Source: Aquila chrysaetos chrysaetos
Taxonomy: Eukaryota; Chordata; Aves; Accipitriformes; Accipitridae
Length of the DNA stretch: 64,000 nt
Reading direction: 5' to 3'
NCBI RefSeq assembly: GCF_900496995.4
Contig: NW_024470382.1
Location: 310,001 to 374,000, forward strand
The notes under the pieces were generated by a model. The model ran no database searches and was not told the DNA's origin. It saw only the letters and a program-made list of their open reading frames with translations. This document shows positions 1 to 64,000 of the stretch, one piece after another. Position 1 is the first letter of the stretch, and each line of letters opens with the position of its first letter. A program made the position numbers and the translations under genes.

Positions 1-2329
1 TGTCTCATTAGTAGTACCAGTAACAGGACTTGAGATGGCTCCTTGGAGTTAAAAGACAAAGACAATTTAGGTACAAAGGCCCAGAACATAAATTCTACCT
101 TAAAAACAAACAAAAAAAGGGACACATAGGTATTTTCTAAAGTAAATATTTCACTTTGGAAATACTATAAGCATTTTATTCCTCAAATATTTTTAATGAA
201 AGTAGAAATAAAAGTTTCTAAATTAACCAGGATTTTAAAGCAGAAGTTTCCGAGATCCATATAACCAAACCCATTTTTTTTCTCTCTCTCTCCATGTATA
301 GATATAAAACCATATATAAATATATATTATACTATAATAAATATAACTCAAATAGAAAAAAAAGTAAGATCTTCATCTGACTTTGACCTAGCAAAACATA
401 ATAAGCCATGCTTTGAAGTGCACCACATGTCCAGGTGGGTCATGGATTTGCTTCTCTCCTCCTCACCACACATTTTTGCAATACAAAATGGAACCTCCCA
501 ATAGTTATGGCTCATCCAAACCTCCCTAAGGATTTTCAGAGTTTTCACTGGTTATAATAACTAAGACAACTGATGATAACCTCTCATCATGTACTTTCAC
601 AGGAGGAGAAAACAGATCCGGAGGTGGCTGTTTTTCTTCACTGCTAGTAAAGGGAGACCAGGAAACCAAATTATGTTAGAAGCCTAACACTTAGCTAGCT
701 AATGATACATAGTATGCATCTTACTTCTTTTATCTTTTTGAGGCACAATATAGTCCATTCCTATAGCCATTAAGAATGTCAGATTTTGACATATTTTTTA
801 GTTGTTTTCATAATTTCCTCTTTTTTTGAGCCTTCACACACCATCTTCAGGTCTTCCTCTGCTGCCAAGGTAACTAGAGAAATTGTTTCACTTTAGTTTT
901 GTATCATAGCTGAGTCTGATAGAGCTACAAGAACTGAGACGCAGAGGCAGAGAGGATGAACAACAAAAATGAAAGTAATGCATTACACCATAGGAAAAAA
1001 AAAAAAAAACCAAAAAAACAAAAAGGAGAAGTGGAGCAAGGGTTCTGTGCCCATTACATGCTATCGGTGCCTGTCTGGGGCTTCCCAAAGGGTCTGTACA
1101 TCCACATCTCACTGTCAGAGCATGGATTTCTCTCCACTAAATCCAGCCCTGCTTGACCCCAAAGACAAATCTAACAGTAAGCGTGGCTTCAGGATAGATA
1201 GATATAAAGGTATGTTTGAGGTTTTTCTTTCTCTCCCAAGCAGCAGTTCATCACGCAAAAATACACACAAAGCAGAGCTCAGCAAAGATAGTTCCCAGAT
1301 CTTGCAGGATAACACCCAAAACATCTACCAACCAACACAACACAAAACAACACAAAGCCTGCGGGAAACAGAGGGCTAAGAAAACATTCGGAGCTCTTCC
1401 CTAGACAAGCAGCCAAATAAACCATTGCTTTGACAAACACAAACCTGCTTTTCAATAACGCCACCCTGGATTTCCAGAAACGCAGCTGCTCCTTAAAGAA
1501 ATCTGCATGCAGGTGCTTACATCTGTTGGTGATGCTCAGAAGACTGCTGGTACCTTTGGACCCTGTCAGCCACTGCAATCCTGACCATAAAAATAACCCT
1601 TTTATTTCCAAAGGTTAGCTATTAACCTTTGCAATGCAGCACAGTGAGAGTGAAAGAACACAAAAATGGGTGGGGCTGGGGATTTATACTATTTGTGGTC
1701 AAATACTCTATGATAAGTAAAAAGAAGTATAAAGAGCCCTGAGAAACTTCAGACAGCAGAAGCTTTCTATAATGCTGTGGAAAATGGACCCCAAGAAACT
1801 CATAGGGCTGGCCAATAAATTACAGTTAATCTAAAAGCAGAATAATTACTGGGGAAAGGAATTACTATTATTGATTAGGTTGTAAAAAATGCATTGTTTT
1901 ACCGTCCTAGTAGTTACCTGATGTTTGCCTTAGCCCTGTTCCAAAGTGCTTGTGCAGGAACAGGTTTAGAAGACCTGGAGGTAAAGCAGGGGGGTGGACT
2001 GTCTCCCATCCTCAACTATTTTTAATAGAAGGAAGAACCAGGGTGAGGAAGGAGGAGAAAAGGCGACAGGGGGCTAGCAGGTTTTGCTAGGTGACAATGT
2101 GTGCTTGACACTGGATGTGCTGGAATAGGTCTCTTTGGGAAGGAAAAAAGCCTTCCTACTTGTAGTCTGGTATCTGTGTCTTCACTTGCTGTGATATCAG
2201 AAGATAAAATATGTGCCCTCCCCAAACCGGCAACATTCTCTATCTATCTCTGAATAAATGTTGAACATTTTGCATAAAACCTCCTCCCTCTGGAAGTCTT
2301 GCATTCTTCTGAGGCTATTTCCATGAACC

Positions 2330-2362
<33 letters not shown>

Positions 2363-2920
2363 CAATGAAAACATGCACACACTGCAGAGGGGGAGTTTTA
2401 GCAAGTGAAAAGGCATGGGGAAGGGAAGTCGAACAGAATAAGCTCATGCTGTTGTGTCTGATGAAATACTCCATGCAAAGACAGTGTCATCCCACCAGAG
2501 GGAGTTGCGACCTCGGCGGAGCTGCATGGAGTTTGGTGTGAGCCAAAAGGCAAGCTCTACTTCTTCCAATACTTCTTTCTGTGGATTTGGGAACCAAGAA
2601 TAGCGTCCCTTTCCTTCTACAGGTCATGGGAAGCTTTCGGATTATCTCTGACAAATGGCTTATTTTCCCTAGAAATGTGCAGTTCCCTTTAGGAACTGTT
2701 CATTTTCATCCCCCAGCCGCTACGACTGCCCATCCCTGATGACCAAGACAGTAAATATTATTCTCTATAAAGCATGAATTTTGTATAGTGTCTATTGTTC
2801 TGTGACCACATGTGCTTTTGGAATTATGTTACCTGCCCCAAAAAAGCCCTTAGTACTAAAAAGTATGACACCATTAAGTGTCTTACCATTAATTTTTTCT
2901 TTTTTTCTTTTTTTTTAATG
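1..2920. other. No gene recognised
   Basis: This stretch is AT-rich and has only short open frames, none of which resembles a protein I know. No splice-flanked exon with a recognisable domain was seen on either strand. Apart from poly(A) tracts it shows no clear repeat. It is probably intergenic or deep intronic DNA. Confidence 0.5.
2331..2356 (+). repeat. Poly(A) tract, 26 A
   Basis: An uninterrupted run of about 26 A lies here. No retrocopy or SINE body was recognised 5' of it, so it is recorded only as a homopolymer likely to vary in length. Confidence 0.9.
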
Positions 2921-2944
2921 CTACAAAACACATACATGTGTAAA

Positions 2945-3646
2945 TATGCTGACAAGGGAAGTTGGAAAAATGAGCTGTACCTGGACATCTGGCACAATAC
3001 CTGGTGAAATGAAGGTCCAGAGCTTGAACACCTCCAGGTCTCTGATCCAAAAGGATTTGGAGCTTGTGTCTGTAGCCACTCACCCCCGGGTTTCTGTCCT
3101 GGTAATTCCAGCCTGTGGTGGGCTCAACCACTTCCCTGGGCAGCCTATTCCAATGTCTGACAACCCTCTCAGTAAAAAAATTTTTCCTAATATCTAACCT
3201 AAATCTCCCTTGCCTCAGCTTGAGGCCATTTCCTCTTGTCCTCTCTCCAGCCACCTGACAGAAGAGACCAGCACCCACCTCGCTACAACCCCCTTTCAGG
3301 TAGTTGTAGAGAGCGATAAGGTCTCCCCTCAGCCTCCTCTTTTCTAGACTGAACAGCCCCAGCTCCCTCAGCCGCTCCTCATAAGACTTGTGCTCCAGGC
3401 CCCTCACCAACGTGGTTGCCCTTCTCTGGACACGCTCCAGCAACTCAATGTCTTTCCTGTAGTGAGGGGCCCAAAACTGAACACAGGACTCGAGGTGCGG
3501 CCTCACCAGTGCCCAGTACAGGGTTGGTGGTTGTTCAACCACCTCCCTGCTCCTGCTGGCCACACTATTTCTGTTGCAGGCCAGGATGCCATTGGCCGCC
3601 TTGGCCACCTGGGCACACTGCTGGCTCATATTCAGCCGGCTGTCAA
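2945..3646 (-). pseudogene. CR1 ORF2 C-terminal part
   Basis: The C-terminal portion of CR1 ORF2 lies 3' of the LTR insertion. Typical CR1 blocks are visible: [51 protein letters not shown] and [20 protein letters not shown]. The same conserved end recurs in the shorter CR1 copies elsewhere in the window. Confidence 0.9.
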
Positions 3647-3651
3647 CCAGC

Positions 3652-4235
3652 TGTATTGGGTCTGGCTGAGATGGAGTTAATTCTCCCCATAGCAGCCCTC
3701 GTAGAACTGTGCTCTGCATTAGTAGCTAGAAAGGTGTTGATAACACACCAGTGTTTTGGCTACTGCTGAGCAGCGCTGGCACAGCATCAAGGCTGTCTCC
3801 CCAACATTTTTGCCCCCCCCCCCCTCAATGGCAGGCTGGGGCTGGGCAAGATCTTGGGAGGGGACATAACCAGGACAGCTGATCTAAACTAACCAAACAG
3901 CTATTCCATACCATATGACGTCAGCTCAGCTATAAAAGCTAAGTAAAGGGAGACGGAAGGGGAGGCATTTTTGTCTTCCGGAGCAACCACCACGCGTACT
4001 GAAGCCCTGCTTCCCAGGAAGTGGCTAGACATCGCCTGCTGATGGGAAGTAGAGAATAATATCATTTGTTTTTCTTTGCTTTCGCGTGCGACCTTTGCTT
4101 TCACTTTACTAAACTGTCCTTATCTTGACCCATGAGCCTTTTGTTATATTTTCTCCCTCCTGTCCAGCTAAGAAGGGGGAGTGATAGAGCGGCTTTGGTG
4201 GGCACCTGGCACCCAGCCAGGGTCAACCCACCACA
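3652..4235 (+). mobile_element. Solo LTR, ERVL-type endogenous retrovirus fossil, inserted in CR1
   Basis: This 584-bp element begins TGTATTGGG and ends CCACCACA. It is bounded by a perfect 5-bp target duplication CCAGC (3,647-3,651 and 4,236-4,240). CR1 sequence resumes exactly on each side, so the LTR inserted into the LINE. No internal retroviral region is present, so it is a solo LTR left by LTR-LTR recombination. A CRE-like TGACGTCA (3,916-3,923) and a TATAAAAG box (3,931-3,938) mark its old U3 promoter. The 5-bp duplication and the TGG-GAGATGGAGTTAA-like start fit avian ERVL LTRs. Confidence 0.88.
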
Positions 4236-4240
4236 CCAGC

Positions 4241-5543
4241 ACACCCAGGTCTTTCTCTGCCGGGCAGCTTTCCAGCCACTCTTCCCCAAGCCTGTAGCGC
4301 TGCATGGAGTTGCCGTGACCGAAGTGCAGGACCCGGCACTTGGCCTTGTTGAACTTCATACGATTGGCCTCAGCCCATCGATCCAGCCTGTCCAGATCTC
4401 TCTGTAGAGCCTCCCTACCCTCAAGCAGATCAACCCTCCCTCCCAACTTGGTGTCGTCTGCAAACTTGCTGAGGGTGCACTCAATCCCCTTGTCCAAATC
4501 ATTGATAAAGATATTAAACAGAACCGGGCCCAACACCAAGCCCTAGGGAACACCACTTGTGACCCGCCGCCAACTGGATTTAACCCCATTCACCACAACC
4601 CTCTGGGCTCGGCCATCCAGCCAGTTTTTCACCCAGTGAAGAGTACACTTGCCTAAGCCATGAGCTGCCAGCTTCTCAAGGAGTATGCCATGAGAGACAG
4701 TGTCAAAGGCCTTGCTGAAGTCAGGGTAGACAACATCCACAGCCTTTCCCTCATCCACTAGGCGGGTCACCTGGGCATAGAAGGAGATCAGGTTGGTCAA
4801 GCAGGACCTGCCTTTCATAAACCCATGCTGACTGGGCCCGATCCCCTGCTTGTCCTGGACTTGCCGTGTGAGTGCTCTCAAGACAAACCGTTCCATAATC
4901 TTCCCCGGTACCGAGGTCAGGCTGACAGGCCTGTAGTTCCCCAGATCTTCCCTCTGACCCTTCTTGTAAATGGGTGTCACACTGGCAAGCCTCCAGTCCT
5001 CTGGGACCTCCCTGTTGACCAGGATTGCTGATAGATGATGGAGAGTGGCTTGGCAAGCACCTCCGCCAGTTCCCTCAGTTCTCTTGGATGGATCCCATCT
5101 GGTCCCATAGATTTGTGAGTGTCCAGATGGCATAGTAGGTCACGAACTATTTCCTCCTGGGTTAAGTGGGCTATATTCTGCTCTTCATCCTCACCTTCCA
5201 GCTCAGGGGGCGGAGTACTCTGAAGATAACTGGTCTCCCTATTAAAGACTGAAGCAAAGAAGGCATTAAGTACCTCAGCCTTTTCCTCATCTCTGGTGGC
5301 AATGTTCCCTTCTGTATCCATTAAAGGATAAATATTCTCCTTGGGCTTCTTTTTGCTGTTAACATATTTGTGAAAACATTTTTTGTTGTCTCTTACAATA
5401 GTGGCCAGATTGAGTTCTAGATGAGCTTTTGCCTTTCTAATTTCCTCACTGCACGGCCTAACAAGATCCCTGTACTCCTCCAGAGTTGCCCGCCCTTTCT
5501 TCCAAAGATGATAAACTCTCCTTTTTTTCTTGACTCCTAGCAA
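4241..5543 (-). pseudogene. CR1 ORF2 reverse transcriptase part
   Basis: This is the linker and reverse transcriptase of the same CR1. The linker includes WKKGRATLEEYRDLVR. RT motifs include NYRPVSLTSVPGK, HGFMKGRSC, DFSKAFDTVSH and the catalytic FADDTKLGG. The frame shifts near 5,030 and a TAG stop lies near 4,542, where CR1 proteins normally have SGVPQGSVLGP. These breaks make it a dead copy. The sequence is then split by the LTR at 3,652-4,235. Confidence 0.9.
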
Positions 5544-5576
5544 AAGCTCCCTGTTCAGCCAGGCCGGTCGTTTTCC

Positions 5577-6461
5577 TCAGCGATTAGACTTGCAGCACAT
5601 GGGAATAGCCTGGTCCTGAGCCATTAAGATTTCCTTCTTAAAGAACGTCCATCCCTCCTGGACCCCTTTGCCCTTCAGGACCGTCTCCCAAGGGACTCTC
5701 TCAACCGGTGCCTTGAAGAGGCCAAAGTTAGCCCTCTGGAAGTCCACAGTGCTGGTTTTGCTGACCACCTTCCTTGCCTCACCAAGAATTGAGAATTCTA
5801 TCATTTCATGGTCGCTAAGCCCAAGACGGCCTCTGACCATCACACCTCCCACCAGTCCTTCCTTGTTTGTAAACAGTAGATCTAGCAAGGCTCCTCCCCT
5901 GGTTGGCTCACCTACCAGCTGTGTCAGGAAATTATCTTCCACACACTCCAGGAACCTCCTAGATTGTTTACTCTCTGCTGTGTTGTATTTCCAGCAGACA
6001 TCTGGAAAGTTGAGGTCCCCCATGAGAACAAGGGCACACGATTCTGAGACTACTGCCAGCTGCTTGTAGAATGATTCATCTGTCTCTTCAACTTGGTTGG
6101 GTGGTCTATAACGGACTCCCAGCACCAGATCTGCCTTGTTGGCCTTCTCTCTCATCCTCACCCATAAGCACTCCACCTTGTCATCACACTCCTGTAGCTC
6201 TGTACAGTCCAAACACTCCCTAACACAGAGAGCCACCCCACCACCTCTTCTACATTGCCTATCCCTTCTGAAGAGCTTATAGCCATCCGTTGCAGCACTC
6301 CAGTCATGGGAGTCGTCCCACCATGTTTCCGTGATGGCGACTAAGTCATATCTATCCTGCTGCACAATGGCTTCCAGCTCCTCCTGTTTATTGCCCATGC
6401 TGTGTGCATTGGCATAGATGCATTTGAGCTGGGCTATTGAATCCGCCCCTAACATTGGCAT
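5577..6461 (-). pseudogene. CR1 ORF2 endonuclease part
   Basis: A 294-codon open stretch encodes the apurinic/apyrimidinic-type endonuclease of CR1, which nicks target DNA for target-primed reverse transcription. Visible motifs include ETWWDD near residue 45, the GDLNFPD metal-site block in the middle, and GLSDHEMIE near residue 220 with the catalytic SDH. The frame ends at a stop where related CR1 proteins read NRRGKRPAWLN; a CGA-to-TGA change would explain it. The next part of ORF2 follows in the DNA immediately downstream on the minus strand. Confidence 0.9.
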
Positions 6462-6659
6462 GCTGCCCCCAGGCTCATCTCTGGTGCACTTAGTTTTATC
6501 CCATTCCCCTTCAAACCTAGTTTAAAGCCCTCTCTATGACCCCCGCCGTCTCATGAGCAAGGATTCTTTTACCCCTTTGAGATAGCTGGATACCATCTGT
6601 CGCTAGCAAGACCGGTGCTGTGTAAACCTCCCCATGATCCCCAGGAAGAGGCTGACTAT

Positions 6660-9600
6660 AAATATGCACTAGCTATTCCTTTGAGGATTAAACCTCTCTG
6701 AGCAGAAAGGGAGAGGGGGTTTGCTGTCACTACCGCAGGCCTAAGCAGTGGGAGCCCTAGAGCCTCACCCAAAGCAAGGTGCTCATGGAAAGGATGTGGC
6801 ACTGTTGATTTCTCCCAAGATATGCTTCAAGAATGAGGAACCCGTCTTGTTTCTGCAGAGCTGTTCTGCTTTCCAAGAGCTGTAATGAATAATGACAAGT
6901 GTGTTCTGCAACAGAGAAAGCCTGAGGCACCTCACCAGACTGATGCTGGGAGAATAGGGAGGAATTCACAAGAAAGTCACCTTGACAAAGAAAACATTTA
7001 CTACTTTGAGCACCTGAAATGACCCTCTCCACTGCAGTTCCACCGTCAGGAACTTAAGGCAGCAGGAAGATACCTCAAGCACATCAAGAAGAGGAAAGGT
7101 CATCTTATCCGAAAGAATGATGAGCTTTTGGGTAAATGTGTATTTCGTTAAAGGGAACTAGGTGGCATAGAGATATTTAAAGCAAATTCAGTAGCAGAAC
7201 TGGTGGGAAAATGAGTTTCAAACAAAAGAACACACTAAGAGGTGTTAATGCTTCAGGAATTAGAGTTAACAGTTGAAGAAATTAAAACTTATGTATTTGA
7301 AGTGAGAAGGAAATTCATTAATTGAAATGAATATCTTATACTAGAGACCTTTTTAAAAAAGGTGAGCAATTTGTTCAATAGGTAACTTCCTCAAGTAGAA
7401 GATAAGATCAAATATTAACACAATACTATTTTCCTGCATAGTCATCTAGCACATTATTTTGTATGCAAAGAGATGATTGCACCTGAACTTAGAAGAAAGA
7501 AGCCTGTCATCAAAACCTGGCTGAAAATATCACTCAACATATGTTTACAACTGAAAAAGCAAATGAACTTTACAGCCCTAAGAAAAAAAGTCATAACTAT
7601 TGATACCAAACTTAAAGAAGTCATAAGAGTTGGGCCATTGTTAGCCCTTGGCAAAGTTGTATGAAGTTGCCTGATCTCAGTCAGCAATTAGACAGCCTCA
7701 TCAAAATCTAGTCATCAGTAAACAGCACATACCTCCAACAGTTGTAACTTTTGATGATCAGTTCCTGTGCCTTTCATCACCCTTACAAACTGATGTTTAT
7801 AGAAAAAAATCCTTTTCTACTTTGCCTGAGGGATATAACGTTTGCAATGACTGATGTCAAACAAAAATGTGCATGCGTTAGACCATGATGTTTTTATATG
7901 AAGGATCAAACATTTTGCACTGATCAACCCCCTTTCTGTGTGCAAAGCCATGTCTTGTAAACAAATTAATGTCTACTTAAAGCTACTTTTGCAATTTCGC
8001 TATACAACTTACCCTTTCATGAACTATTTAATGCCTCAAACTGCCAATGTTGCAGAACAAGTAAAAGTCTTGACTATCACACAGCATGTCCAACTTAAGG
8101 TAGATAAGCCTTCAATGAAACAAATTTACAGCCATTTGTTCCTAATGAAAAGGGGGTTGCGGGGTTTGGTTTTTTAAAACAGTCCCAGAAGCTCCAGGAT
8201 TTTTCCATGCAATGCTCCTGTTTGATGCAGGTCAAGTGTCGCCATTGCTAATCATTGTATCATACACCTTTCTTCTATACGTAGCAGAAAAAAATTGCAG
8301 CTTGAGGCCCTTGATGCACAGTTTGGTGTGACTGTCTCTCTTGAATGAGAGCATCACTGAGCTCCCACGCAGCTCACAAACAAAAGCCAAACAAGAGAAG
8401 AAAGGTGGAAGCAGAAAGATGCAAAATTGTTGAGACAAGAATGATGGAGAACCTGCAAAATTAGAGCTGGTTTGACTCGCACATGTCCTTAGCAGGGCTG
8501 TGGCACACCACTTAAGGACTTAATGGCATAACTATCTCATTATCTCAATGACTTGCTTTCAAACATGTTCTTTGAGGGTGTTAAAAATAATTATAAATAT
8601 TTCTGGGTGATTTGGCCCTGTATTACACTATGCACAATTATCAGGCCTGAGAAACAAAGATAATTTCATTTGCTTTAAAATACAGGCAGGTATGAAGGCA
8701 ATCTTTGCAAGCTTTTTGTGAACTATTATTGCATTTGATTGCCGCCTTTATTATGGGCAAACAGGGAGAACATACCTTATAAAGAGAGCTGAGAATTTAC
8801 TGTTAGCTTAATTCATGTTTTAACAGTCCAAGGATTACTGGCAACAATTATTGGTGACAATTATTGACCTAGTCACTAGTCAATAATTGGCAAAAAATAG
8901 AGACCAACAATTATTCTCTATATGGGCAACAAATATAGACCAACAATTATTGGTCTAATTGCAATTATATTAACACTTATAGCCCTAATTATATGATTAT
9001 TACAGGAAAATGAGTAGTAACAAGTGGTCTACATAAATTTCACAGCACATGTACATGTTCAGCACCAATAAATTACACAGTAGCCCCTCATACAGCCCAG
9101 TGAACATACAGTGTTAATATTTCTCAAAGGCTACAGAGTTTGGTGGGGTTTCTTTGTTGTTGGGGGGTTTTTTTATGCATTTCCTATTTGTTTATAGCTT
9201 AGCTGCACAAATACCACTAGACAACATTTAAGTGAGCATTAGAAAATCACTGCCACAGCTAAAACAAGCTAAAATCTGCTTTTATCAAGGCAAATCCTGT
9301 GCCCTACGTTGGTCTATTAATGCAAACCCCATGGTTTTTACTAGCAAGTGCAAGGCTCTATCTACTGGATCTACAAGGCTGCAGCAAATGTCACAGCTGG
9401 GTGAACTGTATAGACACATCAGGTGTTTCCAGTCTCCCTGCTGCAGACTCTGAGCTTCTTGTAGAGCCCTCTCACTTGGGTAAGCCAGCAAGAGCAGGCA
9501 GGCTGAGCCCTGCCTGCCATAGCGTCCCACCGACAAACATCCCTGTCAGCCTGTGACCATAAAGCCATGCATTAAATCAGCAAAAGCCACAAAGAGGCTG

Positions 9601-10317
9601 AATTTATACAAACAAAAAGTATTTCAGTGAAAGGTCAGGGTGGCCTCAGCAAGAGAAAAGCTGGCTAAGCCAAGCCTGAGCAGCCACCTCAAGTTTGGCT
9701 GAAAAGTTGGGAAGCAAAAGGCACAAGCAGCGATCCAAGACAGAAAAGTTGAGGAAAAGCAACATTTGCCCTGCAAGTCTGGGATTCCCAAGGGGCCAGG
9801 TGGGACAGCTAAAATGGGAAGGGGTAGGCAAGGATTTCTGAATGCTCTGGTCACCCTGAGCTGTGCCACAAGTAGCCGTGCTTGGAGGGACAGTCTGGGA
9901 GCTTGTCTAGCTAGAGGGGTTTAGATGAGAGGCAGAAGAGATCTCAGGCAGACTTGACAGCACTCCCGGGTGGAAGCAAGGGAGCCCAGACCACCAGAAC
10001 AAGCAGATGAGATCATGGACCTGTAAGAAGAGCGGTTGTCAGAGAAGCTCCTTACAGATTCCACAAAAGAAAAAAAAAAAGCAGATAGGATACTTCGGAC
10101 AATAAAAATCAGTGGTGCGGTATCCCCCTAAGGTCAAGTGTCTAGGTGCCTTTATTTTTCATAAAAATAAGAAAGAGGTGTTCTCTACTTTGGTGATGAA
10201 TACTATAAAAAAAGATAGGATTAGAAAAGCCTCCTGCAGTCTCAAAGCTACACCCCCCACCCCGGCTCCAACCTGCAAAACACAAATACCCACTGGTATG
10301 ACTACTAGCGCTACTAG
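6660..10317. other. AT-rich stretch, no gene recognised
   Basis: No convincing exon, RNA gene or classified repeat was found. The open frames are short and lack family resemblance. A small hairpin and direct-repeat cluster lies near 8,840-8,960 and is listed separately. Confidence 0.5.
8858..8889. repeat. Hairpin with 11-bp arms in an ATTATTG repeat cluster
   Basis: CAATTATTGAC (8,858-8,868) and its exact reverse complement (8,879-8,889) are separated by 10 bp. The surrounding 120 bp repeats the motif further, with two direct copies of agaccaacaattatt near 8,902 and 8,939. It could be a decayed MITE end or simply AT-rich sequence that diversified locally; no function is implied. Confidence 0.6.
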
Positions 10318-10574
10318 AATATCCCCTCCACTTTCCAAGCCAAGAATGGGAACTGTTCAAATGCATAGGACATGTCCAAGACAGACATGCATAGTCAGTT
10401 CTAGGGCCAGTGGTGCTGTACGAGAGTTTAGGAAAGGGTGTGCAGCCAAGACAGCGTTGCCATTGCACCTCTCTTGATCCAGCCTGATAAAGCCTAAACC
10501 AGCTGTTGGGTTTCAGTGAAGCAAGGCCACTTGTACAAGACGTGGTGGGATTTAGAAGCATACTCTGGTCCTTG

Positions 10575-11046
10575 TGCTGAAAGAGGTGTAGTGCAGGATG
10601 GGATCTCCGTGGGGACCACAGCCAAAAGCATCCCAGGTAATCAGCCTTCTACAAGATTTAGATGATTATGCCTACAGAGAGGCTTTGGGGAATCAAAGAA
10701 GGGGAAGGACCTTTGTGGATCTTGGCCAAGAGACGGCTCTGTGGTTTGTGCTCCACAGAGCTTGCAGGGAAGACCAGCTCCTTCAGCTGCCAAAGTACTG
10801 CTTGTAATCAATGACAGCCTTACTTCCTGATAGAGGCAGCCAGAGACACCTGGATGGCTCCAGGCTTGGCAAGACGCTGTCCAGAGAGGGAAGGCTGTCC
10901 CAGGGACAGTGAGCAGTGCCATGGTTGGCACGTCTGTGTTGAGGTCTTGAGCAACGTCCCAGCCAGAAGATGACCCGACTTAGAGAAAGCGTCCTAGCCC
11001 TGTTGGCAGTGAAGGCCAGACCAACTTTATTGTACACGCACTCATG
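10575..11046 (-). repeat. Unclassified repeat unit, copy 1 (in left arm)
   Basis: This sequence has a diverged second copy at 13,768-14,300 and a near-identical inverted counterpart at 45,842-46,318. Read on the minus strand it begins shortly after a CAATAAAG motif, which could hint at an LTR R/U5 border, but no LTR ends or target duplication were found. I cannot name the family, and it may be plain segmental duplication. Confidence 0.6.
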
Positions 11047-12137
11047 GCCAAGCTCCCTAGAGATGATGATGAGCAATGGTCCTGTGGGCCAAGCTTGCCC
11101 AGATAGCTAGTGCAAATGCAAAGAGGGGATCGAGGATTTTGCTGAGTGATGGAGGATGCAGTGCGATTCTCCCAGCATCACATCACCTACCCTTCAGGAT
11201 GTCCACCTCCTCAGCCAGCCCTGGGGCATCTTCCCCCTTAGACATCTGCAGTGCGGGTGTCTGAGTCTGACACCTGACTGCAACTGCCTCCTAGGAGTGC
11301 CTGATGATCTCTGCTGAGCATACAAGGTATCTAAATGCATTTTCCAGGTAGAGAAGTTGGCACGAGGTAGATCCCACCCACGATAGCAGCAGCATCATAT
11401 CCCTGCTCAGCAGTGTGACTGTCTGGGTGGTTCAGCCTTGTAGGGGACCTGGGAGCCTGGCTGTCCCATCCAGGGACAGAGCATCCTGCCACTTGCACAT
11501 CTGGCTTTGTTAAGACTGGGAGGAGGTCTCACACCAACCAAAAAATTAACTGGATTGTGAACACACACAAAGCTTGCAACCAAATTTCACAAAGACTTCC
11601 CGTCTCTTGGGGCAAACATGGGACAAAAGCTGGAAAAAACTTGCCCTGTTGGAAGATGCTGCTTTCAGCAGTGGGAAAAGGTTTCTTACCTCTTCTCATG
11701 CTGCATTACCGGCATGGGATCATACCCATTTTCCCAGCTAGGCCTGGGCACTGATGCCCTATTCCTGCAGCTGCAAGAAGCCAGTCATGGAAGGCAACTG
11801 GCAAAACCCTGTCTCCCCCCATCCCTGCCACTGATGGTCCAGAACCGGCTGTCCTGAGAGGACTTGTTTGCTCTGCAGATTCCCGAAACAGCCCACTTTC
11901 ACAATCATGCAGCTTGCGTGATGCTCATGGCCCAAGAGTCGCTTCCTGGCAGAGGCTTGGCTGTTCATAGTTGTTGAGCGCCTGCCACGGGGCACGGAGG
12001 GAGTTTTTCGAGGTGGAGGGGAGGAGCTGTGACAAGGGGGACTTCTCAAATAGCCAGTGCCTTGGGTGCATGTCCTGCCTCCTTCCTGCCCTGCTCTCCC
12101 GTGGAGACAAGGAGCACACGGTATCTTTGCCACCAAC

Positions 12138-12168
12138 ATGAGGCTTGTCCTGCTGGCATGTCTCTGGG
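12138..12168 (+). CDS. Signal-peptide exon (left-arm copy), possible alternative first exon for gene A
   Basis: ATG at 12,138 encodes MRLVLLACLWG and is followed by a consensus donor GTAAGT at 12,169; the exon ends in phase 1. An identical exon on the minus strand at 40,683-40,653 is the first coding exon of gene B. Here it points toward gene A. Its phase and donor fit SRCR exon A1 (19,455), so a splice from 12,168 to 19,455 would produce an in-frame secretion signal joined to SRCR 1. No SRCR exon lies between it and gene A's own signal exon at 17,436. It may be an active alternative first exon or a silent duplicate; the sequence alone cannot decide. Confidence 0.65.
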
Positions 12169-12512
12169 GTAAGTGAGGTGGGATTTTTTTTCTCTTTGCT
12201 TTTGTCTTGGCATCTCTTTCTCAGTGGTTCTCCTCTTCCACTATCGCTTCTTCCACAGCCAGCAGCACAAAGCAAATGGGACATTGCGAGGAACTGAGAT
12301 GCAATTGGTGGTATTTGATAGCTGAGTGTGGACGCTCAGATCCCCTCAGATGTCACTAGGCAGCTGCCCCACCTTGGCACCAATACCTAGACACCTTGAG
12401 AAGTGTCTCATTCGGGAACTGAATCCCAGTGCTCGTGAGCAAAGACAGCAGCACACAAGGTGGGCTTCCCTGCCCCTGTGTATCTGCTGTGGGTTCCTAG
12501 CCTCTGTGGGTT

Positions 12513-12745
12513 CGTAGAATCATGGAGTGGGTTGGGTTGGAAGGGACCTTTCAAGGTCAGCTAGTCCAAGCCCCCTGCAATGAGCAGGGACATCTTCAAC
12601 AAGATCAGGTTGCTCAGAGCCCCAGCCAACCTGACCTTGAATGTTCCCAGGGATGGGGCATCTACCACCTCTCTGGGAAATCTGTGCCAGTCCTTCACCA
12701 CCCTCATCATAAAAAATGTCTTCCTTGTATCTTCCTTCGTTCCTG
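12513..12745 (-). mobile_element. CR1 3' fragment, minus strand (left arm)
   Basis: This is a 5'-truncated CR1 whose 3' end lies at low coordinates (TAGAATCATGG, the complement of the usual tail). The mirror copy at 40,090-40,308 shows that the insertion predates the inverted duplication. Confidence 0.9.
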
Positions 12746-13672
12746 TGCATCAGGGATGAGACCAGACCTGGTGGCAATGGGCAGAGGCACGGAGCGTGCT
12801 CAGTGGCTACGGTACGTGGGTAGGCACTTGAGGCTCCCAAGAGGATATGTTATCTGAATGCCACTGGAATTTACAGAGAAGGGGGATAACCATTAGGTAT
12901 CTCAGCCCATAAACCTTAGAAGTAGCTAAAAAAAAAAAAAAAAAAAGGCAGATGGGTAAATGACTTGTCAGCAGTTCTGCCCTTGCCCAAAGCTGTTGGT
13001 CAATGCTTGGGATCTTGCCAGACTGCTGCATTTGGGAGCTGAAATCATTGTTTGTGTTCAGCTCTTCATTGCTGTTGACCTTCTACAGTGGGCACAAAGT
13101 CCCCTTCTCCTGAGTTTCCAGGAAAAACAGGTCCTGGCAAGGTTTTCCTCAGGCTTTCCCTCCCAAGGTTTGCCTCCACCTCTAGTTAATCCTCAGGGAA
13201 ATCTGCTGAAGGGGAATAGCCTCTTTGCACAAGTCTCCAGACACATTCCGCCTTGAAGACGCTTCTTTGCACAACCCCACTAGCAGGCCCGTAGCTGTTC
13301 CCGTGGCATTTCATTGCTGCCATTAATGTCTGCAGGACTGACAGCAGTCCTAGGGTTAATTTTGTCTGGTGCCTGCCTGAAGTTCAGAGACAGCAATGCT
13401 TCTTCATGGTCTGGCCCTGACCAACAGGCAAGAATAAAAATGCTGTGCTGCTTGCAACTCATCACATTTTCAGCCGTTTCATTCAGTGGTGTACCTCTTG
13501 CCTGGCTGTTGATGAGAGCAGGGTGTCACACCAAGAGTCTCTAGGCAGAGACAAGCACCTCCAGCCCCAGTTTGACCCTCTGCTGCTCTGGACACCAGCC
13601 CTAGGATGAGATTGGTGTGCATCAGCCATGACTCAAGTCTTTGCACTGGCTGTCACAGGAGCCTAGATAATC

Positions 13673-13715
13673 TAATCTAATGTAATCTAATGTAATCTAG
13701 TCTAATCATCTAACC
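13673..13715 (+). repeat. TCTAA-type microsatellite
   Basis: Short repeats of taatc/taatg lie near the inner end of the left arm. The right-arm counterpart at about 39,131-39,163 is shorter, which is normal microsatellite drift. Confidence 0.8.
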
Positions 13716-13767
13716 CGTCTGGTCACTGACTTTCAGGTGACTGAACATGGACAGCTCTGAAGCACAG

Positions 13768-14930
13768 CCTCGTCCTTGTGCTGAAAAGGTGTAGTGCAGG
13801 ATGGAATCTCCCTGGGGACCACAGCCAAAAGCACCTCAGACAATCAGCCTTCTACAAGATTTAGATGATCGTCCCCACAAAGTGGCTCTGGGGAATCAAA
13901 GAAGGGGAAGAACCTTTGTGGACCTTGGCCAAGAGATAGCTCTGTGTTTTTGTGTACCCCTGAGCCCCCACAGAGCCTGCAGGGAAGACCAGCTCCTTGC
14001 AGTGGTGCAGCTGCCAAAGTACTGCTTGTAATTAATGAGAGCCTTACTTCCTGATAGAGGCATCCAGAGACTCCAGGGGATGGCTCCAGGCTTGGCAAGA
14101 CACTGTCCAGAGAGGGAAAGTTGTCCTGGGGTAGGTAGCAATGCCTTCCCTCATTGCCAGTGGGGTTGACACATCCATGTTGAAGTCTTGAGCAATGTCA
14201 CAGCTAGAAGATGACCTGACTAAAAGGAAGAATACTGGCCCTGTTGGCAGTGAAGACCAGGCCACCTTTATTGCACGCCCGCTCATGGCCAACACATTCT
14301 GCCCAATGAACACCAGGTCAGGAGCTAAGACATAAAAGGAGAGATATAAAACTGCAAGATATTCTCTAAACCCACTGAAATTAGGACCAATTTTTTTCCC
14401 CTCTTTTATTGTCGGGATGCTGAGTGCATCAATAGGTCTTAATTGTTTGAGCCTGGAGCCAACACCCACACCCTCTGGCCAGGGGCTCCATTTAAGCTCA
14501 GGGTTGGAAATTCAACCCTTACTTGAGCTCTGATGTGGGTATGCCTGTTTCCAGCCTTGTTCCTGAGCTGTTGATCAGGATTTTTGTCCTGGATTGACCT
14601 TGGTGCTGGCTCATTACCTTGTCTTCACCTGATGATTATTGTACTGTTGGGAGGTCCCATTGCTCTCATTATCCTTCTCTGCTCTTCTGGTGCTGTGGGA
14701 CTGTTCCCTGTGGGTGAGCTCATTGGTTTGCCTGTGTGGTGGCTGCCCTTAGCTCCTGTCTTTTATTCCTTTAGAGAACAGCTGTGTTCTAATAGGCTAT
14801 AGTCAAATGCCTTCACTCGCATGCTGTGCTCCAAATGTCTGTCTGCCTTGTTCAAACACTTGCATTCAAGCCACACGTGGCTTATCCTGCACCTAGCACA
14901 ATGTTCCTTTCCTTCCCATCCTGTTAACAC
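13768..14930 (-). repeat. Older diverged copy of the gene B 5'-flank unit
   Basis: The segment resembles 45,588-46,318 in inverted orientation, but less closely than the arms resemble each other. Matches are clear at 13,780-14,330 (against 46,310-45,800) and again near 14,820-14,930 (against 45,700-45,588), where both sides read a CSKC/CSGC-like block followed by a WLILH string. It directly abuts the left arm. I read it as gene A's own ancestral 5' flank, related to that of gene B through an older duplication. Confidence 0.6.
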
Positions 14931-15654
14931 CACAGATTTATGTCAATGCTGCAGCACGGCTTTGCATGGACAAATTATGTTACATGCTTCTGAGAAGACT
15001 TCAGGAAAGAGCAATGCAGCAGACTCCCTTCCTCCAAATACAGGGAGGGGAAATAAGCCAAGGCAGAATGTTTTCAAAAGCGGAGGGAGATGTAGGAGCA
15101 GAGGAATGCAGAGCTGCTCCACTACTTGGCCAAAGGCCTATTGTTTCCAGTAAGTGGGGACAAAGAAGATATATAGGGTTATATTAAAGGTCAATAGGAA
15201 TAGGATTGAAGGGTAAACAAGGAACTACAAAGCCAATTGAAGTTGAAGCAAATAGTAAATAGTAGGCTGAAGGAACAACGGCTACTTGAGAAAGACATAT
15301 CTCAATTGAAAATGTGAAATATGAAGGCAGAGCAGGGAGACTAATTGGCACCTCTGACAAAGATCTGGGCATGAGGACTCAGTGGCTCCCTTCAGAGACA
15401 TAGAAGGTGTTGCTGATATTTTATCCACAGCAGATAAGATTTGTTCATTGTTGCTCCGATATCTCATGGGATCTCTCCTCTTGGCATATGGTCTCTGTCC
15501 CTCTTGCAGCCTGCTCTGTTCCTTTCAGTTGCTGGCTCATCTGCTCAATTTTCTTCATGGCATGTGATTCAGTAAAAGACTCTTGATACTTTTATCGTGC
15601 AAATATGACTCAAAATGTGCTTCCTCTTCCATCTAGGAGTCTTCCACGCTTGCA

Positions 15655-15688
15655 TAATGTGTGTGTGGGGGGGGGGGGGGGGGGGGGG
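15655..15688 (+). repeat. (GT)n followed by a 22-G run
   Basis: A short TG repeat runs into 22 consecutive G (15,667-15,688). It is prone to slippage and able to form G-quadruplex, and its exact length is likely unreliable in an assembly. Confidence 0.9.
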
Positions 15689-16629
15689 AAGTATGAAAGA
15701 CCAAATAAATTAAACAACCTGAGTACCTAAGTATCTGGTATGATCTAAAGGGTTTCTGCATTCGGCCTTGGTCTGTGCCATGGTTTGGCTCAAAGGTAAG
15801 AGCTACCAAGATGGCCAGGGACCTAGAGCACATGATCAATAAGGAGAAGCCAAAAGAGTTGGGTTTGTTTCTTCGGAAGAAGAGAAAGCAAAGGATGATG
15901 AAGTAGAAGCTTAGGATCACTTGAAGGTCAGCAGTAAAGATGAAAAAGCCAAAAGCTTCTTGACAGGGGCAGGACAGATAACAAGGCAATCAGGCAAGCC
16001 CTGCACCTTATATTGTTCCTCATGACTCTGAATGTTCATCCTGGACATCTTCTAGAGTCAAGGCCAATCATACCATCACAGATGTCCAAGAATTCATCCA
16101 TAATCTGTGTCCATGAAAACAACTGGTCCATGGCATAGAAAGCATCTTCATCAGGCTGAATATGAACTGGTGACTGAGAGTTTGGTGCTGTAAGTCTCAG
16201 AAAGTCTGCTTTTCCCCAGGAGTGCACCAGTGAAAAACACTTCTCTAAGGGAAGACTTAGTCCTGAAAATAAACAAACTGCAGGCTAACTTAAAGTTTTT
16301 CTGAAAACAAACATTATTTTAATCACCAGTATTAAATATCAGAAGTGTAGGTTCACCAGTGTTATTTATCCAAGCCGACATTAAGCAGACTCCTTGCAAG
16401 CCATATCTCCAGAGGCCATGTTTATCTTCTGCTCCCTACTTCAACTTCTTACTTGCACATGCTGTGTCCTTGTCCTGGGACAATGTCTCTCATTGCACAC
16501 TTTGTTCCTGAAGTTCTCATTATTGCAAGTGGTTTACAGTGACTTCATGAATGTGGCCCCATCAAGTTCCTAAGAGACCCTTCCCCGTCATCACTATATG
16601 GAGACTGTGTTTCTCTGTCCCCCAGTTCA

Positions 16630-16860
16630 GGCAGGAGTTAATCCACAGAGTCGATGAGGTAGGAAGGGACCTCTTCTTCCTTATCTTGTCCAGCTTCCTG
16701 CTCAAGCAGGGTCAGCTAGAGCAGGTTGTCATGGACAATATTAAGTCAGGTTTTGCATATCTCCAAGGATGGAGACTCTATAACCACTGTGGGCAGCCTG
16801 TTCCTGCGTTTGAGCATCCTCACAGTAAAAAAAAAGTGTTTTCTTGTTTTCCATATGCTC
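16630..16860 (-). mobile_element. Old CR1 3' fragment, minus strand
   Basis: The piece reads as a diverged CR1 end in complement (GGAAGGGACCTCTTC, the GGATGGAGACTCTATAACC block, then CAGTAAAAAAAAAGTG). The divergence indicates an older subfamily than the CR1 copies near 42 and 47 kb. Confidence 0.7.
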
Positions 16861-17435
16861 CCCATTCCTAGAGAGCATTTAAGAGGCAGAGGAACAGGCA
16901 GACACAGAGATCACTCCTGCCTTCTCCAAGAAGACTTCCTAGGGCACTGCCTGTTCACAAGCTAGTCCTGCCAGGAGAATGGCAGTTTTAGAAGTGCCAG
17001 AAATGATTTACTTTTTGCCAAAACAACAGAGGAAGAAAGATTCAGTGCTTTCTAGCAGGGGCTATTTTTCCTTAATATGTTGATGAACAGAAGAGCTTGG
17101 GAGGAGGGAAGTAGCACAGGGAGATGCAAGGAACAGGAGGGAGGGGGCCAGCATTGGAGGGTGAAGGGGGAGAGGCCAATTAAGGGGAGGAGTCAGGGTA
17201 AGAAATATTTGTCATCTGCCTCCCATCTTGGTCCTTACTGTCTTCTCTCCTGCTTCCCCAGCCGGCCACTGAGTCTGTCTCTCCAGAAGGACGATCTTCC
17301 TGCTCTACCCTGCCAACCAGGTCTTCAGGAGCTGGATTGTATAAGGTCTCTGCTGGTACCATGGGACCACTGGGAAATCTTCTCCCACCCAGGGATACCC
17401 ACAGTGGAAGCCTGGCTGCCTTTGCTGGAACCAGG

Positions 17436-17472
17436 ATGGAAACTGTGCTCTTCCTCTTGGCATGTCTTTGGG
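17436..17472 (+). CDS. Gene A exon 1: signal peptide
   Basis: The ATG at 17,436 sits in a fair context (ACCAGGATGG). [13 protein letters not shown] is a short hydrophobic signal core that shares LLACLWG with the gene B exon. Donor GTAAGT follows at 17,473 and leaves phase 1, matching every SRCR exon acceptor. The signal cleavage site would fall at the junction or in the first residues of SRCR 1. Confidence 0.8.
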
Positions 17473-20400
17473 GTAAGTTTTCTCCTTTGCTCCTGGAGAA
17501 CAGGGTTCTGGATACGGCCCGACAAATGGGACTTGTGATGGATTGACCCCTCTTGTATCCCCAGCCTTGGCAAGGAAATGGGTTTCGTGGCTGGAATAAG
17601 TGACTGAAGATCCAGAAAGCTTGAGTTTTAACCTCTGGCACTGGAAAAGGGCTTGACGTTTCTGAGACAAGAGAAGAGTGTAGTAGAGCTGATAATTTGG
17701 CTTCTGAAGGTCACCTAGAGATTTAGAGGCATTAACAATGCAAACATACAGAGGCAAACCCTGGGAACAAACAAATGCAAGCATAAAGACAGAGCTTCCT
17801 TTGACTGATCTGTGTAATCCAGAATGTAGTCCTGTTTTTTTCCTCCACCCTAGAGTCACAGTCTGTGTTGGAGCCAGGACCTAAGAGTGAATAAGCATAG
17901 CAGACCTCTGTTGCCTCCCTGTCAGAGTCAGTGCTTAGTGCAGCTGCATTTGTGTCCTGCAGATCAGCATAATCCAATAATTTAAACTAAAAAAGTAGTA
18001 AAAGAATTGGATAAGGATTATCCTAAAACAGTGATGTTGGTTTTTAACAAAATCTGTTACAAGTTGAGGCTGTTTCAGGGGCTAGGATGAAGTAAAGGCT
18101 GTGCCAGATCTGTAAATGATGAAGGAGGATGATCTGGGAATTTAAAGCTTGTTAGAAAAATATCTGTGCTTTCCACCAGCATAGAAGGGTGGACCTGGCA
18201 AGCCTTAGATGGCAGCCCTTGCTCTAAAGCCTCTGATATAGGCGTATAAAGGCCGTGGGGAGCAGCGCCCAGGACAAAAGATGTAGACACAGTTTAAGCA
18301 TCTGACAGGGCCTTTCTGAGTAAGGAGGGATCTTCGGCATCTTCTGCCAGGCTTGGATCCCAACAGTAGCCTGGATTTTCCTTATACCCATAACGGGAAA
18401 GAGGCCTTTCTCTACCTCAAGTCTTCCTCCCTTATGGATGGATGTTGATTGGAAATACCTTCTTTTCTGCATTGTATGGGAGTCCAGTTGTTTAGCACGG
18501 ACAGCACTGCAACTGTCAGCAGCTGGGAGGTGAATCCTACCCTATGGACTGTAGGTAGTTGCCTCAATGTAGGTGCCTAGAGCCATTGGAGTTGTCCTAG
18601 TTTCTCAATCCTGGACTCCAACTACTGCTCTGGAGGCTGCAGACCTACAAATGGCACTAGAAACCTTCATTTAGGTGAACAAACTACGCTCCACATGGCA
18701 CCAGGTGAGCAAGCTCTGGATAGCAAAGTTCTGACAAGCATCTCGGACAAGGATGTGGATACCCTAATTTGTCCCCAGGGAAGTGACCTGAAAGCTTCCT
18801 TTGATAACTTGCACGATACAGGGAGAGTGGCAGAACTCAGGAGGAATGGCCACAGTCTTGTGCATGGAGCAGGGAGCTGCACAATGAGGGTGGGGAGGGA
18901 TGATCTCAGCCCCATGGTGCCACAGTAGCTCAGGTTGTGTGGAGGCATATACTCCAGGACCTCCAGAATCTTCCTAAGGACCATAATCTGAGGTTTTCCT
19001 CTCATCTTCCGTGCAGGGCAGAGTCTAGGGTCTCCGTGGTGTGGAGCTGTCACACACCATGTCGGAGGGCATGTTGGGACTGTTGCATGACTGGCAATGA
19101 TTGGTTCTCATTCAAGGTTTTGAATATCTGGCGTGTGTCTGGCAGAGACATATTAGTAGGAATCCCATGATCGGATCTGTTGTAGGTGACTAAGATCTTG
19201 CAGCTGCTTATAGAGATGCAGAGATGTGTTAGAGGTCCTAACACCATCTGTGCAAGAAATTTACACCACTAATTAACCATCAAGCTTTTCTTATAATGTT
19301 CCTGCTGGAAAAAAAGTGGTGAGCATTTCAGCAATCCTTCTCCAGACAGACCCAAAATGGCATTATTCCTGCAAGAGCAAGATGTTACGTTCTCCACTAT
19401 CAGCCAAAACCTGGCTTATGCCCATTTTCCACCTTGGCTTCTTTTGGGATTCAGGTGTTGCCAACTCAGCTCCCATCAGACTTGCAAGTGGCCCCAGCCG
19501 CTGCGCAGGGCGGCTCGAGGTGCTTTGGGAACAGCAGTGGGGAACCGTGTGTGATGATAACTGGGATCTGTCCGACGCCATGGTCGTATGCAGGCAGTTG
19601 GACTGTGGTGACGCACTGTCAGCCCCTGGCTCGGCTCACTTTGGTCAAGGAACTGGTCGTATCTGGCTGGATGACATGAACTGCACCGGTACAGAAGCTG
19701 ACCTTACTGCCTGCAGGACCAGACCCTGGGGAGAGCATAACTGCAATCATGAAGAAGACGCAGGCGTTGTGTGCTCAGGTAACTCATGTTTCCACCCCTC
19801 CCCTTGTGACCCCAGGAGGCTGTGCTGTGTAGAGGGATGTTCTTAAGCCTGTTTGCAAAATTTTATTTCTCCATCAGTGCTACCCTCAGGGCTCAGGATG
19901 GGGATGGCTGCTTCAGGCAGTGGCCTGTACCATGCCAAGGACAACGTTATCCAGCTCAGTTAAACACTGTGTGTGGGGGCGGTGGTGTTTGTGCTCATCC
20001 TGTTACTGGGGCAGAACAGAGATCGTAGGTTTTTTTCCCCAGTCCACATTATTCTTGCCTCTTATGCCATCACCATGAATTTAGCAGGTAAGGAGACTGA
20101 AGAATGCCCACCAGGACGCACATGCTTTCCATGCACATATTTCATGGCTGAAGTATGCCAGGGAAGTTGAGCATTTATGTGGCCTCTTTCCATTTGTATT
20201 TTGTGACAATACTCTCTCCTTGTGGATGTGTCTATTCTCCAGACTGGGACTGGGATGACAGATTCAGTTGTGGGTCACTTGTCTGTGAGCCAGTCCTAAC
20301 TTGGATGTTACAGCATGATGCTAATGAATGCTGGGCTCCAGGAATTGGTTGGGGAAGGCTTGAAGGTGTGCCCTACCCCTCTACATCATGGTTAACTGGG

Positions 20401-23400
20401 GAGTAAAGCTTAATGAAGCGGGCCATGAACCCCAGGAGGTGGAAAGGGGATTGGGAGGTTGACAGGCTGCCCATTGCCCTCTTTCAGGTCAGTATTTCCT
20501 AAATGCTGCTCCACTCAGCACTGAACAATAAACCAAATTTCCAAACCGGAAATCCCCTACTTGGATCTGGAATGGGATTCAGGGCCATATTAAGACCCAG
20601 ACATATGTATGTCTAAATGCAGGTGTCACCACTAGGGCTGGGTGTCTTCCTGTTGCAAGCAAGTTGCCAAGTGCAATCAGAGATGCCCTGGGTGATCTCA
20701 CAACCTGGCAGATGAGATACAGGCCCTAAGGGAGACTCTAAAGGGGAATACCCATGGCATCACAAATGCTGCTGGATGCTTATTTGGGCAATTGAATCAC
20801 ATGCCAATATTTGGCCAGCTGAGCAGCTCCAGAGATGTCATTGACTAACTAGAATTTCAAGATCCGTCTCACATGAAGACACCAACAGGTCTATAAGTCA
20901 TGTGGATGCCTTGACCTGTAGTGAGTCCCCACCCCTGGAGTAACATCGCAATGGGAATTGCACAGTCCTGTTTCATAAGGGATTCCCAGTCTATGCTGTT
21001 TATCTCTCTAATTCTGAACTCTGAAACCACAGAGGAAGATACAGAACTTGATCCTTATCAGCCTTTACCTTGAACAGTCCTGGGCAGTGCTAGTGGAGAT
21101 CTTTCCTTGCCTTTGATCTCCAGGCAATCTTTCCATATGCAATCCCATATCATGTTCTTGGTTTTTTTTCTTTTTTTAATGCAGGAAGTAAAAAACCAGT
21201 TAAGCTGCAATTAGTGAATGGTTCAAGTCGCTGTGCTGGGAGAGTGGAGGTGCTTTATGGCCAGCAATGGGGAACTGTCTGTGATGACAACTGGGATATA
21301 ATTGATGCTGAAGTCGTATGCCAGCAGCTGGGTTGCGGGACCGCTCTATCTGCTCCTTCCTCAGCTTACTTTGGGCGAGGGCCTGACCCCATTTGGCTTG
21401 ATGATGTGAACTGCAAAGGTACCGAAGCTGCCCTCTCTGAATGCAGTGCAAAACCTTGGGGAAGCCATAACTGTGTGCATGGAGAAGATGCTGGTGTTGT
21501 GTGCTCAGGTAAATGCCACTTTGCGTGACACGACTGGGTTTGGTGGGGTGTGGAGAGATGCTGGAGGTGCTGTAGGAGGCCCTGTTCCCTTTGGAGCAGC
21601 GCTGACCCCAACACTCAAGAGAACTGTAAGATAAAAAGTGATTCATACTGTTAAGCCCTAAAGTGGTCTTGCTTCTTAATTAAAATCCACCACCACAGGA
21701 GCCACTGGTAAAAGACAGCAGTGCTGCAGGAATTATTTGTAGGGCTCCCCACGCACATGGCCAGTGGATGCCTTGGTAGAGCATCCTCTCTCACTGCAGA
21801 GATCAGTGGCTTTGGCAGCCCCACCATCCCACCCTCATGCCAGTAGACTTAGTTCCTTCTGAAGGTCCCCAAAAACTCTTGCAATAAGTGAGGTTCTTCC
21901 CATGGCCCACATTGTCCCTCCCAGTGTATTAGTATCAGTTCCTTCCATGCAACCAGAGCCCCGAGGTTACACCTCCAAGTCTCCCTTCATGATTCCCAGA
22001 GCCACCTACTCCTTCCCAGTTCACCAGCTGTCTGGTCAAGCAAGAGGCAGCATATGCCACAGCTGCTTTACCATTAGGCCTTTGCTGGTGGGCCAGTTAT
22101 TATGAATACGCTGAGTGCTTGGACAACATTGGAAGGAGAAGAGTTGGTTTCCACCTGCCTTTCCTGTAACGAGGTACTAATTAGTGTCTTTCCTCTGTAG
22201 CCACATACAGAGTTTTGCAAAGTTTGTAGGGTCTTCATATATTGTGAAATCCACATTTTGTCCATTGACTTGTGGATAAAAACAGCATTAACATGAGGTT
22301 GAAGAGAGAGTAGGAGAGTGATTCTGGCACCTCTAGGTATCTAGCAATTTCTGGGGCCTGTTAAGGTTCACAAGACCTCTATAAGGGGCTGGCAGCAAGA
22401 CACACAGCAGACCTGAAACCCCTTGCAATGGCAGACAGAGGCCAGAGCATCTTAAAAGCACTGGACATCCACATTTAAGCAAGGGTGGGGCTTGTCCTCT
22501 TCAATCCCAAGTATATTTAAGCTTGTAAAATCCATTGGTGAACATTGAACACTGTGATGGTGGAGGAAGTGCTTGTGTTGCCTCTTTATGCAATGTTTTC
22601 CCATGCAAAACTGTGAAACATGCTATGTTCATTGCCAAGTGGAGGACAGACACACCAGACTTGGCACCAGCTACTTTCCTGATTTTTTTTTTTTTCCTTT
22701 TTTTTCCCTGTAGGCTTTGCAGAACCTGCCCCACTTCGATTAGTGGATGGGTTGACCCACTGCTCTGGAAGAGTCGAGGTGTTTTATGGCCAGCGCTGGG
22801 GAACTGTGTGTGATGATGGCTGGGACTTGGTCGAGGCAGAAGTGGTGTGCAAGCAGCTGGGCTGTGGGCAGGCCTTGTCGGCTCCCCGTGAGGCTTACTT
22901 TGGGCAAGGATCTGGTCCCATTTGGCTGGATGATGTCAGCTGCACAGGGACAGAAGCTGCTCTCTCCCAGTGCAGAGACCCTTCTTGGGGAAGCCATAAC
23001 TGTGGGCATGGAGAAGATGCTGGCGTGGTTTGTACAGGTACCCATCACTCATGGCATGTCATGGGGGAAGCTGTTACTGGGCGACCTTTTCTGACAGATC
23101 CTGAGGCCCAGGTCCTTCAGCACAAATAGGTCATCCAAAGAAAGTGACATGGAGTGCTTCAAAAGTGCTTCAGAAAAAGATGTGTCTAAACCTATATAAA
23201 ATTCTGACCTCTCTTTCCTCTTGAAGCCTTTTTCATGAATTGCTTCTGGAGGCCAGTTTGCTACAGCAGACAGAAGAAACACTCATTTTGGGGTGTTTTC
23301 TCAGCTCAGCTACTCTTCAACTCAATAATTTTGCACTTCTTTCTCATAGTGCAACAGAGAAGAGCATGTGGAGTAGGAGGGATCTTCTTGCTGATTAAGT

Positions 23401-26400
23401 CAACTACTGCCCAGGCCATCCATGGCTGGCAGCTCTGGGTCTCAAATGCTACCATCATTCTTTCTCTTGTTCCTCTTCTTTCACGCAGATTCACAAAATT
23501 ACATCTGTCAGGGATGCCTGTAGGTCTTCCAGTCCACTGCGCTGGCCAGCCAGTCCTGAGCAGTTCCCATCAGCAGTTACATAGTCTGGGGAGGAGGGAT
23601 TCATATCTCAGACCTTAGATGTGAAAAATTCAGGTGTTAAATCTAACAGTGTGGGTTGACCTCACACCTGTGAAGAAAACAGGCACCTTCAGTGAGATTT
23701 GTCTGGCCTGTCTCATAGTCCCCAGCACCAGATACCTGATGTTCACCAACACCAGAGCTCGAAAACTTCAGCATCTGATATTAGCAGTCCTCAATGAACT
23801 CTTTCTGCTTTACCAGAATTCTGATTCCAGATGCTAAGAGTCCTTAACACAGCCTAGACCATAAGGCAACCTGGTGCTCCTGGACCAGTGTTAGTCCACA
23901 GGTCCCTGTCCCTTCCCAACTCAGCTAGCCAGCCCAGTGATACTCCCCCTAGCCTTATCCACCACAATAACAGGCTGCAGGCATAACTGTCATCTTCTGA
24001 TGACAGTTCAAACAGAGCTGGCTGATTTTAGTAGGTGCTAGTCAACAAGAGACATCCACGGAGACCACCGCTCTAAGGGACTGAAATTGCTAAGGGTCTA
24101 CTGAGCTGATAGGAAAAAATGAGCAATGTCTGTCTATGCCAGACTGATGCAACCCCGAAGTGAGCAGCACAGCGCAGTGCTCTACCCTGTCAGCACAGAC
24201 CAAAATACAACAGAGAATTGAGGTCTTCATTTTTCTCAACACAGGGTTTGCTGAGCTTCTTCCAGTCCGGCTGGTGAATGGTTCGAATACCTGCTCTGGT
24301 AGAGTCGAGGTGTTTCATGAGCAGCAGTGGGGAACTGTCTGTGATGACAGCTGGGATTTGACAGATGCTCAAGTGGTGTGCAGGCAGCTGGGCTGTGGGA
24401 CAGCCATCTCAGCGCCTGGTTCTGCTCGGTTTGGACAAGGAACTGGCCAAATTTGGCTGGATGATGTGAACTGTGCTGGGGCTGAAACCATCGTCCATGA
24501 GTGCCGGGCCAAGCCTTGGGGAGACCACAACTGTAACCACGGAGAGGATGCTGGTGTGGAATGCTCAGGTACCACTAATGCATGTCATGAAATGTGGGGT
24601 ATGAGGGATGGCCTGTATTTGTAGGAAGAGTGCCAACAGGCCTGGACATCTTGTGGGGACTAGGGTGCTGCCAACTTTGTTCGCCAGTCCTGATGGCCAG
24701 GCTTGTAGAGGCTGACAAGTGAGGAGTCAGCACTCTCAAATGCACTGTTTCCACCAGTGCTCCGTTCTCTCCTCCCTATTTCAGTGCTCTGCTGTTAGGG
24801 AAGTAACCTGGGTACTCATTTATGATCACTCTGCAGGTGACTGATTTATTGCAAAAGCTCCAGTCAAGGAATGTGGGATCAAGCTGTGTGAGGCCATAGA
24901 CATCTAGTGCCAGTTTAGAGATCATGGACCCAAGCCCTGTTGGCTTCCAGATCCCTGAAAGGAGGGATTTTTGCCCTCTGCACAGAGCTCTGAAGCATGC
25001 AAGGCTCCCCAAACATTTTGCAATTGTGTTTCGGTCCAGGTGTTACGGTACCAGCTCCTGTCCGGCTCGTGAACGGTCCGACTCATTGCGCTGGAAGAGT
25101 CGAGGTGTTTCATGAGCAGCAGTGGGGAACCATCTGTGATGACGACTGGGATACAGCTGAAGCCAGCGTTGTGTGCAGGCAGCTGGGCTGTGGGGCAGCG
25201 CTGTCAGCCCCGGGTTCAGCTCATTTTGGGCAAGGGCCTGACCCTATCTGGCTGGACAATGTGAATTGTGCAGGGAACGAAGCCGCCCTCTCTGAGTGTA
25301 AGGCCCAGCCTTGGGGGTCCCATAACTGCAAGCATGGAGAAGATGCTGGTGTTGTGTGCTCAGGTAACCACCGTCTGTGTCCGTCTGCATGACAGGGAAG
25401 GTTTTCTATTACCAAGAGGGGTATTTATGTAGCACCCCAGCAGCAGGCTATCTTGAAGTGCCCTGAATCTGGGTCGTGAGGTCTCTTTCATCATAGTGGA
25501 GATCTCTTAAAAATTCCTCTGTTTTTTGTTTTTCTTCTTGGCGTGTGTGTAGCTGTTCTTGTAAACAGAAGCTGCGTGCTTTCCTTGACTTGGATTTCTT
25601 ACTTATATACTGCAGAATATGGTACACAGTCTGTTGTCCACTTAGCTCTGAATACAACAACTGGAGAAGATATCCCAACATTAGGCAACTGGATAAATGC
25701 ATCATGGATGTCTTTAGGCTCACATAGATTTTATCTTATTTTTAATCAGGCAAATGGCAACTTAATGTATATCTATCCCTGCCCTTGTTTTTTTCTTCAG
25801 ATATACCAAGAATAGCTCCACTGAGGTTAGTGAATGGACCAAATCGTTGCAGTGGGAGAGTTGAAGTTTTTTATGGCCAGCAGTGGGGAACGGTATGTGA
25901 TGACTACTGGGATATAAGCAATGCTGAAGTTGTTTGCCGACAGCTGGGCTGTGGGAGAGCACTATCCATTGCAGCCTCTGCTTATTTTGGAGAAGGATCT
26001 GGCCCTATCTGGCTGGATGACGTGAACTGCACAGGGAGTGAAAATGCCCTCTCCAAATGTGAAACCACTCTATGGGGAGTCCATAACTGTAGGCATGGAG
26101 AAGATGCTGGTGTTGTGTGCTTGGGTAAGTCTCACCTGTGTCACCACTTGCTTGACTTCTGTGGTATGTGGAGGGATGTTTGAACTGCCATAGGGTACCC
26201 TCTTCCTGTCTTGTGACTCTAAAACCATAGTACTGTGCAGAGATAGTGCTTCAAACAGGGATGTGGGTGAATCCACCTGTGTACCCCTCTCCTTCCCATT
26301 CAAAAGCTAATCATAACATTGTGGTGCTGCAGTCCAGCCTGCTGCTGGCTGTGCAGAAGAATTTAAATTTGGGACTCTTTCCCACATGAGTTACCAGTAA

Positions 26401-29400
26401 ACCTGGTGGCATTGCAGGACTGGTGTGATTTGCCCTGTTAGAGAGGGTGTACGGTCACTTGGACTCTTCTACTGCTGCCAGTGACATCCCCAGTGAACAT
26501 AACCCATTTGAAAAATCAAGATATGCTCCCCATTTTTCTCTCTCTTTCCTCTTCCAGATAAGAATATTAAAAAATTTTGCAGAAACCCACTTACTCTACC
26601 TCTCCTCCTCCCTCACTTAGTAGAACCACTTTCATGAGACCTTTTTTCACCAATGTTTTTCTAGCATTTTTCTCTGAAACCTCCACAGTTGATACACATT
26701 TCCTCAAAGTGTTGCAGCACTGCACTTTGTTGCCACTAGAAGGAAACCTTGAGTTCATTGTCATTACCTGGAATTTATTCTACAGCCTCTTGCCTCTTTG
26801 CAGGGCATAACTACCATTTATTCTTTGCATCTGCCTTTTGTTAAGACTGTTATATCCCTTTTCTGTTTCCTCAGCCTCTTCCCAGTTCCCTCTTGGGACA
26901 CTTTTTTAAGCTTCTCCTCATTCCTGTCATTCTTCTCTGGTTTCTCCTTAACTGTTGGGCATATTTCTTTTAGTCTGTTATGCCAGCTGAGGCTTTGCCA
27001 GTGCTGAGTAGCTCTGAAGGCTTGGTTTGTATAACTCGTAGCACTCCCATTTATACGTGTTCATGTCTTTCTCAGAACAGCCTGATATGGTGGAGTGTCA
27101 CTCTCACTCCTTTATATCCCTTAAATCCCTCTGAGAAGACTGGTTACTTAATTCATCCTTCTTCATCCTCTATATGATCATTTTACCATCCAGAAGTGGT
27201 GAACTTTTGCCTTGCCCTTGCAGGAGACAAACTGTTTTCATCTGGTTGCTTGCCCACATCTTGAAAACACCCTGTGGATTCACTGACGAAACACAGATGC
27301 CTGTCTCCAAATTAAACATCCTGATGTCCCTTTGTAGCCAGTGAAGACTGAGTCAATGCAGTCAATGGCAGGATTTAGCCCATCCTGATGCAGATGCCCA
27401 AAGCAGATTAAAGAAATTGCAACCCAACAGTGCTCCTTTCCTTCCATTCACTATAAAGGGTACTGAGGGTCCTCAGCAGAGTTGTAAAAGTGAGGTTCAG
27501 CTGCCTAAACATAGGTGTCCAGTGTCATCTGAGACGTCCCACTATATCCCACCCAGTCTCTAATTGCAGGTCCAGAAGGGCACCAATCTCCCTTGAGTCC
27601 TGAATCAAGCCTGCGAATCCCATCGGGATGTCTGAGATTCCCTGGGCATCTCAGATGGCACCAGGTACCAGCGCTCAGGGAAGCCGGTCAGCCCCTGGAA
27701 GTTTATGCTTAAGGGCTCCAAGTCTAGCTGAGGTGAATCATACCCCAGTTTTCTTGCCGTGCTCTCTAAAGGGGTCTTTCTTGCTAATTCCTTTGCCTTA
27801 GTCCGTGGGGTTTCTTGCACTTGCTGTCTGGGCACAGGTGTCTTTCTAGTCAAAGACAGAGGGGGAAAGAAGGCTTTAAGGACTTCAGATTTTGGGGGTG
27901 AGATCCATCAATACATCTCCTTTCTTCAGTTTTGGACAGCATCTTTCCTTGACTTTTGGGGCAAGAAGAGGGAAAACAATGACACTGAACTTTCTTTGTC
28001 CATGCTGCTTGTCCCTGTAGGTCATACTAAGCCAATGGGTACACACTGTGTTTGCTGACGTGGCTAGCAGGAACCTGTTTGCCAGAATAAAACTTACCTG
28101 GTCTTACCTTTTTGGTTCAGGTGTTCCAGAACCAGCCCCGATCCGACTAGTGAACGGTTCAAATATCTGCTCTGGTAGAGTCGAGGTGTTTCATGAGCAG
28201 CAGTGGGGAACCGTCTGTGATGACAGCTGGGATTTGACAGATGCTCAAGTGGTGTGCAGGCAGCTGGGCTGTGGGACAGCCATCTCAGCCCCCGGCTCTG
28301 CTCGGTTTGGACAAGGAACCAGGCAAATTTGGCTGGATGATGTGAACTGTGCAGGGGCTGAAAATGCCCTCTCTGATTGCCAGGCAAGGTCTTGGGGAGA
28401 GCACAACTGTAACCACAGAGAAGATGCTGGTGTGGTCTGCTCAGGTACTGTTATGCCATGTAATGTGGGGTGCATGGGGACTGTGTTTCAGGAAGAGGTG
28501 CCTGCGGCCCTGGGGGACACGTTTTACCATGATATTGCTTTTAGATGAGATACAGAAGGAGTGAATCCAATCCTATTTTAGATTTCTTAGGGGATCCAAG
28601 ACACCTGTACAGTGCTTGGGAATACAGGAGAGGAACCGGTGCTCCTCTGGAGCATCAGCTGCAAACCAGGCAGAATAAACTGGCTCCCAAAATGGGCATG
28701 TGTATTTAGTAGCTAAAATCCCACCTGCAGTATGGGCTAAGTGGGGAGAAGGCCCAGGTGCTGTGGGGTGTCATCAGTGGGTGACGTGTGGGAGGGTTGT
28801 GTTGAGTAATGAGGTAAAGGGCACTCTCCACTCCAAATCACAGTGGCACAGCATCGTGACAGAGAGACCTGTGCCACAGTTGCTGGGGAATATTCCTGGG
28901 AAGGTGATTTGGGGAGGAAAAACAAGGGGGACAGGCTGCCCTGGTCATCCTTGACCTCTGCAGAAAATGGGAGTGCTGTGTAGCCAGTGATGGCACTGGT
29001 GGCATCTGCAGCTTACCCTGGGGCCCCGAGCCAAGAGTTCAGCTCCTTGAAGCTCTCACCAGCAGTAATCTGCTGCAGGTACAAATGGGCTCTGAGACAG
29101 TGCCACCTCATCAAGGTAGCAAAGCTGACTGATGCTCTGGTGATCAACATCCATGTCCACAGCTTTCTTTGGCACAAGACATCTGTGAGGAGGGGTTTTT
29201 GCGCTCTGCACAGAGCTCTGAAGCATGCAAGGCTCCCCAAATATTTTGCAATTATGTTTTGGTCCAGGTGTTACGGAACCAGCTCCCGTCCGGCTCGTGA
29301 ATGGTCCAAATCGTTGTGCTGGGAGAGTCGAGGTGTTTCATGAGCAGCAGTGGGGAACCATCTGTGATGACGACTGGGATACAGCTGAAGCCAGCGTTGT

Positions 29401-31934
29401 GTGCAGGCAGCTGGGCTGTGGGGCAGCGCTGTCAGCCCCGGGTTCAGCTCATTTTGGGCAAGGGCCTGACCCTATCTGGCTGGACAATGTGAATTGTGCA
29501 GGGAACGAAGCTGCCCTCTCTGAGTGTAAGGCCCAGCCTTGGGGGTCCCATAACTGCAAGCATGGAGAAGATGCCGGTGTTGTGTGCTCAGGTAACCACC
29601 GTCTGTGTCTCAGTCTTGATGGAGTTGGGGAAGCGTGCTGGGGAAATGTCTTCATCCTCAACAGAAGGTCTTCTCTGAGCTCATGATGCTCCTAGTGTGT
29701 GCTATTAATCACCATGGTGTATAAATGCATAGCTGTGTAATTTATACAACACTCATGGCCCTGGCCATGGTCAGCGGTCCGCACTGATTCAGAATTAGGG
29801 AGTTACCATCAGCAAGCCCCAGGCTCATAGCTGTATCAAGGTTTGTATTCCACACCTCAGCTCCTAAAGGCTCCAAGACTTTTCCAGGGCTGGACAGGTC
29901 CCAGAAATATCCCATTCCTGCTGAGGCATAGGCTTGTGGTGTCGTATAGACAGAGTCACCACTAAGTCTACACTTTTACATGAAGATCACAGGTAAAACC
30001 AAGCAGTGTTGTCAGCAAGTCTTGGTGTTTGGCTGATTGGGAAATTTACTTCATGCCATCAGGTAAAGCAATAAAACGTCCCATTTCAGGATTCATAGAG
30101 AAGTTTAGAAACCTGAAACCACTGAATGTGTCTTTGCAGCACTTGTATCTAAGTGTTTTTTCAGTTTTCTCTCCAGTGTCTCTTGCAATCTGCAGTCCTG
30201 AAGAAACCTCTTGCTTTGTTAAAGCAATTGAGAGGCTCATAGGATAGTTCAGGTTACAGGGACTACGGGAGTTCTCTACACCAGTCTCCTGGTCAAAGCA
30301 AGATCAGCTATGAGGTCAGACCAGCAGACCTTTATCCAGGCTCAAAAACCTAGTCTGACAATGTTTCAGGGCAATCCTAAACAATTCCAATATTTTCTTT
30401 AAAATCAGGCATCCTGTTTTCTCAACTTTTAGCTGTTCTTTTCTACATTTCTGGGATGTCTGAGTGAGAAGCTAGCAGAGCTTTCCTGGAGTCCCTCCTT
30501 CCTTCTCTGAAAAGCTTTGGGAAACTTCAGGAGAACTCAGTGCTCTTTCAAGCAGTGTCATCTCCCCTACCATGAACACAGCAAAGTACATGCCTGCAGC
30601 TGAGCTGGTTGAAATGCTCTCACCCAGTGCTGGGTGACATAGTCTCAGCTATGGACAGGACAGACCCTTTGTTAAACACCTAATTTTAACCTCCTCTTTT
30701 GACTAACTTGATTTGGCACACTGCTTCGGTGCAGGAAAGGGTTGGCTGATGCTTTTTAAGAGCATTTATTGTCCAATTCAGCTGGCTTTACCAGCCATGA
30801 GAGTTTTCGAGGAAGATTAAGTGTCTATTAATATACATTACCATAATCTGCTTTCTCCTAGCCAATTATTCAGAACACATATGGTGAATATTGCAGTAAC
30901 TGGAGTAAAAGGTGTAAGACCAAAAGAAAGTTTCAGGAATATGGGCACTGGACAGTCTGTTCCCTGATGGACATTATGAAGCTTCACTTATGTGACCCAG
31001 TTTATCTGAGCATGCATCATGTTCCTGGACATAGGTACCTAATGCTATATAAGACACCTAACAGTACGCAGACATCTATGTGGGGCTGGCTGATGTGATC
31101 CTGGAGCTAAGAGACCCACACCCTTCCAACATGACAGCTGGAGGATGGCAAGGATGCCCTAGCACATCTCAAATGGGAAAAGACACCTAATTGGAGGCTC
31201 TTGGATTGCTCCCATTGCACAGGTTTTGTCTGTAGATTACATTACTTTTTAACTTCAGAGCTCAGCCTAGCAGATTGCTATTTATTCAGAGCAGGCACAG
31301 CGTCCCGTGTCACCGTAGCATTGGCAGCAATTCAAACAAACCATCTGAAACCTGCCTGCTTGGAAGGGATGCATTAGCATGTCTTACTGGTTGGGAGACC
31401 TGAAATACCTCTCCCAGACCTAACTGGGATATTTCTGCCAGTCTGCAGAGCCACATAGACTTTGGGGTAACCCTGAATGGACACCTAAAGTGTCCTCTTT
31501 AGCCATCTGTTCTTCATCCGTGGGACAGCCTGGTTAGCACTTGTCCCCTACAACGTGTCAGTTGCAGTGTATTTGTGCGCATTTATCCTTTTTGGTTGCT
31601 TTTTCTGCAGGTACTCCAGAAGTGCCTCCGGTCCGGCTGGTGAATGGCCCCACTCGTTGTGCTGGGAGAGTTGAGGTGCTTCATAGCCAGCAGTGGGGGA
31701 CGATCTGTGATGACAGCTGGGACTTGAGCGATGCTGCAGTGGTGTGCCAGCAGCTGGGCTGTGGGATGGCCATGTCCGCCCCAGGTTCAGCTTATTTTGG
31801 GCAAGGTTTTGGCCGTATCTGGCTGGATGATGTGAAATGCTCTGGTAAAGAATCAGCCCTCTCTGAGTGTACAGCGAGGCCTTGGGGAGTCCATAATTGT
31901 AATCATGGAGAAGATGCGGGCATCGTATGCTCAG
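17436..31934 (+). CDS. Gene A: secreted or membrane multi-SRCR scavenger receptor, nine SRCR domains seen
   Basis: Coding exons: 17,436-17,472; 19,455-19,778; 21,185-21,508; 22,714-23,037; 24,245-24,568; 25,040-25,363; 25,801-26,124; 28,121-28,444; 29,268-29,591; 31,611-31,934. The first encodes a signal peptide. Each of the others encodes exactly one SRCR domain of about 108 residues with eight cysteines (group B), and is flanked by AG/GT in phase 1-1. The chain stays open across all ten exons, giving about 984 residues. The domains keep the CDD.WD and WLDD.NC acidic clusters that bind Ca2+ and ligand in CD163, WC1 and DMBT1 relatives. Likely role: extracellular pattern recognition or scavenging by leukocytes or epithelium. 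The 3' end was not firmly found; candidate membrane and tail exons are at 33,930 and 34,208. One-domain-per-exon structure favours the CD163/WC1 group, but DMBT1-like naming is also possible. Confidence 0.9.
19455..19778 (+). CDS. Gene A exon 2: SRCR domain A1
   Basis: Acceptor ATTCAG/GTGTTG and donor TCAG/GTAACT bound 324 nt. All eight cysteines are present, from SRCAGR to VVCSG. It differs from the others in having LDCGD where they have LGCG, and in a LDDMNCTG segment with an N-glycosylation sequon (NCT). Confidence 0.92.
21185..21508 (+). CDS. Gene A exon 3: SRCR domain A2
   Basis: A strong pyrimidine tract and ATGCAG/GAAGT acceptor open this exon and TCAG/GTAAAT closes it. Its N-terminal linker is basic ([10 protein letters not shown]), unlike the PAP-type linkers of most other domains. 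Eight cysteines, CDDNWD and WLDDVNC are intact. Confidence 0.92.
22714..23037 (+). CDS. Gene A exon 4: SRCR domain A3
   Basis: The exon lies between CCTGTAG/GCTTTG and ACAG/GTACCC. It keeps eight cysteines, with CDDGWD and WLDDVSC clusters. It ends VVCTG rather than VVCSG. Confidence 0.92.
24245..24568 (+). CDS. Gene A exon 5: SRCR domain A4 (twin of A7)
   Basis: Acceptor CAACACAG/GGTTTG, donor TCAG/GTACCA. From the second residue block to the [11 protein letters not shown] segment it is almost identical to A7 at 28,121, including [18 protein letters not shown]. Its C-terminal third (TIVHEC, VECSG) differs. Eight cysteines are present. Confidence 0.92.
25040..25363 (+). CDS. Gene A exon 6: SRCR domain A5 (twin of A8)
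   Basis: Acceptor GGTCCAG/GTGTTA, donor TCAG/GTAACC. By eye the encoded domain differs from A8 (29,268) at only three residues, all in the first 20. Both carry WLDNVNC where other domains have WLDDVNC, so one acidic residue of the usual metal-site cluster is missing. About 80 bp of upstream intron and 20 bp of downstream intron also match A8. Confidence 0.93.
25801..26124 (+). CDS. Gene A exon 7: SRCR domain A6
   Basis: Acceptor TTCTTCAG/ATATAC, donor CTTGG/GTAAGT. The linker is [10 protein letters not shown]. It has eight cysteines, an NCT sequon (WLDDVNCTG) and an unusual [14 protein letters not shown] segment where others read LSAPGSA. It ends VVCLG. Confidence 0.92.
28121..28444 (+). CDS. 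Gene A exon 8: SRCR domain A7 (twin of A4)
   Basis: Acceptor TTGGTTCAG/GTGTTCC, donor TCAG/GTACTG. Near-identical to A4 over most of the domain. It keeps the standard end [15 protein letters not shown] and eight cysteines. A 2-kb intron without a recognised exon precedes it. Confidence 0.92.
29268..29591 (+). CDS. Gene A exon 9: SRCR domain A8 (twin of A5)
   Basis: Acceptor GGTCCAG/GTGTTACGG, donor TCAG/GTAACC. The twin of A5 and likewise carries WLDNVNC. The A4-A5 and A7-A8 pairs keep the same order, which fits duplication of a two-exon unit followed by exchange between the A5 and A8 exons. Confidence 0.93.
30240..30440 (-). mobile_element. Old CR1 3' fragment, minus strand
   Basis: In the intron before A9, the text GGTCAAAGCAAGATCAGC, TTTATCCAGGCTCAAAAACC and following bases resemble a diverged CR1 end in complement. 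Boundaries are approximate. Confidence 0.55.
31611..31934 (+). CDS. Gene A exon 10: SRCR domain A9, last SRCR seen
   Basis: Acceptor TTTTCTGCAG/GTACTCC, donor TCAG/GTAACC. Linker [10 protein letters not shown]. Eight cysteines are present; the acidic cluster is WLDDVKC and the end is IVCSG. The donor shows that at least one more exon follows. No further SRCR exon was found on the plus strand in this window. Confidence 0.92.
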
Positions 31935-33064
31935 GTAACCTTCATCCATGTCTTGTCCTACTAGGCATTAGTCGACACTAAGCTTCTAGGCTGGATGTTG
32001 GGGCTGGTGGCTCTTTGTCCTTTCCCAGTCTAACCTTCTTGTCTTAGACAAGTACCACAGGGTGACGTTGGAGGTATGTACTTGGAGCTTGCTGTTTTGA
32101 GGGATGATTCCCATCCCTCCATGTGACACTTTTCCTATTTGCATTTTTTAAATATCACTAAATACTATATCCACACTAGTAAATTTCAGTGGCTCGTTAG
32201 GCTAAAGCAAGCTGCTTTTACAGATCTGGATTGCTTACATTTCCTTCCAGGTGGGATCTAAACCTCACAGATTGTTCCAGAGTGGAGAAGAGAGATGATA
32301 TTGCCAGCCAACATGAGTATGACATTCATTTAACCCAAACAAAAGTGATGTCTGAAGTCCAAAGACCATGCAGTATAGAAGCAAACAACTGAGACTCTGT
32401 TGTATCACGCTCAAATGCAAGCACCAAACTGATGCGCCCAAATCAGGGGCATGTTTGCCCTGGGAACCTATTCAGTTAATGAAGAGAGAGAGGCAACTGC
32501 ATGGGGCAAGACAGTCCCGCTACCCTCTGAATCACCTCAGATGCCTCTCACTCCCCTGGCTATAGAAGGAACTTTGGGTCATGTTGTGTCTAATTTGGGT
32601 ACCTCTGTGCTTGCCTGCACATGGTCCCACTGGCCACAATTCCTGCCACAAGACAAGTTTCTAGGCATCTTCTCTCAGGGGGTGGAGGAAATATTTGCAG
32701 AACACTGTTGGGCACTTGAAGTCAACTTGAATCCTTGCACCGTCTCACATTAGCATCCCTTCCCTGCCCAATAGGTCATACAGTTCCTATGCCAATTCAT
32801 CCTCTTCTGCTGATATTGCCTCTAATCCACAAAAGTTGTCTTGTGCTGATGGTAGGTATAGAGTATATAAACATTTGGCTCTTGCTGTATGGGCTTGGAC
32901 AGCCTTGGGTAGCCAGCACCCTTCCCCCAGAAGTGTTCATGTACTGCAGTGAAGTCCTCACATAGCTTGCCCTCTCATAAGTAGGACAGACTGAAACTCG
33001 TGGCCCTCTGAGACATTCCCTCCAAGCCTTAAACCATTTCTGTGCCTCTTCTCACCTTCTGTTT

Positions 33065-33087
33065 AAAAAAAAAAAAAAAAAAAAAAA
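33065..33087 (+). repeat. Poly(A) tract, about 23 A
   Basis: A homopolymer lies between the converging genes. No retrocopy body was recognised upstream of it. Confidence 0.9.
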
Positions 33088-33743
33088 GACATGTACCTGA
33101 ACTTCCTGTTCCTGTGGGTCTGTGTGATGCTCTGTGTTGTGGTCAGATCACCACCAGCTTCACCTCATTTCTGCCCCCCCCAAGAGCCACACTAAACTAG
33201 GGCACCTCCCAAAAGCATGATGATATGAACTGCTTTAGACCTGCTTTGGAATGAGGTGAACTGGTCTGGGAGAGGTGGACGAGAGGACACAGTCATCTGT
33301 CCTTCCCATAAAACTAGGTTGAGTTGGCCAACTAACTTCGAGACACCCGATGTCAATATTGAGCTGAAGACCTTTGCTCTTTGCTTCATTGGGATTAAAG
33401 TGTTTATGTTGTGCTGACAGGCACAAAGCACCTTGCTTTTTGGAAAGCAACAAATCACAAAAAAATTGTGTGTTGAAGGCTAGGTCTTGCTTGGACATCC
33501 CTGAAAGGGGAAATTATCCACTTGTAAAGTGCCGGCACTGATCTGAATGTTAGTGGAGGCAAATGTTTCTCTGCAGACCTGAGAAATGGTATGCTGCCAT
33601 ACCTTTGGTATAAATATTCATCGTATTCATTTATCACATACATATTCATCATGTTAGACCAACTGCACCCTGCCAGATAATGTGCTTAGGCAGCAGAGAT
33701 CCACGAGCAATTTATGAGACAGCCAGTTCAGTTTTAGGGGAAC

Positions 33744-33749
33744 TTTATT
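33744..33749 (-). terminator. Candidate poly(A) signal for gene B
   Basis: AATAAA occurs on the minus strand here, about 1.2 kb past the last SRCR exon of gene B. It is one of the few AATAAA motifs in the right sense in the intergenic stretch. If used, gene B's 3' end would overlap the candidate 3' exons of gene A. Confidence 0.3.
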
Positions 33750-33929
33750 GTTACTTTATGATATTTGCTTTTCAGTGGGAATAATGTGTTGAGCTGGGTT
33801 TTCCATCAGTGCAGTTATTACTGAGTTTATAGATCCTTCAAAGAATGAGAGAGAATGGTTTTGCCAAACCCTGGATCCTGTTGTGGCACACAGATGGTTC
33901 TGCAACATCCCTGGCCTTCACCTTCCCAG

Positions 33930-34049
33930 CTGAATCTTGCTGGCCCATCTTGCTGCAGCAAGATGAGCATGGTCTAGTGGGGCCAGTCTGGTACTCATGG
34001 TGCTTCTGGCTCCTCCAGATTCTTGTTAACTGCAGAGAAAGGGAGCAAG
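33930..34049 (+). CDS. Candidate membrane-anchor exon of gene A
   Basis: A pyrimidine-rich acceptor (CCTTCACCTTCCCAG) precedes 120 nt that are open in phase 1 and end at CAAG/GTAAAG, the phase the chain needs. The translation contains a hydrophobic run GLVGPVWYSWCFWLLQILV followed by NCREREQ, as in a type I membrane segment with a charged cytoplasmic start. The hydrophobic run is short, and no family match can be confirmed by eye. Without splicing, the frame continues to a stop at about 34,150. Confidence 0.3.
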
Positions 34050-34207
34050 GTAAAGCAAAATCCGCTCTCAGGAAATGTCTGACACCAGAATTGCCTGCTA
34101 GAAATGACAAAGACTCTGCTCCTGAAGAAGGTCTGCAGGTTGGGTTATAGCCTTATATTTGGGGCTCTTGGGAACCCAACCCCTGAGCTTTGGACAGGGC
34201 CCTGCAG

Positions 34208-34278
34208 GAGCCAGGACGGGACTGTATGAACTGCAGAATGCACTGACTGATCTAGAGGACTGCAGCACATGGTCCTGA
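34208..34278 (+). CDS. Candidate cytoplasmic-tail exon of gene A
   Basis: Acceptor GGGCCCTGCAG/GAGCC, if joined to 34,049, gives GARTGLYELQNALTDLEDC and a few more residues before a TGA at 34,276. The acidic, tyrosine-containing tail would suit a receptor, but this rests on splice phase and composition only. Confidence 0.2.
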
Positions 34279-34932
34279 CAGCATGACCCTGTGCAGCACC
34301 CAAGTGAAATCCAAGCCCCTGCAGCCCTGCTCCTCCATAACGAAACCAGCCTAAGACCCCCAGGGATTCCTCCCTTCACCCATGCAGGGCCTATCCAAGA
34401 TTCTCTCCCAAGAAACAGGGCACGAGAAGTCAGGAACTCAGCTCCCAAGAGCTTCAGAGAGTCCAACTCAAATATTTACCGAGTATTGATGATGTACCAA
34501 CACAGAGGCATCTCGCCCTAGACACCGTTGCCCCCACAGATGCTCATCATTGCATCCTGCCCCAGAAACTGCCCTACCTTCCCGCTTTCTGCCCTTTAGG
34601 AGCCTTGCCCTATATAAAACCCCCTTGACAGCATCTCCCCAGCAGGATCCATCCCATAGTCAGACTGTCACCGGTGTGTTTGCCTCTGCTGTGCTGATGC
34701 CTCTCTCCCACCAGCTGGTCCCACCACATCCATCCTAACCAGATGCTCTATATTCCTTACAGCTCCCTGCTGTATTCATTTCCCTGCCTCCACCAGCATT
34801 ATTCTGAGCTGGCGGGAGCCTTCCCGCCCTGTGATTCCCCTTCTGTACCCTGCAGTTGAGCCTGCTGGCTCTGCTAGAAGTGTTTGACCCTGTCCCCACA
34901 TCATTTCAGATGCCACGGTGATGGGCAGTTAC

Positions 34933-35262
34933 CTGCACAAACAACATCAGCATCCTCTCCGTGATAGCAGTTGTGTTCACCCCATGGCCTGGCCTGACAG
35001 TCAAAGATGCTCTCTTCCGTCCCGTTGCATTCAACATCGTCCAGCCAGATGATGTCTGACCCTCGCCCATAGCGGGCACCTCCCATAGCCGACAGCGGTG
35101 ACCCGCAGCCCACCTGCTTGCACACCACCTTGGCATCCTTCATGTCCCAGTGGTCATCACACACACTGCCCCACCGGTTCTCGTGGAGCACCTCGACTCT
35201 CCCAGCACACTTGTTCGGGCCATCCACGAGCCGGACTGGCCCCTGCTCAGGAATGTCCACCT
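34933..35262 (-). CDS. Gene B exon 5: SRCR domain B4
   Basis: Acceptor GGTGCAG/AGGTGG, donor GCAG/GTAACT. The domain reads EVDIPEQGPVRLVDG, CDDHWDMKDAK, WLDDVECNGTEES and VVCAG, with eight cysteines and an NGT sequon. GCGSPLSAMGGARYG is a variant of the usual LSAP segment. Confidence 0.92.
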
Positions 35263-38200
35263 CTGCACCAGTACCCAGAAAATAAATGTTAAGAGAGCAT
35301 CCTACACACCCCACCACCTGTGGAAGGCTTGCCTGCTCGGCAGAGGCTCAGGTGTCTCTGAGCACACCAGCGATATGGCAAGGGCCAGGCTTCTCTGGAG
35401 TGGGAAGGAAGACAGAAAAGCCAGGGAGAGGGGCTGTGGGAAAAGGGCAGGAGGAAGCTTCCCTGGTCTTCATGGATGGCTGCAGGCTCTACTGTGTGTC
35501 TGCTTCAAGGAGTCTGCTGATGCTAGTCACCCTGCAGCCCAGAGGTGGACAAGGGACCAGAGCAGTTTCAGGTAAGAGAGGATTTAATGCTGCTCCTGGT
35601 CAGCTATATCCATGTGTTGTCCCTAGGTCATTGGGCAAGCACTGCACCCAGTGATGGGATGAGTTAATCAGCTGCGTCCCTCTCTTGTTCCCACCAGCAG
35701 ATATCCACAGAGCTGCACTGGGGCTCGGGACCAGCCCTGATTCAGGCAGGGGGCATGTGTGTGGTGGAATCTGCCCATCCTACTGCCCAGCACGCGCAGG
35801 ATGCGGGATGGAGGGGGGGTTACCTGAGCACTCCACACTGGCATCTTCTACGTGGTTGCAGATGTTGTCTCCCCACAGCTTTGCCTCGCATTCAGTGAGG
35901 GACTCTTCTGTCCCTGTGCAGTTCACGTCACTCAGCCAGATCTGGCCCTTCCCTTCCCCGTATTTTGACTCCGGAGGGGCTGATAGCACCGTCCCACAGC
36001 CCAGCTGCCTGCACACAACCTTTGCCTCCCGTAAATCCCACTGGTCATCGCAGACGGTCCCCCAGACGCCATTGTGAAGCACCTCGACTCTCCCGGAGCA
36101 GCGGTTGGGGCCACCCACCAGGCGGACTGAAGTGGAGACGGTGATCCCTGAGTCTGCAGACACATCCAGAGAGGGCATGCTCAGGCTGTGCATCGGTGTG
36201 TGTGTCCCCTCTTCCCTGAGTATCCCCGCCCTGCCCTCCACACAGCAGCCTCTCCTGCATAGCTTTCTCCACATATAACATGCAACTGTCCAAGCAAGAA
36301 GAACAATGGCAGTCTTAACCTCAAGCCTGAGCTGAAGAAAAATGGCCACAGAGCACCCCAGTAAGCAGAGAGGAGAGAACCTCCCAGACTGAAGCCCTCT
36401 TCCGTGGTGTAAGGACCCCAGGCCACCAGCAGGACTATTAGGTTAGCACCAACCCAGTAGGAGAGTGCCTCATAGGAAGCCCTTGGTCCTGTCCAAGGTT
36501 GTGCCCATGTTGACAGTGAAGGCACCCTAATGCATGGCTGGCAAAAGCAGGAGAACTGAAGGATTACCTGAACAAATTGCACTGGCATCTTCCCCGTGGT
36601 AACAGTTGTGGTCCCCCCACGGCCTCGCCGGGCACTCAGAGAGAGCAGCTTCCACTCCTGTGCAGTTCACGTCATCCAGCCAGATGGTGTCAAATCCTCG
36701 TCCAAACTTGGCTCCAATGGGGGCCAGCACCGCATCCCCACAGCCCAGTTGCTTGCACACGACTTGGGCATCATTTAGATCCCAGTTGTCATGGCACACG
36801 CTGCCCCACTGTTCCTCGTGAAGCACCTCAACCCTCCCAGCACATCGGTTCGGGCCTCCCACCAGACGGATTGGTCCTGGCTCAGGTATTTCTGTTTCTG
36901 CCAAAAACAAATGAGGGGAAAGTTTTGGGACATGTCTCTGTATCCCTGATCACCTGGAGAAAGCAGAATCTCCCATGATGCACCAAAACTGTCTCTGTTC
37001 ATCCCAAGTGCCTGTCAAAGGCTCCTTTCCTAACTTCTGGCTTAAGAAGAAAAGTTGAAGGGAAAATAGTATCAGCATGGAGGCCATCAGGGAAGGGAGG
37101 GGACTATCTGTGTCCTCTCCCATCTCTGCAGGTTGTTCCAGGTCCAGGAGTTGTGATGCAACTTCTCTGGGTCAAGCAGGGTAGGAAGCTGGAGCTGAAC
37201 AAAGTCATTCTGCATCCCTGACCTCCTAACTGGATGGGTCAGAAATTGCACCCTGGCTTATTTGAGGCAGAAGGGCCAATGTGGCACAAAGTAGAAAACA
37301 CCTGGGGGTTACCTGAGCACTCCACGCTGGCATCTTCTACGTGGTTGCAGATGTTGTCTCCCCACGGCTTCGCCTTGCATTCGGCGAGGGATGCTTCTGT
37401 CCCTTTGCAGTTCACGTCGCTCAGCCAGATCTGGCCCTTCCCTTCCCCGTATTTAGACTCCCGAGGGGCTGATAGCGCTGTCCCACAGCCCAGCTGCCTG
37501 CACACAACCTTCGCTTCCCGTAAATCCCACTGGTCATCGCAGACGGTCCCCCAGACGTCCTTGTGAAGCACCTCGACTCTCCCGGAGCAGTGGTTGGGGC
37601 CACCCACGAGGCGGATCTCATGTTTGCTTGTGTCTACATCTTCTGGAGAGACCAGACACCCCAGGGTGAAGGCAGGGAATGAGAAAGAGGGCTTTTCCTC
37701 CCCAGGGAGACTGTCTTTATTGCCAAACCAGGAGGAAGAAAAGCCCAGGATATTCTAGCATCCCAAATCTTTGGTGGTTGGGAGCCGGGTTTTGAGCTCG
37801 GAATGGCCAAAAGCTGCAGGTGTTTGTGGGACCATAAGTCTGTTTTGAGATACAAATCACAGGGTTCATTTTCAGCTGTAAAGGGAGATGTGTAGTCCCC
37901 CCAAAACCTACCACAGCATTCAGGTTCTGGGTAAGTGTCCCCAGAGTTAAGGCCTGTGTCTCCCAGCAAATGCTGCTACAAGGATTGGAAGCAGGGAGGA
38001 GAGAATGGAAACATTTCTACCCATTTCCCAAGGGGAAGGGTTGGGTTTTCTCAGCTGTTGGCAGTGATTCCTGGGTGCAGTTGTGGCCCTACAGCCAGTC
38101 AGCACTTGGGAGTGGAAAGGACCTACTCAGTCCTGTTCCTGCTGTTGAACCCACCAGGACACACAATCACTCTGAAAACCTGGCTCCAGTTGCCAAACCT

Positions 38201-40683
38201 CTGATCACAACACTGTTTGCCACCTAATATCAAGAACCAAATCTCTCTGGATACCGTTGTCCCTTTGCACAGATCTGGGGTGCTGTAGTGGGAGAAATTC
38301 GGGGACTAAAAAGTGCCAGGGTCAGAAACCCTGAAGCACCTCCACACTGGCTCATGGAGCCAAGGGGACACCAGGCATTCTTCCGTCTCATGGAGATCAG
38401 ACCCCAGCATCAAGGGTATCCCAACTTCTGGTTTAACTTCACTAAAATGAGCGGCTGTTTTGTCAATGTTTTGGATCAGTACTGCCCCTTTCACCCAGAA
38501 ATCTCCAGCCAGCTGCACCTCACAGAGCATACAGGAGCTAGAGTCAGGTCTTCTCCATCAGCTAATCAGGAGAATGTGGTTTACAGAAAGATCATTGGCC
38601 ACAGAAGCAGGTATCAGACCAAGGTCTCTCGGCCTCAGGCAGCATATTTAAATCTCCAGATCAGACATAGCATCATTCTGCATGACATTTTATGATAGCT
38701 GTGTGTGCTGACTCATGCTCCACTCTCTACTACAAATACTGACCTGCCAGCAGGACTCCTGCAAGGGAAGCTGAAATAGAAGAAACACAGGCTATTAGTC
38801 TGAGTCTTATGAGCTCTGCAGAGTGCAGAGATTCAGGACAGCAAAACAAGGCAAGAGACAAGACTCTGTGAGCTCTGTTAGGGCCCATCATTGCTGTCTG
38901 TCTCCCTAACTCAGCTGTCAATTGGCTTTGCCTATCCTAGTGCATGTCCACAGGACTTTCTTGATAAAGAGATCAGATAAGGAGAGAAAACCTAAAAAAA
39001 AGCCCAAACCAACCTACTGGGGGAAAAAAAAAAAATTGGTTTGGGCAGATAATGTGAAAATACCACAGCAGAGCAGTTGGGGTTTCTCTTGTCCATGTTC
39101 AGTCACCTGAAAGTCAGTGTTCAAACAGGTTAGATTAGATGATTAGATTAGATTATCTAGGCTCCTGTGACAGCCAGTGCAAAGAGCAGAGTCATGGCTG
39201 ATGCACACCAATCTCATCCTAGGGCTGGTGTCCAGAGCAGCAGAGGGTCGAACTGGGGCTGGAGTCTCTGCCTAGAGACTCTTGGTGTGACACCCTGCTC
39301 TCATCAACAGCCAGGCAAGAGGTACACCACTGAATGAAACGGCCGAAAATGTGATGAGTTGCAAGCAGCACAGCATTTTTATTCTTGCCTGTTGGTCAGG
39401 GCCAGACCATGAAGAAGCATTGCTGTCTCTGAACTTCAGGCAGGCACCAGACAAAATTAACCCTAGGACTGCTGTCAGTCCTGCAGACATTAATGGCAGC
39501 AATGAAATGCCACGGGAACAGCTACGGGCCTGCTAGTGGGGTTGTGCAAAGAAGCGTCTTCAAGGCGGAATGTGTCTGGAGACTTGTGCAAAGAGGCTAT
39601 TCCCCTTCAGCAGATTTCCCTGAGGATTAACTAGAGGTGGAGGCAAACCCTGGGAGGGAAAGCCTGAGGAAAACCTTGCCAGGACCTGTTTTTCCTGGAA
39701 ACTCAGGAGAAGGGGACTTTGTGCCCACTGTAGAAGGTCAACAGCAATGAAGAGCTGAACACAAACAATGATTTCAGCTCCCAAATGCAGCAGTCTGGCA
39801 AGATCCCAAGCATTGACCAACAGCTTTGGGAAAGGGCAGAACTGCTGACGAACCCAGACAAGTCATTTACCCATCTGCCTTTTTTTTTTTTTAGCTACTT
39901 CTAAGGTTTATGGGCTGAGATACCTAATGGTTATCCCCCTTCTCTGTAAATTCCAGTGGCATTCAGATAACATATCCTCTTGGGAGCCTCAAGTGCCTAC
40001 CCACGTACCGTAGCCACTGAGCACGCTCCGTGCCTCTGCCCATTGCCACCAGGTCTGGTCTCATCCCTGATGCACAGGAATGAAGGAAGATACAAGGAAG
40101 ACAATTTTTTATGATGAGGGTGGTGAAGGACTGGCACAGATTTCCCAGAGAGGTGGTAGATGCCCCATCCCTGGGAACATTCAAGGTCAGGTTGGATGGG
40201 GCTCTGAGCAACCTGACCTCGTTGAAGATGTCCCTGCTCATTGCAGGGGGCTTGGACTAGCTGACCTTGAAAGGTCCCTTCCAACCCAACCCACTCCATG
40301 ATTCTACGAACCCACAGAGGCTAGGAACCCACAGCAGATACACAGGGGCAGGGAAGCCCACCTTGTGTGCTGCTGTCTTTGCTCACGAGCACTGGGATTC
40401 AGTTCCCGAATGAGACACTTCTCAAGGTGTCTAGGTATTGGTGCCAAGGTGGGGCAGCTGCCTAGTGACATCTGAGGGGATCTGAGCGTCCACACTCAGC
40501 TATCAAATACCACCAATTGCATCTCAGTTCCTCGCAATGTCCCATTTGCTTTGTGCTGCTGGCTGTAGAAGAAGCAATAGTGGAAGAGGAGAACCACTGA
40601 GAAAGAGATGCCAAGACAAAAGCAAAGAGAAAAAAAATCCCACCTCACTTACCCCAGAGACATGCCAGCAGGACAAGCCTCAT
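34933..40683 (-). CDS. Gene B: secreted or membrane multi-SRCR protein, four SRCR domains seen
   Basis: Minus-strand coding exons: 40,683-40,653 (signal peptide), 37,642-37,313, 36,897-36,568, 36,153-35,824 and 35,262-34,933. Each SRCR exon is 330 nt, phase 1-1, and encodes one group B domain with eight cysteines. Each is two residues longer than the gene A exons because of longer N-terminal linkers. Domains B1 and B3 resemble each other (WDLREAK, GKGQIWLSDVNC, NICNHVEDASVEC), and B2 and B4 also pair (PEPGPIRLV/PEQGPVRLV, HNCYHGED). This suggests duplication of a two-exon unit. The gene converges on gene A with about 3 kb between their last SRCR exons. The last donor (34,932) shows that a further exon exists; I did not find it. 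Confidence 0.9.
35824..36153 (-). CDS. Gene B exon 4: SRCR domain B3 (twin of B1)
   Basis: Acceptor GTCTGCAG/ACTCAG, donor TCAG/GTAACC. It carries LHNGVWGTVCDDQWDL, then IWLSDVNCTG (NCT sequon), where S replaces the first D of the usual LDD, and ends VECSG. Eight cysteines are present. Confidence 0.92.
36568..36897 (-). CDS. Gene B exon 3: SRCR domain B2 (twin of B4)
   Basis: Acceptor TTTTTGGCAG/AAACAG, donor TCAG/GTAATC. Unusual features: VCHDNWD in place of VCDD, so one acidic residue is replaced by His; GDAVLAPIGAKFGRG; and the end AICSG. Eight cysteines and an NCT sequon are present. Confidence 0.92.
37313..37642 (-). CDS. Gene B exon 2: SRCR domain B1
   Basis: Acceptor TCTCTCCAG/AAGATG, donor TCAG/GTAACC. 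Linker EDVDTSKHEIRLVGG. It shares IWLSDVNC and NICNHVEDASVECSG with B3. A 3-kb intron separates it from the signal exon, and the outer half of that intron lies within the right arm of the duplication. Confidence 0.92.
40090..40308 (+). mobile_element. CR1 3' fragment, plus strand (right arm)
   Basis: Mirror of the CR1 piece at 12,513-12,745. The 3' end is at CCATGATTCTACG near 40,308. Confidence 0.9.
40653..40683 (-). CDS. Gene B exon 1: signal peptide
   Basis: ATG at 40,683 on the minus strand encodes MRLVLLACLWG and ends in phase 1 before GTAAGT. The same 31 nt, with long near-identical flanks, occur at 12,138-12,168 on the plus strand. This copy is positioned to be the original, since SRCR exons in the same sense follow it. 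Confidence 0.8.
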
Positions 40684-42296
40684 GTTGGTGGCAAAGATAC
40701 CGTATGCTCCTTGTCTCCACGGGAGAGCAGGGCAGGAAGGAGGCAGGACATGCACCCAAGGCACTGGCTATTTGAGAAGTCCCCCTTGTCACAGCTCCTC
40801 CCCTCCACCTCGAAAAACTCCCTCCGTGCCCCGTGGCAGGCGCTCAACAACTATGAACAGCCAAGCCTCTGCCAGGAAGCGACTCTTGGGCCATGAGCAT
40901 CACGCAAGCTGCATGATTGTGAAAGTGGGCTGTTTCGGGAATCTGCAGAGCAAACAAGTCCTCTCAGGACAGCCGGTTCTGGACCATCAGTGGCAGGGAT
41001 GGGGGGAGACAGGGTTTTGCCAGTTGCCTTCCATGACTGGCTTCTTGCAGCTGCAGGAATAGGGCATCAGTGCCCAGGCCTAGCTGGGAAAATGGGCATG
41101 ATCCCATGCCGGTAATGCAGCGTGAGAAGAGGTAAGAAACCTTTTCCCACGGCTGAAAGCAGCATCTTCCAACAGGGGAAGTTTTTTCCAGCTTTTGTCC
41201 CATGTTTGCCCCAAGAGACGGGAAGTCTTTGTGAAATTTGGTTGCAAGCTTTGTGTGTGTTCACAATCCAGTTAATTTTTTGGTTGGTGTGAGACCTCCT
41301 CCCGGTCTTAACAAAGCCAGATGTGCAAGTGGCAGGATGCTCTGTCCCTGGATGGGACAGCCAGGCTCCCAGGTCCCCTACAAGGCTGAACCACCCAGAC
41401 AGTCACACTGCTGAGCAGGGATATGATGCTGCTGCTATCGTGGGTGGGATCTACCTCGTGCCAACTTCTCTACCTGGAAAATGCATTTAGATACCTTGTA
41501 TGCTCAGCAGAGATCATCAGGCACTCCTAGGAGGCAGTTGCAGTCAGGTGTCAGACTCAGACACCCGCACTGCAGATGTCTAAGGGGGGAAGATGCCCCA
41601 GGGCTGGCTGAGGAGGCGGACATCCTGAAGGGTAGGTGATGTGATGCTGGGAGAATCGCACTGCATCCTCCATCACTCAGCAAAATCCTCGACCCCCTCT
41701 TTGCATTTGCACTAGCTATCTGGGCAAGCTTGGCCCACAGGACCTTTGCTCAGCATTGTCTCTAGGAAGCTCAGAGGCAGGTGCAAAATAGCTCAGCTGA
41801 ACATACAGAAAATACGCTTCACAACTGAAGACACACAGGAATATCTTTCATGCCAGGGACTCTCCGTTGGACAGACAAGTTTTTGTGCAGCTCTGAGGTG
41901 CTCCTCTGCTTAGACTGTACAACCCAGGGACTGCTTGCAACACCTCCTTTGTCTTCCCCATGCCAAGGAAGAGTGTGAAGATACCCTCTGGAGATGACAG
42001 ATGACAGAACGTCCCTGGCAGAAATGGAGGGTAGGAGTGGGTGACCACTCACAGAAAAGGTGAAGGAGAGTAGAGGTAGCAAGTCTTTTCTTTGCAACAG
42101 CCGCTCCAGCAGATGAAAGGTGAAGGTGATAGGCCAGAAAAGCAGGCCTGAATAAATACAAATCTCAGGCCACCAAGGACCACGGCCTTCTCAAAGACAT
42201 GCATCAGTCCAAGTTTCAGTCAGGTCCATATGAAATTCAGTATCAAAGCTGTGTGTGGTGGAGGAGAGCATTGCATCCAGCTGAGAGCAGATTTAT

Positions 42297-42707
42297 CATA
42301 GAATCATAGAATAGTTTGGGTTGGAAGGGATCTTTCAAGGTCAGCTAGTCCAAGCCCCCTGCAATGAGCAGGGACATCTTCAACAAGATCAGGTTGCTCA
42401 GAGCCCCAGCCAATCTGACCTTGAATATTTCCAGGGATGGGGCATCTACCACCTCTCTGGGCAACCTGTTCAAGTGTTTCACCACCTTCATCATAAGAAA
42501 GTTCTTCCTTATATCTAGCCTGAATCTGCCCTCTTTTAGTTTAAAACCATTACCCCTTGTCCTATCACAACAAGCCCTACTAAAAAGTTTGTCCCCATCT
42601 TTCTTATAAGCTCCCTTTAGGTATTGAAAGGCTGCAAGAAGGTCTCCCCGAAGCCTTCTCTTCTCCAGGCTGAACAACCCCAACTCTCTCAGCCTTTCTT
42701 CATAGGA
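42297..42707 (-). mobile_element. CR1 fragment with ORF2 C-terminus, minus strand
   Basis: A 5'-truncated CR1. The tail is at 42,297 (ATAGAATCATAGAATAG) and the frame reads [20 protein letters not shown] and [20 protein letters not shown]. It is well preserved over about 110 codons. Confidence 0.92.
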
Positions 42708-43293
42708 GAGAACACAGATGAGCTCTGTATCTTAGCATTTGAAGACTGTTCTCATCTGTTTGCTTAGTTTTCAGTTTTGCTCATTGAGTACATTTTCAAT
42801 CTCTCCATCTCTGTCCTGTTTTCTGTGCTTAGATAGCTGTTACTGCCTCCCTTCTGGACAGTCTCCAGCAGTTGGCCAACACCCTTCTTGAAAGCTGATG
42901 CACACACCCAGCCACTGATGAGCAGCAGAGACCTCAGGTCTGCTGGGAAAAGACAACAGTCACACAGACATCTCGTGTGTGGGAGGACCCCCTGTTCCAG
43001 AATCCTCAGGTGAGGTTTGCTTTTGTCGCAATACCCATAGGTTGTTGAGCCATAGCCTGTTGTGCTTTGATACTGATCCTTAGGTTCTTCCCACTTGCAG
43101 GGAGTCTGGCCAGTGATTCCTGGTTTGTATTTGTACAGTCGATTGCTCACTTGATAGTTAATCCCAACAAACCTGTGTTTGTTGATAACACTTGGCATGT
43201 TATCCTCTAGGTGGCTACAAATAGAAGTATTGGCTTTGTGCTCAGTGTTTTTCCAGGAACTGGATTTAGACTGAATCTTCTAAAATTCACCAG

Positions 43294-43445
43294 AGTTCCT
43301 TCCTCCCTCCCTCCCTTCTTCTCTCCCTCGTTCCCTCTTCCTTCCTCACCTCCTTCCTCTTTTCCTTCCTTCCCTCCTTTATTCTTCTCTTCCTCTCTTT
43401 CTTTCTCTCTTCCTCTTTCATTCATTTATTCGTTCATTCATTTCT
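43294..43445 (+). repeat. Pyrimidine (CT)-rich low-complexity tract
   Basis: About 150 bp of nearly pure C and T with TTCC/CCTT words, ending in TTCATTCATT repeats. The complementary open frames are composition artefacts. Confidence 0.9.
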
Positions 43446-45841
43446 CTTAAGACCCAAGTGGATCGAAGTGTAACTTTAACTATGTAGGGAGGCTTGGAGC
43501 AACTGACTGTACGTGAGGGTCCTTGCGTGGAGTGGTGTCCCTTGTACTATATGACAAGTCTTGACATTCGCTGTGGCTTTCCTGAAATGTTCTGGAGTTT
43601 CTCAGCATCTTTTACTTGGAGTACCCAAAAATTCAAACAGAAATTCCTCTTTTCTCCCTGCTGACCTGTTGAAAACACAGTCCTACCCAGCCCTGACACC
43701 TCTCCTCAGGACACTCTGAAGATAACCCAAATTTCCTGATTTTTCTTCAGCCATACACTGGTCCTGTGCATGCAAACCAGGGAACACAGTGACTTTGGCT
43801 GCTTTAGCATCATTGCTGTCAGTCAGTTCTCAACATGGAGCAGCAGAGACCTGCTGTTTATTTAACCAGGCACTCGATCTCTTCCAAGGCAAGCAGTGAC
43901 CATGCTGTCATTATCACTTTCTTGGGCAGGCTGGGATCAAGATTTAATATCACTGGCATTCGTAGGGTAAAAACTCAACCATTTGTTGAGTTTCATCATC
44001 AGACCTGCTATTTTGATCAAGCTTTAATATCACCAGGATTCTTAGGGTGAAAACTCAACCATTTATCCTTTCATCGTCAGACCTGCTATGCTGAAGGCGG
44101 CTCAGTGGACCACTCCATGCAGCCAAGGCATGAACCAGCTCACATTCACACCGCTGAGAGTTAGTGCCACACGAAGCAGACTAGCTATGCTCATTCTGCA
44201 TGGTGCTTGGTTTGGACGGGCTCTTTGTTCCACACCTGAGGATACATTTGCATTGTTTCTCAGCTCAAAATGATTGAGGTAGTAGGAATTTTTTTTTTAA
44301 GCCTGCCAGAGAGTTGTTTTCTGTAGAATGAAGACGAGATGTGTTGGGTACGCGGGGGAACGGCAGGGAAGTGTGTGCATGGGGAGGGCAGAGCTGGCTA
44401 CAACAGAGCTGGAGCAGAGAGAGGCAAAAGCAGTGTGATACATCTCTACACTGGGGCGGGCTCTGGTGTGAACTGCCCCTCACCTGGGCTCTGGCTTTCC
44501 CTGGTGAAAATATGTGCTTTGATCTAGAAGAGAGGGTGGATGGGATTAGCACGTGTGCCGTGTAAACACAGAGGGAACAGGTGAGAAACGAGTTCACAAA
44601 GAGATACCGTGTTTGGGACCTGATGTCTATGCCCTGGGGCAAGGTAAAATTTACAGCTGCAGCTGGTTGATCTGAGGTGAGAAGGTGTAAGTGTGTAAAG
44701 ATGGGAAGGATGCTCTCCACGTATCTGAGGAGACTCATCCGAAGAGAACTGAAGTGTGCTCTGGTTGCATTCTCCCTCTGGAGGCCATGAAAACACATTC
44801 CCTGAGCACAGGGATTACTTTCTATGGCTTAACGAGGGCTCTGCTTATTAAGAGTGAGCTAGGAGGAGGAAGGGTAATCAGGAACTGAACTTTTTTTTTG
44901 CTAGGACAGCTGTACTTGCTGTATTTTCTTTGGGCTTGTCTCCTGCTGAAAAGGAGTTTGAGTAACTCTGGATGGACAAGGCACATTGTTTCCCAAAGCC
45001 AGCAAAACCCTTTAGTGGTCTCATCTTTGATGGAACACCTTTGCATGCACCATAGCAAATCCCACCCGGCCTCCATCTGATACCCTGATGTCTCTAAAGG
45101 CAAGGTGGGTGGGATATGTGCACTGACTGATGCTGGAGTCACCCTGTAGTGTCCAAGACATCTTCATCAGGTTATAAATATGGCACAAGAATAAACAGAG
45201 ACTAGAAATTTTATGTAGTGGAAGACTGCCTATAATTAGACAAATGAGCCCTTTCCTGGGTGTCTGCAGTGTCAGCACCTACATCCGATTAGTAGACATT
45301 CAGGGTTCCTCTTATAATTACTGATGATTTAGTCGATATACATAGTTCAAAGTAGTATTTGGCCTCTGCAAGACATTGAGCATGGCCCAGCCCTTTGTCA
45401 ACAAGTGCTGTGCCAGGGTCCTTGGGGACCTGACAGCTCTCCATGTCCATTCCCACATCCCACTCTCCTTTTACATTGGCTTTTTCCCCTCCCCATACTT
45501 AGGATTGGGGCAGAGGGGGCTGTTGCACCAAGGCTCCATGGTATTGGCTCTTAAAAAGCCTTGCTGAGGCATTGACCCAAACCTCAGCTTTTAGCAGGAT
45601 GGCATGGACAGAAATGTTGTGCTGGGTGTAGAATGAGCCACATATAGCTTGAAGGCAAACATTTCAATAAGGTACCCAGACATCCAGAGCATAACACATG
45701 AATGGGGTCATTTGACTGTACTTTATATAAGAGGAAACAATTTTGACTGTGGTTTTGGGGGGCACCTTCCAATGCTGTGTCACAAACTCTTTCTCATTAT
45801 TTCTCAACTTGTGACCTGGTGGTCCTTGGGCACAATGTGTT

Positions 45842-46528
45842 GGCCATGAGTGGGTGTGCAATAAAGGTAGCCTGGCCTTCACTGCCAACAGGGCTAGAAC
45901 GCTTTCTCTAAGTCGGGTCATCTTCTGGCTGGGACGTTGCTCAAGACCTCAACACAGACGTGCCAACCATGGCACTGCTCACTGTCCCTGGGACAGCCTT
46001 CCCTCTCTGGACAGCGTCTTGCCAAGCCTGGAGCCATCCAGGTGTCTCTGGCTGCCTCTATCAGGAAGTAAGGCTGTCATTGATTACAAGCAGTACTTTG
46101 GCAGCTGAAGGAGCTGGTCTTCCCTGCAAGCTCTGTGGAGCACAAACCACAGAGCCGTCTCTTGGCCAAGATCCACAAAGGTCCTTCCCCTTCTTTGATT
46201 CCCCAAAGCCTCTCTGTAGGCATAATCATCTAAATCTTGTAGAAGGCTGATTACCTGGGATGCTTTTGGCTGTGGTCCCCACGGAGATCCCATCCTGCAC
46301 TACACCTCTTTCAGCACAAGGACCAGAATATGCTTCTAAATCCCACCACGTCTTGTACAAGTGGCCTTGCTTCACTGAAACCCATCACCTGGTTTAGGCT
46401 TTATCAGGCTGGATCAAGAGAGGTGCAATGGCAACGCTGTCTTGGCTGCACACCCCTTCCTAAACTCTTGTACAGCACCCCTGGCCCTAAAGCTGACTGT
46501 GCATGTCTGTCTTGGACATGTCCTATGC
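45842..46528 (-). repeat. Right arm of inverted duplication, outer part
   Basis: Reverse complement of about 10,363-11,047. It includes the repeat unit seen at 10,575-11,046 and ends at TCCTATGC, where a CR1 is inserted. Confidence 0.92.
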
Positions 46529-47249
46529 TGGGTGGTGAGTGGACTGAGAGCAGCCCTGCGGAGAAGGACTTGGGGGTGTTGGTTGACGAGCAGCTCAACA
46601 TGATCTGGCAACGTACATTTGGAGCCCAGAAAGCCAACCATATCCTGGGCTGCATCAAACGAAGCGTGACCAGCAGGTCAAGGGAGGGGATTCTGCCCCT
46701 CTACTCCGCTCTTGTGAGACTCCACCTGGAGTACACCATCCAGCTCTGGGGCCCCCAACATAAGAAGGACATGGACCTGTTGCAGCGAGTTCAGAGGAGG
46801 GCCACAAAGAGGATCAGAGGGCTGGAGCACCTCTCCTGTGAGGAAAGGCTGAGAGAGTTGGGGTTGTTCAGCCTGGAGAAGAGAAGGCTCTGGGGATACC
46901 TTATAGCAGCCTTGCAGTACGTAAAGGGGGCCTGCAAGAAAGCTGGAGAGGGACTTTTTGCAAGGGCATGTAGTGATAGGGCAAGGGGTAATGGCTTTAA
47001 ACTGAAAGAGGGTAGATTTAGATTAGATGTAAGGAAGTTCTTTACTGTGAGGGTCATGAGGCACTGGAACGGGTTGCCCAGAGAGGCTCTGGATGCCCCC
47101 TCCCTGGAGGTGTTCAAGGCCAGGTTGGATGGGGCTTTGAGCAACCTCGTCTAGTGGAAGGTGTCCCTGCCCATGGCAGGGCAGTTGGAACTAGATGATC
47201 TTTAAGGTCCCTTCCAACCCAAACCATTCTATGATTCTATGATACTATG
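46529..47249 (+). mobile_element. CR1 insertion in the right arm only
   Basis: A 5'-truncated CR1 with a long open C-terminal ORF2 part ([59 protein letters not shown]) and a 3' tail CATTCTATGATTCTATGATACT. The flanks TCCTATGC and ATTTGA are contiguous in the left arm (near 10,362), giving an empty site. It therefore inserted after the inverted duplication formed. Confidence 0.93.
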
Positions 47250-47294
47250 ATTTGAAGAGTTCCCATTCTTGGCTTGGAAAGTGGAGGGGATATT
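47250..47294 (-). repeat. Right arm, terminal 45 bp beyond the CR1
   Basis: ATTTGAAGAGTTCCC and the following bases to GGATATT match the reverse complement of 10,318-10,362. Homology stops at 47,294, fixing the outer edge of the duplication about 460 bp downstream of the SULT2 stop codon. Confidence 0.9.
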
Positions 47295-47756
47295 TTGCCA
47301 TCCTGCTGTTCAACCCACCCCATGCAAAGGGTTTACCCTGCTGCTCTCCTGTTTGATAAGCAGCTCCAAGAGAACATTTCAGCTGACTGCAGCTCCCAAT
47401 CAAGATGCCCTGGCCAGTGGATGTGACAGGCAGGACATGTTTCATCTGTGTGCTACTGTCCTCTGCCTGCAGAAGAGGAATGTGTTGCAGGGCAGGGAGG
47501 TGGGTCCTACCCTGGGACACCCTAGAGCCTGCCTCAGGGGAAAAAGGGTCAAGGGATTGGACAGAGAGGACAGGCACAACCCAGGAGAAAAAGCTCTCCC
47601 AAGGAGAAAGGGTGCAAATTAATGGCGTGCATGCTGAGGTTCAGTACCATTTGCAGTCCTGAATACAATGCCCTCTGTCCAACAGCAGCCAGTTACCCCA
47701 GTGGTTGGTGGCTGGTTTATACCCAGTGCTTAGCTGGCTTCCGAGAGGGACAAATC

Positions 47757-47872
47757 CTAATGCTTGTCCCAAGGAAAGGTCACGTTCAGGCCTTGCATCC
47801 TGTCCTGGTAGATCCTGTCGAAGGTCTCGCTCTGCGCCACTGTGAAGTGGTTCTCCCAGTCCCCGCAGATGC
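47757..47872 (-). CDS. SULT2 exon 6 (last coding exon)
   Basis: TTCCTCAG/GCATCT to the TAG at 47,757-47,759. It encodes [16 protein letters not shown], then [16 protein letters not shown] and an end at FPWDKH. Confidence 0.93.
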
Positions 47873-50349
47873 CTGAGGAAGAAGCGTGTGTGGCTCAGAG
47901 TCCACCATAGCACACAGTTCCCTCTCTGCTCTGTAGGCACAAGAGGCTCAGCTCTTGGGTCCAGCTACCACCCCAAGGGGGTTGTCCAAAATGAGAGACC
48001 ATCCCCATCCCTGGGAACATTCAAGGTCAGGTTGGATGGGGCTCTAAGCAACCTGATCTAGTTGAAGATGTCCCTGCTCAGGGGACTAGCTGACTTCTAA
48101 AGGTCCCTTCCAACCCAAACCATTCTATGATTCTCTCCTATGATTCTATGGTTATATAGAACCTGTTCTTCCGACCCAAATGGACTGTGATATGGCTCTC
48201 CAAGACACCCTCGCTCTGGCTGTCCTCATGAGGGAGGACACCTGACAGGAGGCTCTCCCCGAGGTGTTGTGATGGGGCTCCTCTGTGCTCACCCTTCCTC
48301 AGGAACTGGCCCTTCGTCTGGTCCATGATGTCTGCAGGAAGCAGGATGGAGCTGCACATTGGGTTCTCCTGCATGGCCGTGAAGGAGGCATTTTGCACCA
48401 CTGAGGAGACAGCATCGTCATCCAAATCCTGGCCCAGGAACTGGCAGAGACGTCTCACGCTGCTGTGCAGGTCCTGGAGGGACAGACGGAACCTGTTACC
48501 ACTGAGTGGCTTGTGACACCAGCATGTTTGGAGCTGGAGGGTCTGCCTAGGTGTCTACCTGCTTTAGCTCTTCATAGGTGATGAAGAAAAAATTCTGTGC
48601 ATCCTTCATCTCCATCCAGCCTCGGACGTGTTCGAACCAGGAGCCATGGGGCACTGATGGGACACAAAAGGCAGTAAGGTAGGGCAGGGGATGTGCAAGG
48701 CCGAGGAGGGTTCACACAAGGTTGGGAGCAGGGCAGCCACGATGCAGGACAGAGCAATGGTTTCCAGGGAGCAGGTGGGACTGGGACGTTCAGCTGCAAT
48801 TACAGCTGAGCAATGGGTTCTTCTCCAGCCATGTCCACCATGGGAAGAGGCTGAGGCTAGAGGTATGCAAGGCTCATGGGTAAGGTCCTGCCAGGGCTTT
48901 ATAGGGTTTCTTGGCCAAGACTTCCTGAAGACATCTGAACTCTGCAGGAAAAGGCAGGGAAATCCACTTTCCATCTGCTTCAAAGCACAACAGGGCTTTG
49001 TGGACCTGTGTATTTCTCCAGAAGTGCTTTGCTTTCCTCCTGAGCCATTGACCTCTCTCCTGTGGGAAGCCTGGCTTGACAGCCATCATCAGTGGACAGT
49101 AACAAAAGACCCTTGAGCCAGAGGCGAAGGAAGACACCACCCACCCAACCCTGTGCCCTGAGTAAGCCTGAAACCACACTCACGCTCTCCATTCAGAAAG
49201 TCCCTCAGGAACTGCTCAAAGGATGTGGGATCCTCATAGCTGTTGCACATCTTGGAGAAGTAGTAGTAGGAGACGACAACATCTCGAGGATTCCGTACGG
49301 TGTAAATAACCTGGGGTAGAGTGCGTACAGGAGTGATATACTCCCGGTAGGGGAAGGGGAGTTGCAGGCACTGGCACTGGGGTAGATCTGAAAACGGAGG
49401 GGTCTGCCACACAAGGACCAACCCTGGGCTAGACTCCGTCATGCAGACCTTGGGCGGGGGTCTCCATGAACACACAAGTCCCCTAGAGCCATTGTTACTC
49501 TCTAAAGCATCCAAGAGGGGCAGGATGTGAGATGGGGCTCTGCATATTTCCATCTGGAGGGCATGGAGGACACTCGCCACTCTCCTAGGCCAATGCCAAG
49601 GTCCTTGCCCAATGCCCCCTCACTCCAAGGTTCCCCAGATCCTGGGCAATGGTCTTCCCTGCTCCCCTGTCCCCCCTGAAGCTCTGCAGGGGTGCCCATC
49701 CTACCTTGGCGCTGGAATGGGAGAAGGACTTGGGGAAGATGTGCCTGGGGAGGTGGCAGGTCAGCAGGCGAGGTGGGGGGTAGCTGAGGGCTGACTCCAG
49801 ACCCAGATGGGTTGAGAACCAGGGCATGCGGTCAGAATTGAGGACAGCTCGGTTCCAGCTGGGGCAGCCGTGGCTGCGAATAAGGCTCAGGATCTCAGTC
49901 ATCCACACGGTGCCTGCCAGGGAAAGCAGAGATGCAGGGCAGGGGACCTTGCCTGGGGGTGGGGATGGAAGGACCTCACTGTGCCATAGCTCCATGGTCA
50001 GCAGCACCCTCAGCACTGAGTCTGTGCCCCTCCAAGAGACGGTGCTACCCTGCCCTTGCAAAACCACTGTGGTAAAAACCCCCAAAAACATTCCTGTTCC
50101 CCACCACAAGAGAAGATTCACCCTCTGAACAACACCTGAAGATGTTTCCAAAGCCCTCACCCCTCTCCTGCCCCTCTCCAACCTTGGCCAGCCCCTCTGT
50201 CCACCCCTCATACCTGACTTGGGGTAGGTGACGTTGAAGATGTCATCGTCACGCGCCAGGAACTCATTGTGGGCGAAACTCAAGCTGTGCTCGGAGTTGT
50301 AGGCAGGGGGGAACTTAATGCCATCATACGTCACATACTGGACCGGCAT
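47757..50349 (-). CDS. Cytosolic sulfotransferase, SULT2 family, complete six-exon gene
   Basis: Exons on the minus strand: 50,349-50,214 (136 nt), 49,913-49,705 (209), 49,310-49,184 (127), 48,653-48,559 (95), 48,473-48,293 (181) and 47,872-47,757 (116 with stop). All junctions are GT/AG, phases agree, and the internal exon sizes 209/127/95/181 are those of SULT2 genes. The product is 287 residues, typical for the family. It would transfer sulfate from PAPS to hydroxyl groups of steroids, bile acids or alcohols in the cytosol. Seen motifs: the 5'-phosphosulfate loop TYPKSGTVWM (41-50), catalytic His99 in LTCHLP, the 3'-phosphate site with Arg121 and Ser129 in [10 protein letters not shown], and the C-terminal [13 protein letters not shown]. 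The dimer motif reads [10 protein letters not shown], with E where the consensus has K. The closest relatives are likely SULT2B1-like or SULT2A-like; the exact orthologue is not settled. It appears intact. Confidence 0.95.
47996..48157 (+). mobile_element. CR1 3' tail, plus strand, in SULT2 intron 5
   Basis: CATCCCTGGGAACATTCAAG through CCTATGATTCTATGG is a CR1 end. It lies antisense to the SULT2 gene, well clear of the splice sites of exons 5 and 6. Confidence 0.9.
48293..48473 (-). CDS. SULT2 exon 5 (181 nt)
   Basis: CCCTCCAG/GACCTG to AGGAAGG/GTGAGC. It encodes [18 protein letters not shown] through [11 protein letters not shown], the start of the RKG PAPS-binding motif. Confidence 0.93.
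48559..48653 (-). CDS. SULT2 exon 4 (95 nt)
   Basis: CCATCAG/TGCCCC to AAGCAG/GTAGAC. It encodes [15 protein letters not shown] and [16 protein letters not shown], the conserved SULT segment containing the GSWF and YEEL motifs. Confidence 0.93.
49184..49310 (-). CDS. SULT2 exon 3 (127 nt, 3'-phosphate site)
   Basis: ACCCCAG/GTTATT to GAGC/GTGAGT. It encodes [18 protein letters not shown] and the acidic stretch up to FLNGE. The Arg and Ser of RNPRDVVVS bind the 3' phosphate of PAPS. Confidence 0.93.
49705..49913 (-). CDS. SULT2 exon 2 (209 nt, catalytic His)
   Basis: CCTGGCAG/GCACC to CCAAG/GTAGGA. It completes the PAPS loop (GTVWMTE) and contains [13 protein letters not shown] with catalytic His99 and the [11 protein letters not shown] end. 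Confidence 0.93.
50214..50349 (-). CDS. SULT2 exon 1 (coding start, PAPS loop first half)
   Basis: The ATG at 50,349 has G at -3. It encodes [15 protein letters not shown] and onward to FNVTYPKS, and splits the following Gly at GTATGAG. An upstream in-frame extension exists but looks like untranslated leader, since SULT2 proteins begin near this point. Confidence 0.92.
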
Positions 50350-53300
50350 TGCACCTCGGGGGGATGGGGATGAGATGCCGCAGCTATGTGCCACTATGAT
50401 TGGTAGGGAGAGAGACAGGGTAAGGGTGCTGACTCCAAGCCAAGAAACCTCTTCCCCCCCATAGCAGGTCCCAAACAGGAGCCCAGCCATCCCATATCCC
50501 CAACATCAGGGGATACTGGGGATATGGGATGTGTATTATGGGATAACCCACCCGGATACTTGCTGGTCCTTCCTCATGGGGACCGTACCTCAACAGCAAA
50601 TTGTGTGGATGGGGGACAGCTGGCTCGTAGGGCATTTAAGGAGCTCTAGGGCTAAATTCCTGCTGATGGACCAACCTCCCATGTCCCCTTGCTGCCCCAC
50701 GTGTTTACCTGCCCTCACAGCTTAGAGGGTTGTCAAGCAGCCATCGTTGCAGAATCTTTGGCCAGCCAGAGGGAGAGGAGGTAGAACTTCCCTGTCTGGT
50801 ACCCAAAACCCAGCTTTGCTCTGCTACAGGTCCTTGGAGGTGCCGGGAACTGGAGGGAGAATAAAAAGGGGAGGGAAAAGTTTTCTGCCCTTGTGCCACC
50901 ATTCTGGAGCAATGATTAACAAGATCCAAAGTCCAGCAGGCATCCCTTTCCCGAGGCTGGGTGGGTGGGCTGGGATGCAGGGAGTACACCAGTGGAGGTC
51001 TTTTTGGGAGCAGGGTGGGGTGGGAAGCTGGTGTCCTGTGTCCTCTGACCCCAAGAACCCCACTTTTCTCCCATGCTGCTTTGAATTCCCACCTAACCCT
51101 CTCCCTTTTACTCAAAATACACTATTAAACGATTTCCCTGAAGATCCTTTCCCAGTAAATTTCCCAGTAAATCCTGGTAAATTTAACAAATCCATTAAAA
51201 ATTTGATTATGAAAATGGCTTATTAAAAAAAAAAAAAGCCATTCTAGGAAAGACAGAGATGCTGCTACAGCAATAAGGGATGGGGCAGATCTTCATTAAA
51301 AACCTTCAAGGTTGCACTACAGGGAGAGGAAGAGGAGAAGTTCTTCCTCCAGTGAGGCACTATATGGTCTGCTGTAGATCCAAGGACAGGGATGTTTAAT
51401 CCTGTTAATTAGAAGCAACCAATGCTTCTTGTAAATAAGGCAGCCATGCAGTCATCTGCGAAATTAAAAGTATTTTCTAAATGTTCCCCCAGGAACGCAG
51501 GAAGTATTCCGCTTTCTTGCAAAAGGCCTGCTCTTTTGAAAATTTTATGTGACACGATGTGCTGATAAAAGTAGACCGAAAAATAAGTCCATGGGGTATG
51601 CGCAGTGTTTGAGAAGTAAATATTGGCTTTGGGTGCATAGGACAGTTGGTTTTTTAAGGCGACCAACTAAACCAGCAATCTCCCTTTGGATCCTGCTTTG
51701 TTTTCAAAGCAAACAGGGGAGAAAATGGGATTAAGAAATGTTTAAACACTTCAAAGAGGAATGCTAACCCACCCGCCCCTGGCTAGGAAGTTAACACTGG
51801 AAGTGGGAAATTAAATTAACCCATCACCTTCCCTGCTTCAAGTTAAGAAATAAGCTAAGCAAACCTAAAAACTACAGGGAAAACCTCAAAGTATTACCAA
51901 ATATTTTTTTTTCTTTGCAATCTGAGCAGGTGTCTACATTTTTCAGAAGAGACCTAAAAGAAATCTATCTGGTGTTTTATAATCAACAGTTAATAAATAA
52001 CTGCAGGCTTGCCTACCTCCAAAAAGTAAGTATACTAACCTAAATAATTATTAAAAATTAGATAACAAATATTTTTGTAAACACCTTGGTGTGGATGAAT
52101 TGGTAGTTAAAAAATGGCATCATCTGTACTTTAGAAATACATATTTCATCGTATTTAAAAGGCATTAAAACATTATAAGCAGTGTTTGGTTAGTTAGGAT
52201 ATAGAAAAATCTCAAAATGAATATATTACGTTTTAGATACTTTTAAGGTTTCTTATTAAAAAAACCCATCCATGCTACTGGGGAAAAAAGAAAAAGAAAA
52301 AAAGGAAAAAAAAAGAAAAAAAAAGAAAAGAAAGTATTTTAAACTGCAGCCAGAGCATTTAAGTTAAACTTTAAGGAAGAGCCTGTAATTATAAAGATTG
52401 TCAAGTATTAAAAATATTAACATGCAACAATTACAAATCAAACTTGTTATGCCAGAATTAATAGCAAGTAAACAATATTTAAAAGCTAAGAATGAGTGAA
52501 TGCATGCTGGCCTTTTAAAACACAGCAATGAGGTATGAATAGAATAAATTAATTTCTTCAGCACTAAGGTTTTAGAAAGAAACCCCAAACTTACCCAAAC
52601 TGGAATCCTCAGCAATTTAGAATGAATTACAATTAGTTAATTACTTAAAGTTATCATTTTAAAATTAATTAAAGTAGTAATAGAGGAGTGAAGTCTCATT
52701 AAAGAAAACCCATTTGTGCTAAAGTGGAACAGAAATCAAACACATCGCGCTTTCCAGGAGCCCGGGCAATTCCCCTGCTGCTGCATCTCCAACAGGACAT
52801 TGGCCCCAATTGGGTGGCAAATTAGAAATAAATAAATAAAGCAGCAAAAATATCAGTATCCGTTTTGGAACAGTGTTTTTTTCAGATCTCACCTGGATGG
52901 GATGCACTGGTTAGACACTGCGTAGGCATGGAATGCTTAATCAAAGATAGAGATGGCCAAAGGTGGTTTGTCTTGGGATCAGTCAAGCTCTGGGTCTTCT
53001 CTGGAGGCACCTGGTGGTGCTCATAGATGATGGTGAGCAGCAAGACCTCCAGATGGGATTATGAGGAGCATCAGGTCCCTTGGGGATGTGATTCCTGTCC
53101 TTCCCCATTGAACATAAAAGGAATGTGGCAACTTTGAGGTGCCTAAAAGGTGCAGCCCTCGAGGCTGGTTGGCATGATGGTCCTTCATTGGGACGTGTCT
53201 CAAAGAGGACCGCGTCACCACGGCATCGTGCCTCGACCTCCACCAGTTGCCCCAAACCAAGTCCTTCCCAGGATCCCAAGGAGGCAGCAGATTGCGTTGC

Positions 53301-53850
53301 AGCACAAGAAGGTCCAAACAACCTGGGGAGACATGGAGACATTGCTCATCTGGGTTGATGGCACAGAGCACCTCCAAGGACCTCCTTCACCTCCTCCGAC
53401 TGTGGTTATTTGCAACCTTGCTTTGGGTTTTTTTTTCTATTTTGTTTTTCTTTTTTGAAATATGGTGTGGCTTTTCACCCAGCTCCTGCGTTTCTTTTAT
53501 TTCCCTGCTTGGTGCAGTTTGTATTTCCTTGTTTGCTTTGCCCTTTGGCAAACTCGAGTCAAAGAGCTGCATCATCCCTGTGTTCTTTGAATCACTCAGA
53601 GCCCTTTGAAACCAAGAGCAAGTATTTGAGCTCTTTGAAAATGTTTGCCTAAAGGCTGATGGTGGTTGTCTGGGTTATCTTGAGTCCTCTTGTATTGTGT
53701 GGCTTTGGCATGTGGACATAGGGTTGGGTGGGAGGAACATCTCAGAGCTTCCCCGCAGCGAATCCCAAAGGACCACTTTGGTTAGCAGGGTGGTGACCCA
53801 ACAACATGAACCCTTTGGGTCCCGAGGCTGGGTGCAGCAGGGTTATGCAT
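50350..53850. other. SULT2 upstream region, no further gene recognised
   Basis: The SULT2 promoter should lie at the left end; no CpG island or TATA box stands out. The rest, from about 51,700 to 53,000, is AT-rich. I searched for more FN2-type exons (C-x-F/L-P-F blocks) on the plus strand and saw none. Confidence 0.5.
52279..52336 (+). repeat. A/G-rich low-complexity tract
   Basis: Runs of GAAAAAAG-type words, purely purine on the plus strand. Simple repeat. Confidence 0.9.
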
Positions 53851-53854
53851 TTCC

Positions 53855-54065
53855 CTTTATGATGAGGGTGGTGAAACACTGGCACAGGTTTCCCGGAGAG
53901 GTGGTAGATGCCCCATCCCTGGAAACATTCCAGGTCAGGTTGGACGGGGCTCTGAGCAACCCGATCTTGTTGAAGATGTCCCTGCTCACTGCAAGGGTAG
54001 GTGGTCTAGATGACCTTGAAAGGTCCCTTCCAACCCAACCTATTCCATGATCCTATGATTCTACT
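53855..54065 (+). mobile_element. CR1 3' fragment, plus strand
   Basis: TGATGAGGGTGGTGAAACAC through CCATGATCCTATGATTCTAC is a CR1 end. It stops about 20 bp before the acceptor of the FN2 exon at 54,087, so it forms part of that intron's polypyrimidine neighbourhood. Confidence 0.92.
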
Positions 54066-54086
54066 TCATCTCTGTTTCATACCCAG

Positions 54087-54216
54087 GACCTGACCCCGGT
54101 CCATGTGTCCTCCCCTTCATCTACCAGGAGAGATCCTACTCCTCCTGCGCCGAGGACGGGAGCAGCAAGGGAGCAATCTGGTGTGCCCTGACCAGCACCT
54201 CCAACTGGGTTGCAAG
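54087..54216 (+). CDS. Fibronectin type II exon, ELSPBP1/BSPH1-like
   Basis: Between TCATACCCAG/GACCTG and GCAAG/GTGAGG lie 130 open nt in phase 1. The frame reads GPDPGPCVLPFIYQERSYSS, then CAEDGSSKGAIWCALT. That is the FN2 pattern C-x-x-P-F-x-Y, Y-x-x-C, W-C, with three of the four domain cysteines; the fourth would be in the next exon. FN2 domains bind collagen or choline phospholipids. In human, the sperm-binding genes BSPH1 and ELSPBP1, built mainly of FN2 domains, lie beside SULT2A1 on 19q13.33, and here the exon lies 3.7 kb from a SULT2 gene. No partner exons were found: the 3' side enters the minisatellite and the 5' side shows none. It may be one exon of a larger gene or a relic. Confidence 0.7.
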
Positions 54217-54255
54217 GTGAGGGGCTTGACCTAGCTCCGTGGGGGATCTCTTTCT

Positions 54256-56945
54256 GCACACACGTGCTCCAGGCGTGTCCCTGCCATGCACGTGTCCCTA
54301 CATGCACACACACACACGTGCTCCAGGCATGTCCCTACATTGCACACACCTCCACATGCACACGTGTGCTCCACGGTGTGTCCCTGCATTGCACATGCGT
54401 GTCCCCATACACATGCATGTGATCTACGTGTGTCCTTGCCATGCACACCCATATCCCTACATGCCCACACACGTGCTCCAGGCATGTCCCTGCATTGTGC
54501 ACACGTGTCGCCATGCCCACACACGTGCTCCAGGCATGTCCCTGTATTGCATATGCATGTCCCCACGCACACACACATGATCCAGGCAAGTCCCTGCATT
54601 GCATATGCGTGTTTCCATACACACACACGTGTTCCAGGCACATCACCGTACTGCACACGTGTGTCCCCATGCACATGCTTGTGCCCCAGGCAGGTCACTG
54701 TGTCACACAAGTGTGTCCCCATGTACACAAACGTGCTCCACGCACCTCTCTTCATTGCACATGCATATCCACATGCACACACACGTACTCCAGACATGTA
54801 CCTGCATTGCACACGCATGTCCCCATGCACACGCACATGCTCCAGGCACGTCATCGCATTGCACATGTGTGTCCCCATGCACACACACGTACTCCAGACA
54901 TGTACCTGCATTGCATATGCGTGTCCCCATGCCCACACACATGCTCCTGGTACGTCACCACATTGCACACGCCTGTCCCCATGCACACACATGTGCTGCA
55001 GGCCTGTCATCGCATTGCACACGCATGTCCCCATGCACACACAAATGCTCCAGGCACCTCCCTGCACTTCACACGCCTGTCCCCATGCACACACAAATGC
55101 TCCAGGCACCACCCTGAATAGCACACGGGAGTCCCCATGCACACACATGTGCTCCAGGCATGTTGCTGCATTGCACATCCATGTCCCCATGCACATACAT
55201 GTGCTGCAGGCATGTCCCCTCATTGCACATGGGTGTTTCCATGCACACATGTGCTCCAGGCATGTCCCCGCATTGCACACGTGTCCTCATGCACACACAC
55301 ATGTTCCAGGCACCTTCCCGCATTGCACACGTGTGTCCCCATGCACACACACGAGTTCCAGGCACATCACCGCATTGCACACGCCTGTCCCCATGCACAC
55401 ACACACTCCAGGCATGTCCTGCAACATGCTTGTCCCCATGCACACACACGTGCTCCAGGCAAGTCGCCACATTGCACACGCATCTCCCTATCCACACACG
55501 TGCTCTAAGCACCTCCATGCATTGCACACGTGTGTCCCCATGCAAACACACGTGCTCCAGCCATGTCCCCTAATTACACAGGTGTCCCCATGCACACACG
55601 TGTGCTTCAGGCATGTCACCACATTGCACATACAAGTCCGCATGCACACATACATGCTCCAGCCATGTCCCTGCATTGCACATGTGTGTCCCAATGCACA
55701 CACACGTGCTCCAGCCATGTCCTCGCATTGCACATGCGTGTCCCCATGCACACACATGTGCTCCAGGCATGTCCCCTCATTGCACACACATCTCCCCACC
55801 CACACACACGTGGTCCAGGCACCTTCCGCATTGCACACGCGTATCCCCATGCACACACACATGCTCCAGCCATGTCCCTGCATTGCACACACGTGTCCCC
55901 ATGCATACACACATGCTCCAGGCATGACCCCTCATTGCACACAAGTGTCCCCATGCACACACATGCTCCAGGCACGTCCCCGCATTGCACACGTGTGTCC
56001 CCATGCAAACACACGTGCTCCAGCCATGTCCTCGCATTGCACACACGTGTCCCCATGCACACACATGTGCTCCAGGCATGTCCCTGCATTATACACGCAT
56101 GTCCCCATGCACACACACATGCTGCAGGCACATCCCCACATTGCACATGCGTGTCCCCATACACACACTTGCTCCAGGCATGTCCCCACATTGCACACAC
56201 GTGTCCCCATGCACAGACACGTGTTCCAGCCATGTCCCTGCATTGCACACACGTATCCCCATGCACACACACGTGTTCCAGCCATGTCCCTGCATTGCAC
56301 ATACGTGTCCCCATGCACACACACATGTTCCAGCCATTTCCCCGTATTGCACACACGTGTCCCCATGCACAGACACGTGTTCCAGCCATGTCCCCGCATT
56401 GCACACACGTGTCCCCATGCACACACACGTGTTCCAGCCATGTCCCCGCATTGCACACACGTGTCCCCATGCACACACATGCTCCAGGCATGTCCCCACA
56501 TTGCACACGTGTCCCCATGCACAGACACGTGTTCCAGCCATGTCCCCGCATTGCACACGTGTCCCCATGCACACACACGTGTTCCAGCCATGTCCCCGCA
56601 TTGCACACACGTGTCCCCACGCGCACACACGTGTTCCAGCCATGTCCCCGCATTGCACACACGTGTCCCCACGCGCACACACGTGTTCCAGCCATGTCCC
56701 CGCATTGCACACACGTGTCCCCACGCACACACACGTGTTCCAGCCATGTCCCCGCATTGCACACACGTGTCCCCACGCACACACACGTGTTCCAGCCATG
56801 TCCCCGCATTGCACACACTTGTCCCCACGCACACACACGTGTTCCAGCCATGTCCCCGCACTGCACACACGTGTCCCCACGCACACACACGTGTTCCAGC
56901 CATGTCCCCGCATTGCACACGCGCGTGCCCACTCACACACACGCA
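54256..56945 (+). repeat. 52-bp minisatellite, about 52 copies, rich in CACGTG
   Basis: Successive units are exactly 52 bp apart where checked (GTGTTCCAGCC or its variant at 56,221, 56,273 and 56,325). A typical unit contains CACGTG twice, 32 and 20 bp apart, alternating with CA-rich and TGTCCCCGCATTGC words. Units in the right half (from about 56,200) are almost identical. Those in the left half are more varied and often read GTGCTCCAGGCATG. Because 52 is not a multiple of 3 and the unit lacks stops in most frames, very long open frames run through it on both strands, including one of 1,005 codons. These are artefacts. The array ends where the CpG island begins. Confidence 0.95.
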
Positions 56946-56967
56946 GCGCCCCCCCCGCCCCCGCCCC

Positions 56968-57079
56968 GCGCATGCGCACACCCCTCCCCTTCGCGCCGCT
57001 CTCCCCCCTCCCCCGCCCTGCGCATGCGCAGCCTCACCGCCGCGCCCCCTCCTCTCCCTGCGGCGCTTCGCGCATGCGC
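56968..57079 (+). promoter_or_regulatory. Three perfect NRF1 palindromes
   Basis: GCGCATGCGC occurs at 56,968-56,977, 57,020-57,029 and 57,070-57,079. This matches the full consensus for nuclear respiratory factor 1, a dimeric activator of growth and mitochondrial genes. The spacings are 52 and 50 bp. Confidence 0.85.
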
Positions 57080-57111
57080 CCTCCTCCGCTACTCCCCTCT
57101 TCGCCCCGCCC

Positions 57112-57157
57112 CCGGAAGTAGCGTTGCGGCGCAGCGCGCGAGCGCGGCCGGAAGCGG
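57112..57157 (+). promoter_or_regulatory. Two ETS-type sites
   Basis: CCGGAAGT at 57,112-57,119 and CCGGAAGCGG at 57,148-57,157 match ETS/GABP sites. In TATA-less promoters such sites commonly lie at or just upstream of the start of transcription. Confidence 0.7.
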
Positions 57158-57199
57158 CTCTGAGGGGAGGCGTTGGGCTGCGGTACCGGCGGGGGCCCG
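57120..57199 (+). other. Probable noncoding exon 1 of the plus-strand gene
   Basis: The stretch has no ATG and ends at GGGCCCG/GTGAGT, a consensus donor. The start is a guess based on the ETS sites. It would splice to the coding exon at 63,790. Confidence 0.6.
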
Positions 57200-57459
57200 G
57201 TGAGTCCGGTGAGGGGCTGCGGTTTACCGGGGGACGGGAGCGGGTGGAACGGGTCTCTCCGTGTCGTCCCAAGCCGTGGCATCCCCCACGGGGTGGTGGG
57301 TGAGTTGGGAGGATCCACCGCGATACTGGGCCCGGGGGCCCACGGTGGTTCCCGGTGGGACGGGGAGGCCTTGAGGGGGTTGGGGGGGGGGAAGGTTGGT
57401 GGTACCGGGTGGAGCGGGGGGGGGGGCGTTGGGGTTAGGGGTCCGCGGTGATAGCGGGG

Positions 57460-58505
57460 AGGGTTTAGTGGACACTGGGGGGGAGTGGGGCGTGCTGGGG
57501 GGAGGGTGGTTGTAATGGGGTGGGGGAGGGGATGAGATTCGAGGGCCCGTGTTGATACTGGGAGGGGACTGGGGTATACTGGGGAGGTCTGTTTGCAGTG
57601 GCGAGGGGGAGGGCGGTGAGATGAGAGGGTCTAGTTGATACTGGGGGGGGGGGGGGCTGGGGCGTGCTGGGAGGGTGTGCTTGTAATGGGGGAGGGAGGG
57701 CAGTGAGATGGGGGTCTGGTTGATACTGGGGAGGGACTGGGGCGTACTGGGGGAGTCTGGTTGTAGTTGCAGGGGGAAGGGCAGAGAGATGAGGGGGGGT
57801 CTGGTTGATACTGGAGGGACAGGGGTGTGCTGGGAGGGTGTGCTTGTAATGGGGGGAGGGAGGGCAGTGAGATGAGGGTCTGGTTGATACTGGCCAGGGA
57901 CTGGGCCATACTGGGAGAGTGTGATTGAAATAGCAGGGAGGAGGGTAGTGAGATGAGAGGATCTTGTTGATACTGGGGGGGACTGGGGCATGATGGGAGG
58001 GTGTGGTTATAATGATGTTGGAGCACAGAGAGATGAGGGGGTCTGATACTGGGGGGGACTGGGGTGTGCTGGTGTGGTCAGGGTGCAGTGGGGTGGGGAG
58101 GGCAGTGAGATGAGAGGGTCTGATACTTGGGGGAACTGGAGCGTGCTGGGAGGGTGTGGTTGTAATGGGGTGGGGGAGGGCAGTGAGATGAGAGGGTCTG
58201 GTTGATAGTGGGAGGGACTGGGACATGCTGGGAGGGTGTGCTTGTAATGGAGGGCAGGAGGGCAATGAGATGAGAACGTCTGTTTGATACTGGGGAGGGA
58301 CCGGAGCATACTGGGGGGTTCTGGTTGTAATGGGTTTTGGGAGGGGGATGTGATGGGAGTGTCTGGGTGATACCAGGGTACACTAGGACATACTGGGAGG
58401 GCTTGTGGTGTTCTTGGGGGTGGGGGATATCAGGATATGCAGGGAGGATCCTTGTTGATACTGGGGGAAAACTGGGCCATGCTGGGAGTATCTGGGGTGT
58501 TCTGG
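57460..58505 (+). repeat. G-rich minisatellite, period about 82 bp, 11-12 copies
   Basis: A phrase like TTGATACTGGGGAGGGACTG recurs near 57,550, 57,633, 57,720, 57,801, 57,881, 57,966, 58,042, 58,121, 58,200, 58,281 and 58,448. Units contain several runs of 3-9 G, so the array could form G-quadruplexes on the non-template strand of the gene starting at 57.1 kb. Long proline-rich open frames on the minus strand are artefacts of the array. Confidence 0.9.
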
Positions 58506-59602
58506 GGAGTGGAAAAGGGGTGCAGGGCTGGGCTGCGGGGGAGTTCCTGGCCATCCCACGGACACTGGGGATTCTGGGCGAGCAGGGGGGTGTCACTGAC
58601 GCTATGGGGGGGTGAAAAAAATCATGTATTTTTGGCCTGGCAGCTCCTACGCGGCTGTGGTTGGAGCCTTTTTCTCTGCTGTGAATTCCTCCATCTCTGC
58701 CTCTTTGCTCCCACACAGGCCCCATCCTTCCTTCCACTGAAATTATTCTTTTTCCCTTCCCAACATATTTTCTTGCTCTTGTTTAGAGCCTGGGGGGCAG
58801 CAATTCCTTCGCAGCTACGCTTGATACCCCCAGCTCTTGCTCCGTGGGAAGGACTGGTCACCCCGATCAGTCCCATGACTCTCTCCAAAATGGCAAGTCG
58901 CCGTCACCCTGTCTTTGCTAAAGCTGTTTTCACCTGGGTTCGGCTCAGCCGTGGCACTGCCTGCCCAGGGAATACCTCTCCTGCTGTGTTTTCGGAGCAC
59001 GTAAGCTTTTTTGGGACCCTCGTGGTTGCTTGTTTTGGGCTGAACCCACCAAATCTTCTCTGCTTTGGCTCATAGAAGCTCCACTCTGGCAGATGCTTGC
59101 TGGTTTTTCCCCCAAGTATGTCACCTTGCCACCCTTGTGCTTTTCTCGCTTTGCCCCTTGCTGTTCCTCTGGCTCATGAGGTCCACAGGTGCTGCCTGTA
59201 CACTTTAATCCCTTCCCCAAGGGCAGACTCCTCTGAAACCCCTCAGTTTAAACCAGCCAGTGGTGGTGGATCCTTCCTGGCCCCCAGTAAGTCCAGCATC
59301 TCGTTCCGTTTCTCTCCCGATTAACATCCCCCTACTGTGGTGGGCCTCAAGGGGCTCCCACATAGCTGTACCCAGCACTGCAGCAACTAGGGAAACCCTA
59401 AAACCTCTCAGTGACTTTGCCATAGTTGTCCCATGGTGCCAGAAAACACTGAATTTATCATCCTGCCTGAATTCATAGTGGCAAGTCAGCCAGGATGTGC
59501 TGGATGTCTGGATGGCAGCAGAGGCACCCCTAATATCTGGCTTTTTCGGAGCTGGGGGAAGCATGTTTCCAATGAAAGGCTGGGCATGGGGCTCTTCACC
59601 AC
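58506..59602. other. Intron 1 sequence, nothing recognised
   Basis: Ordinary intronic DNA between the G-rich array and the first LTR. No exon with a recognisable domain was found. Confidence 0.5.
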
Positions 59603-60733
59603 CATCATGGTTTAACCCCAGCCAGCAGCTAAGCACCACGCAGCTGCTCTATCACTCTTCTTCCTCAACTGGACAGGGGAGAGAAAAATATAATAACAGG
59701 CTCATGGGTCGAGATAAGGACAGGGAGAGATCACTCAGCAATTACCATCATGGGCAAAACAGACTTGACTTGGGGAAAATTAACTTAATTTATTGCCAAT
59801 CAGACCAGAGTAGGGTAATGAGAAATAAAACCAAATCATAAAACACCTTCCTCCCACCCCTCCCTTCTTCCCAGGCACAGCTTTACTCCTGAATTCTCTA
59901 CCTACCCTCTCCCTCCGTGGCGCAGGGGGACAGGGAATGGGGGTTACGGTCAGTTCATCACACGTTGTCTCTGCCGCTCCTTCCTCCTCAGGGGGAGGAC
60001 TCATCACTCTTCCCCTACTCCAGTGCAGGGTCCCTCCCATGGGAGACAGTTCTCCATGAACTTCTCCAGCGTGGGTCCTTCCCATGGGCTGCAGTTCTTC
60101 ATGAACTGCTCCAGCATGGGTCCCTTCCATGGGCTGCAGTCCTTCAGGAGCACACTGCTCCCGCGTGGGTCCCCCACAGGGTCACAAGTCCTGCCAGCAA
60201 GCCTGCTCCAGCATGGGCTCCTCTCTCCACGGGGCTGCAGGTCCTGCCAGGAGCCTGCTCCAGTGCAGGCTTCTCACGGGGTCACAGCCTCCTTCAGGCA
60301 TCCCCCTGCTCCGGCGTGGGGTCCTCCACAGGCTGCAGGTGGAGATCTGCTCCACTGTGGACTTCCATGGGCTGCAGGGGGACAGCCTGCCTCACCATGG
60401 TCTTCCCCATAGGCTGCAGGGGAATCTCTGCTCCGGCGCCTGGAGCACCTCCTCCCCTCCTTCTTCACTGACCTTGGTGTCTGCAGGGTTTTTTCTCTTA
60501 CATGTTCTCACTCCTCTCTCCAGCTGCAGCTTCTGTTGTGCAGCAACTTTTTTTTTCTTCTTAAATTTGTTATCCCAGAGGCACTATCACCGTCGCTGAT
60601 GGCCTTGGCCAGCAGCGGGTCCATCTCAGAGCCAGCTGGCATTGGCTGTGCCGGGAAGCTTCTAGCAGCTTCTCACAGAAGCCACCCCTGTAGCCTCCCC
60701 GCTACCATAACCTTGCCATGCAAACCCAATACA
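59603..60733 (-). mobile_element. Solo LTR, long ERVL-type endogenous retrovirus fossil
   Basis: About 1,131 bp, minus orientation, starting TGTATTGGG at 60,733 and ending in GGCTGGGGTTAAACC-type sequence near 59,603. It is flanked by a 5-bp duplication ACCAC (59,598-59,602 and 60,734-60,738). The middle (about 60,020-60,420) has tandem units of roughly 40 bp with the words GGGCTGCAG and GCTCCAGC, a known feature of long avian ERVL LTRs. No internal viral region is present. It lies antisense in intron 1 of the 57-kb gene. Confidence 0.85.
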
Positions 60734-60738
60734 ACCAC

Positions 60739-61825
60739 CTGCTCGTGCGAGTCTCCCCCTCTGTGTCCGTGTCCCGCTCCCAGCCCACTCTGTGCTGTCC
60801 TTTTCGGCCCACGCAGGTGATCCCGTTTTTAACACCTGCATTTGAGAGCAGGGGGACATGAGATGGCAGGTTTTGTTCTCCCCTCTGCTTGGGGAGAGCT
60901 TTCTGATCCCCCCCACCCAGTGTCACCCTGATGTCTCAACTCAAAGGGAAGGGCTCCGCAGCCTCCAGGTGAGAGTCCTGGCCAAGAAATGGTCTAAATC
61001 CATCTCAGAAAGGTGAGCGTGACCCAGGAGAGGGTAACTGTGAGCCTTCATCTCTGCTTCCAGCGTTACTCATGCAGTAAATACTCAGGGCTAGGCTGTT
61101 TAAACAACAACGGGAGCGTCTCATGAGTGCCTGCCTCAGCAGGGGACAAAAAGTGGTCATCTCCGTTCGTCTAAATAAGGATTTCTGCTGGTTTGGCGTT
61201 TTTATTGGCTTTCTCTACTTCTGGCCTTCTCATTTATTCAACCTGCCATCCCCCTCACCCTTTTCTGTTTGTAATATATTCGACCGTCACCTTCATCTCC
61301 TCCCTTTTCGATGTGGGATTCCTCAGCTTTGCTTTATCAGGATGTCCCATCCTAGTGCTCCTGCATTATTACCCTTTGGGCTGATGTTACTTGCTCTGTG
61401 CCAGCGAGACCAAATCGCGCCTGGAAACCCTCTCGCTTTGGCCGTGAATTCTGTTCTCCACACCTTGAGACCTGGCCAGGGGTGGGAGGTGCGGGTGAGG
61501 AGCAGGGTTTCTTGGAGCACTTTTTACTCGTTATGCTTTAATGGGCTCAAAGTGGTTATAAATAGTGTTTAGCTCGTTCACTCATAGCTCACCCCCTTGC
61601 CTTCCCTTGCAGTTGCCTGGTTGAAGCTGCATCCCCAGCTACAGCGGGCTCCCACTGATAACGGGGTGCTGGGGGGGTTTGGAAAATCCCTTGGAAGGAC
61701 CCCATCACGTCACTGGCTGTCCGTAATCCTGCGGGCTCCCATCTATTCATAGCAGCCACCGAGTTTTACCAAATTACACCCCACATTGCAGATGCCAGCG
61801 TGGCCCAGTGGCCTCAGGCAGACTC
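60739..61825. other. Intron 1 sequence between two LTRs, nothing recognised
   Basis: Mixed-composition DNA without a recognised exon, RNA gene or repeat family. Confidence 0.5.
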
Positions 61826-61830
61826 GGCGG

Positions 61831-62423
61831 TTTCGTGGTTTAACCCCAGCCAGCAACTAAGCACCACGCAGCCGCTCGCTCACTTCACGCCCACCCAGTG
61901 GGATGGGGGAGAGAATCAGGGGGAAAAAAAGTCATACTTGTGGGTTGAGATAAGAAGAGTTTAATAGAACAGAAAGGAAGAAACTAACAATGATAGTAGT
62001 ATCAATACTAAAATGACAATAATAATACTGAAAGGATTGGAATATACAAAACAAGTGATGCACAATGCAATTGCTCAGTACTTGCTGACCAATGCCCAGT
62101 TATTTCCCAAGCAACAATCCTCCCCACCAGGCCAACTTCCCCCAGTTTATATACTGGACATGACGTGCCATGGTATGGAATATCCCTTTGGCCAGTTTGG
62201 CTCAGCTGTCCTGGCTGTGTCCCCTCCCAACTTCTTGTGCCCCTCCAGCATTCTTGCTGGCTGGGCAGGAGAAGCTGAAAAATCCTTGACTTAGTCCAAA
62301 CGCTCCTTGGCAACAACTGAAAACATCAGTGTTATCAACGTTCTTCTCATACTGAACCCAAAACATAGCACTATATCAGCTACTAGGAAGAAAATTTACT
62401 CTATCCCAGCTGAAACCAGAACA
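61831..62423 (-). mobile_element. Solo LTR, ERVL-type endogenous retrovirus fossil
   Basis: About 593 bp in minus orientation, starting TGTTCTGGTTTCAGCTGGG at 62,423. It is bounded by the 5-bp duplication GGCGG (61,826-61,830 and 62,424-62,428). Its outer end shares the GGTTAAACC-type terminus with the LTR at 59,603-60,733, so the two belong to related ERVL groups. No internal region remains. Confidence 0.88.
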
Positions 62424-62428
62424 GGCGG

Positions 62429-63789
62429 GGTCTTTGTGCCCAGAGTTTATCGGTTCTTGGGGGTCCGACCGCACCAGCAGGTCTCCAGCACTTACCAGTC
62501 TTTGGAAGGCTTTGGCATGCTGCCTTCCCAGCCTGTACCTTTCCTCTCTTCTGCCTTTTTTTTTTTTTTCTGACAGCCGTTTCCCTGCTCACACGCACAG
62601 GAGTCCCTTCTTGGGCACCTTTAGGGTGGTTTTACATCTGGCTTTGTGGCAGCTTCCTCACCGTGTTGGTGTCGTGTTGGTGGGAGCGCTCTCCTCTGTG
62701 CAACAAGGTGCTTGGAGGCCCTTAAAGCATCTGCTGCTCCTGATGTCCCCTCCACCCCGCTGCCTCTCACCAGGATGTCTGTGGACATGGAAGGCAAGAC
62801 CAAACCACTTGAATTAGCTGTTTGTGATGAAGACCTCCTTGTTTTAGCTGGTCGCTCTTGTCTGTGCATCAGGCTCTCATGGGGTGTGATTTCACACGGG
62901 GTTTTGAGAGACGGATTGTGCTTCTTCCCGTCCCTTGGCTAAACCGATCCATGTGTGGTGTCCCAAATGGGGACAGCAAATCCAGCCCAGGGGATCCCCA
63001 CGGTGGATATCAGAGCCCGATGTCTCTTGTTGAGCTGTGCAACCGCTGAAAGGGCTCCAGAGGTATCAGTGGGCTTGGATGGAGCTTGGAAAAACCCTGG
63101 CCTAAGAGAGGAGCATTTGTTGAGAAGGTGATCTGAAAAACCACCCCGATACCCTCTGGAGCCGAGTTGCGGTATTGAATCCCCAGGAGCTGGGGGCTGA
63201 ATCCCCCTGTGCATCCACTGCCTGTGCACAAGGCAGGGCTGACAGCTCCTTGTCCCGGACGAGGGGTCACGTAGGCACCCGGGGAGACCAAGCACCCTCC
63301 AAGGAGCTTTTCAAAGCCCTGTCTGGAAGCTGCCGGCCAGCCAGTGTGGCCCTTGATGGTTGTGGACACAGTTGAGGTTGGTCCCTCAGCTGTTGCTCTG
63401 ACCAGCTAGCTATGAGCAGGCCCTGTGAGGAAGTGAATCGCTCCCTGCTATGAACAGCAGCTGCTTGTGGGTGCTAGTAACAGGCTTATGGGTAAAAAGG
63501 CTTTTAAGTGCTGATCAGGGCCGTTTCTCTGGTGCTAGGTCTGCCCGTCACCTCGATCCCCCAAAGGGGAAAGGGATTGGTGACACCAGGTTTTACAAAC
63601 TCTCTGTAGTGTCTGTCTTTATGCCTCCTCTTCTTCCCTAGAGTTTCCCTCCTTTCGTATGTCTCTGTATCTCTCTCTGACCTCCCTCTGTGCTGCTGCC
63701 ACCCACGTCTTCATCTTCATGCCTCTTCTTTTACCGTCTTGCTCCAGCCTGTTGCTCCTCTCACGCTCTCTCCTTTCTCATTTTTGTAG
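62429..63789. other. Intron 1 end, nothing recognised
   Basis: No exon or classified repeat was seen. The last 200 bp become pyrimidine-rich (CTCTCTGACC, CTCTCCTTTC) and lead into the acceptor at 63,789. Confidence 0.5.
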
Positions 63790-64000
63790 GGGCTGCCATG
63801 GAAGGGCAGCTGGGTCCCCCGGTCTGCGAGCCCCCCTTTTCCCAGAGGCTCTCCCCGCTTTCTGAAGGAGATGGGCCTGAAGGTGAAGAAGAGCAGGAGG
63901 AGGCTCAGGAGGAGGACACAGCCGGGACACAGCTGAGAGAAGAGCCGGGAGAAGGCTCCCCAGAGCGGCTAGGACAAACTTCTCCACGCCGCTCAGGACG
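63790..64000 (+). CDS. First coding exon of the plus-strand gene, N-terminus only (unidentified)
   Basis: A strong acceptor TTTCTCATTTTTGTAG precedes GGGCTGCCATGG, a near-perfect start context, with ATG at 63,798. The frame stays open to the window end (67 codons). It reads MEGQLGPPVCEPPFSQRLSP, then an acidic stretch GEEEQEEAQEEDTAGTQ and SPERLGQTSPRRSG. The low-complexity acidic N-terminus with SP motifs suggests an intracellular, possibly nuclear, protein with disordered ends. I do not recognise the gene. The CpG-island promoter with NRF1 and ETS sites suggests broad expression. Confidence 0.75.

Follow-up and report, generated by a model that had tools for sequence, protein, structure and literature searches.

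A copy of the PIT54 5' end lies upstream of a converging nine-SRCR gene in Aquila chrysaetos, within an inverted duplication that has probably been homogenised by gene conversion

In the FLNA-EMD region of mammalian Xq28, inverted repeats surround two genes, and both gene conversion and recurrent inversion take place; those repeats lie outside the genes, whereas the ones we describe here carry the 5' end of a gene. In Saccharomyces, a 24-kb flip/flop region of chromosome XIV is bounded by almost identical 4-kb inverted repeats, which are continually homogenised and contain expressed genes, and its inversion is conserved across the genus, according to the available portion of PMC9731477. There, as at our locus, near-identical inverted repeats stand at the ends of an interval of comparable size (24 kb there, 25 kb here), but as far as that portion goes the Saccharomyces repeats hold whole gene pairs and the inversion has been demonstrated, whereas our repeats, next to two unlike genes, consist of a 5' flank with a first exon, and their inversion is a prediction. 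The palindromes of mammalian X chromosomes, in which arm-to-arm gene conversion keeps identity high, differ in belonging to sex chromosomes, whereas our arms are 3.4 kb long and enclose a 25-kb spacer (excerpted text of PMC8981503).

In regard to gene content, multi-SRCR group B genes of the WC1/CD163 family have expanded in birds, and gene conversion within this family has already been suggested, although in the accessible text of PMC2906472 it concerns domains across family members and not a duplicated 5' region. Chicken PIT54 and CD163L (SCARI39 and SCARI38) belong to the same gene family and are the probable orthologues of both genes considered here, and the part of PMC12032555 that describes them mentions neither an inverted duplication nor a shared promoter. 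SRCR genes of chicken chromosome 16 are the subject of PMC4988538, as judged from its partial text. In the literature on PIT54 with SRCR or with inversion and duplication, and on inverted duplication with an alternative promoter, represented mainly by titles and the starts of abstracts, the present arrangement is not described.

We analysed a 64-kb stretch of the genome of Aquila chrysaetos chrysaetos (hereafter the window), in which two multi-SRCR genes converge between the arms of an inverted duplication. We consider it likely that the 5' end of PIT54, the minus-strand gene, was copied in front of the plus-strand gene and that conversion between the copies followed; the copied promoter may be in use, and an inversion between the arms would be harmless to either gene. 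The features on which this argument draws are listed below by position in the window; the repeat-like pieces are termed CR1-like from the look of their frames.

10318..13758, plus strand: arm A, in which the PIT54 5' region is duplicated and reads in the direction of the plus-strand gene (self-BLAST, alignment, sea-eagle peptide)
10555..11051, plus strand: block R as it stands within arm A, cut short at 11,051 by the probable 4.07-kb loss (self-BLAST, genome search)
12138..12168, plus strand: duplicate of coding exon 1 of PIT54, encoding MRLVLLACLW + G, in phase 1 and with its GTAAGT donor intact; the arm B sequence is identical
12512..12732, no strand assigned: dispersed CR1-like fragment inside both arms, B copy at 40,088-40,309 (self-BLAST, genome search)
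13737..13788, plus strand: chimeric 5' exon of the plus-strand gene at the duplication junction (sequence, sea-eagle model)
13759..14335, plus strand: block R_A, an older duplicate (81%) of 45,797-46,336 (self-BLAST, genome search)
17262..17472, plus strand: 5' exon of the plus-strand gene, in which a signal peptide of its own begins at ATG 17,436, phase 1 donor (sequence, sea-eagle model)
19455..31934, plus strand: nine SRCR exons of a CD163L1-like/DMBT1-like gene, starting at 19455, 21185, 22714, 24245, 25040, 25801, 28121, 29268 and 31611 (local profile, Pfam SRCR)
33995..34029, minus strand: last coding exon of PIT54, VNKNLEEPEAP then stop (470-aa gene model)
37642-37313, 36897-36568, 36153-35824 and 35262-34933, minus strand: the four SRCR exons of PIT54, 330 bp each (local profile, Pfam SRCR)
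38744..38770, minus strand: PIT54 exon 2, which completes the signal peptide and lies beyond the arm (470-aa gene model)
39069..41771, minus strand: inner block of arm B, with the start of PIT54 intron 1, exon 1 and ~1.1 kb upstream (self-BLAST, alignment)
40653..40683, minus strand: PIT54 coding exon 1, identical to the arm A copy at 12138..12168
41772..45839, no strand assigned: 4,068 bp present in arm B only (self-BLAST)
45797..46336, minus strand: block R in arm B, continuous past the arm A deletion point (self-BLAST, genome search)
45840..46528, minus strand: outer block of arm B (self-BLAST, alignment)
46529..47244, plus strand: CR1-like insertion of 716 bp in arm B, with an empty site in arm A
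47245..47294, minus strand: outermost piece of arm B (self-BLAST)

The minus-strand gene is identified as PIT54 by its four group B SRCR domains, its predicted secretion and a full-length protein match. Its gene model is open over 470 aa, with the signal peptide contributed by exons 1-2 and eight cysteines in each SRCR domain; the best PDB match, aligned over residues 1-468, is 9h0m_E, 'PIT54 protein' (978 bits, versus 843 for CD163 (M130)), and the 439-aa SRCR part is 95.4% identical to a Calonectris protein. Chicken PIT54 is described as a secreted haemoglobin binder in the available text of PMC8081666, and the gene found here is a predicted avian haemoglobin scavenger. The plus-strand gene is a CD163L1-like avian gene whose nine SRCR domains are orthologous by position to those of Gallus: it is 84.1% identical over 971 aa to Gallus 'CD163 molecule like 1' (P0178), and across six species its domains 1, 2, 3, 6 and 9 cluster by position, while the pairs 5/8 and 4/7 do not. 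Both genes are ~96% identical to Haliaeetus proteins.

The SRCR exon counts of the earlier note, nine on the plus strand and four on the minus strand, were borne out by a local SRCR profile (built from 12 of the window's SRCR exons), which matched 13 open frames in the window, and by a Pfam SRCR search of the bird's own genome, which placed the identical 13 window sites above its cut-off. With splice sites picked by eye, exon length is 324 bp in all nine plus-strand and 330 bp in all four minus-strand exons. Neither gene is followed by a convincing transmembrane stretch, the best hydrophobic stretch having a Kyte-Doolittle value of 1.78 across 19 residues and none reaching 2.0 over 21 residues. 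We therefore dropped the idea of membrane receptor genes, and the locus does not read as the membrane 'immune receptor cluster' it had been called, PIT54 being a secreted haemoglobin binder (partial text of PMC8081666) and the plus-strand product apparently secreted as well.

Arms A (10,318-13,758) and B (39,069-47,294) are inverted copies of one another around a spacer of ~25 kb, with B interrupted twice. By self-BLAST, 39,090-41,771 aligns in inverted orientation with 13,753-11,051 (97.2% with gaps), 45,840-46,528 with 11,051-10,363 (97.8%) and 47,245-47,294 with 10,368-10,318 (96.1%), and the inner ends, A 13,758 and B 39,069, were set by comparison with a sea-eagle protein. When both long blocks are aligned globally, there are 49 mismatches in 3,359 aligned bases, or 98.5% identity, in agreement with the 'about 98%' first estimated by eye, together with six indels of 45 bases in total. 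Thus the inverted duplication that the earlier note saw around two converging multi-SRCR genes is real, and suitable for exchange and inversion; what had been overlooked is that its arms carry the PIT54 5' flank and first coding exon. Arm content comprises this flank, the signal-peptide exon and ~1.6 kb of intron 1. Across 11,724-12,245, which spans the proximal flank and exon 1, a single mismatch (at 12,117) separates the arms, and exon 1 of arm A joins the first SRCR exon of the plus-strand gene in frame with zero stops. No Rfam families (gathering thresholds) or tRNAs were found.

The edge of arm A helps to order these events. The chimeric exon at 13,737-13,788 takes its acceptor side from PIT54 intron 1 and its donor side (AAG/GTGTAG) from R_A. 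In the sea-eagle protein P0144, an annotation gene model, residues 1-9 match the arm-B edge, residues 10-19 match R_A and the next part matches 17,262 onward, so that this model uses an exon with an arm-derived acceptor. A search with the first 90 residues of P0144 returned no further cluster (one of 72 candidates, itself). Of the two arms, B alone continues to PIT54 exons 2-7, from which the direction of copying is read as B to A, and because the chimeric junction exon is also present in the sea-eagle gene model, it is strongly suggested that the duplication is older than the split from Haliaeetus. The description of the duplication as 'recent' is therefore not supported, all the more since the arms look homogenised.

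The distribution of mismatches bears on this point. In the arm interior 19 of 2,985 sites are mismatched (0.64%), compared with 15 mismatch events at the 347 sites lying no more than 100 bp from a boundary (4.3%; p 4e-7, in a test framed after the mismatches were seen), and part of the boundary mismatches could have arisen from the rearrangements themselves. Orthologous non-coding sequence differs at 10 or more of 408 bases, or at least 2.45% (Fisher p 0.0014 against the arm interior), and introns alone at 6 of 234 (p 0.0076), where the 408 bases are hand-picked stretches read through protein models and the arm sequence comes from one species. These three levels of divergence strongly suggest that ectopic conversion has homogenised the arm interior since the duplication, and, as an indirect test, they fit arms under continuing gene conversion and not a recent duplication. 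Alternatively, the arms may be alike from youth alone, without any later exchange. Their overall identity of 98.5%, one insertion and one deletion since duplication, which fit a modest age, and a longest mismatch-free run of 430 that is not beyond chance (P 0.30) would all agree with this, but we regard it as unlikely, given a junction exon shared with the Haliaeetus model despite an orthologous non-coding difference of at least 2.45% and the strong concentration of mismatches at boundaries.

Independent evidence of conversion at the locus comes from the plus-strand gene, within which SRCR exons have been exchanged: its domains 5 and 8 group by species in the window, in Gallus and in Dromaius, each with starred support, and more weakly (80/79) in Haliaeetus. 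Conversion is not general, however. In two ducks there is no such grouping of domains 5 and 8, and domains 1 and 3 of PIT54 are 89% alike within the window versus 94-95% to their Haliaeetus orthologues. Between the two genes no recent SRCR exon exchange is apparent when window PIT54 is compared with the plus-gene proteins of other birds, with which it shares an amino acid identity of 61-63%; the 'exchange between the two genes' envisaged earlier is suggested for the arms only.

The differences between the arms also inform the remaining alternatives. The 716-bp CR1-like insertion entered arm B after the duplication, since the corresponding site in arm A is empty. The 4,068-bp stretch (41,772-45,839) was probably lost from arm A, since the alignment of a third relative of it, at 13,759-14,335, continues beyond the breakpoint as far as 45,797 in arm B; with the R_A alignment continuous past that point, we rank a 4.07-kb insertion into arm B behind this loss. 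The CR1-like pieces in and beside the arms, and the direct repeat of block R around arm A, had raised the idea that the arms are two transposable element insertions, possibly of transposon or LTR origin. This is scarcely credible: among the 40 of 3,112 candidate genome matches of the core arm that were scored, two are full-length and the other 38 are one CR1-like fragment of 221 bp, the only dispersed piece; block R has three copies in the genome, each inside the 64-kb window; a host coding exon lies within the arm; and none of five frames scanned (four in or across arm A, one in R_A) contains a Pfam domain. With this low copy number among the scored matches, a length above 1 kb, more than 90% identity and non-repeat sequence included, the arms form a segmental duplication. 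Such arms are hard to assemble, and there is a gap of 100 N shortly before the window on its left side, yet a false duplication is very improbable in a window free of N, where the copies differ by the 716-bp insertion, the 4.07-kb stretch, 49 mismatches and six indels and where a sea-eagle protein model crosses the identical junction. A weightier possibility, though one we still doubt, is that arm A has no function and is decaying, in which case its exon 1 would be a leftover and the 5' exon of the sea-eagle model would have arisen by an accident of annotation. The plus-strand gene owns a signal exon and may not need to depend on arm A, which is without 4.07 kb of the distal upstream DNA, and the exon is absent from other clusters (1 of 72 candidates, P0144 itself). 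On the other hand, one mismatch within 11,724-12,245 and an intact exon, donor and frame are not what decay would predict, although conversion alone could explain this intactness.

In the reading that we favour, the inverted segmental duplication put the PIT54 5' end upstream of the converging nine-SRCR gene in the same sense, as a unit that comprises upstream DNA, exon 1 (where the signal peptide begins) and ~1.6 kb of intron 1. Ectopic gene conversion would then keep the arm interior near identical while failing near the non-homologous boundaries. The plus-strand gene could be transcribed from a PIT54-type promoter in arm A and spliced by either of two predicted routes, one that reaches its own signal exon by way of the chimeric exon and one that runs in frame from the copied exon 1 straight to the plus gene. 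Near-identical 5' regions could thus give both genes common control signals. If the arms crossed over with each other, the 25-kb interval would be inverted with both genes left intact, and the sole change for them would be an exchange of distal upstream DNA. Hairpin-mediated rearrangement, which the earlier note had considered, is probably disfavoured by the 25-kb spacer, and we set long-range hairpin formation aside. A more speculative extension, which we consider a long shot, is a 'same-ends' switch, in which harmless flips swap distal upstream DNA and conversion has maintained the system for millions of years, such that raptors carry both orientations and differ in haemoglobin-scavenger levels.

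If our proposal is correct, the locus would represent natural promoter sharing through inverted duplication, with a new exon born at the join. It would also allow two questions to be put cleanly in a vertebrate: does conversion preserve the likeness of duplicated 5' regions, and does an inversion without harm to any gene happen repeatedly? As a separate observation on SRCR genes in the same genome, the array C11 has 14 SRCR exons in the Pfam SRCR listing.

SRCR exons were found at 13 places in the window, nine on the plus strand and four on the minus strand as the earlier note had counted them, and a Pfam SRCR search of the bird's own genome returned the same 13 window places above cut-off. 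With splice sites picked by eye, all nine plus-strand exons are 324 bp long and all four minus-strand exons 330 bp, in a single phase. The minus-strand gene is PIT54. Its model has seven exons with GT-AG splice sites and an open frame of 470 aa between ATG and stop. Among solved structures it matches 9h0m_E best ("PIT54 protein"; residues 1-468 aligned). Its near relatives include proteins of Calonectris (95.4%) and Pygoscelis (93.6%), and 16 residue mismatches separate it from the Haliaeetus (sea-eagle) model P0022, which reads through introns. The plus-strand gene is 96.0% identical to a DMBT1-named Haliaeetus protein and 84.1% identical over 971 aa to Gallus "CD163 molecule like 1". No convincing transmembrane stretch was found after either gene. 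Chicken PIT54 is described as a secreted haemoglobin-binding chaperone of the CD163 family, in a bird without haptoglobin (PMC8081666), and PIT54 has been presented as a minor acute-phase protein in birds (PMC8935721).

Comparison of the window with itself, the check that the earlier note asked for, confirms the inverted duplication.

Features of the inverted arms and of the two gene starts (arm pairs from window self-comparison)
39,090-41,771 and 13,753-11,051, inverted: arm block pair
45,840-46,528 and 11,051-10,363, inverted: arm block pair
47,245-47,294 and 10,368-10,318, inverted: outer arm piece, 50 bp
46,529-47,244: insertion-like piece of 716 bp interrupting arm B, reading like a CR1 element
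41,772-45,839: second interruption of arm B
40,683-40,653, minus: PIT54 coding exon 1 in arm B (MRLVLLACLW plus one base, then GTAAGT)
12,138-12,168, plus: identical copy of PIT54 coding exon 1 in arm A
38,770-38,744, minus: PIT54 exon 2, outside arm B
17,262-17,472, plus: the plus gene's own signal exon

Aligned, the two long blocks show 49 mismatches in 3,359 bases and 6 indels of 45 bases in all. At the 716-bp piece, presumably CR1-like, arm A shows an empty site. For the second interruption, loss from arm A is the better reading, because an older third relative (R_A, 13,759-14,335) aligns unbroken across the breakpoint as far as 45,797 in arm B. The window contains no N bases, and a 100-N gap lies just beyond its left end. 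When the genome (1.23 Gb, 144 contigs) was searched with the core arm (11,100-13,700), the two arms were the only full-length matches among 40 scored of 3,112 first-look candidates, the other 38 being short and all one 221-bp CR1-like fragment; partial copies may exist elsewhere. Block R, the arm stretch at 45,797-46,336 that is shortened in arm A (10,555-11,051), gave 3 candidates and 3 matches genome-wide, all in the window. Within 164 kb round the locus, the best 25 of 216 inverted self-matches included no further arm copy except CR1-like pieces, and minisatellites dominate the 45 direct self-matches listed. An older duplicated block, 81% identical (13,759-14,335 and 45,797-46,336), lies upstream of both genes and records that a shared 5' region had been duplicated before.

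Each arm comprises a proximal 5' flank, a signal exon and its donor. Since PIT54 exon 2 lies beyond arm B, copying went from arm B to arm A, and the copy is oriented towards the plus gene. Joined straight to the plus-gene SRCR exons, the exon 1 of arm A keeps the frame and meets no stop ([21 protein letters not shown]...); the result resembles the signal start that the plus gene itself has, [18 protein letters not shown]. The leader part that heron and magpie-goose protein models (P0018, P0016) read through is alike by eye. A simple signal-exon pattern matched the three named exons and one frame within an SRCR exon. Across proximal flank and exon 1 (11,724-12,245) a single mismatch separates the arms. 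The arm flank, standing ahead of PIT54 exon 1, is a putative promoter.

The N-terminus of P0144, a sea-eagle protein model, reads MDKRNPNCS-EAQPRPCAEK-PATESV.... Residues 1-9 agree exactly with the inner edge of arm B, read downward from 39,096; the ten after them correspond to R_A at 13,759, and a further 71 to the sequence from 17,262 on, apart from a few changes. In this model the 5' exon is a product of the duplication junction, with its acceptor side from copied PIT54 intron 1 and its donor side from R_A. The same junction exon, 15 bp shorter, is present in the window at 13,737-13,788. A search with the first 90 residues of P0144 found its own cluster alone (1 of 72 candidates; 25 member sequences). 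Because the junction exon is common to the window and the Haliaeetus model, it is strongly suggested, on the strength of an annotation model, that the duplication predates the split of this species from Haliaeetus.

How alike the arms are was judged by merging mismatches no more than 3 bp apart, with the microsatellite at 13,660-13,712 and the 50-bp outer piece excluded, which turned the 49 mismatches into 34 events in 3,332 sites. Events cluster within 100 bp of non-homologous boundaries (15/347 sites, against 19/2,985 elsewhere; hypergeometric p 4e-7, with boundaries picked after the data had been seen). Identical runs common to both arms reach 429, 392 and 346 bp; the longest mismatch-free run (430) is no longer than chance would give (P 0.30). 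Orthologous non-coding sequence of this bird and Haliaeetus differs at a minimum of 10 of 408 bases, in four stretches chosen by hand and read from two protein models, where silent changes are invisible. The arm interior differs less (19/2,985; Fisher p 0.0014), as it does against orthologous introns alone (6/234; p 0.0076), and so do all arm events together (34/3,332; p 0.018). Paralogous arms that predate the species split and yet are closer than orthologues imply conversion; this indirect comparison, made via protein models, suggests that conversion has kept the arms alike. The label "recent" in the earlier note is not supported, given a junction already in a Haliaeetus gene model and an arm interior closer than orthologues.

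Conversion is also active among the SRCR domains of the plus gene. In a grouping of 54 domains from six species, its SRCR 5 and 8 pair by species, with good support for the window, for Gallus and for Dromaius and with weak support (80/79) for Haliaeetus, but not in the two ducks; a pairing of SRCR 4 and 7 is confined to Gallus, and SRCR 1, 2, 3, 6 and 9 group by position. Each of PIT54 domains 1 and 3 resembles its Haliaeetus orthologue (95.0 and 94.1%) more than it resembles the other (89.1%), and thus no recent conversion is seen there. The exchange between the two genes envisaged earlier is suggested for the arms alone; none is apparent between SRCR domains (61-63% aa, window PIT54 against other birds' plus-gene proteins). 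The domains encoded by plus-gene SRCR exons 5 (25,040-25,363) and 8 (29,268-29,591) are 98% identical.

Taken as a whole, the locus is probably best explained by a copied PIT54 5' end placed before the plus gene, with arms since kept alike. In the simplest working model, the plus gene would obtain a PIT54-type promoter from arm A. A crossover between the two arms would flip 13.8-39.0 kb without breaking PIT54 or the plus gene, exchanging only their distal upstream DNA. As a precedent, homogenised inverted repeats with recurrent flipping, on a similar scale, are described for a yeast flip/flop region (PMC9731477). Each of the three ingredients, inverted duplication, conversion and promoter capture, is already known; what is new is their combination, in which a haemoglobin scavenger's 5' flank and signal exon are duplicated before a converging neighbour, together with an exon born at the junction and an inversion that would leave neither gene damaged. 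None of the open-access papers listed on these subjects describes such an arrangement, judged mostly by titles and the starts of abstracts.

A LINE that we take to be CR1-like (about 2,900-6,521, minus) has long open frames, two of which, when scanned, match endonuclease and reverse transcriptase families. Upstream of PIT54 lies a probable sulfotransferase gene (about 48,100-50,500, minus), one frame of which (49,092-49,619) matches PF00685, and minisatellites occupy 54,257-56,943 (52-bp unit, about 51 copies) and 57,459-58,345 (83/164-bp units). Directly right of the window, at 380-446 kb of its contig (C90), the cluster goes on with more SRCR exons, most of them minus-strand. Elsewhere in the genome, 14 SRCR exons about 839 bp apart and with near-identical scores form a homogeneous tandem array (contig C11:5,392,559-5,403,759, minus), and many SRCR exons on contigs C32 (120 kb to 1.13 Mb) and C33-C35, in clusters recurring over about 1 Mb, suggest an expansion of multi-SRCR genes.
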